From NCBI GenBank assembly GCA_008081395.1, contig VMCJ01000029.1:1-43876 (forward strand): DNA of 43,876 nucleotides, in the 5' to 3' direction. The DNA is from Rhodospirillales bacterium. GTDB lineage: Bacteria > Pseudomonadota > Alphaproteobacteria > Bin95. The translations under genes and the position numbers were made by a program. A model generated the notes under the pieces. The model saw nothing but the letters and a program-made list of their open reading frames with translations. It was not told the origin of the DNA and did no database searches. The number at the start of each line of letters is the position of its first letter. Position 1 is the stretch's first letter. Below are positions 1-43,876 of this stretch, one piece after another.

Positions 1-1137
1 ATTCAAGAAGGCGTAGCTTCCTTAGGTGGTTATGCTGAAGTTTTCCAAAGGAATGTTTTAGCGTCTGGCGTTGTACCGCAGATTTCCATGGTTATGGGAC
101 CTTGCGCAGGCGGTGCCGTTTACTCTCCTGCGATGACTGACTTCATCTTCATGGTAAAAGACACTTCTTATATGTTCGTGACAGGCCCAGATGTTGTAAA
201 AACTGTGACGAATGAAACCGTTACTCATGAAGAACTAGGTGGGGCCGTAACGCACTCTTCCAAATCAGGTGTTGCGGATCTAGCTTTCGAGAACGATATC
301 GAAGCACTACTCGAACTTAGACGATTTATTGACTTTTTGCCTTCTTCCAATCGTGAAAAGGCTCCATCTAGAGTAACTTCCGATCCTGCAGACCGGAAAG
401 AAATGTCACTCGACAGTCTCATTCCGCCAAATCCAAACAAACCCTATGACATAAAGGAATTGATTGAGAAGGTAGTAGACGAACGAGAATTTTTTGAGAT
501 CCAGCCTGACTTTGCTGGCAATATCGTAATTGGCCTAGCTCGTATGGAAGGGGAAACTGTTGGCATAGTGGCTAACCAACCAATGGTTCTAGCTGGTTGC
601 TTAGATATAGACAGTGCTCGTAAGGCAGGCAGATTTGTTCGGTTTTTAGATGCATTCAATATCCCAATTGTTACTTTTGTTGATGTTCCCGGCTTTCTTC
701 CAGGGACACGACAGGAATACGGCGGCATCATCAAGCATGGTGCAAAGCTTTTATTTGCTTACGCAGAAGCAACCGTTCCAAAGGTTACCGTAATAACAAG
801 AAAAGCCTATGGGGGCGCTTACGATGTAATGTCATCGAAGCATCTACGTGGTGACGTTAATTATGCATGGCCACAGGCAGAAATTGCCGTAATGGGAGCA
901 AAAGGGGCGGTCGAAATTATATTTCGCGAAGATATCGGTGATGAAGAGAAAATAGCAAAGCGAACCCAAGAATATTCAGATGCCTTTGCTAACCCGTTTG
1001 TTGCTGCCAGAAGAGGCTATATCGATGACGTGATCCGACCTCACAACACCAGGTCTCGAATATGTAAATCACTCAAGATGCTGCGAAACAAACAACTCCA
1101 AAACCCCTGGAAAAAGCACGATAACATCCCTCTATGA
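1..1137 (+). CDS. pccB: Propionyl-CoA carboxylase beta chain (carboxyltransferase subunit), 5'-truncated by the window edge
   Basis: Frame is open from base 1 ([52 protein letters not shown]...) into ORF 88..1137; carboxyltransferase motifs ([46 protein letters not shown]) and C-terminal [10 protein letters not shown] are typical of PccB. Confidence 0.95.
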
Positions 1138-1259
1138 GCTACCTAACACATCAGGACTTCAAAGTGTTTGTAACCAGAAATTGTGATCGCAAGAGCCAGT
1201 ACCTATAAACCGGCAGACATAATAGAGATATGGCACCCCATATTCTTGCAAGTATTTAC

Positions 1260-1293
1260 CTTAACGCTCCCAAGAGAGCATGGGAGCGTTAAG
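1260..1293. terminator. Inverted repeat between convergent pccB and ilvE; possible bidirectional terminator
   Basis: CTTAACGCTCCCA / TGGGAGCGTTAAG, 13-bp perfect stem, 8-nt loop AGAGAGCA; no strong U-tract. Confidence 0.5.
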
Positions 1294-1301
1294 CCAAAGG
1301 T

Positions 1302-2195
1302 TTAATCGTCCTTTGGAGGACTTCTCACCAAACTTTCGTAGTCAGCTAACAACGTTTCAGTAATTTGGGCTGGTATGAAACGATGCTGGTCTATTTCGCC
1401 AACAGGGGTTACTTCAGCTGCCGTTCCTGTCACAAAGCACTCAGTAAAATCAGCAAGCTCATGAGGCTCTATATGCCTTTCGATGACCTTAATACCCCGC
1501 TTTTCAGCCAATGAAATGACTGTCTGCCGAGTAATTCCATTCAAAAAACAGTCCGGTGTCGGAGTATGAATTTCTCCGTCTTTAATTAAGAAAATGTTAG
1601 CGCCAGTTCCTTCAGATACGAACCCTCGCCAATCTAAGAAAAGAGCGTCTTGATAACCTTCAGCCTCAACTGCATGCTTTGACATTGTGCAGATCATGTA
1701 GAGACCTGCAGCTTTGCTATCGACAGGGGCACACAAAGGATCTGGGCGGCGCCAAGGTCCAGTTTTCATGCGGATACCTTTGGCTCGCATTTCAGGAGAA
1801 AAGTATGAAGGCCACTCCCAAGCAGCAATTGCCACATGAATTTTACTTCCTTGTGCCGAAACACCCATCAGCTCAGCACCGCGCCAGGCAATTGGCCGCA
1901 CATACCCGTCAATTATGTTATTGGCGCGCAATACCTCATACTTAGCTGTTTCCAGCTCATCCACTGAATATGGAATTTTAAAATCCAAAATTCGAGCGGA
2001 GTTATGTAAGCGCTCTGAATGGGCACGACTCCGAAATATATTGCCTCCGTATGATCTCTCGCCCTCGAAAACTGAACTTGCATAATGCAAACCATGAGTT
2101 AGCACATGCAGCTTAGCATCCCGCCAAGGGATCATTTTGCCATCTAACCAAATGGCACCATCACGATCATCAAATGAGAGAATATCTTCGGCCAT
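1302..2195 (-). CDS. ilvE: Branched-chain amino acid aminotransferase (class IV aminotransferase)
   Basis: 297 aa; HGLHYASSVFEGERSY, DALFLDWRGFVSEGTGANIFLIKDG, FLNGITRQTVISLA motifs of BCAT/fold-type IV PLP enzymes. Confidence 0.9.
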   Translation of the reverse strand: MAEDILSFDDRDGAIWLDGKMIPWRDAKLHVLTHGLHYASSVFEGERSYGGNIFRSRAHSERLHNSARILDFKIPYSVDELETAKYEVLRANNIIDGYVRPIAWRGAELMGVSAQGSKIHVAIAAWEWPSYFSPEMRAKGIRMKTGPWRRPDPLCAPVDSKAAGLYMICTMSKHAVEAEGYQDALFLDWRGFVSEGTGANIFLIKDGEIHTPTPDCFLNGITRQTVISLAEKRGIKVIERHIEPHELADFTECFVTGTAAEVTPVGEIDQHRFIPAQITETLLADYESLVRSPPKDD

Positions 2196-2421
2196 CGAAA
2201 TTTTTACCTTAAAAAAAATAAATGGATTGTCGCGGATGACTTTAAGCCAAGCCGAGTTTCAGGTATAGCATAGAAACTTGGTGTTTTCTCGCACCTAAAA
2301 TAATTTTTAAACCAAGTGAAATTGCTATCTGCCTGGCGACCAAATCGCTCATAGAACTAGCTTAGTCAAGTGAGTCGCCTAAGTCGTTAGGTGTCGGTTC
2401 AGTTGAAAGGATATACTCAAA

Positions 2422-2901
2422 ATGAGTTGGACGCCTGAACGTATCAAAGAGTTGGAAAAGCTTTGGGCTGAAGGCTTGAGCACTGCAGAGATTGGACGCA
2501 GGCTCGGTGTGTCAAAGAACGCTGTTGTTGGAAAAGCTCACCGCCTCTCGCTACCTGGACGACAATCCCCAATTGACCGCAAGCGACGCACAACAGCCCG
2601 CCGGGTGACGCCTCGTGCTAAACCAGCTTCAAAGGCAAACAAAACAGAATCGTCAACTGCCCACAAACCAAGAGAGAGTGTAAAAACTCCACCCCCACCA
2701 CCCCCTCGTCGTAAAACATACAATCACAAGGGGCCCTCGTGTCAGTGGCCTTTCGGCGATCCCAAACTTCCAGGTTTCCATTTTTGTGGAGCACCATCAG
2801 AGCCAGGCAAACCATATTGCCCACAGCACTGTGCTATTGCCTATAATAGGGTGAGTGCGTCCCAAGCCGATGCAGAAGCCAATAAAGCAGCGGCTGGTTA
2901 A
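2422..2901 (+). CDS. gcrA: GcrA cell cycle regulator family protein
   Basis: MSWTPERIKELEKLWAEGLSTAEIGRRLGVSKNAVVGKAHRLSLPGRQSPI N-terminus, Pro-rich linker, C-terminal CQWPFGDP...FHFCG...YCPQH; typical GcrA. Confidence 0.93.
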   Translation: MSWTPERIKELEKLWAEGLSTAEIGRRLGVSKNAVVGKAHRLSLPGRQSPIDRKRRTTARRVTPRAKPASKANKTESSTAHKPRESVKTPPPPPPRRKTYNHKGPSCQWPFGDPKLPGFHFCGAPSEPGKPYCPQHCAIAYNRVSASQADAEANKAAAG

Positions 2902-2969
2902 TGAATTAACTAAATTTCGCTATAATATTGGCAGGTCTGAAATCACCTTTAAGAGTTGTTTGCACAAAC

Positions 2970-3422
2970 CTAAAGAGTTTTTAGATAAGCAATCAAAGCA
3001 GTTCGAGATTTCTTGAACCTCACTTGGATATTTTTATTTAAACCAGGAAAAGATCCCTGCGGATCTCTCAACAGCTTTTCCAGGGAAGTTTCATTCCAAG
3101 TTCCATCCATGCCATTTAAAGCTGTTGAATGCTTAGGCCATGATGTAGCACCAACTTCTCGACCAAATATTCCAGACAAGTGTGGGCCATAGACATTGTC
3201 ACGCCCAGCTGTCCTAGCATGGCAAGTACTGCATCGCTGACTAAAGACAAATTCTCCAACCACGAGCGGGTCACTCGTGTCTCTACGTGCTCCTTCTGTA
3301 ATCCCGTAGTCACGCGGTGAGGCGCTATCTGCTTGCGCTAATACATCTATAGTTTGCAAGGTGATGAAAGACCAAACAAACACTGCCAGCGCAATCAATA
3401 AACTTAGTCTTTGGCAAGACAT
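2970..3422 (-). CDS. Small class I cytochrome c (c2-like) with signal peptide
   Basis: N-terminal hydrophobic segment; CSTCH heme motif; GPHLSGIFGREVGA and C-terminal ALIAYLKTL as in cytochrome c2-like proteins. Confidence 0.8.
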   Translation of the reverse strand: MSCQRLSLLIALAVFVWSFITLQTIDVLAQADSASPRDYGITEGARRDTSDPLVVGEFVFSQRCSTCHARTAGRDNVYGPHLSGIFGREVGATSWPKHSTALNGMDGTWNETSLEKLLRDPQGSFPGLNKNIQVRFKKSRTALIAYLKTL

Positions 3423-3500
3423 GAGTTCCGCCCCCTTTGTTTAGTCTAAGTGGAACACCTTGATTAACAGTCAGAACTTAATGGTTTTATGGCTGTGGGC

Positions 3501-4730
3501 TCAATCAATTATTGCTTGATTTACCAAAGACCTAAGTTCACGACGAATTGGATATGACGAGGATGGCAGGAGTTGCGTAAGGAACACAACAACTAAACCT
3601 TCTTTGCGATCTACCCAAAAAGCCGTTGACGCAACTCCACCCCAAGCAAACTCTCCCTCAGAACATAAGGCCTTTGATTTAGCTGCATCTACTACAACCG
3701 AGCCTCCAAGACTAAAACCGATACCGTCATAGCTAGTTTCACTAAAAATCGGTTGTCCCATACTTGTGAGGTCAGCTCCTCCAGGCAAGTGATTCCGCAT
3801 CATGTATTCGGCTGTCTTCCTGCCCAAGATGGAGGACCCGTTCGATGCTCCAAGACATCTCAACATTTCTGCGAACTTAAAATAATCTGCAGCAGTTGAA
3901 ACGAGTCCACCACCACCCGACTCCAACGTTACAGGCTTGACCCAAGTTGACTGATCATTAGGCGGATCAACAGAAAGATAGGAGCTATCATCCTGTCGCT
4001 GGAAAAGCTCAGTTAAGCGATCAATTTTTGAATGCGGCAAATTGAAACTCGTGTCATCCATGCCAAGTGGTTCAAAGATGCGTTCCGATAAAACCTTACC
4101 AAGAGGTTTTCCCGCCACCACTTCGACAAGCCTGCCAAGTACATCAGTTGAGACCGAATATTCCCAACGAGTCCCAGGGCGCCAGCGCAGCGGCATTGAC
4201 GCACAAAGCTTTGTCATAGCCTCCAAAGAGCCTGAATTTCGGCTCCCAGAAAAATCTACGCCGGCTGCTTGATAGGCATCGCCAACAGGGCCAGATGACC
4301 TATTCCCATAAATCAAACCAGAGGTATGGGTCATCAAATGCCAAATTTTCATCTCATCGCCAATGGCTTCAGTTTTCATTTCCTCGCCCTCACCTTCCAA
4401 CCAAAGGCGAGCCTTGCCAAACTCAGGGAGAAAACGTGAAACCGGATCGTCAAGCTGAAACCTTCCCTCCTCGAAGAGATTCATTGCCGCAACAGAAACA
4501 ATTGGCTTCGTCATGGAATAAATTCGAAAAATATCGCTTTTGGCTATTGGCCGGCGATGTATCTCTTCTGCAACCCCCCTTCCTTCCCAGAAAACAATCT
4601 CGCCATGCCGGGCCACCAGCGTCATACAACCTGGAAGTTTTCCACTATCAACGTAGCCCTCCATCCAGGGCCCCAGTCGCGCCAAACGCTCGTCTGACAT
4701 ACCGACTGCACTAGGATTAGTAAGATCCAT
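3501..4730 (-). CDS. Serine hydrolase / beta-lactamase-like esterase (class C / family VIII type)
   Basis: SMTK (SxxK) motif, WEYSVSTDVLGRLVEVV, C-terminal AFWVDRKEGLVVVFLTQ; ORF track starts at a TTG (4739), first ATG at 4730 preferred. Confidence 0.82.
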   Translation of the reverse strand: MDLTNPSAVGMSDERLARLGPWMEGYVDSGKLPGCMTLVARHGEIVFWEGRGVAEEIHRRPIAKSDIFRIYSMTKPIVSVAAMNLFEEGRFQLDDPVSRFLPEFGKARLWLEGEGEEMKTEAIGDEMKIWHLMTHTSGLIYGNRSSGPVGDAYQAAGVDFSGSRNSGSLEAMTKLCASMPLRWRPGTRWEYSVSTDVLGRLVEVVAGKPLGKVLSERIFEPLGMDDTSFNLPHSKIDRLTELFQRQDDSSYLSVDPPNDQSTWVKPVTLESGGGGLVSTAADYFKFAEMLRCLGASNGSSILGRKTAEYMMRNHLPGGADLTSMGQPIFSETSYDGIGFSLGGSVVVDAAKSKALCSEGEFAWGGVASTAFWVDRKEGLVVVFLTQLLPSSSYPIRRELRSLVNQAIID

Positions 4731-4735
4731 TAATT

Positions 4736-5515
4736 TCAATTCCGATATGAGGGATCGATTTTATCAAGCTTTCGCATTAGAGCAGCAAACTCCAGATCAC
4801 CCTTAGGCTTATCCGTAGCTGAATGCTCAAGTTCTTCCCTACTTTTTGTAGCAACATTCCCAGAAAGGATACGCACCTTACCCGCCGCCTGCGCATCAAT
4901 CTGAACCTGGCACGCCCGCTCCAGCCTATAGAGGTTCAAAAACGCTTCCGGCACAGTTCGACCGACTGTCAGGAGGCCATGATTGCGAAGTATCATCGCC
5001 TTAGAGTCACCAAGCGCGTCAAGCAGACGGTCTCTTTCATCCAAATATAAACTGACTCCCTCGTAATCATGGTATGCGATATCACCAAAGAATTGGGTTG
5101 AAGTCATGGAGATAGGCATAAGGCCTTCTTCCAACGCCGCCACTGCCATACCTGCTCGAGTATGAGTATGCATCACCACCCTATTTCTATCAGTCTTTGC
5201 CATGTGGATAGCTGAATGGATAACAAAACCAGCATAGTTTACCCCATACTGGCTTTCTCCAACGGCATTGCCCTCAAGATCTATCTTTACGAGGTTTGAT
5301 GCAGTTACCTCGTCATAATTTAAACCGTATGGATTAATCAAAAAGTGATGATCAGGCCCTGGCACGCGCGCTGTTAGGTGCCCGTAAATCAATTCAGTCC
5401 AACCGAAGTGATCAACTAGGCGATAAGCCGCTGCAAGTTGAACTCGAAGTTCCCATTCAGCTTCGCTAGCATCAAGATCATAAGCAGAACGAAATTTAGC
5501 CATACCATCCATCAA
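4736..5515 (-). CDS. Class II aldolase/adducin family protein
   Basis: GWTELIYGHLTARVPG, VVMHTHTRAGMAV, ILRNHGLLTVGRTVPEAF zinc-site motifs. Confidence 0.88.
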   Translation of the reverse strand: MMDGMAKFRSAYDLDASEAEWELRVQLAAAYRLVDHFGWTELIYGHLTARVPGPDHHFLINPYGLNYDEVTASNLVKIDLEGNAVGESQYGVNYAGFVIHSAIHMAKTDRNRVVMHTHTRAGMAVAALEEGLMPISMTSTQFFGDIAYHDYEGVSLYLDERDRLLDALGDSKAMILRNHGLLTVGRTVPEAFLNLYRLERACQVQIDAQAAGKVRILSGNVATKSREELEHSATDKPKGDLEFAALMRKLDKIDPSYRN

Positions 5516-5643
5516 ACATCCCCTTTTGTTTTAATCTGCAAGCATCTCTCACTGAGATTTGGTGCTGAAAGGCTCTTCCCCTCGAATGCGGCAGGAGTCA
5601 TCATAACCCTTAAAGTAATTCGGATAGTCTAAGGAAAACCTCA

Positions 5644-5931
5644 ATGCCTGCCTACATAGTTGTGAGAGTAGATGTTACTGACCCTGAAAAATTTAAAAAA
5701 TATCAAGCCCTCACTCCAAATGCCATTGCTGCAAATGGAGGAAGATTCATAGCTCGAGGTGGAAAAACGGTAACTTTAGAGGGAGACGAGGAAACGCGTC
5801 GTATAGTTTTACTTGAGTTTGAAGATGTCGAGGCTGCTGAAGCTTTTTGGCATTCTCCAGAATACGCTGAGGCCAAAGCAGCGCGGGAAAATGCTGCTGA
5901 CTTCCAAGCCTTTATTGTTGAAGGAATATAA
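5644..5931 (+). CDS. DUF1330 domain protein
   Basis: 95 aa, MPAYIVVRVDVTDPEKFKKYQ...ANGGRFIARGG...RIVLLEFEDVEAAEAFWHSPEYAEAKAARENAA. Confidence 0.88.
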   Translation: MPAYIVVRVDVTDPEKFKKYQALTPNAIAANGGRFIARGGKTVTLEGDEETRRIVLLEFEDVEAAEAFWHSPEYAEAKAARENAADFQAFIVEGI

Positions 5932-5936
5932 AAAGC

Positions 5937-7028
5937 ATGGGCGACCTTACTATCAAAGATCTCCGCATTACCTTACTTACAGTTCCTTATGTTGAGCAGC
6001 CCGCATTCCAAGCCGGCTACAATAAACCAAGAGACATACTTGTTTGCGAAATTGAAACTGCTGCAGGTCATGTAGGCCTCGGTTATCAGCTGTATCTGCG
6101 AGAAGGAATGCGGACGACCCGGTCAGCGATAAAAGAAATGCATGAGCGACAAGTTATTGGTCGCGATGCGACTGAAGTAGAGGGAATTTGGAGAGATCTC
6201 TACAAATCATCATTGGCTGATGGCCGTGGCGGTGCTCCTGTCCTAGCATTATCTGCGATCGACGTTGCGCTTTGGGATATTGTCGGCCAAGCGGCAGGTC
6301 TACCTCTTCACAGACTCTGGGGACATGTTCAGCCTAAGATCAAGGCATATGGTTCCGGTGTATGGCGAGGAATGACAAGAGAGGGAATGATTGAAAAAGC
6401 GCTTCGATTTAAGAGCGAAGGATTTTCCGCGATAAAAATGCAAATTGGGCATAATTGGGGTGATAGAGAGGATGTAGAGAATGTACGCCAAGTCAGATCA
6501 GCCATAGGTGATGACATTGACATTATGGTTGATGCAAACATGGCTTATACGGCAGACCATGCAATTCTTATGGGTAAAAAAATACAAGAATACGGCGTGT
6601 ACTGGCTAGAAGAACCTGTGGTTCCAGACGATTTTGAAGGATATTTTCGTATAGCAAATGCTCTTGATACTCGTGTTGTGGGAGGCGAAAGCCATTTTAC
6701 CCGCTTTGATCTCAAGCCATTTTTCCAGAACCCGGTTTGTCCAATCCTACAGCCCGATGTTATCAGAGGAGGCCTAACTGAACTACGCAAGATCGCCACT
6801 ATAGCTGACACTTTTGGGTTAAAGATTGCTCCGCATCTATATCCGGAACTGATGATTCATCTTATGGCATCAATTCCAAACCCAGAAATAATCGAGGACA
6901 TGGGCTTATTGTCGGATATTTGGGTGGATTGGGCGAAGCCTGTAAATGGTATAATCACCGCCCCAGAAGCCCCAGGCCATGGTCTAAAAATAAAACCAGA
7001 AATTATGCGTGATTTTCAGGTGGAGTAA
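5937..7028 (+). CDS. Mandelate racemase/muconate lactonizing enzyme (enolase superfamily) protein
   Basis: 363 aa; metal ligand motifs DANMAY, LEEPVVPDD, GGESHFT; QPDVIRGG and PHLYPELMIHLMAS consistent with an Asp-His dyad. Confidence 0.87.
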   Translation: MGDLTIKDLRITLLTVPYVEQPAFQAGYNKPRDILVCEIETAAGHVGLGYQLYLREGMRTTRSAIKEMHERQVIGRDATEVEGIWRDLYKSSLADGRGGAPVLALSAIDVALWDIVGQAAGLPLHRLWGHVQPKIKAYGSGVWRGMTREGMIEKALRFKSEGFSAIKMQIGHNWGDREDVENVRQVRSAIGDDIDIMVDANMAYTADHAILMGKKIQEYGVYWLEEPVVPDDFEGYFRIANALDTRVVGGESHFTRFDLKPFFQNPVCPILQPDVIRGGLTELRKIATIADTFGLKIAPHLYPELMIHLMASIPNPEIIEDMGLLSDIWVDWAKPVNGIITAPEAPGHGLKIKPEIMRDFQVE

Positions 7029-7060
7029 TCGTCTATCCATCATAAAAAATGGATGTCTGT

Positions 7061-7106
7061 GTGTCTGCTGTTCTTTAATTTTGAGGCAAAAATAAACAGC
7101 AGACAC
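7061..7106. terminator. Perfect 12-bp inverted repeat between convergent genes; possible terminator or other structured RNA element
   Basis: GTGTCTGCTGTT (7061-7072) / AACAGCAGACAC (7095-7106), 22-nt loop; adjacent smaller ATCCAT/ATGGAT repeat at 7035-7054. Confidence 0.45.
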
Positions 7107-7124
7107 CTCTGTTATAACAACACA

Positions 7125-7997
7125 CTAGAAATCTGTTTCCATCGCGGCTTCTTTGTCCATCGCCCATTCCTGGAGAGAAGCGTCATAAACTGCCGCAGCA
7201 GGGCGCCCTATTAGAGCTTGAGCAAAGGCGACTTGCGACGCCGCAATACCTCCCCCACAGTAAATCACCAGGCGCTTCTCCTCTGTAGCTCCAACAGAAT
7301 CAAACGCCATCGCGATCTCACCTGCCGGGCGAAATGCAAAGGTATGTCGATCCAGTAAAGCCGCCGCGGGAACATTTACACTACTAGCAATTCGTCCGGG
7401 GCGTCCGTAATGCGCTCCACCTTCTCCGGAATGTTGCTCAGGGGATAGAGCATTTACGATAATGCTTTCACTATCCGATCGAGCGTCTTCCACAGTGTTT
7501 TGATCAACAAAAATGCCTTCGCGGAATTTCGGCGTAAACGTTGCTTCAGGATATCTTGAAGGTTGATTTGAGGTAGGCCGCCCCTCTGAAGACCACTTGT
7601 GCCAGCCACCATCTAGCACAGCCACATTATCAAACCCAAAGGCCTTGAACATCAGCCAAAGCCTAGGAGCCCAAGACATTGACCCTCCAGAATAAACAAC
7701 AACTACATTTTCATCGCCAACACCAAGTTTTCCGATATTAGTAGCAAATCGTTCGGCCGATGGAAGAGTGAAGCGAAGTGCACTTTCTGCGTCTGAAAGG
7801 TCTTCTATCAGATCGGCAAACATAGCACCTGGAATATGACCAGCCCCATAGTCACCTCTTCCTGACTCCATTCGCATTCGATTGTCAGAGGTAGGATGCA
7901 AATAAACAGTTGCATCTAAAATACGAAGCGCTGGGTGTTCCAAGTGCGTTTCTAACCATTCCGTAGAAACCAGCTGACCAGGAAGTTTTAAAACCAT
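7125..7997 (-). CDS. Two-domain rhodanese / 3-mercaptopyruvate-type sulfurtransferase
   Basis: LVSTEWLETHLEHPALRILDATVYLHP, SYDAGHIPGA-like GDYGAGHIPGAMFADL, catalytic-loop YCGGGIAAS, VYDASLQEWAMD. Confidence 0.87.
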   Translation of the reverse strand: MVLKLPGQLVSTEWLETHLEHPALRILDATVYLHPTSDNRMRMESGRGDYGAGHIPGAMFADLIEDLSDAESALRFTLPSAERFATNIGKLGVGDENVVVVYSGGSMSWAPRLWLMFKAFGFDNVAVLDGGWHKWSSEGRPTSNQPSRYPEATFTPKFREGIFVDQNTVEDARSDSESIIVNALSPEQHSGEGGAHYGRPGRIASSVNVPAAALLDRHTFAFRPAGEIAMAFDSVGATEEKRLVIYCGGGIAASQVAFAQALIGRPAAAVYDASLQEWAMDKEAAMETDF

Positions 7998-8203
7998 TGA
8001 AGTTTGCTTTCATGTAAAGAGATACCGAGAGTAGGGTATCTAATTTTTCTAAATCAAAAAACACGCACTTTTCATAAACATAAAAATTCAGCAACAGCAC
8101 TAAGCCCTACCGGAAATGAAAACGTTAGAAATCCAACAATAGATCCATCGCTTAGATGAGCTGAAATGTTATAATCAAATGTTCAAGTTGGAGAGCCTTG
8201 ATA

Positions 8204-9097
8204 ATGAATTCATCAACAGCATCTGATGCCCCCTTAAAAGGGATTGCGTGCATGGTCGTCGGCACAGTGCTGTTAACTAGCAATGACGCAATAACGAAAT
8301 GGCTTTTGAATTCACTTCACCCAGGTGACGTGATGGCTTGGAGAGGATTGCTTTCACTTCCCTTTGTATTACTCATACTGCAACTCGAGGGAGGGTCTTT
8401 ATCATCGCTTCGAAGCAAAGCCCCTAAACGCAATTTTCTTCGAGCTGTTCTAGCGCTAGTAACCAGCGCTTTTGTGATTTTATCTTTTCAGGCTCTTCCA
8501 TTAGCTGATGCACTTGCTGTCATCTTCGTGTCTCCCGTAATGACCACTGCTCTCTCGGCGTTAGTTCTGAAAGAGAATGTTGGCTGGCGACGCTGGCTCG
8601 CAACTTTGGCGGGTTTCATCGGAGCTATGATAATTGTTGGTCCAAGCTTTGAAGAAGTGGGCTGGGCCGTTCTTGCTCCTTTAGCAGCAGCTTTTTTTGC
8701 CGCTCTCCGTGATATTTCAACTCGATCTCTAAGCCGTATAGATAACGGGCCCTCCATCCTATTTTGGAGTATGTTTGTTGGCATGGTGGGGGGATTCATG
8801 AGCCTCCCCATAATGGGTGCAAGTTCAGTATCCAGTGAGGGTTGGCTTTTGTTCGTGGGCGCGTCTGCCATGTTAGCAGCATCCAACCGGTTGATCATTG
8901 CTGCCTTCAAATTTGCATCAGGCGCCATAGTAGCTCCTTTAAAATACCTAGCATTGATTTGGGCTGCTGCACTTGGCTACCTAATTTGGGGTGACATACC
9001 AAGCATGCAAACAGCATTAGGGGCAGTAATCGTCGCATTAGCTGGTCTATATATTTGGCGAAGAGAAGTCATACTCGAGAGGGAACGTCAAAAATGA
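8204..9097 (+). CDS. DMT superfamily transporter, EamA family
   Basis: About 10 hydrophobic segments, tandem EamA-like halves (FQALPLADALAVIFVSPVMTTALSALVLKE; WAAALGYLIWGDIPSMQTALGAVIVALAGLYI); ORF track starts at TTG 8198, ATG at 8204 preferred. Confidence 0.87.
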   Translation: MNSSTASDAPLKGIACMVVGTVLLTSNDAITKWLLNSLHPGDVMAWRGLLSLPFVLLILQLEGGSLSSLRSKAPKRNFLRAVLALVTSAFVILSFQALPLADALAVIFVSPVMTTALSALVLKENVGWRRWLATLAGFIGAMIIVGPSFEEVGWAVLAPLAAAFFAALRDISTRSLSRIDNGPSILFWSMFVGMVGGFMSLPIMGASSVSSEGWLLFVGASAMLAASNRLIIAAFKFASGAIVAPLKYLALIWAAALGYLIWGDIPSMQTALGAVIVALAGLYIWRREVILERERQK

Positions 9098-9885
9098 ATA
9101 GAGTCTCTCATTTCAAGACACCAACGGGTCAAATCGCCCTTCGAGAAGCAGGTGAAGGACCAGCTTTGATATTTCTTCATGGCCTTGGTGGATCGTCAAA
9201 ATCTTGGTTTCGGCAACTAGACGAACTGTCTAATCGCTTTCATGTAATTGCTTGGGATTGCCCAGGCTACGGGGAAAGTGATCCATTTCCAGGTGGCAAA
9301 CCAAAAACGTCTGATTTTGCAAAAGCACTTTTGGCTGCTCTAGACGAATTGAAAATTGGTGAATTCAATCTCGTTGGTCATTCTATGGGAGGAGCAGTCG
9401 CACCATGGGTAGCACGGTTAGCACCATTACGGGTCCGACGCTTAGTGCTATCTGCAACAAAGGTCTCTTTCGCTTCTGACGAACCATCCGGTTATGAGAT
9501 GCGCCTCGCCGAACGCAGAAACATGGATGACCATACTTTTGGAAACGCGCGCGCAAAAAGTATGGTTGGTGAAGATAGTCCTGTGTTTAACGAAGTTGCT
9601 TCTATTGCAGGCGAAATTCGTATCGCAGGATACGAAGCTGCAGTGCATTTGCTCAAAAACTCAAACAATGCCGCAATATTAGCAACTATTGAACAGCCTA
9701 CTCTAATCCTTGCAGGAGAAAACGATAAAATTGCTCCAGCGGCGTCAACAAAAGCTGTGGCGGAAGCAGTGCCAGGCTCTCGCCTCGTTACAATCAAAAA
9801 TGCAGGCCATGCAGCCTACATAGAGCAAGCAAGTATTTTTTCGGGAGAGGTGGCAAGTTTTATGGAGGTTTCGAGCAAGGATTAG
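9094..9885 (+). CDS. Alpha/beta hydrolase
   Basis: LIFLHGLGGSSKSW, NLVGHSMGG nucleophile elbow, LAGENDKIAP, KNAGHAAYIEQ; ATGA overlap with the preceding gene supports the internal ATG at 9094. Confidence 0.88.
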   Translation: MNRVSHFKTPTGQIALREAGEGPALIFLHGLGGSSKSWFRQLDELSNRFHVIAWDCPGYGESDPFPGGKPKTSDFAKALLAALDELKIGEFNLVGHSMGGAVAPWVARLAPLRVRRLVLSATKVSFASDEPSGYEMRLAERRNMDDHTFGNARAKSMVGEDSPVFNEVASIAGEIRIAGYEAAVHLLKNSNNAAILATIEQPTLILAGENDKIAPAASTKAVAEAVPGSRLVTIKNAGHAAYIEQASIFSGEVASFMEVSSKD

Positions 9886-10012
9886 GATTACTCTGGCAGT
9901 CATCACGGAACACAGAGTAGTTCCAACTAAAACTTTATTTTTAATCAAACTAGCTTGAAACAACCTTACACGTTATCAAACTCTCTGCGTAATTTCATGA
10001 TGATCAAAATAT

Positions 10013-10798
10013 ATGACTGGTGACTCAATCCTTGAAAAAATAGCTGATCTTGCTCGTGAGGCTGGAGAAGCAATTATGCCATTTTTCAACGCTGAAAATG
10101 TTATTACGCACACGAAGAATGATGATCGACGAAGCCAGGTTTCAGAAGCAGATATTGCAGCAGAAAAAATCATATTAGCAGGCTTAACCCAATTAACCCC
10201 TCACATTCCAATCGTTGCAGAAGAGGAGGTAGCGGCAGGCAACTCACCTGACATTTCCGGTGGACGCTTCTGGTTAGTTGACCCCCTAGACGGAACTAAA
10301 GAATTTCTAAAAAAAATCCCAGAATTCACTGTAAATATTGGGCTTATTGAAGACGGTCTTCCATCACTAGGAGTAGTCTATTCACCTGCCTCTAACGAGA
10401 TGTATGCGGGTCAAGTAGGTAAAGGTGCTTGGATGGAAATTGGAAATAATGAACGCAAAGATATTTGCGTTAGAGACTTTCCAGAAGAGGGCATTGTTGT
10501 TGCATTAAGCCGTACATACGGCCAATCCACGGATGTACGACGCTTCCTCGCAAAATATGATGTGACCAAGCAAGTCGATGCGGGAAGTTCTATTAAATTC
10601 TGCTTAATTGCACGCGGTGATGCCGATGTATATCCACGCTATGGAGGCTCCATGGAATGGGATACAGCGGCCGCCCACGCAGTGCTTAAAGCAGCTGGGG
10701 GAGCAGTAAAAGTGATTAATGGAGGTCCAGAGCTGCAATATGGAAAACCAGACTTCCTAAATAGTTATTTTATCGCTTGGGGAGGTTCTCATAGCTGA
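10013..10798 (+). CDS. cysQ: 3'(2'),5'-bisphosphate nucleotidase (CysQ, inositol monophosphatase superfamily)
   Basis: VSEADIAAEKII, VAEEE, WLVDPLDGTKEFLKK, GSSIKFCLIARGDADVYPRYGGSMEWDTAAAHAVL. Confidence 0.92.
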   Translation: MTGDSILEKIADLAREAGEAIMPFFNAENVITHTKNDDRRSQVSEADIAAEKIILAGLTQLTPHIPIVAEEEVAAGNSPDISGGRFWLVDPLDGTKEFLKKIPEFTVNIGLIEDGLPSLGVVYSPASNEMYAGQVGKGAWMEIGNNERKDICVRDFPEEGIVVALSRTYGQSTDVRRFLAKYDVTKQVDAGSSIKFCLIARGDADVYPRYGGSMEWDTAAAHAVLKAAGGAVKVINGGPELQYGKPDFLNSYFIAWGGSHS

Positions 10799-10906
10799 TA
10801 AGTAACCGCTGAAAATTTGGCTTAAATGAGAAAAACTGATCAGCGTTGCATTTCTAAACTAGAACTCTAAGTTATTTTTTAACCTAAACCTGCGCGGATT
10901 AATTTT

Positions 10907-12331
10907 ATGCCCGAGGCGCCAACTCCTGTTAATTCATCTGACTTAAAATCTCGTCTTTTGGCGGTAGTCGGACCTAGTGGTCTCGTTGAAAACGCGGACG
11001 CAATCAGCCCAATGCTTTCAGAGCCTCGGGGCCTTTATCATGGATCTGCCCTTCTAGTTGTTAAACCTGGCTCAACCGAGGAAGTTGCTGCAGTTGTAAA
11101 AGTATGTGCCGAGTTTGGCACTCCAATCACACCCCAAGGTGGCAATACAGGTCTTTGTGGCGGTGCCACCCCCGATGGTCAGGTTTTACTTTCTCTCTCG
11201 CGTATGAACAAAATTCGCGATATCGATCCCCTTGATTACACAATAACAGTGGAAGCAGGCTGTATCCTGCAAAATATTCAGACCGCAGCTGCTGAGAATG
11301 ACAGGCTATTTCCCCTTTCTCTAGGCGCCGAGGGCTCATGCCAAATAGGAGGGAATTTGTCCACAAATGCTGGTGGAATTAACACACTCCGCTATGGCAA
11401 CGCACGCGATTTGGTACTGGGGTTAGAAGTGGTACTGCCAGACGGCCAAATTTGGAATAATCTCAAACGCCTGCGGAAAGATAATACCGGCTATGATCTT
11501 AAACATCTCTTCGTCGGCGGCGAAGGTACTTTAGGCATAATTACGGCAGCCACGTGCAAGTTGTTCCCCAAGCCGAAAGATGAAGTTTCTGTTTTCTGCG
11601 CAGTTCGGGACGTGAATGGTGTTATTGAACTTCTATCACGGCTAAGGGCAGCAACGGGCGATCAGATATCAGCTTTTGAGCTTATCGAGCGGTTTGGTAT
11701 TCACCTTGCTTGTAAACACGTGCACGGCTGTCGTGATCCTTTTGATCAGCCTTATGAGCACTACGTGTTATTTCGCGCGAGTGCTGGCCGAGCAGACAGC
11801 GGCCTCCGCACTATTGTTGAGGAGGCTTTGGCAGAAGCGTACGAAAAGGGGTTAGTACTAGACGCCACAATTGCAGAGAGCGAGGCTCAGGCTCAGGCGT
11901 TCTGGAGAATTCGGGAAGGAGTAGTAGAGGGGCAAATTCCTGAAGGTGCCAGCATAAAACATGATATATCTGTACCTGTCTCTCTTATTCCAGAATTCAT
12001 GGAACGTGCAGCGCCCGTAGTTGAAACTACTATACCAGGGTCCCGTATATGTGCTTTTGGACATGCCGGCGACGGCAACCTCCACTACAATATTACCCAG
12101 CCTGAGAACATGGATCGCGCGGAATTTCTGGGACTTTGGGAAAAATTGAACCACGCCGTGCACGAAATTGTGGTTGATATGGGAGGCTCCATTTCAGCCG
12201 AGCATGGAATAGGAAAGCTCAAAGTAGAGGAACTGCAGTATTTTAAGCCAGCGCTTGATTTGGATCTTATGAGGCGAATTAAGCAAGCACTTGACCCAGA
12301 GGGTATTTTCAATCCGGGCAAGGTTCTGTGA
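10907..12331 (+). CDS. FAD-linked oxidase, GlcD / D-2-hydroxyglutarate dehydrogenase-like
   Basis: TPQGGNTGLCGGATP, GGNLSTNAGG, KDNTGYDLKHLFVGGEGTLGIITAA, GHAGDGNLHYNI, SISAEHGIGKLK. Confidence 0.9.
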   Translation: MPEAPTPVNSSDLKSRLLAVVGPSGLVENADAISPMLSEPRGLYHGSALLVVKPGSTEEVAAVVKVCAEFGTPITPQGGNTGLCGGATPDGQVLLSLSRMNKIRDIDPLDYTITVEAGCILQNIQTAAAENDRLFPLSLGAEGSCQIGGNLSTNAGGINTLRYGNARDLVLGLEVVLPDGQIWNNLKRLRKDNTGYDLKHLFVGGEGTLGIITAATCKLFPKPKDEVSVFCAVRDVNGVIELLSRLRAATGDQISAFELIERFGIHLACKHVHGCRDPFDQPYEHYVLFRASAGRADSGLRTIVEEALAEAYEKGLVLDATIAESEAQAQAFWRIREGVVEGQIPEGASIKHDISVPVSLIPEFMERAAPVVETTIPGSRICAFGHAGDGNLHYNITQPENMDRAEFLGLWEKLNHAVHEIVVDMGGSISAEHGIGKLKVEELQYFKPALDLDLMRRIKQALDPEGIFNPGKVL

Positions 12332-13068
12332 TCGGACGAATTACAGCAGTACTTTTAGTCTTTGTTTTTGGTTCACCTTCTGCTGCGGAGCCCGCAAAAA
12401 TTGCAGTTGCAGCAAATTTTGCCAAAACAGCTGAGGCTCTGGTTCAAAGTTTTAACGACGCCAACACTGGAAGTATTGAACTGGTAATTGGTTCTACAGG
12501 AGCTCTTTACCTACAAATAACTCAGGGAGCTCCAGTAGAAGCTCTCTTGGCGGCCGACAGCGTGAGGCCTAAGCGCTTGGAGACCGAAGGCTTTACCATA
12601 AAAGGCAGTCGTTTCACCTATGCCTTGGGTCGTTTGGTGCTTTTCACACGAAATAGCACCATACCAAACAGTCTCACGCTTCGCTCCGCCTCTTTCGAAC
12701 GCCTTGCTATCGCCAATCCATCAACCGCTCCCTATGGCGCTGCGGCGATTGAAGCCATTTCTATACTTGGCGTAATGCCAAATGTCTCCGATAAGCTCGT
12801 TAGGGGGAAAAATGTCACTCAAGCATTCCAATTTGCTTGGTCGGGCACAGCAGAGTACGCCCTCGTATCTGAGGCTCAGGCCCTTTTAAGCACCGAAGGT
12901 AATTTTTGGAGATTACCCCAAAACCTTTATAAACCTATTACTCAAGATGCTGTTTTGATTGCTAACGCCTCCCCCACGGCTATAGCATTTTTAAATTTTC
13001 TTAAATCACCCACAGCGCAATCCATAATCTCGCTAAGAGGGTACGACTTAGAGACCGAGCGGCCATAA
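12328..13068 (+). CDS. modA: Molybdate-type ABC transporter substrate-binding protein (ModA family), GTG start
   Basis: Signal peptide; KIAVAANFAKTAEALVQSF, IGSTGALYLQITQGAPVEALLAAD, IANPSTAPYGAAAIEA, GYDLE C-terminus; GTGA overlap with upstream stop. Confidence 0.8.
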   Translation: MIGRITAVLLVFVFGSPSAAEPAKIAVAANFAKTAEALVQSFNDANTGSIELVIGSTGALYLQITQGAPVEALLAADSVRPKRLETEGFTIKGSRFTYALGRLVLFTRNSTIPNSLTLRSASFERLAIANPSTAPYGAAAIEAISILGVMPNVSDKLVRGKNVTQAFQFAWSGTAEYALVSEAQALLSTEGNFWRLPQNLYKPITQDAVLIANASPTAIAFLNFLKSPTAQSIISLRGYDLETERP

Positions 13069-13114
13069 CAACTGCATTTCAAACTTGTTTGATTACCAAA
13101 GCATCAATCTGTTC

Positions 13115-13136
13115 CCCCTAACCTACTAGGGGTTTT
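13115..13136 (+). terminator. Weak intrinsic terminator candidate after modA
   Basis: CCCCTA-ACCTAC-TAGGGG followed by TTTT. Confidence 0.4.
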
Positions 13137-13284
13137 CGCCTTAAGATTTTAGCTTAAAGTATGATTTCCGCTTTTGGCGTTTCCGGACGATATGCGTTGA
13201 GTCTTTTCGATTTAACGACACTTTATAGTACCGCAAAAATCATTAGCATTTAATTTTGAACTCAAAAGCTGGAGCTTACAGCCA

Positions 13285-14265
13285 ATGACCGTCCGCCTTG
13301 CGATGTACGAGGAGTCACTCAAGCATATTGGCGAGCGTCTTGATGCGCTTGGGCTTGATTTAGAAATTATAACCTTCGACCGGGACGGAAAGTTTCATAA
13401 CGGTACTACTTCAGCATCAGAAATTGAGGCCGACTATCTCTGGTTTTCACAGCACCTGAGCTCTGAAGGATTACTTCCTATGGGATTTCAGGTTGCATTA
13501 GATATGAAACAGTTAGACGTCCTTCAAACGTTTAATGCAGGCCTAGATGCCCCCGCTTACAATCAAATTGCAGCTAGAGGCGTTCGAATATGTAATTCCA
13601 GCGCACAAGGTATCGCTATTGCTGAATACACAATGGCACAGGTGTTATCATTGACCCATCCCGTACAGCTGCAGCAAGACCAGCAAGCTGAGCGCGTTTG
13701 GAAAATCACACCTTTTCGCGAATTATCAAGAATGAAATGGCTTATTTTTGGCTACGGCCCAATTGGAAGCGCGGTTGCCGAACGAGCTAAAGCATTTGGT
13801 TCGCACATTTCAGTGATCCGGCGTTCACCCAAGAAGGATGCCTTCATAGATAGAGCGGGTAGCAGAGATGATGCGATAAGATTTGCATCCGAGGCGGATA
13901 TAATACTTCTTGCTTGCTCGCTAAATGACCAAACGAGAGGGATGATCAATCAAGATTTTTTAAATGCGGTAAAGCCTGGAGCAATCTTAGTAAACATTGC
14001 TCGTGGAGGCGTAATTGATGACTCAGCGCTTCTTCAAGCTTTGGATAAAGGGATTATCTCTACAGCTGTTTTGGACGTATTCCATACGGAGCCCCTTCCA
14101 AAAGAGGACCCATTCTGGTCTCATCCAAATGTAAGGCTAACCCCCCACACCTCCTTTGGAGGAGATGGCGTACGTCCGAGGTGGGATACCTTATTCCTTG
14201 AGAATATTCAGCGTTACGTAAACGGGGAACCACTAGAACGCGAAGTTAATCCAGCCGACCTCTAA
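13285..14265 (+). CDS. D-2-hydroxyacid dehydrogenase (NAD(P)-binding)
   Basis: IFGYGPIGSAVAERAKAFG, LLACSLNDQTRGMI, LVNIARGGVIDDSALLQAL, DVFHTEPLP, LTPHTS. Confidence 0.9.
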   Translation: MTVRLAMYEESLKHIGERLDALGLDLEIITFDRDGKFHNGTTSASEIEADYLWFSQHLSSEGLLPMGFQVALDMKQLDVLQTFNAGLDAPAYNQIAARGVRICNSSAQGIAIAEYTMAQVLSLTHPVQLQQDQQAERVWKITPFRELSRMKWLIFGYGPIGSAVAERAKAFGSHISVIRRSPKKDAFIDRAGSRDDAIRFASEADIILLACSLNDQTRGMINQDFLNAVKPGAILVNIARGGVIDDSALLQALDKGIISTAVLDVFHTEPLPKEDPFWSHPNVRLTPHTSFGGDGVRPRWDTLFLENIQRYVNGEPLEREVNPADL

Positions 14266-15068
14266 TAATAGACCGCTATCAATAGACCCACGCCTAATGC
14301 GATCCGATAGAAAACAAAAGGCATAAATGTAGCTTTTCGAAGCCAGGCCATCATCAAAGAGATAGCTAGATAGGCTGCTATAAAAGCGATGAAAGCGCCG
14401 AACAAAGCGTTTTGTAGTAAATCTAAGGCAATCTCAGTATCCAGCTCGAAGGCTGATAGAACTGCTGCACCAGTTATTGTGGGCAATGATAACAGCAATG
14501 CGAACCTAGCGGCCTCTTCTCGGCCCATACCTAACCATCTTCCCGCTGTAATTGTAACACCTGAACGGCTTACACCAGGCACTAGAGCAAATGCCTGAGC
14601 AACTCCCACCAGCAGTGCCTTCCTCCAATCAAGATCAGAAATTTTCTTATTCGTAGATGCCCGATCTGCCATCCAAAGAAATATTCCAAAGATAAGCGTA
14701 GTCCACGCTATAATTTCAACACCACGAAGACTTGTTTCAATAACAGTTTTAAGCATGAAACCCGCAATGACCGCCGGCATGGTTGCCACCAAAATAAGCA
14801 AAGCGAGTCTTGCGTCACCGTCTTGGTGACCTTTGATCAGACGAAGAGTACCACGGAAAAGTACTGCTACGTCGCCCCTAAAATATAGCATAACCGCTGC
14901 TAGCGTTCCGACGTGAAGTGCAACATCTAGCGCCAAGCCCGCAGCAGCATCTGTGCTTGGACTTAGCCATAGCCAACGTGTCAAAACCAAATGAGCCGAA
15001 GATGAAATTGGCAGAAACTCTGTAACACCCTGGACAAGAGCGAGTACTGCAATCAGGAACAGGCTCAT
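14262..15068 (-). CDS. uppP: Undecaprenyl-diphosphatase (BacA/UppP)
   Basis: LALVQGVTEFLPISSSAHLVL and ALVPGVSRSGVTITAG signatures. Confidence 0.95.
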   Translation of the reverse strand: MSLFLIAVLALVQGVTEFLPISSSAHLVLTRWLWLSPSTDAAAGLALDVALHVGTLAAVMLYFRGDVAVLFRGTLRLIKGHQDGDARLALLILVATMPAVIAGFMLKTVIETSLRGVEIIAWTTLIFGIFLWMADRASTNKKISDLDWRKALLVGVAQAFALVPGVSRSGVTITAGRWLGMGREEAARFALLLSLPTITGAAVLSAFELDTEIALDLLQNALFGAFIAFIAAYLAISLMMAWLRKATFMPFVFYRIALGVGLLIAVYY

Positions 15069-15072
15069 CTTG

Positions 15073-15669
15073 TTAGTTCAGCCTCTCAAAGTCAGGAAAG
15101 CCTGTTGGAAATTGACGAGCAAGCTCGGCATCTAAATTGTCCACTGCACTTCTGAGTAATCGCATCCAATAAGAGCGTTTCTTTTCGCCTCCATCATCAT
15201 CAACAAATTCAGAGGCAACTTGGACGTCAACATTCACCCTACCTACTTCTCGGTTCTCAGAATCAATTGCCTTCAAAGAAATAGCAAAATTGACTGAAAG
15301 TTTGGTATTTGGATTAGCTTCAAAAATAGAACTAAAACCTTGTTTACGAGGTAAACTAAGTTCCTGCATCTCAGCCTTTTGTATGGTTGCAACAATTAGG
15401 CCCCGTGTACTTTTATCAGTTGCAATGCGAGCTCGAACCCATCTCTTAAGCGTTTCTGATGGTTGCTCAAATATGAGAGAAGATATTTTTGTGTCGGGCA
15501 TAATTAAGTCTTGAGGGACCACTACTTCCAATCTGTCCGCAACCGCCCGCCAAGAGGGAGAGACCGGCAAGTCTATTGGCTCAGACTTCACACCCGACAC
15601 GGGATGGCCACATGCCAGAAGTAGTAGGAGGCTAACTGGCGCTAAAAATTTTATCCAAGGCCGCATCAT
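15073..15669 (-). CDS. Hypothetical lipoprotein
   Basis: MRPWIKFLAPVSLLLLLACGHP lipobox (LLAC); ORF track start is 15699, internal Met codons at 15669/15666 fit the signal peptide better; overlaps the hslO 3' end. Confidence 0.65.
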   Translation of the reverse strand: MMRPWIKFLAPVSLLLLLACGHPVSGVKSEPIDLPVSPSWRAVADRLEVVVPQDLIMPDTKISSLIFEQPSETLKRWVRARIATDKSTRGLIVATIQKAEMQELSLPRKQGFSSIFEANPNTKLSVNFAISLKAIDSENREVGRVNVDVQVASEFVDDDGGEKKRSYWMRLLRSAVDNLDAELARQFPTGFPDFERLN

Positions 15670-16597
15670 CAAAAACCTCCGTTTTCCCACAAAATTCACA
15701 GGTAATACTTACGACCCCATCTATTTTACACTCGTCCACCTCTTGGCGAGGTAAACCTACAAGAAGCTCCTGAAATTTCTTGGGTGGGCAGGCACAATCA
15801 CCCGTGATTGAGGTTGGCTCCCAAATGCGCACCCCGTCTTCATGAAAAAGCTGAAAAAGCAGCTTCTCGGGTGAGAAATTATCTTCAGTTAATTCACTAT
15901 TTTTTAGGGTAGACATTAAGGCAATAGCGCGCACATACCCTTCATCTTGATCCCAATTCTCTGGGTCCGTCCTTGGGAAGTGATTGTCACCCGATATTGG
16001 CTCACCACCAGTTTCAGGCACACGTTGAACCAAAAGACCCGCCGCGCACCAGCGACCGTCTGAACCTTTTTGACATGCTAATCGGAGGCCGGTTGGAATT
16101 TGCTCGGATTGCCTAAAATACTGATGCACCGACTCTGCTAAAGTCTCGCCCTCTAGCGGCACTATCCCCTGATAACGCCCTTCACCATCACCTCGCTCGA
16201 CAGTGAATGCTAGATAACCTCCACCAAACATGCGAGCGAGCGTGGCATTTGGGTCTAAATCCGCAATCGCGTCGGCATCAAAACTGACATAACCTCTTAG
16301 GTGTCCGTCGGTATCTACGTCCGCAACAAGAGTTCGAATAGCTGCTTTACTTTGGGACTGCGCCTGAAGAGTGAATTTCCCATCAAACTTAACTGTTGCC
16401 GACAATATCGCCGTAAGAGCTAACGCCTCACCAAGAAGTAAAGATGGAACTTCAGGATATTTATGCTGCTCTAAGATCTTACTTACAGAGTCATCTAAGC
16501 GAACAAATCGTCCACGAAGTCCACTTTCAACCAATTGAAACGGTAAGACATAATCACTACCGAATACTCTCAGTTTTTCTAATGTAGGGTCGATCAT
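15632..16597 (-). CDS. hslO: Hsp33 redox-regulated chaperone
   Basis: FVRLDDSVSKIL, C-terminal CAC-X29-CEFC zinc-binding arrangement, PPKKFQELLVGL. Confidence 0.93.
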   Translation of the reverse strand: MIDPTLEKLRVFGSDYVLPFQLVESGLRGRFVRLDDSVSKILEQHKYPEVPSLLLGEALALTAILSATVKFDGKFTLQAQSQSKAAIRTLVADVDTDGHLRGYVSFDADAIADLDPNATLARMFGGGYLAFTVERGDGEGRYQGIVPLEGETLAESVHQYFRQSEQIPTGLRLACQKGSDGRWCAAGLLVQRVPETGGEPISGDNHFPRTDPENWDQDEGYVRAIALMSTLKNSELTEDNFSPEKLLFQLFHEDGVRIWEPTSITGDCACPPKKFQELLVGLPRQEVDECKIDGVVSITCEFCGKTEVFDDAALDKIFSAS

Positions 16598-16601
16598 TTA
16601 G

Positions 16602-17519
16602 TCAGCTTAAGCACCAGGCAAGAATACCTTTATTTGCATGCAAACGATTTTCCGCTTCATCCCAAGCTGCGGATTGCTGGCCATCCAAAACAGCATCCGT
16701 AACTTCTTGTCCGCGCTTTGCGGGCAAACAGTGCATAAAAATTGCTGTTGGCTTTGCCTTCGACATTAGGTTTTCATCAACACGATATGGTTGGAGCATC
16801 TTTTGGAGAGCTCCGCCTTGCTGCTCATCCCCCATCGAAATCCAAACATCAGTCACGACAGCATCCGCTCCTGCAACAGCCGCTGTTGAATCATTAGTTA
16901 TTGAAACATTCGCCCCCTTTTCGCGCACCCAACTAACTGCTGCGACATCAGGCATACGTTCTTCTGGACAGGCAATCTGAAGTTCAAACCCAAACTTTGC
17001 TGCTGCATGCATCCAAGAATGGAGAACATTATTTCCATCTCCAGACCAGGCAACTTTAAGCGAGGAGAGATCACCAAAGCGCTCATAAAGAGTTATCAGG
17101 TCTGCAATCAACTGTGTGGGATGAGACCAATTTGATAGCAAATTAACAACAGGAACACTTGAAAATTTTGCTAATTCCAAAATTTTGTCGTGATCGTGGG
17201 TGCGTAAAGCAATGGCATCCACATACCGAGATAAAACGCGGGCAGTATCTGCAACAGATTCACCTCGCCCAAGCTGACTATCTGCAGGGTTCAAAACGAC
17301 TGTTTGACCACCCATTTGCTTAACCGCGGTCTCTAACGATACCCGAGTTCGGGTCGATGGCTTCTCAAACATCATAAGCACCGTCTTGCCGGTGAGAGTA
17401 CTCGACAAGTCTGCCTCGCCTAACTTCGATTGGACTCCAGATATCAAAATCTTAGTTAGGATATCCTTATCGAATTCAGCGAGGTCAAGAAAATGCTTAA
17501 CCTCTTGGACCTCGGTCAT
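16602..17519 (-). CDS. argF: Ornithine carbamoyltransferase
   Basis: FEKPSTRTRVSLETAVKQMGG, MHCLPAKRGQEVTDAVLDG, HPTQLIADLITL. Confidence 0.95.
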   Translation of the reverse strand: MTEVQEVKHFLDLAEFDKDILTKILISGVQSKLGEADLSSTLTGKTVLMMFEKPSTRTRVSLETAVKQMGGQTVVLNPADSQLGRGESVADTARVLSRYVDAIALRTHDHDKILELAKFSSVPVVNLLSNWSHPTQLIADLITLYERFGDLSSLKVAWSGDGNNVLHSWMHAAAKFGFELQIACPEERMPDVAAVSWVREKGANVSITNDSTAAVAGADAVVTDVWISMGDEQQGGALQKMLQPYRVDENLMSKAKPTAIFMHCLPAKRGQEVTDAVLDGQQSAAWDEAENRLHANKGILAWCLS

Positions 17520-18700
17520 GCCGCCTTAGCAGAAGCTGTTAGAGCCCGATCAAACGCTCCAAGCACTTCTGAAATCTCATCTTCAGTAATAATCAGCGGA
17601 GGCAGGAATCTAACCACGTTATCTCCCGCAGGCACTGTCAACAAACCCTCATCCCTGCATGCCGCCACAACTTCACCGTTTGGTCGTTGTACACGCGCAC
17701 CCAGCATCAATCCCATCCCTCGAACTTCGGTAATTTCTTCTGGATGCCGCTGCGCCAGGGCCTCTAAACCATCTCGGAAAATTTTAGCTTTCCGCTTCAC
17801 CTCTTCGAGGAATCCGTCTTCCAATAAAATGTCCAGAACAGCATTAACTGCCGCTGCAGCTAAAGGATTGCCGCCGAAGGTAGATCCATGTGTACCTGCA
17901 ACCATCCCAGCTGCCGCCTCTGACGTCGCCAAACACGCGCCCACTGGAAAGCCACCACCCAGCCCCTTGGCCAGGGCCATTACATCAGGATTTATACCGG
18001 ACCAATCATAGGCAAATAACTTGCCAGTTCGGCCCATGCCGCACTGCACCTCGTCGACACCCATGAAAATGCCGAATTCATCGCACGCAGCGCGAACACC
18101 TTTTATGTATTCAATATCCATTGCCCTGATGCCACCTTCGCCCTGAACTGGCTCTATGATTACGCCAGCTGTAAGAGGACCAATCGCATCACGCAGGGCA
18201 TTTAAGTTCCCGAATGGCACGTGATCGAATCCCTCTACTTTAGGACCAAAACCTTCAAGGTGCTTTGGGTTGTTACCCGCCGCCAAGGTACCCAAAGTGC
18301 GTCCGTGGAAAGCGCCTTCGATTGTGATAATATGATGCTTTTCAGGATGACCCTTTGCTGCCATTCCCTTACGTATTATCTTGATCATCGCTTCGTTTGC
18401 CTCTGCACCTGAGTTACAGAAGAAAACCAAGTCAGCAAAAGAGTTATCGGTTAGTCGCTTGGCCGCTTGTTTTTGCCCAGGGATCTCATAAAGGTTCGAC
18501 GTATGCCAAACCTTCTCCGCTTGCGCTTTAAGAGCCTGCACCAGATGTGGGTGAGCATGGCCGACCGACGTGACTGCGATACCAGAACCACAATCCAAAA
18601 AACGTCGCCCAGCAGTGTCAATCAAATAAACGCCTTCTCCCCTATCGAATGCGATATCCCGCAAGCCGTAGGTTGGCATGACACTGTCCGTCACTGTCAT
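17516..18700 (-). CDS. argD: Acetylornithine aminotransferase
   Basis: Class III aminotransferase motifs GVYLIDTAGRRFLDCGSGIAV, FCNSGAEANEAMIK, GVDEVQCGMGRTGKLFAY, MALAKGLGGGFPVGA; ATGA overlap with argF. Confidence 0.93.
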   Translation of the reverse strand: MTVTDSVMPTYGLRDIAFDRGEGVYLIDTAGRRFLDCGSGIAVTSVGHAHPHLVQALKAQAEKVWHTSNLYEIPGQKQAAKRLTDNSFADLVFFCNSGAEANEAMIKIIRKGMAAKGHPEKHHIITIEGAFHGRTLGTLAAGNNPKHLEGFGPKVEGFDHVPFGNLNALRDAIGPLTAGVIIEPVQGEGGIRAMDIEYIKGVRAACDEFGIFMGVDEVQCGMGRTGKLFAYDWSGINPDVMALAKGLGGGFPVGACLATSEAAAGMVAGTHGSTFGGNPLAAAAVNAVLDILLEDGFLEEVKRKAKIFRDGLEALAQRHPEEITEVRGMGLMLGARVQRPNGEVVAACRDEGLLTVPAGDNVVRFLPPLIITEDEISEVLGAFDRALTASAKAA

Positions 18701-18764
18701 CTCCTGGGTTACGCGGGGGCCCTGTTCTTAGAGCAGCCCGCAGGTAAAAATGGTCTTTAAAGGC

Positions 18765-19319
18765 ATGGATAGCCCTGTTGTCAACGACAATACTCTTAAG
18801 CAGGAAAAAGAGAAGCCCAATCGAGAGCTAATGGGCTATATTCGTGCTGGTTTAGCCTATCTTGACAGATATGGTGGCCCCCGGGCTCGCATCAAGAGGA
18901 CACTTGAACGTCGCGCGCGCCGGAAAGGGCTCGAAAATGAGGCTGCCCAACAAATAGTGTTCGCTGCCATGCTTCAGCTTGATCAGTTGAACATCATAGA
19001 TGATGCAGCTTTTGCCGCAGGAAAGGCCGCTGCTCTTCGACGACGGGGAGCATCGAAGCGACAAACTCTTGCCAAGCTAGTAGCGAGTGGTATCGAAAAA
19101 GATCTAGCATCACAGGCTCTCGATGAATTTGATTCAAGATCCGATGAAGACGCTGAGCTCGCCGCAGCTCAACGCTATGCACAGCGGCGCCGTTTGGGGC
19201 CTTGGCGGTTGGATCAAGATACGCGAGTAGAAAGACGTGATCGTGATATAGCTGCACTCGCTAGAGCAGGCTTTGCGGTCAGATTGTCGATTTCGATTAT
19301 CGATGGTGAGGAAAACTAA
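18765..19319 (+). CDS. recX: RecX family regulatory protein
   Basis: AGLAYLDRYGGPRARIKRTLERRARRKG, DQLNIIDDAAFAAGKAAALRRRGASKRQTLAKLVASGIEKD, YAQRRRLGPWR; alternative upstream ATG at 18750. Confidence 0.82.
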   Translation: MDSPVVNDNTLKQEKEKPNRELMGYIRAGLAYLDRYGGPRARIKRTLERRARRKGLENEAAQQIVFAAMLQLDQLNIIDDAAFAAGKAAALRRRGASKRQTLAKLVASGIEKDLASQALDEFDSRSDEDAELAAAQRYAQRRRLGPWRLDQDTRVERRDRDIAALARAGFAVRLSISIIDGEEN

Positions 19320-19383
19320 AGTATCTATTTTTTTGCGCTAATGTGATTTGCTACGAATAGTTACATGGAATTGGGATCTTGAG

Positions 19384-20622
19384 ATGTCTGAATATTTTGA
19401 TTCAAGAGATACGATGTCGGCTGAATGTCGAGAGGCAGAATTATTGGCTTCGTTGCCCAAGCAAGTCGCTTTCGCAAAAGCTCAGACTCCATACTTTGCT
19501 GAGCTTTTCAAAGAATTTGACCCCGTTTCTATCGACAGTCGTGAGGCACTCTCGAAATTACCTATTACCTACAAAAGTGATTTGGTTGCCGCTCAGTCTG
19601 AAAAACCTCCTTTCGGGGGAATGAACGCAACCCCTGTTGGAGATCTCTTACGTGTTTTCCGTTCTCCAGGTCCGATCTGTGAACCCGAGGGTAAAGGCGA
19701 TGATTTCTGGCGCGGTGCCCGAGCACTTCATGCGGCTGGGGTTCGTAAAGGAGATATAGTTCACAATAGTTTCTCCTATCATCTCACTCCAGGTGCCTGG
19801 CTACTGGACAGCGCCGCACGTTCTTTAGGTGCTGCTGTATTCCCCGCCGGGGTCGGTAATACAGACCTTCAAGTAGAAGCAATGTCACATTTTCAAGCAA
19901 ACGTGTTCTGCGGCACGCCTGACTTCTTAAAAATTTTAATGGAACGCGCTCGTGAGATGGAAGCTAATGTCTCCTCTCTCAAAAAGGCAATTGTAGGAGG
20001 AGGTGCTTTACCACCCTCACTTCGGCAACTGATATCAGACGAATTCGGTTTCACACCTCTACAAAACTATGGAACCGCTGATCTAGGGATAATCGCGTAC
20101 GAGAGTCCCGCAATGGAGGGAATGCTGATCAATGAAGGTGCAATTGTTGAAATAGTGCGCCCTGGTTCTGGCGAACCAGTAACCGAAGGTGAAGTTGGTG
20201 AAGTAGTAGTAACGCTTCTGAATAAGGACTACCCCTTAACTAGGTTTGCAACTGGTGATCTGTCAGCAATCATGTCGGGGGAAAGCCCTTGCGGCCGAAC
20301 GGCTCCTAGGATCAAAGGGTGGATGGGGCGAGCTGATCAGACCACAAAAATTCGTGGCATGTTTGTGCGCCCCACTCAACTAGAGCAGGTTCGCACGGCT
20401 CACCCAGAGGTCCTTAAGCTTCGCCTAACTGTCACATCAGAAAACCATCGTGATCAGTTCAGTGTTGCATGCGAAACAGAAAATCATGACCCGAACTTAG
20501 CTGAAAAAATCGGAGCAACAGTATCGAAATTCATCAACCTTTCAGGTGCAGTTACTCTCGTACCCCCAGGCTCTTTACCTTCGGACGGAAAGGTTATTGA
20601 GGACGCAAGGTCATACGACTAA
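19384..20622 (+). CDS. Phenylacetate-CoA ligase-like AMP-binding enzyme (PaaK-like)
   Basis: KLPITYKSDL, HNSFSYHLTPGAW, QNYGTADLGIIAYES, GDLSAI, GWMGRADQTTKIRGMFVRPTQLEQV; ORF track start TTG 19348, ATG 19384 preferred. Confidence 0.85.
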   Translation: MSEYFDSRDTMSAECREAELLASLPKQVAFAKAQTPYFAELFKEFDPVSIDSREALSKLPITYKSDLVAAQSEKPPFGGMNATPVGDLLRVFRSPGPICEPEGKGDDFWRGARALHAAGVRKGDIVHNSFSYHLTPGAWLLDSAARSLGAAVFPAGVGNTDLQVEAMSHFQANVFCGTPDFLKILMERAREMEANVSSLKKAIVGGGALPPSLRQLISDEFGFTPLQNYGTADLGIIAYESPAMEGMLINEGAIVEIVRPGSGEPVTEGEVGEVVVTLLNKDYPLTRFATGDLSAIMSGESPCGRTAPRIKGWMGRADQTTKIRGMFVRPTQLEQVRTAHPEVLKLRLTVTSENHRDQFSVACETENHDPNLAEKIGATVSKFINLSGAVTLVPPGSLPSDGKVIEDARSYD

Positions 20623-20626
20623 TAAT

Positions 20627-21265
20627 TTACACTTGAACCTGAGCAAATTGCCCCGTTTCTGGATTGCGCCATTGAAGCTCACCTACGGCAATTGAAAATC
20701 TGGCCCCGTGGATCGTGAGTTGTCCTGTATTCAAAGCATCCTTTACAAAAGGAAAGGTGCTTAGATTTTGAATTGAAACGCCTACTGCAAGACTTTCTAG
20801 TAGGTTCAGGCGGCCATTTTCATCTGCGGGTGAATTAGGATCGTTAAGCATGGCATCACGAGCTTCAGCCAAAAGGCCAACCCAAGGACGAATAAATCGG
20901 CCGACTGGCTGATCCGCTTCCATTGCCAATGCCGCCTGAACGCCACCGCAAAAACTGTGTCCCATCACAACAATGTTTTTGACGCCCAAGTTTTCTATCG
21001 CAAACTGAACCGCAGCAGATGTTCCATGGAAGCCACCGGTTTCATCATATGGGGGTACTAGGGCTGCTACATTGCGAACGACAAATAATTCTCCAGGACC
21101 AGCGGCAAAGATAGTGGCCGGATCAACACGACTATCAGCACAGCTGATGATCATCGTTTTTGGTGACTGACCTTCAGCTAGTGAAAGATAACGCTCTATT
21201 TCTTGCTTATATCGCCCAGCGCGAAAATTTTTGTAGCCCTCATGAAGTTCAGTAGGAATTCTCAT
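20627..21265 (-). CDS. Beta-class carbonic anhydrase
   Basis: ISCADSRVDPATIF, GELFVVRNVAALVPPY, VMGHSFCGGVQAAL. Confidence 0.93.
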   Translation of the reverse strand: MRIPTELHEGYKNFRAGRYKQEIERYLSLAEGQSPKTMIISCADSRVDPATIFAAGPGELFVVRNVAALVPPYDETGGFHGTSAAVQFAIENLGVKNIVVMGHSFCGGVQAALAMEADQPVGRFIRPWVGLLAEARDAMLNDPNSPADENGRLNLLESLAVGVSIQNLSTFPFVKDALNTGQLTIHGARFSIAVGELQWRNPETGQFAQVQV

Positions 21266-21329
21266 AATGGCCTTACTTTGATGAAGTTAACTTGCTACTG
21301 CCTATAGGGGTATCAAATTTGGGGCAAGA

Positions 21330-22547
21330 TCAACGATCAAAAAAGAGCGCTCTTCGCCAGATAATTGCAATAAGAACGATCGTTGCCAAACCGGTCCCTG
21401 CCGCAGCTAGGGCTGCTCCCTGAAACCCGAGTAAGTCCGTTGCCGGACCAACTAGAGCAAGGCCGATTGGCAGTCCATAAACTGCAAGCATTCTTACACC
21501 CATCACTCGGCCACGAAATTTAGCTTCTGCAAGCCGCAGCAAGGCTACAGCCATAGAAATCATCGCCACACCCTGCGCTACACCTACAAGGAACAACAAT
21601 GCCATTCCCTCTGCCTTTACCGAACTAAACGCGAATAATAACAAGAAGACGTGCCAAATAACTGCACCTCCAAAAACCAAATATATTGGTTTTCTGGCAC
21701 CTCCAGTTGCAGCCATCACAATGGATGCAACCAGCGAACCAACTCCAAAACTTGCAGCAAGATGTGAGAGCCCAGTGGCGTCCAGACCATAGACTTCACG
21801 GGCAACGTAAGAGAGTAGACCACTATTTGAAACGAGAGGAAAACCAGTAAGATTCACTAGAAAAGCGAGCCACATTAGAGCAAGTACTGCTGGGGTTCGT
21901 CGCACATAAGCGAGACCATCGATTACCTGACGAAATGGCTTTGGCCGAGTTGATGGCGTGTCGTCTGTCTCAATGTGCGCGACCCTGAGAGTTAAAACAA
22001 AGCTCGTAAAATACATTGCAGCCACAAAGGCATACGCAATGCCAAGCCCTAAAGAGGTTAGTAGCCCAGCTCCCGCGAGCGCACCTGTCATTCGCGCGGT
22101 ATCCATGGTGGTGCGTGAGAGTCCCATAGCATTAGCCAGTTTATTGGCAGGCATGGTGTCCCCGATTAGTGCATTGCGCATGACCAAGTCGGAAGGCCTT
22201 ATCAAACCCGCCACCGCAGCAATAATAAAAATTAATATTGGTTCCATGAGGCCAGAGAGATCTAGCGTCATGATTGTGACAGCAAGAACAGTGTAGAGTG
22301 CGCGAAGGGTCGATAAGGTTCGACGACGACCAATTCGATCTGCCAGCGCACCCATCGCCGGAGCAATCAAAGACCCTAAGTATTGAAGTCCAGCAAATAA
22401 CGCCAAGGCAGTTACAGATTTAGTTTCAATCAATACAAACCAATTCAGGATCAAAACTTCCATCTCCAGAGCGAATGAAGACAGAAGATCAGCAGGCCAT
22501 TGGAAGCGAAAACTTTTTACCGAAAAGGCAGAAAGAAAACCCCGCAT
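21330..22547 (-). CDS. MFS transporter (enterobactin-exporter/EntS-like group)
   Basis: 405 aa with about 12 hydrophobic segments; ADRIGRRRTLSTLRALY loop motif; 4-nt gap to the upstream acyl-CoA dehydrogenase gene. Confidence 0.85.
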   Translation of the reverse strand: MRGFLSAFSVKSFRFQWPADLLSSFALEMEVLILNWFVLIETKSVTALALFAGLQYLGSLIAPAMGALADRIGRRRTLSTLRALYTVLAVTIMTLDLSGLMEPILIFIIAAVAGLIRPSDLVMRNALIGDTMPANKLANAMGLSRTTMDTARMTGALAGAGLLTSLGLGIAYAFVAAMYFTSFVLTLRVAHIETDDTPSTRPKPFRQVIDGLAYVRRTPAVLALMWLAFLVNLTGFPLVSNSGLLSYVAREVYGLDATGLSHLAASFGVGSLVASIVMAATGGARKPIYLVFGGAVIWHVFLLLFAFSSVKAEGMALLFLVGVAQGVAMISMAVALLRLAEAKFRGRVMGVRMLAVYGLPIGLALVGPATDLLGFQGAALAAAGTGLATIVLIAIIWRRALFFDR

Positions 22548-22551
22548 GACC

Positions 22552-23787
22552 CTAAGCCGATGGCTTCAAAATTTGTGGAGAAGCTGCAAGCGGTTTGCTC
22601 GGCTTTGGCTCCAGGCGGTATATTTGTCGAAGATGCACTTCGTCTGGACCGTCAAAAATACGCAATGCTCTGGCCCAGGAGAAGGCATCGCGGATAGGAG
22701 TATCATCAGATCCCCCCATAGCACCAAAAATCTGCATGGCGCGATCAGCAATGCTTTGATAGGCATGCGCTACAGCAACTTTAATCATGGAAACGTGCTG
22801 GCGAGCTGACTTGAACCCCTCCTGATCAAGCATCCAAGCGCAAGACCAGGTTAGTAAGCGCGCCTGCTCGATCTCGATACGACTGCGAGCAATCATATGT
22901 TGGATTGAGTCATACTCAGAAATATTTTTTCCAAAAGCTGTTCGCTCACTTGCACGCATCTGCATTAGCTCAATTAAAGTTTCGCAGTGTCCGATTGCTC
23001 GCATGCAGTGGTGAACACGCGCAGGCCCAAGACGGGTCTGTCCCAAAATGAAGCCATCACCGCTCTCGCCTAATAAATTTTCAGCTGGCACCCGAACATC
23101 TTCGAATGCGATTTCCCACGCTGGTGCGCCAGGTTCAGAAAATCCCAAAAACGGCGTTGGACGAACAAAACGAACTCCTGGACTGTTGGCAGGGACAATA
23201 ATAACGCTATGTCTACGGTCCGGCGCCGCATCATCATCAGAAACACCCATAACCAAGTGAAAAGAAGCCGCCTTTGCTCCTGAAATGTACCATTTCCGAC
23301 CAGATACTATGAAGTCATTACCGTCTTGTTTGATTGTTGTTTGGATGTTTGTTGCGTCCGAGGATGCAACTGAGGGCTCTGTCATCGCAAAAGCAGATTG
23401 GACATCGCCGTTTAGGAGCGGATCAAGCCAAAGTTGACGCTGAGAAGATGTCACAGCATCAGCCATCATAATCATATTTGGCACATCAGGAGCATGACAA
23501 TTAAATGCCTTGGGCGCTCCCATGAAACGGCCCATCATTTCTGCCAGCGGTGCAAATTCTGCGTTGGTCAACCGCTCTCCAGGAGCATCACTAGGAAGGT
23601 TTGGAATCGCTAAGTTCCATAAACCTTCATCTTTCGCCTTGTTCTGCACTTCTGCAATAAATTCTGGATATTGCCCCTCCAAAGCTGCCTCACGCCATGG
23701 CCGAGCACGCGGTAAAATCTCGCGATCTATGAAAGCTTCCAGTTGATCAACTAGCCCTTGGACTTTAGGCGAATGGGCGAAGTCCAT
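22552..23787 (-). CDS. Acyl-CoA dehydrogenase, ACAD10/11-like
   Basis: AFAMTEPSVASSDATNIQTTI, WYISGAKAASFHLVMG, RLGPARVHHCMRAIG, RIEIEQARLLTWSCAWMLD, RALRIFDGPDEVHLRQI. Confidence 0.88.
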   Translation of the reverse strand: MDFAHSPKVQGLVDQLEAFIDREILPRARPWREAALEGQYPEFIAEVQNKAKDEGLWNLAIPNLPSDAPGERLTNAEFAPLAEMMGRFMGAPKAFNCHAPDVPNMIMMADAVTSSQRQLWLDPLLNGDVQSAFAMTEPSVASSDATNIQTTIKQDGNDFIVSGRKWYISGAKAASFHLVMGVSDDDAAPDRRHSVIIVPANSPGVRFVRPTPFLGFSEPGAPAWEIAFEDVRVPAENLLGESGDGFILGQTRLGPARVHHCMRAIGHCETLIELMQMRASERTAFGKNISEYDSIQHMIARSRIEIEQARLLTWSCAWMLDQEGFKSARQHVSMIKVAVAHAYQSIADRAMQIFGAMGGSDDTPIRDAFSWARALRIFDGPDEVHLRQIYRLEPKPSKPLAASPQILKPSA

Positions 23788-23837
23788 TTGACGGCTCCGA
23801 TAAAGATATAAATGGCAAAAATCAGTACGGATTGGAA

Positions 23838-25376
23838 TTATCCTGGAGTAAAGATGGCAATTCCATCAGAATTAGTCTTTACGTGACCGTGAAGCCCTAA
23901 GGCATCAGATTTTTCCAAATCCAAAAGCAATCCTGGGTCATCAGGAGTGTTCGCAATAAAGCGTCGGCCATCCTCCAAACGACCAAATAAAATAGCAAAA
24001 CTCGGACCCTCGCGGTCATGCATTACTGTGTAAGTCTCCACGGTTGCTTTGCCGACTGGCTTATCCGTTGTCTCAGGCCCTTTTTCAGCATCAATTTTAG
24101 CTTGATAAATAAGAGGGTCCTTGGGGTTAAAATTCTTCTCTGTTGGGGTTGTAGAGTAAATTCCAGCAGATTGCTTTGTCACATAATTACCGTTGGCTGT
24201 TACCATACCAAAACTGCCTGAGGAATTTCGGACCTTTACCATCATTTCTGCGATAGAGTGCGTGACATAGTTGTTTCCAGGTCCGCCAAAATAAGGAAGT
24301 CCACCTGTTACAGTGAGACCTCTAGGGTCATCCTCTGCAATACCCATTTCTGCACAAGCAATTTGCACTGCAGATGGAAAACAGGAGTAAAGATCAAGAA
24401 AATCTAGTTTTTCTTGCCCAAATCCTGCCATCTCAAATGTTTCCTCAGAAACCATGCGCATGGCAGGAGACGAGTAAAAATTAACTCGGTCACTAATATG
24501 CCAGTGGTCGTACGCATCTGCTGTCCCATGAAGGTAAACCCACCGGTCTTGAGGAATGCCTAACTCTTTTGCTTTTGCCACACTTGTTAAAATCACTGCA
24601 GCCGATTGATCAATAAATGCGTTCGCATTCATCAACTTGGTGTAAGGAAAACCGATGAAGGGATTTTTGGCTGATGGGGTTGCTATTTCTGTTGCGGTAA
24701 AACGATCACGACGATCTGCAAGTGGGTTTTGAGCGGCAACTGCAGAAAACCCCTCAAACAATTTTCCCATTTCCTTCAGGTGCTCAGATACAGAACGACC
24801 ACGATTCCCTCGAATACCATTCTCAAATAGTGGATATGCATAAATAGCGCCTGCCATACGGTGCCTATCCTCTACGTCACTCCACCCTCGCTTCGCCACA
24901 CCCCATTCTTCAGCTTTACCGCCAGCATCCTCATTCCAATCAAGATCGAGTGACAAACGTTGAGCAGCCTTTTGTGTGGCAAGCGCCTCCCCGCCCGCGA
25001 CTAAAGCTGCTTCAACCTCTCCTCTTGTGACCATTTCAAACAGTCGATTTATGGACCATTGAGGCATGTTCCCACCCGCATGGGTGTATATCAGTCTTGA
25101 AGCCTGGTTTGCGTCTAGCCGAGCGGCTAAAGACTTCGGAGGGTTAACTGGTCCACCAAAAGGCGACTTAAAGCGCCAACTCGTGTCTGAAAACGATCGT
25201 AATAAAACGATGGTATCCAATGTTGATAGGAGTGATTGTCCTACTCCTGAATCCTCTGCCGCCTGCTTCGCTGCAGCAGCTATCAAGTCAATTGGCTTTA
25301 ATGCCTTGAGCGGATCTGGCTCTCGTTGAGTTATCTGTCCTGCACCAACCAAAATAGGAATACGACTGTCGTCCAT
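23838..25376 (-). CDS. Thiolase-superfamily protein (acetyl-CoA acetyltransferase-like, long form with C-terminal extension)
   Basis: RIPILVGAGQITQRE, LDLYSCFPSAVQIACAEMGI (Cys), LTVTGGLPYFGGPGNNYVTHSIAEM (His region), C-terminal domain HDREGPSFAILFGRLEDGRRFIAN. Confidence 0.85.
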   Translation of the reverse strand: MDDSRIPILVGAGQITQREPDPLKALKPIDLIAAAAKQAAEDSGVGQSLLSTLDTIVLLRSFSDTSWRFKSPFGGPVNPPKSLAARLDANQASRLIYTHAGGNMPQWSINRLFEMVTRGEVEAALVAGGEALATQKAAQRLSLDLDWNEDAGGKAEEWGVAKRGWSDVEDRHRMAGAIYAYPLFENGIRGNRGRSVSEHLKEMGKLFEGFSAVAAQNPLADRRDRFTATEIATPSAKNPFIGFPYTKLMNANAFIDQSAAVILTSVAKAKELGIPQDRWVYLHGTADAYDHWHISDRVNFYSSPAMRMVSEETFEMAGFGQEKLDFLDLYSCFPSAVQIACAEMGIAEDDPRGLTVTGGLPYFGGPGNNYVTHSIAEMMVKVRNSSGSFGMVTANGNYVTKQSAGIYSTTPTEKNFNPKDPLIYQAKIDAEKGPETTDKPVGKATVETYTVMHDREGPSFAILFGRLEDGRRFIANTPDDPGLLLDLEKSDALGLHGHVKTNSDGIAIFTPG

Positions 25377-25493
25377 AAGCCAGGCTCCATCAAACCATCA
25401 ACGGTAAAACATGCTTGCATAACCAAACAGGTAGTTGAAGAGCCCCTCAAACTGGCTACTGTTGCATCTATGATGTAATTTTAGGTTTAAACG

Positions 25494-27089
25494 ATGGTTG
25501 AGATTAAAAACTTTGATGTGATGGTTGTCGGCGCTGGCTTTGGTGGCATGTACATGCTGCATAAACTTCGCCAACAAGGGCTCAAAGTACGTGTCCTCGA
25601 GGCGGGCGATGGTGTTGGTGGGACATGGTATTGGAATCGCTACCCTGGCGCACGTTGCGACGTTGAAAGCGTTCAATACTCACTTCAATTCGACGATGAC
25701 CTTGAACAGGAATGGAATTGGTCAGAACGTTATGCTGCCCAACCTGAAATACTTCGATATGCCAATCATGTAGCCGACCGGTTTGATTTGCGCCGAGACA
25801 TTCAATTCAATGCGCGTGTTTCCTCCGCAAAATATAACGAATCAGCCAAGACCTGGAGTCTAACCACGGAAGAAGGTGAGCAGTTTGAGGCTCCTTTCTG
25901 TGTGATGGCTTTGGGCTGTCTTTCTGCTCCAAACCACCCGCACTTTGATGGTGCAGAAAATTTTAAAGGCCCAATTTATCACACTGGAGAATGGCCTCAC
26001 GAAGGCGTGAATTTCGAAGGAAAAAGGGTGGCTGTTATTGGAACCGGCTCATCGGCCATTCAATCAATCCCAATCATAGCCAAACAAGCAAAGAGCCTGA
26101 CCGTATTTCAGCGAACGGCAAACTATGCAATTCCAGCAAATAATCACAATTTAGATGACGACTATATCGCTGAAATCAAAAAGACTTACAAACAGCTCCG
26201 CGCTTACGCAAAAACCATGCCGACGGGTGTAGCGTTTGATTTCCGGGACATTGCAGCGCTCGAGTCAACTGACGAAGAAAGACGTACCGAGTATCAGAAA
26301 CGCTGGGATCGAGGTGGACTGTCTTTTCTCGGAGGTTTTAAGGACCTGCTGTTTGTTAAGGAAGCAAACGATACAGCTGCCGAATTCGTGCGAGAGAAAA
26401 TCCGCAGCTTAGTGGATGATCCAAAGGTTGCGGACATGCTCTGCCCTGAAAATATCATTGGCTGCAAACGTCTATGCGTCGATATTGGATATTACCAAAC
26501 GTATAACCTCCCCCACGTCAAACTTATTGATGTTTCTAAAAACCCAATCCAACGGATTACATCCAAGGGTGTGCTGGCACACGATATTGAAACAGAAGTT
26601 GATACTATCGTTTTTGCGACAGGTTTTGACGCGATGACGGGCGCTCTGAATAGGATAAACATTGAGGGACGGAATGGCCGACAACTGAGGGAAAAGTGGC
26701 ATGGCGGAGCACGCAGCTATTTGGGACTAGCCATTGCAGGATTTCCGAACCTTTTTACGGTCACTGGCCCCGGAAGCCCTTCAGTTCTGACCAATATGCT
26801 TCCGTCAATTGAACAACATGTTGAATGGATAGACCGTTGTATTTCTGACCTAAGGAAAAGTGGAAAAACAGAAATTGAAGCGGAAGTAGTAGCGGAAAAT
26901 AATTGGGTGGATCATGTAAATGAAACAGCAGAATTATCGCTACGCTCGGTGTGCTCGTCTTGGTATGTAGGTGCCAATGTTCCTGGCAAACCAAGGGTTT
27001 TCATGCCGTACATTGGAGGATTCCCCCGTTATGTAGCTAAGTGCGAGGACGTTGCGTCCAAGGAATATGATGGGTTTCAGCTTTCATGA
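25494..27089 (+). CDS. Flavin-containing Baeyer-Villiger-type monooxygenase (copy 1)
   Basis: VVGAGFGGMYMLHKLR Rossmann motif; GVGGTWYWNRYPGARCDVES; BVMO fingerprint FKGPIYHTGEWP (25962-25997); VIGTGSSAIQS second Rossmann motif. Confidence 0.93.
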   Translation: MVEIKNFDVMVVGAGFGGMYMLHKLRQQGLKVRVLEAGDGVGGTWYWNRYPGARCDVESVQYSLQFDDDLEQEWNWSERYAAQPEILRYANHVADRFDLRRDIQFNARVSSAKYNESAKTWSLTTEEGEQFEAPFCVMALGCLSAPNHPHFDGAENFKGPIYHTGEWPHEGVNFEGKRVAVIGTGSSAIQSIPIIAKQAKSLTVFQRTANYAIPANNHNLDDDYIAEIKKTYKQLRAYAKTMPTGVAFDFRDIAALESTDEERRTEYQKRWDRGGLSFLGGFKDLLFVKEANDTAAEFVREKIRSLVDDPKVADMLCPENIIGCKRLCVDIGYYQTYNLPHVKLIDVSKNPIQRITSKGVLAHDIETEVDTIVFATGFDAMTGALNRINIEGRNGRQLREKWHGGARSYLGLAIAGFPNLFTVTGPGSPSVLTNMLPSIEQHVEWIDRCISDLRKSGKTEIEAEVVAENNWVDHVNETAELSLRSVCSSWYVGANVPGKPRVFMPYIGGFPRYVAKCEDVASKEYDGFQLS

Positions 27090-29389
27090 GCACTGGAGTT
27101 GAGATTGCCAAAGTTGGGGCCACGCCAAAGCGCAAAGAAGACTATCGGTTTGTTACTGGGCAAGGCTGTTATCTTGACGACATGGTTTTTGAAAATGTTG
27201 CCCACGCTGTTTTTCTACGCAGTCCCCACGCAAGTGCAGAAATAAGAAAAATCGACTTTTCGGTTGCAAAAGCGGCACCTGGGGTCATCGCCGTATTGAC
27301 TTCCAGTGATCTCGGCGCAGACGGTATCGGCAACCTCGATCCTTATGTGACAGCAAACACCATGACTGGCGAACCCTTTAACTGGGGACCACAACCACTT
27401 TTAGCAGATAACCATGTTCGCTACGTCGGTGAACCCGTGGTCATGGTTTTAGCCGAAACTAAGTTGGCCGCGCTCGATGCAGCAGAAATGATTGAAGTAG
27501 ATTATTCAGAAAAAAAGGCTGTCGTGGATGGAAGAGCCGCTTTGGAAGTTGGCGCCCCACAGGTAGACCCCAGGGTTCCTGGAAACCTATGTATGGACTG
27601 GAAACATGGAGACAATGATGGCGTCTTTAAGTCCTTGTCCGTCGCCGAACATGTAGTCTCAATAGAACTTTTAAACCACCGGGTAATCACCCATCCCATT
27701 GAGCCAAGAGGAGGAGTGGCGGTCTATCACCCCGATACAGACCGCTTCACTTTCCACGTATCAAGCCAAAGCCTTCATAATAATCGGGACCATATTGCTA
27801 AGGCTCTTAAAATTAAACGCACCCAATCCAGGTGGCTCGCACCAGATGTAGGAGGAGGGTTTGGCTCAAAAAATTTTGGCTACCAAGAACAAGGACTACT
27901 GCTCTGGGCCGCAAAAAAATCTGGCCGGCCAGTAAAATGGATTGCCACTCGCTCGGAAGTTTTTCTTAGTGATCATCAGGTTCGTGACCACAGAGCAATG
28001 GCTCGACTTGGCCTTGATAAAGAAGGGCGTTTCATTGCCCTTGAAATTGAAAGCATTGCAAATCTTGGCGCTTATATTGCCGGTTCCGCTGCCGGCGTGC
28101 AGACAAACCAATACGCGCATCTTCCTGGGACCGTATACGATATTCCCAAGATCGCGATGCGAGCACGTTCCGTCCTCTCAAATACTACACCCATTGGGGT
28201 TATGCGAGGACCAGGCTTTGCAGAGATGGTTAACATCATGGAGCGCCTGGTCGATAAAGCAGCCTACTCTACTGGAATAGACAGGTTTGAACTTCGGCGC
28301 CGTAACCTCTTCAGCAAAACGCCCATGCGCAATGCTCTTGGTACTAGAGTAGATAGTGGTAACTTTCCAAAAGCATTCGAAGAAGTATTGCAGGTAATAG
28401 ATGCGGATGGATTTTCCTCAAGACAGATAAACTCATCGAAGTTACGCGGCCTGGGGGTCGCGTGTCATATAAAAGCAAATGGTGGGTCACCAGATGAAAG
28501 CGCCTCGATACGCTTTCGAGCTGATGGTGGCGTTGATTTAGCTGTTGGCACGCAAACAATTGGACAAGGCCACGAGACAACATTTTCACAACTGTTGTCA
28601 GACAGACTTGGAATAGAAAATAACAAAATTCGCTTGATCCATGGCGATACTGACGCTGTACCAATCGGTGGTGGCCATGGCAGCAGCCGAGCTACTTATA
28701 TGGCGGGCACAGCCATATGGCGGGCCGCCGAAGAAATTGTAGAACAGGCTACTCCGATAGCTGCAGAAATGCTGCAAGCTGGAACCGTCACCTTCAAGGA
28801 TGGTTCTTTCAGAGCGGATGATCGCAGCGTTGATCTTATTGAGGTGGCCGCGGAAGCAGAGCTACGCGGCAATCCTCTGAATGCCTTTCACGCTTTTTCA
28901 CGCGGGCAAATGGCATATCCAAACGGCGCCCAAGCCGCGGAGGTTGAAGTGGATCCAGAAACTGGCGAGGTTCACCTGGTGAATTATGCTTCCGTTGACG
29001 ATTACGGGGTTATGGTGAACCCCATGATAGTTGAGGGGCAAGTCGCAGGCGCTATTGCTCAAGGAATGGGTCAGGCAGTGCTGGAAGGCACAATTTTTGA
29101 TGCAAAGACTGGGCAACCTCTAACCGGAAGTTTCATGGACTATGCCATTCCTCGCGCCGACAATCTTCCATCCTTGAAACTTGGTTTCAGCATGACACGA
29201 TGCACAACCAATCCCTTTGGTGTTAAAGGAGCCGGCGAGTCTGGAGCAATCGCAGCCTATCCTGCCATCACGCTTGCTATACTAAACGCTCTAAACCCCC
29301 TTGGGGTAAATGGCTGGGATGGGCCTGCAAAGCCCGAAACAATTTGGCGATCGATTCAAGATGCAAAGACCCTAAACGGAAGAACTTAA
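27086..29389 (+). CDS. Xanthine dehydrogenase/CO dehydrogenase family molybdopterin-binding (large) subunit
   Basis: 767 aa; KRKEDYRFVTGQGCYLDD, DVGGGFGSKNF, GVMRGPGFAE, QTIGQGHETTFSQLLSDRLG, FGVKGAGESGAIAAYPAI (catalytic Glu region); ATGA overlap with BVMO gene. Confidence 0.92.
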   Translation: MSTGVEIAKVGATPKRKEDYRFVTGQGCYLDDMVFENVAHAVFLRSPHASAEIRKIDFSVAKAAPGVIAVLTSSDLGADGIGNLDPYVTANTMTGEPFNWGPQPLLADNHVRYVGEPVVMVLAETKLAALDAAEMIEVDYSEKKAVVDGRAALEVGAPQVDPRVPGNLCMDWKHGDNDGVFKSLSVAEHVVSIELLNHRVITHPIEPRGGVAVYHPDTDRFTFHVSSQSLHNNRDHIAKALKIKRTQSRWLAPDVGGGFGSKNFGYQEQGLLLWAAKKSGRPVKWIATRSEVFLSDHQVRDHRAMARLGLDKEGRFIALEIESIANLGAYIAGSAAGVQTNQYAHLPGTVYDIPKIAMRARSVLSNTTPIGVMRGPGFAEMVNIMERLVDKAAYSTGIDRFELRRRNLFSKTPMRNALGTRVDSGNFPKAFEEVLQVIDADGFSSRQINSSKLRGLGVACHIKANGGSPDESASIRFRADGGVDLAVGTQTIGQGHETTFSQLLSDRLGIENNKIRLIHGDTDAVPIGGGHGSSRATYMAGTAIWRAAEEIVEQATPIAAEMLQAGTVTFKDGSFRADDRSVDLIEVAAEAELRGNPLNAFHAFSRGQMAYPNGAQAAEVEVDPETGEVHLVNYASVDDYGVMVNPMIVEGQVAGAIAQGMGQAVLEGTIFDAKTGQPLTGSFMDYAIPRADNLPSLKLGFSMTRCTTNPFGVKGAGESGAIAAYPAITLAILNALNPLGVNGWDGPAKPETIWRSIQDAKTLNGRT

Positions 29390-29390
29390 A

Positions 29391-30995
29391 ATGACCGACC
29401 AAGATATTTTCGATTTCATTGTTGTTGGCGCAGGTTCGGCAGGTGCAGCGTTGGCCGCTCGACTCTCAGAAAACGGTCGATACCAGGTACTTTTACTTGA
29501 GGCAGGACCAGCAAAAAATTTTTGGTCTCAAATTCCCATTGGTTACGCAAAATTAATATCTAACCCTGTCGCCAACTGGCTTTACTCTTCGGAACCTGAA
29601 GAGGGCACCGGTAACAGAGCGCTCCCAGCTCCACGCGGCAAACTACTTGGGGGTTCATCGTCCATCAATGGACTTGTCTTCGTGCGAGGACAGGCGCGCG
29701 ATTACGATCAATGGTCTCAATTAGGCTGCCGAGGCTGGTCTTATGCAGACGTCCTACCGGCTTTTAAAAAACTAGAAAACTACGAAGGTGGAGCTGACGA
29801 GTTTCGAGGTAACGATGGGCCTATACGTGTAACGCATCCAGACGAAAGAGGCGAACTTTACGATAGACTTATAAGGGCCGCTGCCGAAGTTGGGGTACCC
29901 AACCCCAAGGACTACAACGGCTTGGACCAACATGGAATTTCCATGAGCCAGGCAACCATTTCAAATGGCAAACGTATGAGCACAGCCGCCTGCTATCTTG
30001 AGCCAGCTAAAAATCGCAAAAATCTTCGCATAGAAACGGAAGCCCTTACAGAGCGTCTTATATTGGAGGGAAAGCGGGTAGTTGGTGTAGCCTACAACCA
30101 AAATGGCAAAACAAAAGAAGCTCGGGCTGGCCGCGAAGTTATTATATCGGCGGGTAGCTTTAACTCTCCCCAGATTTTAGAAGTTTCTGGTATTGGTCGC
30201 CCAGACAATCTTATGTCCGCAGGGGTTAAAGTTCAGCATGAATTGGCTGGGGTAGGTGAAAATCTACGTGACCACTATGCACCACGCACGCGTTGGGCTG
30301 TTGGCAAGCGTGGCGTAACCTATAATGATAAAGCGGGTGGCGTAGGTCTAATATGGCAAGCACTGCGCTACGGCCTGACGCGCAAGGGAATGATGGGAAT
30401 ACCAGCTGCGCCAATTCGAGCCTTTGTCAAATCTTCACCCCACCTAGATGCTCCCGACTGCCTGCTAGGATGGGTTCCTATGCTATACGAGCCTGGCTAC
30501 AAACTCTCTAAACAGGCAGGCTTCACTTGTTACGCCCACGTTATGCGTCCAGAAAGCAAAGGCAGCGTCCATATCAAAGGCCCTAGCACAGCAACGCCTC
30601 CAGCTATCCGCTACAATTTTCTATCAGCCGCCCCAGACGTCGAGCTTACCATAGCGGCCATACGGATGGCTCGCTCCATTATGCGCGCACCGGCTATGGC
30701 TGATTTGGATTTGCATGAAATTGCTCCTGGTCAAATTGCAGAGACTGATGCCGAGATCGAGGCCTGGGCAAGAGCTGCAGGTGAGACCACATATCATCCA
30801 GTCGGCACCTGCAAAATGGGTCGAGATGATGATCCAATGGCGGTGCTAAATCCACGTCTTCAAGTGCGCGGATTGAATGGTCTCAGAGTGGCTGATGCCT
30901 CAATAATGCCAACACTGATCTCAGGGAATACAAATGCTCCCTCAATTATGATTGGAGAAAAAGCCGCTGAAATGGTGCTTGAAGACGCCGCCTGA
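29391..30995 (+). CDS. GMC family FAD oxidoreductase (choline dehydrogenase-like, copy 1)
   Basis: VVGAGSAGAALAARLSE, GKLLGGSSSINGLVFVRGQ, AGSFNSPQILEVSGIG, TTYHPVGTCKMG, SGNTNAPSIMIGEKAAEM. Confidence 0.95.
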   Translation: MTDQDIFDFIVVGAGSAGAALAARLSENGRYQVLLLEAGPAKNFWSQIPIGYAKLISNPVANWLYSSEPEEGTGNRALPAPRGKLLGGSSSINGLVFVRGQARDYDQWSQLGCRGWSYADVLPAFKKLENYEGGADEFRGNDGPIRVTHPDERGELYDRLIRAAAEVGVPNPKDYNGLDQHGISMSQATISNGKRMSTAACYLEPAKNRKNLRIETEALTERLILEGKRVVGVAYNQNGKTKEARAGREVIISAGSFNSPQILEVSGIGRPDNLMSAGVKVQHELAGVGENLRDHYAPRTRWAVGKRGVTYNDKAGGVGLIWQALRYGLTRKGMMGIPAAPIRAFVKSSPHLDAPDCLLGWVPMLYEPGYKLSKQAGFTCYAHVMRPESKGSVHIKGPSTATPPAIRYNFLSAAPDVELTIAAIRMARSIMRAPAMADLDLHEIAPGQIAETDAEIEAWARAAGETTYHPVGTCKMGRDDDPMAVLNPRLQVRGLNGLRVADASIMPTLISGNTNAPSIMIGEKAAEMVLEDAA

Positions 30996-31049
30996 CTTAA
31001 CTCAGCATTGGTGACAGTTACAAGCAACCTAGAAAAAGGAAGATTTTCA

Positions 31050-31517
31050 ATGGACCGCATGCAGTTAAAAACAGAATTTCTCTGCAGATTAGCATTGAAT
31101 GTCCACCTTCCTCTGACGGATGTTGGAGGAACACCACACGGTGACCGATTGGTCGCTCGCATTACAGGTGGAACTTTTTCTGGTCCGAAATTAAAAGGAC
31201 ATATCCACGATGGGGGTGGAGATTGGTTGCTCACCGGCACCGACGGAGTTTCTAAAATTGACGTTCGGATGACCTTAGAAACAGACGATGGTGCGCTTCT
31301 ATACACAACTTACCATGGCTTTCGACATGGCCCTGAGGCAGTGATGGCAGATCTCTTAAAGGGCAAGAATGTCGATCCAAACCTTTACTATTTTCGCACA
31401 TCACCAAGGTTTGAAACCGCCTCAAAAAAATACATGTGGCTTAATAGTATTCTTACGGTTGCTGTCGGCCGAAGGGATCCAGCGGGACCCGTCTATGACG
31501 TATATGAAATTCTCTAG
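31050..31517 (+). CDS. DUF3237 domain protein
   Basis: MDRMQLKTEFLCRLALNVHLPLTDVGGTPHGDRLVARITGGTFSGPKLKGHIHDGGGDWLLTG...LETDDGALLYTTYHGFRHGP; ATG 31050 preceded by AAAGGAAG; ORF track starts at GTG 31008. Confidence 0.88.
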   Translation: MDRMQLKTEFLCRLALNVHLPLTDVGGTPHGDRLVARITGGTFSGPKLKGHIHDGGGDWLLTGTDGVSKIDVRMTLETDDGALLYTTYHGFRHGPEAVMADLLKGKNVDPNLYYFRTSPRFETASKKYMWLNSILTVAVGRRDPAGPVYDVYEIL

Positions 31518-32392
31518 TCCCTCTTAAATTTGTAATCGAAACGATCAGGTCCATCCATCGTAACAGTACCCACCGTTGGAGCGGGAAAGTGTATGGGCAA
31601 AAGAAGCACATCGGTTCCAGCCACCTCAGACAAAAATTTTCGACGAGAGCGAGCTGCCTCCTTTTGATCCCAGTCTGGATTTACTGACCAATCGGGCTCT
31701 CTGCACTGAATGGCATGGTGCATCATGTCCCCAGTAATAATCGCTGTTTCCCCTTTAGAATGAAGGTTAACGCAACAATGGCAGGGTGAATGACCTGGAG
31801 TTGGGGTAAGAGTTACCAAATCATCTAGTTTGTAGTCGTCGTCAACTAATAGAGCTTGTCCTGCCTCTACTATTGGTAAGCAATTATCTCGAAAAACTGT
31901 ACCTGGAGGATTTGCGCCCTTTGCATGCTCAGCTTCCCAAATCGCATATTCACCCTTATGAAAAATGTATTTTGCATTAGGAAATGTGGGGACCCAACGA
32001 CCATCCTTCAGGGTTGTATTCCATCCTGTATGATCAATGTGCAAGTGAGTACAAAAAACGTAGTCTACATCTTCAAATTTTACGCCAAGCGCAAATAACT
32101 CTTCCCGCCAACGTTCTTTGCCGGGAAAATCAAATGGTGCCGGATGGCCTTTATGCTCACCAGTACACGTATCAACCAAAATAGTGAGATTTGGTGTTCG
32201 GATAACAAAGGTCTGGTAAGTCATCACCAACTTCCCAGTGGTGGGGTCAAACACCTCTGGCTCCATTTTTGGAACATGTGCTTGAAAAGTTGCTTCATCG
32301 AAGTCTGGAAAGAAGTCCTCAGGTTTGCGCCATGGCCCATCTCTCTCAATAACAGCATCAATAGTTATGTCACCGATCTTGATTTGCCTCAT
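31514..32392 (-). CDS. MBL-fold metallo-hydrolase, lactonase-like (copy 1)
   Basis: FCTHLHIDHTGW (HxHxDH), PTPGHSPCHCCVNL, IITGDMMHHAIQ, LLPIHFPAP; GGGAGG SD suits second Met at 32392 (ORF track start 32398). Confidence 0.9.
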   Translation of the reverse strand: MRQIKIGDITIDAVIERDGPWRKPEDFFPDFDEATFQAHVPKMEPEVFDPTTGKLVMTYQTFVIRTPNLTILVDTCTGEHKGHPAPFDFPGKERWREELFALGVKFEDVDYVFCTHLHIDHTGWNTTLKDGRWVPTFPNAKYIFHKGEYAIWEAEHAKGANPPGTVFRDNCLPIVEAGQALLVDDDYKLDDLVTLTPTPGHSPCHCCVNLHSKGETAIITGDMMHHAIQCREPDWSVNPDWDQKEAARSRRKFLSEVAGTDVLLLPIHFPAPTVGTVTMDGPDRFDYKFKRD

Positions 32393-32491
32393 GAACATCC
32401 TCCCAGAAAAGGTTTAAGCTCAGATTAATCCCTGGTTGACTCTACCGCCAGATATCGGACCCTCATTATTGAAAAAAATGGAACCCTAAAA

Positions 32492-33892
32492 ATGCTAACA
32501 CCGTTCGAAGAAGTTATGTCGATCCGATCCCTCACTTCTCCAGAGCCTGAGGAAGTAGAGATAATAGGTAGTGAACCAATCCTTTCCACCAAATTTCGTA
32601 TAGGGACAACCGCTGCAGCCGTTCTGGCAGGAATTGGTGTTGCAACTAACGATATTTGGGAGATGAAAACCGGCAGACGCCAAAAGGTGAAGATCAATAT
32701 GCGTCACACGGCAGCCGCCCTTCGAAGCTCAAATTATTTGCAGCGTCCGGACGGGAGTGGAGGCTGGGAAAATTGTGTAAATCGTGCCCATGAGGACATG
32801 ATCGCAATAACTCAACCTTGGCCAACAAAAGATGGACGGTGGTTTTTACCTCACTTTGGCTTACCTCACCTTCAAAAACGGGTTCTTAACTTGCTCGGCG
32901 CGGAGCCCAATCCCAAAAGTGTTGCAGCTGCTGTTTCCCGTCACGATGCGATCGAACTTGAACAGGCAATCGACGAAATTCGTGCATGCGGAGCTATGGT
33001 GCGAAGTAACGAAGAGTGGCTAGCAACTGAACATGGCAAAGTGTTAGCGGGAAAGCCGATAGTTGAAATTATAAAAATTGGCGACAGTGAACCTGAACCG
33101 TTACCCGATGGACCACGTCCATTATCAGGAATTCGAGCACTGGATTTAACAAGAATTCTAGCTGGACCAATTTCTGCCCGCTCACTTGCTGAACATGGTG
33201 CCGATGTCCTCATGGTAACCGCTCCCCATCTACCCCAAATTGCCGAACATGTGATTGACACAAGCCATGGGAAACGCAGTTGTTTTTTGGATCTCCGAGA
33301 CGACAAAGATGCTGAGAAACTTAAATTTCTGGCAAGTAATGCTGATATCTTTACCCAAGGATACCGCCCCGGCATTATTGCCAGCCATGGCTTTGCACCA
33401 GATGACCTGGCAACGATCCGCCCAGGCATAATTTATGTGTCAATAAGCTGTTTTGGTGCCGACGGTCCTTTCAGCCACAGAGCAGGCTGGGAACAAGTCG
33501 CCCAGACAGTAACGGGTATTGCTCAAGAAGGCTCTCCCGAACGTCCAAAACTACTCCCTGCAGCCGCCAATGATTACACCACCGGATATCTTGCAGCGTA
33601 CGGTGTTCTTTTAGCTTTAGCACGCCGCGCCAAAGACGGTGGCAGCTACCACGTCCGCGTCTCGCTATGCCAATCTGGGATGTTCATTTATCGTCAAGGA
33701 AACGTAAAATTCTCGGAACCAAATTATGACTTTCCAACCTCAGAACTAGATAATTATAGATGCGAAAGTAAGCTAGCAGCAGGTCCTATTCGCCATTTGG
33801 CACCTGTGTTGCAAATGTCAGAGACGCAGCCTTTTTGGGAACTTCCTTCCCCAACCCTTGGAGGCAATTCCGCCGAATGGCAAACTAGATAA
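32492..33892 (+). CDS. CaiB/BaiF-type (class III) CoA-transferase with non-canonical domain order
   Basis: Canonical N-terminal CaiB-like motif LSGIRALDLTRILAGPISARSLAEHGADVLMV occurs in the middle of the ORF, followed by SHGKRSCFLDLRD, IFTQGYRPGIIASHGF, IIYVSISCFGADGPF; N-terminal half carries WLATEHGKVLAGKPIVEI resembling the C-terminal part of the family. Confidence 0.85.
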   Translation: MLTPFEEVMSIRSLTSPEPEEVEIIGSEPILSTKFRIGTTAAAVLAGIGVATNDIWEMKTGRRQKVKINMRHTAAALRSSNYLQRPDGSGGWENCVNRAHEDMIAITQPWPTKDGRWFLPHFGLPHLQKRVLNLLGAEPNPKSVAAAVSRHDAIELEQAIDEIRACGAMVRSNEEWLATEHGKVLAGKPIVEIIKIGDSEPEPLPDGPRPLSGIRALDLTRILAGPISARSLAEHGADVLMVTAPHLPQIAEHVIDTSHGKRSCFLDLRDDKDAEKLKFLASNADIFTQGYRPGIIASHGFAPDDLATIRPGIIYVSISCFGADGPFSHRAGWEQVAQTVTGIAQEGSPERPKLLPAAANDYTTGYLAAYGVLLALARRAKDGGSYHVRVSLCQSGMFIYRQGNVKFSEPNYDFPTSELDNYRCESKLAAGPIRHLAPVLQMSETQPFWELPSPTLGGNSAEWQTR

Positions 33893-34055
33893 AGGGTTGG
33901 ATGAACGACGTGAGCATTGACAGCAAATTTATTTGCTTAAAATAAAATTTGGGTAATCTTTTTATGAAATAGGTTGGTTTAACGCTCAATTTCTCAATCG
34001 AACTAAGTTGAGGTATCTAAACATCAATCTGCAAGGATAAAGGAATTCAAGGAAC

Positions 34056-35669
34056 ATGCCTGAAACATCTGAGGCCCAATTCGATGCTATTGTCATTGGA
34101 GCTGGATTTGCTGGGATGTATCAGCTCCACCTTCTAAGAGACAAACTTGGCCTAAAGGTTCGAGTTCTTGAACAAGGCAGCGGTGTGGGTGGAACATGGT
34201 ACTGGAACCGTTATCCAGGAGCTCGCTGCGATACGGAAAGCCATGCTTACTGCTACACATTTTCTGAGTCACTTTACTGCAGTTGGGATTGGTCAGAGCG
34301 TTACCCCGAGCAACCAGAAATTATGCGGTATTTAAATTTTGCCGCAGATCAACTGGATCTGAAGAAAGATATTCAATTTGATACCAGAGTTTCTGGAGCC
34401 TCCTGGGATGAAGATGTCCGTTGTTGGAGGATAATGACTGAAAACCACGGCGAATATACTGCTCGGTTTTTGATCACAGCAGTTGGCTGCCTTTCAGCTG
34501 CTAATATTCCAAACTTCAAGGGCCTTGATAGCTTTAAAGGTCAATGGATACACACAGGATCGTGGCCTCAAGATGGAGTAGATTTCTCTGGAAAACGTGT
34601 CGGTTTAATTGGCACTGGCTCAACTGGCGTTCAGGCAACTCCTGTTATTGCTAAAGAAGCGGATCATCTCACTGTATTCCAACGAACACCAAACTATTCG
34701 GTCCCTGCACGCAACGCGCCTCTAACCGAAGACTTCAAACGCTCGGTCCACAAAAATTTTGAAGAGATCGCACGCAATATGAAAGCAACAACCAATGGTC
34801 ATCCTTGGGGCGTTGAAAATCGTCGAGCAGTTGAGACCTCTGCTGACGAACAAGAAAGGTTGCTCGAGGCAGCATGGCAAGTAGGGGGAATGCAGTTCAG
34901 GGCAGTATTCAATGATATCATGGTAGATGAAGCTGCTAATAAGGTAATGGCGGACTTCGTAACAAGAAAAATTCGTGAAACGGTAAAAGACCCGATAACA
35001 GCAGAAAAACTAACCGCTTTTGACCATCATTATTCTACAAAGCGTCCAATCATCGATAGCCACTATTTTGAAACATACAATCGTGAAAATGTATCTCTTG
35101 TAGATGTTAAAGAAGCACCAATTGAAGAGATCACACCTCGTGGTCTGCGGACGTCTGATGGCACTGAGTACGATCTAGACATTATTGTGTTTGCTACTGG
35201 TTATGACGGAGTGACCGGTCCTTTAACTAGGCTTAATCTTATTGGCCGCGATGGTCTTTCTCTTGGGGATGTTTGGCAAGAAGGTCCAAAAACTTATCTC
35301 GGCTTGCAAGTCGAGGGGTTCCCTAACTTGTTCACAATTACTGGGCCACAAAGCCCTTCTGTATTAACGAACATGCCAGTTGCAATTGAACAACATGCTG
35401 AGTGGATAGCCAATGCTATTACTCACATTGACCAAATTGGCGCAAGTTGTATGGAACCCACTTCTACAGCGGTGAATGAATGGGAAACCCAAGTTCAGAA
35501 AGCTGCTCAAGCCACCTTACTGATTACGGCAAAATCTTCATGGTATCTTGGCGCAAATGTTCCAGGAAAACCTCGTGTCTTCTTACCCTATGCTGGAGGA
35601 ATGGCCCGCTACCGAGATATTTGTGAAGACGTAGTTGAACAAAATTATAAGGGTTTTAAGGTAGCCTAA
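34056..35669 (+). CDS. Flavin-containing Baeyer-Villiger-type monooxygenase (copy 2)
   Basis: VIGAGFAGMYQLHLLR, GVGGTWYWNRYPGARCDTES, BVMO fingerprint FKGQWIHTGSWP (34533-34568), LIGTGSTGVQATP. Confidence 0.93.
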   Translation: MPETSEAQFDAIVIGAGFAGMYQLHLLRDKLGLKVRVLEQGSGVGGTWYWNRYPGARCDTESHAYCYTFSESLYCSWDWSERYPEQPEIMRYLNFAADQLDLKKDIQFDTRVSGASWDEDVRCWRIMTENHGEYTARFLITAVGCLSAANIPNFKGLDSFKGQWIHTGSWPQDGVDFSGKRVGLIGTGSTGVQATPVIAKEADHLTVFQRTPNYSVPARNAPLTEDFKRSVHKNFEEIARNMKATTNGHPWGVENRRAVETSADEQERLLEAAWQVGGMQFRAVFNDIMVDEAANKVMADFVTRKIRETVKDPITAEKLTAFDHHYSTKRPIIDSHYFETYNRENVSLVDVKEAPIEEITPRGLRTSDGTEYDLDIIVFATGYDGVTGPLTRLNLIGRDGLSLGDVWQEGPKTYLGLQVEGFPNLFTITGPQSPSVLTNMPVAIEQHAEWIANAITHIDQIGASCMEPTSTAVNEWETQVQKAAQATLLITAKSSWYLGANVPGKPRVFLPYAGGMARYRDICEDVVEQNYKGFKVA

Positions 35670-35771
35670 AGTCGAAGCAGTGATGAACCTAAGTCGCTGC
35701 CAAACTGTGATCTACAGAGTTTAAAACTGACGCCACATGTTAAGAGATTGGCCCCAGCTTCATAAAGAGAG

Positions 35772-36653
35772 CTAGAGCTGCCAGCGCTCAGGTATGACTT
35801 TGAAGCCACTACGATCACGCACAACATAACTGCAGGCGGGGAAGTGAAGGTGCATACCAGCTACTAATAGCCGATCACTTGCCACCATATCACATACACG
35901 CTGGCGAGTAGCTCCTGCCTGAGCAGGGTCACTGTCCATAGCCATGGTGACATGAGGCATCGGGGCCTGGATATCAGGGACATGCATAATGTCACCCCAA
36001 ATCAAAAGCTGCTCATTACCTGATTGAACATTAAACATGCTATGGCCTGGCGTATGTCCATGAGCAGCCATTGCGATCACACCAGGGAACACTTCGTCAC
36101 CATCGGCAAACATGCGCATTTGTTTTTTATAAGGTGCAACCTGCTCTCGGGTAGCCTGAAAGAAAAGTTGTTTTTCTCGTTCGGTGCCCCGGGCCATAGC
36201 TGCATCATCCTCCCAATGCTTCAGCTCGTTCTCGTGAAAAACAAGCTCGGCATTTGGAAAAAAAGGCGTCCAGCTATTTCTATCGCTCAGACCAGCTGAG
36301 TGATCAGGATGCATGTGAGTAAGTAGAATAGTATCTATGTCCGTTGTCTTGATACCAGCCGCCTGGAGGTTTTGCATCATCCAACCACCTGTGTCTGCCA
36401 TATAGGTGCCACACCCAGTGTCAACCAAAGCAAGCTTACCTTGGGAATGGATTAAAAAGGTATTCACTGAAGTCTTACGACCTTTTGCAGGACCAAAGGC
36501 ATCAACAATCATTCGTTGGGCATCTTCTTCAGCAATATTATGCAGAACGTCCAACGTTCCCATTAAGTATCCATCGGAAACTACCGTTACAGTTATGTCT
36601 CCAACCTGTCGGTGATAAATGCCAGGTATTTGGCCTGCTGGGGGCGTAACCAT
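35772..36653 (-). CDS. MBL-fold metallo-hydrolase, lactonase-like (copy 2)
   Basis: ILLTHMHPDHSAGL (HxHxDH), AAHGHTPGHSMFNV, IWGDIMHV, VAGMHLHFPA; ORF track start TTG 36671, ATG 36653 preferred. Confidence 0.9.
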   Translation of the reverse strand: MVTPPAGQIPGIYHRQVGDITVTVVSDGYLMGTLDVLHNIAEEDAQRMIVDAFGPAKGRKTSVNTFLIHSQGKLALVDTGCGTYMADTGGWMMQNLQAAGIKTTDIDTILLTHMHPDHSAGLSDRNSWTPFFPNAELVFHENELKHWEDDAAMARGTEREKQLFFQATREQVAPYKKQMRMFADGDEVFPGVIAMAAHGHTPGHSMFNVQSGNEQLLIWGDIMHVPDIQAPMPHVTMAMDSDPAQAGATRQRVCDMVASDRLLVAGMHLHFPACSYVVRDRSGFKVIPERWQL

Positions 36654-36769
36654 GCCAATAGCTTCCTTCAAATAAGCGGATATATAGTCACATCATGCTG
36701 CCATGGTGAGCTTTTAGTAACAATGAAAAACTAAGATTCATTAAGAAATATCGGGAAGATAGAAAATAC

Positions 36770-37600
36770 CTAAAACGGCACCTCTCCCCTAACTAATACA
36801 CGATGCATCACACGGCCAATTTTCAAATCGTAATCAGCGTGCGCCCGATGAGAAACCCCACGATTGTCCCAGATTATTAAATCTCCAGGAAGCCAGCGGT
36901 GCCGGTAGATGACTTCCGAAACTATAGTTCTGTCGAGCAACTGATCTACAAAAATGCGGCTAGCTTCAGGTGTCATGCCTTCGATACATTCTGTTTTACC
37001 AGGGTGTAAATAGATGCCTTGCCTTCCCGTATCAGGATGAGTGCGGATCAGCGGATGACTTTGTCTTTCACCAAATCGGCTTCGGTCTTCATCGCTAACA
37101 TACGAATGATCTTCAATTTTGTTCAAAGTGCGCAGATTTACTAACTCTTTGCGCTCGTCCTCTGACAAAAGGCCATAAGCTCTTTGCATATTTGCAAAAC
37201 TAGTATCACCACCAGTTTCTGGAAGGTTAACGGCATAAAGCACCGTAAACTTCGGCGGCATGGCATGGTTGGTATGATCGGTATGCCAGGCTCTTGAACC
37301 AACGGGCATAGATTTTCCATCTGGCCCAGGCTGTACATTCCTACTATCTAAAACTGCTATATCCGGATGCTCAGGCATTAGCATTTCAGTTAGGTGCTGA
37401 GGCATGATTTCGCCAAACATTCGAACAGCAGCAACGAGTTGATCTGGGTTTAGATTTTGGTTCCTCACGACCAATACTAGGTGCTCTGCCAACTCTGATT
37501 TAAGCGTTTGAAGTTCACTGTCTAAAACAGGGTTTCTGAAATCAATGCCAAAAACCTCCGCACCTAAGGCATCACTGATTGGTCTAATTTTCAAAGACAT
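36770..37600 (-). CDS. TauD/TfdA family Fe(II)/2-oxoglutarate-dependent dioxygenase
   Basis: RAWHTDHTNHAMPPKFTVLYAVNLPETGGDTSFANM (HxD), DLIIWDNRGVSHRAHADY (His), GRVMHRVLVRG (Arg). Confidence 0.92.
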   Translation of the reverse strand: MSLKIRPISDALGAEVFGIDFRNPVLDSELQTLKSELAEHLVLVVRNQNLNPDQLVAAVRMFGEIMPQHLTEMLMPEHPDIAVLDSRNVQPGPDGKSMPVGSRAWHTDHTNHAMPPKFTVLYAVNLPETGGDTSFANMQRAYGLLSEDERKELVNLRTLNKIEDHSYVSDEDRSRFGERQSHPLIRTHPDTGRQGIYLHPGKTECIEGMTPEASRIFVDQLLDRTIVSEVIYRHRWLPGDLIIWDNRGVSHRAHADYDLKIGRVMHRVLVRGEVPF

Positions 37601-37647
37601 TTCCTAGCACTCCACTTGAAGAACTCATCTGAAATTCAGACATCAAA

Positions 37648-39249
37648 TCAGGCTGCATCAGCTAAGATCATTTCAGAAGCTTTCTCACCAATCATAATTG
37701 AAGGCGCATTAGTATTCCCAGAAGACAAAGTAGGCATGATTGAGGCATCTGCTACCCTCAAACCGGTTAAGCCATGCACTCGCAGCCGCTCGTCGACCAC
37801 CGCCAACGGATCAGAACCCATCTTACAAGTACCGACTGGGTGATATGTCGTTTCGGCCGTTTGCTTAACCCAAGCCATAAGTTCATCATCATCTTGTAAA
37901 CCAGGATTGGGAAATATCTCTTCAACCTGGAGATGCTGCATAGCGGGCATACCCATTATCTCTCTGGTCATCCGGATACCATGCAAAGTAATTTCCGCAT
38001 CTGGCGGCGATGAAAGAAAGTTGAAATTAATTTCCGGCTGAACATATGGATCATCACTTCCGATATGAATACTTCCTGTACTTTCAGACCGAAGCGGATG
38101 AGTAAAAGTCGTAATGCCAGACTCTTCGTCAATCCTATAACCTGGAGCCACCAGAAGCGGAAACCAACCAATGCAAGCATCTGGTGACTCTAAGCCTCCT
38201 CTGGTTCTGAAAAATGCTCGTACAGGCGCTGCTGGCAAGCCTAATAAGCCAGTGCGTTTAAAGAAAAATTTAAAAGCTTCTCGAACAATGCCAAGACCGC
38301 GAGCTTTATCATTATAAGTGAAGCCTCGAGCCCCAATTCGCCAACGCATCCGGGGAGCGTAATGATCTCGCAAATTTTCTCCTACACCTGCCAGGTCATG
38401 TACTACATCGATTCCAAGGTTTCGTAGACGGGAAGATTGACCAATACCTGAGAGTTCAAGCAATTGCGGTGATTTTACAGAGCCTGCAGACACTATCACC
38501 TCTCGGCCGGCTCGCGCCTTATGAACAGTTCCCCTTCTGGAATAAGAAACACCAACGCATCGACTACCCTCAAAAAGCAAACAATCGGCTAGGGCTTCAG
38601 ATATAATTTTAAGGTTGCTTCGAGTCTTGGCAGGTTCAAGATAACAATGGGCAGTACTTTGACGGCGCCCCCTAGATATTGTTGTCTGACTTATTGAGAC
38701 CCCTTCTTGACTAGCTCCATTATAATCTGAATTGAAAGGTAAGCCGGCTTGCTGGCTAGCATCTAAGATTGCCTGATAAAGAGGCTCAACCTCAGGTATC
38801 TCCGTAACCCTAAGAGGTCCTGAGCGACCGCGATACTCCTCGTCACCTCCATCAAACTGCTCCATCTTTTGGAAGAACGGAAGCACCTCACGATAGCTCC
38901 AGCCTCGGTTCCCAAGTTGGGCCCAGGTGTCATAATCTAGCGACTGGCCTCTGACAAAAATCATGCCATTTATTGCACTTGAACCTCCCAAGAGTTTGCC
39001 ACGAGGAACAGGCATACGGCGTCCGTTAGTATTCTCTTCTGGCTCGGCGCTGTAGCACCAATTTGCATCTGGGTTTTCTATTAATCTACCAAAACCGATT
39101 GGAATGCGCGTCCAGATGTTGTTTGGCTTTCCCGCTTCGAGCAGTAAAACTCTTGTCCTTTCATCTGCACTAAGCCGGTTGGCAAGCACAGCACCCGCTG
39201 AACCTGCCCCAATAATAATGTAATCAAAGACCTCTTCTATTGTTTCCAT
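37648..39249 (-). CDS. GMC family FAD oxidoreductase (copy 2)
   Basis: IIGAGSAGAVLANRLS, GKLLGGSSAINGMIFVRGQ, AGSVKSPQLLELSGIG, TTYHPVGTCKMGSD, SGNTNAPSIMIGEKASEM. Confidence 0.95.
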   Translation of the reverse strand: METIEEVFDYIIIGAGSAGAVLANRLSADERTRVLLLEAGKPNNIWTRIPIGFGRLIENPDANWCYSAEPEENTNGRRMPVPRGKLLGGSSAINGMIFVRGQSLDYDTWAQLGNRGWSYREVLPFFQKMEQFDGGDEEYRGRSGPLRVTEIPEVEPLYQAILDASQQAGLPFNSDYNGASQEGVSISQTTISRGRRQSTAHCYLEPAKTRSNLKIISEALADCLLFEGSRCVGVSYSRRGTVHKARAGREVIVSAGSVKSPQLLELSGIGQSSRLRNLGIDVVHDLAGVGENLRDHYAPRMRWRIGARGFTYNDKARGLGIVREAFKFFFKRTGLLGLPAAPVRAFFRTRGGLESPDACIGWFPLLVAPGYRIDEESGITTFTHPLRSESTGSIHIGSDDPYVQPEINFNFLSSPPDAEITLHGIRMTREIMGMPAMQHLQVEEIFPNPGLQDDDELMAWVKQTAETTYHPVGTCKMGSDPLAVVDERLRVHGLTGLRVADASIMPTLSSGNTNAPSIMIGEKASEMILADAA

Positions 39250-39328
39250 CTTGATCTAATTGCCTCCCTCGACTTGGAGGAAGCGTAGCCAAACGAAAGA
39301 GCATAGCAATCCTTTTAGCCACTTTGAG

Positions 39329-40615
39329 CTAACTTTTATCCTTAGATGATGGTGGTATTGATCCCGCCAATCGGTAACGGAAACGAACAAATGCAAGAGC
39401 AGCAAGACCAAAAAGAGATGTCATGCACAGCGCTATTGGCGCGCTCAATTGCTCAGCAACCCATCCAATGCAAAAAAAGCCGATTGGGGCGGTACCAATA
39501 CATAAAGTAAGCACACCAAGAACACGGCTTCTGAAAGCCGGAGGTGCTGCTAAATAAGAAAGAGTGCTTTGCATTGCTGAGAAACAAGCTCCAGCAATGC
39601 CAATCCCAACTAAAACTGCACCACACGCAATAAACGGAAGACTGATGTTGGAAATATTAATTGCTAGTCCTGCTAAAACACCCACAAGGGCCAAATACAC
39701 TGCAACGCCACGAAAATAGATTTTAAAGTGAATTTCAGGCCGCGCTATCAATGCAACCATAATAGCTCCAATAAAAGCACCAAGCCCCTCCAAACTCGAC
39801 AACACCCCAACCCAGAAAGGGTCAAGTTTTAGTTGCCGAGCACCCAAAACAGGAATCATGGACGTAAAGGCAAAACCAAAAATATTAAAAACTATGGTTA
39901 CCGATAGCACGAGCTTGAGCCATACATCGCCAGATACTAGACGAACGCCGCCTGCGAGATCATTGAACAGAGATGTAGTAGATTTAGAAAGGACTTTAAT
40001 TTGGGGTAACTGCACTGATGCTACTAACAGCAGAACTATGGTGTAACAAACAAAGCTGAACACAAAGACACCCGCTATTCCCATTAACTGTAACGTCAGT
40101 CCACCGAGAAGCGGCCCAAGCATTCGAGTAGCATTACCAGTTGCAGCGTCTAGGCTCATTGCTGGCGCAAGTGCATTTCCAGATAAATCTCCTATCAGCC
40201 GACGTCGTATCGGCATATCGGTAGCCCAGAAAACCCCCGCCAGAAGAGACGCTATGGCAATATGGCCAAATACTAATTCCCCCACATGCGCCACATACGC
40301 CATTATTAATGATACGGAGCAAACGAGCGCGGTTGTTGCAATAAATAAATGCTTCCGGTCTGTTCTATCGGCAACTACGCCCCACAACGGGCCAGTTAAT
40401 GCCATCGGTGCCATGAACAAGAGAGGCACCATAGATACTAAAAAAGGCGATGCTGTAATATCGAGAGTGTAAACGCTCAACGCCAAAAGCTGCAGCCACC
40501 TAATTACTCCGATTAGGGTGCCTGCCATCCAAAACGCTAGAAAGCCCTTGTCGAAAAGAAGAGACTTTATACCCTGTGGAACTTCGGGCTGATGTTCTAC
40601 ATTTGCGGAATTCAA
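39329..40615 (-). CDS. MFS transporter, probable TTG start
   Basis: 428 aa, about 12 hydrophobic segments, GVVADRTDRKHLFIATTAL loop motif; the start codon is TTG and an in-frame stop lies shortly upstream with no ATG between. Confidence 0.83.
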   Translation of the reverse strand: MNSANVEHQPEVPQGIKSLLFDKGFLAFWMAGTLIGVIRWLQLLALSVYTLDITASPFLVSMVPLLFMAPMALTGPLWGVVADRTDRKHLFIATTALVCSVSLIMAYVAHVGELVFGHIAIASLLAGVFWATDMPIRRRLIGDLSGNALAPAMSLDAATGNATRMLGPLLGGLTLQLMGIAGVFVFSFVCYTIVLLLVASVQLPQIKVLSKSTTSLFNDLAGGVRLVSGDVWLKLVLSVTIVFNIFGFAFTSMIPVLGARQLKLDPFWVGVLSSLEGLGAFIGAIMVALIARPEIHFKIYFRGVAVYLALVGVLAGLAINISNISLPFIACGAVLVGIGIAGACFSAMQSTLSYLAAPPAFRSRVLGVLTLCIGTAPIGFFCIGWVAEQLSAPIALCMTSLFGLAALAFVRFRYRLAGSIPPSSKDKS

Positions 40616-40900
40616 GATGTAATCCGTACTAAATGGTTAAAGTCGACTTGTGCAAAAAACAATTTCTTGAAGAGGCGGATGAATACCGCCAAACCGGATT
40701 CTCAAAAAAGAGGTTTTCACAAATCCATATCACATCAAATGAAATATAGACGAACACTTAAAATCTTACGAAATTTCTCCTGCTTCCATTTTCCTAAAAA
40801 TTCTTAGCTTTTTGAGTCATTATACTTTCCATTCGGGAAAGGTACTTCCTCGATATAACTTTAAATAGGTCTTAAGACTGGTATCAGTGAGGGCGGGCGC

Positions 40901-41923
40901 ATGGCGACTAAAACGCACCAATCAAGTGAAGCTATGATTGACCAAACACGAGATGGAATTCCAATTCTCGACATATCAGCATACCTCGCGAGCAAGCCCG
41001 GCGCCTTAGAAGCTTTAGCTGAAGGTATTAGAAGCGCGCTAACTAATATTGGTTTCTTTTATATCGCAGAGCACCCTATTCCATCTGATTTACTTGAGCG
41101 AATGTTTGAGGAAACAAAACGCTTCCATGCGCTTCCCCTCGAAAGAAAAATGAAGATCCATCTTAATCGTTCTAACAACGGATATATGCCGCTGAAAGGG
41201 CACGCCCAACGACACTCCGTTCTCAACAAAAATCCGAAACCGAATGAAAATGAGTCATTTTTTGCGCGCCGCGAGAGGGACCCCGAAGATCCAGATGTTA
41301 AAGCTGGTAAAGATCTTCGCGATCCAAATCAGTGGCCAGAAAATCTTCCTGGATTCAAATCGACAGTGCAAAAGTATATGACGACCATGGAGGCTTTCAG
41401 CCTCCAGTTGCTACCTGCTTATGCTGTCGCGTTTGGTATGGAGCCCAACTACTTTGAGCCTTATTTCAAGGAAAGCGAAACGATAGTCAGGATGATCCAC
41501 TATCCAACTGCGTCAAAAACCGATTATGCAGAAAACATATTTGGCACAGCACCTCATACAGATCGGAATTTTTCCACGTTTCTCGCCCAGGCGAACGTTC
41601 CAGGTTTGCAAATCCGAACCCCTAAGGGGGAGTGGCTCCCCGCACCGATCATTTCGGGGACTTTTCTAGTGAATTCAGGGGATACTCTGCGGCGGTGGAC
41701 TAACGATAGATTTCTCTCAACGGCGCATCGTGTTTTTAATAACTCCGGTGAGGATCGATATTCTATTCCATTCTTCCTCGCTCCAAATTTAACCGCAAAA
41801 ATTGCGCCATTGGCTAGCTGCGTTGATGCTTTGCACCCTGCGAAGTATCCTGATGTGATCTACGAGGACATGCAGATTGAGTTTCTAAACAAAAACTATT
41901 TCAACAGGCAGAAGCAAACCTGA
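40901..41923 (+). CDS. Isopenicillin N synthase-like 2-oxoglutarate/Fe(II) oxygenase
   Basis: IPILDISAYL, IGFFYIAEHPIPSDLLERMFEETKRFHALPLERKMKI, TAPHTDRNFSTFLAQANVPGLQI (HxD), FLSTAHRVFNNSGEDRYSIPFFLAPN (H, RxS). Confidence 0.9.
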   Translation: MATKTHQSSEAMIDQTRDGIPILDISAYLASKPGALEALAEGIRSALTNIGFFYIAEHPIPSDLLERMFEETKRFHALPLERKMKIHLNRSNNGYMPLKGHAQRHSVLNKNPKPNENESFFARRERDPEDPDVKAGKDLRDPNQWPENLPGFKSTVQKYMTTMEAFSLQLLPAYAVAFGMEPNYFEPYFKESETIVRMIHYPTASKTDYAENIFGTAPHTDRNFSTFLAQANVPGLQIRTPKGEWLPAPIISGTFLVNSGDTLRRWTNDRFLSTAHRVFNNSGEDRYSIPFFLAPNLTAKIAPLASCVDALHPAKYPDVIYEDMQIEFLNKNYFNRQKQT

Positions 41924-41977
41924 ATATGGAGAGTTCAGTCATCAATTTGTTGATGATTTATGCTTAAGGAGGCCTTG

Positions 41978-42649
41978 ATGAGATTAGCTTTAATACTTAC
42001 GCATCTTGTTGCTTTTTTCTTGGTTTCGATACCTGCACATGCGGAAAAAGTTGGCTCTGTCAGGCTTGTTGAAATCTATGGCTATGGGACACTAGTAGGC
42101 GAAAAGCGCCAACCTCTCTTCGCACGCGACGATGTAATCTTAAACATGGAAATCGAAAGCGTTGAGGACGGCCGCATCGACGTAAGGTTTAAAGACAACA
42201 CTCGACTAATTGTGGGATCTCTTGGCAAAGTTAAAATTGATAATTTTGCGTTTAACCCAAAATCCAGCACAGGTGATTTATCACTAAATATTGCAACTGG
42301 TCTGATGCGCTTTGTGACAGGCAAAATGGCAAGCAAAAGTTATATAGTTCGCACACCTTCTGCCGTACTTGGAGTTCGCGGAACAGATTTTATCGTGTCC
42401 ATAGATGCAAGTGGAGGTACTTTAGTTTCGGTATTGGAGGGAATAGTGGAGGTAACACCCATAAATGGTTCACCATCTTTAGTCAGCGCTGGCTCTACAG
42501 CTGAAACTGATGGCGGACAAATATCCATATCGCCAACTAAAGGTTTGCCAGAAATTTCGGAGACCACATTCGGGGTCAGCTCTGAGTCCAATGATAATGG
42601 CGGCGGAAATGACAGCGGTGGTGGCGGAGGAGATGGCGGCGGTTATTGA
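41978..42649 (+). CDS. FecR-domain protein with signal peptide and Gly-rich C-terminal tail
   Basis: AAGGAGG SD at 41966-41972, ATG 41978; MRLALILTHLVAFFLVSIPAHA signal peptide; IRTPSAVLGVRGTDFIVSI FecR motif; GGGNDSGGGGGDGGGY tail. Confidence 0.85.
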   Translation: MRLALILTHLVAFFLVSIPAHAEKVGSVRLVEIYGYGTLVGEKRQPLFARDDVILNMEIESVEDGRIDVRFKDNTRLIVGSLGKVKIDNFAFNPKSSTGDLSLNIATGLMRFVTGKMASKSYIVRTPSAVLGVRGTDFIVSIDASGGTLVSVLEGIVEVTPINGSPSLVSAGSTAETDGGQISISPTKGLPEISETTFGVSSESNDNGGGNDSGGGGGDGGGY

Positions 42650-42897
42650 GTTTCTCTTGGCCGTTTAATTAGCTTGGCGCTCGAATTTTTTGCCTTCTCA
42701 AGAAGTGCTTTTGCGCAAATTTCTACCCCTAAATCAGGAACATTTATCCAAATTTTGGATATTAACCCGTCATCTAGCTCTAGTCTTAATTCGGTTAGCG
42801 ATGTGGAATAGAGGTTTTAGATGTTGTTACTTCGTGATATGAAAAGTGTCTCTTTAACCAAATCAATATCTACGAATTTTACTTCTAAAAAATAACT

Positions 42898-42921
42898 AAA
42901 GCCCGCCAAGAGGCGGGCTTT
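42898..42921 (-). terminator. Rho-independent terminator for hpf (minus strand)
   Basis: AAAGCCCGCC-AAGA-GGCGGGCTTT; on the minus strand followed by AGTTATTTTTTAG. Confidence 0.85.
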
Positions 42922-42953
42922 AGCGTTTCAGGTTTTAAAACTTCTAGTCCCCA

Positions 42954-43529
42954 CTATTCCTGCATTGATGGATCGACCCAACCAATATTACCATCTTCTC
43001 TTCGATAAACCGCATTCAGCTGGCCGTTTGCCGCGTTACGGAAAAAGAGGTTTGTCCGTCCCGAAATATTTATGCGGTTCACAGCCATTGAAACCGTCAG
43101 TTCCGGAATAGTCATCGTTGTTTCGGCAACAATTACTGGCTCACTTCCAGCCCCATAAGCCGCTTCTTCTCTATTGTCCTGCTCTCTTTCAGCAGAATTG
43201 GTTGTTAGAGATATGATGGGTGATGGAGAATGATGATTAGTTGATACAAGTTTCCGCTTATATCGGCGAAGCTGCTTAGCCATTCGCTCCAAAGCTGCAT
43301 CAAAGGCTGAGTGAGCATCAACCGCTGAGCCTGAACTTTCTATAGTCGTGCCACGAGCAATATGAGCCCGTAAACTGGCAAAAAAGTGTCTTTGCTGTCG
43401 CTTGAGTGTCGCTTGGCCTTCAATTGCATTTTCAAAATAACGGCCAACTTTTTCGACGAATTCACTCTCTATGCGAGAGGTTAATGTTTTTCCAACATCC
43501 ATACCATGACCTGTTACAACGATTTCCAT
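42954..43529 (-). CDS. hpf: Ribosome hibernation promoting factor, long form
   Basis: MEIVVTGHGMDVGKTLTSRIESEFVEKVGRYF..., SAFDAALERMAKQLRRYKRKL, C-terminal dimerization domain VSMAVNRINISGRTNLFFRNAANGQLNAVYRREDGNIGWVDP. Confidence 0.93.
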   Translation of the reverse strand: MEIVVTGHGMDVGKTLTSRIESEFVEKVGRYFENAIEGQATLKRQQRHFFASLRAHIARGTTIESSGSAVDAHSAFDAALERMAKQLRRYKRKLVSTNHHSPSPIISLTTNSAEREQDNREEAAYGAGSEPVIVAETTMTIPELTVSMAVNRINISGRTNLFFRNAANGQLNAVYRREDGNIGWVDPSMQE

Positions 43530-43876
43530 TTACTAGGCTCCTTTGTAATTACGGTTTTTGGAAACAGTAGCGTACCTCCAATGAGGACGCCTTGGTCAAG
43601 GAAAACAGAAAAAAATTGGTTGAGTAAATCTGCAACACAATGATTTTATTTGTTTAATTACTGAGTTTTTTAATTTTGATTATCTATTCATTCCTGATTG
43701 CCAATTAAAATTGGTCCATGACTAAATTAAAGACAGTAAAACAGTGGTTTATAGAAGGTTTAAAGCACCTCTGATCGCAATCCTTTGCAACTGTGCAATG
43801 CAGACAAAAAAATATGTTTAAATGAATATTTTTTAAGATTTCTGAAAGGATCTCGCCATTTTAGTTCGTATAAATT

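Follow-up and report, generated by a model that had tools for sequence, protein, structure and literature searches.

Do the oxidative and CoA-active genes packed together in a Rhodospirillales bacterium (assembly GCA_008081395.1, contig VMCJ01000029.1) form one catabolic pathway, and what would such a pathway degrade? We analysed a window of 43,876 nucleotides, the whole stretch of DNA examined here. Between positions 21330 and 41923, profile searches identified two GMC oxidoreductases, two FMO/BVMO-type flavoproteins, two metallo-beta-lactamase (MBL)-fold hydrolases and two MFS transporters. The same interval encodes a family III CoA-transferase, an acyl-CoA dehydrogenase (ACAD), a thiolase-like protein (TLP), a DUF3237 protein, and Fe(II)/2OG enzymes of the TauD and IPNS/DIOX types, with no housekeeping genes between them. 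A first-pass annotation had listed these families and the lack of housekeeping genes, and Pfam and NCBIfam bear it out, but it overlooked a Mo-hydroxylase large subunit (27086-29389) and misassigned both the TLP and the ACAD. By motif inspection, catalytic motifs are intact in the BVMOs, MBLs, GMCs, 2OG enzymes, CoA-transferase and Mo subunit.

A beta-carbonic anhydrase (CA; 20627..21265, minus strand; Pfam Pro_CA) is the last gene of a leftward TLP-ACAD-MFS1-CA run and adjoins MFS1 in a sister metagenome-assembled genome (MAG, G002) too. Because it is co-directional with this run, we set the left border at about 20627. At the right edge is an IPNS-like Fe(II)/2OG oxygenase (40901..41923, plus; Pfam), beyond which the next gene differs in G002. 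The block thus spans about 21 kb (20.6-41.9 kb). Its genes are split among six or more transcription units of divergent orientation, and no regulator gene lies within it. GC content is alike in the left flank (0.467) and the block (0.472), so composition gives no support to a recently acquired foreign island.

Baeyer-Villiger monooxygenases and a stand-alone Mo-hydroxylase subunit

The type I Baeyer-Villiger monooxygenase (BVMO) fingerprint comprises FxGxxxHxxxW[P/D], [A/G]GxWxxxx[F/Y]P[G/M]xxxD and two GxGxx[G/A] Rossmann motifs. A motif check found it complete in both BVMO1 (25494..27089, plus; FKGPIYHTGEWP at 157; Pfam) and BVMO2 (34056..35669, plus; FKGQWIHTGSWP at 160; Pfam). By this fingerprint both are genuine type I members, and the earlier label of BVMO-type monooxygenases holds. 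Their best solved-structure matches are phenylacetone and steroid monooxygenases, at about 590-613 bits over nearly the full length. To our knowledge, neither of these enzymes clusters with a Mo-hydroxylase subunit.

Both hydrolases carry the HxHxDH metal motif, as HLHIDH at 118 in MBL1 (31514..32398, minus; profile matches) and HMHPDH at 119 in MBL2 (35772..36671, minus). Profile matches place MBL2 among relatives of methyl-parathion hydrolase, dihydrocoumarin hydrolase and AidB-like lactonase. Scores of 198.8 bits for MBL2 and 72.9 bits for MBL1 fall short of the AidB equivalog cut-off of 360 bits. Judged by profile and motif, the lactonase/methyl-parathion-hydrolase group includes at least one of the two MBLs, in keeping with the earlier idea of an MBL lactonase.

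The start of XdhL, a stand-alone CoxL-like Mo-hydroxylase large subunit (27086..29389, plus; 767 aa), overlaps the BVMO1 stop by 4 bp. XdhL is followed by GMC1 (29391..30995, plus; choline-dehydrogenase-like by profile) and the gene for the DUF3237 protein, a beta-barrel (31008..31517, plus), and the spacings along BVMO1-XdhL-GMC1-DUF3237 are -4, +1 and +12 bp. XdhL matches MoCoBD_1 (E 8e-66) and MoCoBD_2 (E 1.5e-73) in Pfam, and its catalytic Glu718, in a GxGE motif reading GAGES, is invariant in eight relatives. The active-site loop of aerobic CO dehydrogenase reads AYXCSFR in form I and AYRGAGR in form II. XdhL has GVMRGPGFAEM where this loop would be, and on this ground we rejected it as a CO dehydrogenase.

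No CoxS or CoxM match was found in the window or at 87 CoxL-homologue loci (a few of them counted twice, with flanks of up to 10 kb). Large-subunit matches equalled or exceeded small-subunit matches in all 23 genomes examined, usually at about 2:1, and a literature search on stand-alone large subunits returned nothing. A type I BVMO lies no more than 5 kb away at 35 of 80 GTDB loci from the XdhL clade (in Reyranella, Enhydrobacter and others, including the sister genome), and eight further loci have a luciferase-like flavin monooxygenase. A second, different solo CoxL clade pairs with a BVMO in four genomes (G005, G007, G008 and G012). BVMO1 is separated in the tree from the XdhL-linked BVMOs of Reyranella. 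Since the AU test for this separation was borderline (p = 0.0502), we put the number of separate lineages from which XdhL-linked BVMOs appear to derive at a minimum of two, probably three. The enzymes of the block are of known kinds; what is unusual is a stand-alone Mo subunit that repeatedly adjoins a Baeyer-Villiger monooxygenase in other bacteria.

The CoA-handling genes of the block

An HCMR motif together with a catalytic Asp in place of Glu marks the ACAD10/11-LvaC group (PMC12440821). The ACAD of the block (22552..23787, minus; Pfam) has HCMR at 260 and Asp379 in FDGPDEVH, which places it in this group and predicts a phosphorylated 4-hydroxyacyl-CoA substrate. Such a dehydrogenase would fit hydroxy acids derived from lactones. 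An APH-like, LvaA-type 4-hydroxyacyl-CoA kinase is absent from the window by Pfam. The CoA-transferase (32492..33892, plus; Pfam) retains Asp361 in ANDYTTG, and one half of the protein is duplicated or rearranged.

The neighbouring TLP (23838..25376, minus; Pfam, NCBIfam) ends in a TLP1 domain (TLP1_add_C, PF18313, E 8.5e-14). At the position of the thiolase cysteine it has Gly (GG at 101-102), a replacement described for this family (PMC3406046). The nucleophilic Cys of the thiolase CxS motif is absent, and Cys332 and Cys341 are the only cysteines in the protein. Of the pair first described as ACAD plus thiolase, the ACAD is present, albeit of the ACAD10/11-LvaC type, but its partner is a TLP1 protein lacking the catalytic cysteine. 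Pfam and NCBIfam also detect no enoyl-CoA hydratase, 3-hydroxyacyl-CoA dehydrogenase or true thiolase within 20627-41923. We therefore rejected a complete beta-oxidation end; with the kinase missing as well, the block does not cover every step, as had been claimed. The association of an LvaC-type ACAD with this non-thiolase protein provides a genomic context for the TLP1 family.

Conservation and competing readings

The entire block is collinear in the sister MAG, with all gene order and orientation kept. Between the two, dN/dS is 0.013-0.069 at dS 1.4-2.1, indicating strong purifying selection with synonymous sites near saturation. Order and orientation kept at this divergence suggest that the block is more than a chance assembly. 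As a unit it is absent from the 12 other genomes of the order, and homologues of BVMO1, BVMO2 and the CoA-transferase there are unlinked. A lack of conserved synteny in relatives had been named in advance as refuting the cluster, and the outcome is half and half: the block survives in one of the 13 relatives from the order, but single-gene homologues in the others are unlinked. The ACAD-TLP pair adjoins XdhL in three other genomes (G001, G003 and L125), and in G001 and G004 other genes follow AMPb. Together, collinearity, purifying selection and the two recurring sub-linkages (ACAD-TLP with XdhL, and BVMO with XdhL) make it likely that the block is an oxidative catabolic island with BVMOs at its core. 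The earlier view of a real catabolic cluster survives as a selectively maintained oxidative one. We give roughly even chances to the fuller reading, in which the island belongs to the accessory genes of two related, uncultured species of Alphaproteobacteria and serves oxidative catabolism, with a type I BVMO and the stand-alone Mo subunit at its centre.

Several features count against a single island: the entire block occurs in one relative, its units are divergent and unregulated by any gene within it, and several beta-oxidation steps and an LvaA-like kinase are missing from it. It is possible, if somewhat doubtful, that independent catabolic modules for different substrates (ACAD-TLP-XdhL; GMC1-DUF3237; BVMO2; MBL2-TauD-GMC2-MFS2; and the 2OG gene) simply lie side by side. 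The modules do occur apart in relatives, where ACAD-TLP-XdhL is found without a BVMO (G001 and G003) and BVMO2 and CoA-transferase homologues stand alone. Many BVMO and CoxL paralogues are also scattered over the source genome, and the divergent units without a regulator fit such a composite. Against it stands the exact order and orientation that G002 preserves at a dS close to saturation, with different genes past the right edge.

A lignan- or phenylcoumaran-like aromatic dimer might instead be degraded by GMC oxidation, DUF3237 decarboxylation, Baeyer-Villiger cleavage of an aryl ketone and ester hydrolysis; we regard this as improbable. GMC1 lies 12 bp from the DUF3237 gene (PF11578, E 4.8e-45), phenylacetone monooxygenase is closest to the BVMOs, and PinX, PhcF and PhcG are DUF3237 decarboxylases working after side-chain oxidation, with PhcC and PhcD in the GMC family (PMC12607616, PMC12997858). 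However, none of 20 other DUF3237 loci has GMC, BVMO or MBL genes near the DUF3237 relative, so we rejected a conserved Phc-like pair; this separation also counts against a single island. The block lacks a lignostilbene dioxygenase or aromatic ring-cleavage gene, and a 4-hydroxyacyl-CoA-type ACAD would be unexpected in such a pathway. A fold search with the DUF3237 protein gave significant matches only to its own family and PhnH-type relatives, with weak likeness to the allene oxide cyclase and PloI4 cyclase barrels. Least probable, and in our judgement very unlikely, is a role in secondary metabolism with export, in which a metabolite is made, modified or detoxified and not catabolised. Both MFS proteins, MFS1 (21330..22547, minus; MFS_1/MFS_3, 2A0121 family by Pfam and NCBIfam) and MFS2 (39329..40615, minus; MFS_3, EntS-like by profile), resemble exporter-type families. 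There are also matches of the BVMOs to pentalenolactone D synthase PtlE and of the TauD protein to PtlD, with scores that all lie far under the family cut-offs. No scaffold-forming enzyme, such as a terpene synthase, PKS or NRPS, is encoded in the window, and the CoA-transferase and ACAD suggest breakdown.

Proposed pathway and known systems

Under the preferred reading, an oxidative catabolic island, the sequences point to a substrate that is probably a ketone-bearing ring or aromatic compound. A sterol or terpenoid, as proposed earlier, is unsupported, and a sterol is not specifically favoured: only the nearest-structure match to steroid monooxygenase points there, equally with phenylacetone monooxygenase. 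The MFS carriers would bring the substrate into the cell, where a 2OG enzyme would hydroxylate it; besides the IPNS-like oxygenase, the block encodes a TauD/TfdA-type dioxygenase (36770..37600, minus; profile matches). GMC1 and GMC2 (37648..39249, minus; profile matches) would yield a ketone or aldehyde, the BVMOs would convert the ketone to an ester or lactone, and the MBL hydrolases would open this product. A further oxidation, for example of aldehyde to acid, may fall to XdhL, supplied with FeS and FAD subunits from another locus. The CoA-transferase would make the thioester, and the LvaC-type ACAD could handle a 4-hydroxyacyl-CoA once phosphorylated by a kinase encoded elsewhere.

A more speculative and less probable reading is an undescribed unit in which a type I BVMO acts in sequence with a solo Mo-hydroxylase subunit borrowing FeS/FAD subunits in trans. 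This pairing would have arisen several times in Alphaproteobacteria, from BVMOs of different lineages, and in this block the LvaC-type ACAD, TLP1, GMC and DUF3237 would extend it into a new route from ketone through lactone or ester to 4-hydroxyacyl-CoA. A functional BVMO-XdhL pairing would offer a handle on the role of the many large subunits of CoxL type that have no partner genes close by. It would also connect native BVMOs, for which the physiological substrate is often not known, with a pathway that can be tested in the culturable Reyranella massiliensis, R. aquatilis and Enhydrobacter aerosaccus.

BVMO1 and BVMO2 share the full type I fingerprint with phenylacetone and steroid monooxygenases (PDB 1W4X, 4AOS). 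XdhL shares the large-subunit fold and catalytic Glu with aerobic CO dehydrogenase and quinoline oxidoreductase (PDB 8UEM, 1T3Q), but no gene for a small or medium subunit lies close to it. The HCMR motif and catalytic Asp are common to the block ACAD and the lva operon/ACAD10-ACAD11 4-hydroxy-acid route (PMC12440821), whereas the block has neither an LvaA-type kinase nor an LvaE-type synthetase. Like M. smegmatis TLP1 (PDB 4EGV, PMC3406046), the block TLP combines a thiolase fold and C-terminal TLP1 domain with a catalytic Cys to Gly change; in contrast, it sits in the TLP-ACAD-MFS1-CA run, and elsewhere opposite a Mo-hydroxylase gene. Likeness to the lignin-dimer enzymes PhcC/PhcD-PhcF/PhcG and PinY-PinX (PMC12997858, PMC12607616) is at the domain level, as GMC oxidoreductase plus DUF3237, but the block has no stilbene dioxygenase and the GMC-DUF3237 adjacency is not conserved.

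In the literature on the exact gene combination, SAR202 alone is conceptually similar. A BVMO-lactone hypothesis for recalcitrant cyclic, sterol-like matter in SAR202 has been in print since 2017 (PMC5395668). The reasoning there likewise runs from ketone to lactone to hydroxy acid, for sterol-like alicyclics and with dehydrogenases upstream. The SAR202 enzymes, however, are FMN/F420-dependent and type II BVMO-like, in very large families, whereas the block has two type I FAD BVMOs in one island.

Layout and conservation of the block

The block at 20627-41923 comprises 16 genes. Its left part carries CA (a beta-carbonic anhydrase), MFS1, ACAD (an acyl-CoA dehydrogenase) and TLP (a thiolase-like protein) on the minus strand. 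To the right of TLP, BVMO1 (a Baeyer-Villiger monooxygenase), XdhL, GMC1 and DUF3237 follow on the plus strand and look like a single operon, because BVMO1 and XdhL overlap by 4 bp and only 1 bp and 12 bp separate XdhL from GMC1 and GMC1 from DUF3237. MBL1 (minus) stands between DUF3237 and the family III CoA-transferase CoAT, which is on the plus strand with BVMO2 to the right of MBL1. Then come MBL2, TauD, GMC2 and MFS2 (minus) and, rightmost, 2OG (plus), an IPNS-like oxygenase.

Ordinary genes make up the left flank (BacA, Hsp33, OTC, an aminotransferase, RecX and AMPb, a phenylacetate-CoA-ligase-like protein), which does not differ from the block in GC. A 208-aa GTG-start ORF without a Pfam or NCBIfam match lies between BacA and Hsp33 (15073-15699), overlapping Hsp33. 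The right flank holds FecR and a ribosome hibernation factor. The block has edges, since gene content differs from that of the window past 2OG in the sister MAG G002 and after AMPb in the relatives G001 and G004.

The first-pass annotation had proposed a catabolic island, and comparison across the order (14 genomes, a single family) bears on its synteny in two ways. In G002 (Alphaproteobacteria bacterium SFB_3D_50_49), where the block is split between two contigs with the break inside TLP, the genes keep their order and orientation, but in each of the remaining 12 genomes any homologues of BVMO1, BVMO2 and CoAT lie apart from one another. When comparing the window to G002, 10 of 12 genes gave dS of 1.4-2.1, rough values from a simple Nei-Gojobori count, with dN/dS of 0.013-0.069; the remaining two were saturated at synonymous sites. 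The block is a genuine oxidative island under selection, with a BVMO at its core.

Enzymes and the proposed pathway

The BVMO assignment is supported: BVMO1 and BVMO2 each carry a complete type I fingerprint, and they align almost end to end with phenylacetone and steroid monooxygenase structures. Elsewhere, at least nine BVMO matches occur in the source genome, including two divergent adjoining genes on contig C10 (L061:7150-10698). Catalytic residues are kept in both 2OG enzymes, both GMC enzymes and CoAT. The layout of CoAT (32492-33892) is unusual: residues 211-407 align with the N-terminal portion of CaiB proteins, preceded by some 200 residues that resemble a partial second copy beginning at the catalytic-Asp region. 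MBL2 resembles methyl-parathion hydrolase, a reconstructed dihydrocoumarin hydrolase and AidB-type lactonases, from which MBL1 is more distant. Since all equivalog scores fall under their cut-offs, these metallo-beta-lactamase-fold hydrolases are only putative lactonases.

The first-pass annotation misread the two beta-oxidation proteins. In TLP, Gly replaces the thiolase nucleophilic Cys; the same replacement occurs in M. smegmatis TLP1, a protein lacking thiolase activity (PMC3406046). ACAD carries an HCMR motif and a catalytic Asp, both described in the ACAD10/11 paper (PMC12440821) as peculiar to ACAD10, ACAD11 and LvaC, whose substrates are phosphorylated 4-hydroxyacyl-CoA. This 4-hydroxyacyl-CoA type of ACAD lends some independent support to a lactone or ester intermediate, itself a plausible one. 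The claim that every step is covered fails: the block lacks an enoyl-CoA hydratase, a hydroxyacyl-CoA dehydrogenase, a thiolase and a kinase, and therefore encodes no full pathway.

A stand-alone Mo-hydroxylase subunit beside BVMOs

XdhL (27086-29389), missing from the earlier gene list, is a CoxL-like Mo-hydroxylase large subunit. No homologues of its usual FeS and FAD partners, CoxS and CoxM, were found in any locus searched around CoxL-type genes. The source genome has six CoxL-type and one IorB-type large subunits and only two CoxS and one IorA-type small subunits. On its contig C6 (L063:9358-11442), CoxG-CoxS-CoxM retains intact CoxS and CoxM (93% and 81% identical to G002) but lacks the CoxL that separates these two genes in G001, G002 and G003. 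A MAG assembly error could also account for that absence. Given the lack of CoxS/CoxM at the loci, the excess of CoxL over CoxS and the loss at C6, we infer that small subunits may be shared in trans with solo large subunits.

The source genome has other solo CoxL genes: one on C6 is directly followed by a luciferase-like monooxygenase (the two at L063:15864-19530), a second pairing of CoxL with a flavin monooxygenase, and one on C2 adjoins a CaiB-type CoA-transferase (the two at L215:7258-10887), 1.8 kb from a TauD-type dioxygenase (L215:12649-13518).

Scanning GTDB species with an XdhL-clade profile yielded 80 loci, Alphaproteobacteria by record names except for a few MAGs named generically or doubtfully. 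A type I BVMO lies within 5 kb in 35 (G002 counted), which are not 35 independent cases because many loci share ancestry; a luciferase-like monooxygenase is nearby in eight. The tree separates the BVMO partners into at least two lineages, with three (Reyranella-type, window-type and L142/L163-type) the probable number. Five Reyranella-type loci (L117, L118, L131, L147, L154) add a DAO-family flavoprotein and a DUF938 methyltransferase to the pair, often with an RND pump or gamma-glutamyltranspeptidase. ACAD-TLP stand opposite XdhL in three genomes (G001, G003, L125), and the window combines both linkages. In genus g2 (L046, L047, L048 and L044, from G005, G007, G008 and G012), a separate clade of solo CoxL proteins, sharing about 40% identity with XdhL, adjoins a BVMO 62% identical to BVMO1; no small subunits were found beside this pair.

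Comparison with known systems

The predicted fold of DUF3237 says no more than "DUF3237 barrel". The only characterised bacterial members found in the literature are PhcF, PhcG and PinX, decarboxylases of lignin-dimer catabolism, in which PhcC and PhcD are GMC enzymes (PMC12607616, PMC12997858). The adjacency of GMC1 and DUF3237 recalls these enzymes and is suggestive, but none of 20 other DUF3237 loci has a GMC neighbour. For SAR202, the idea that cyclic matter is degraded by a BVMO-lactone route has already been published (PMC5395668), and the new element here is the recurring pairing of a BVMO with a stand-alone Mo-hydroxylase.
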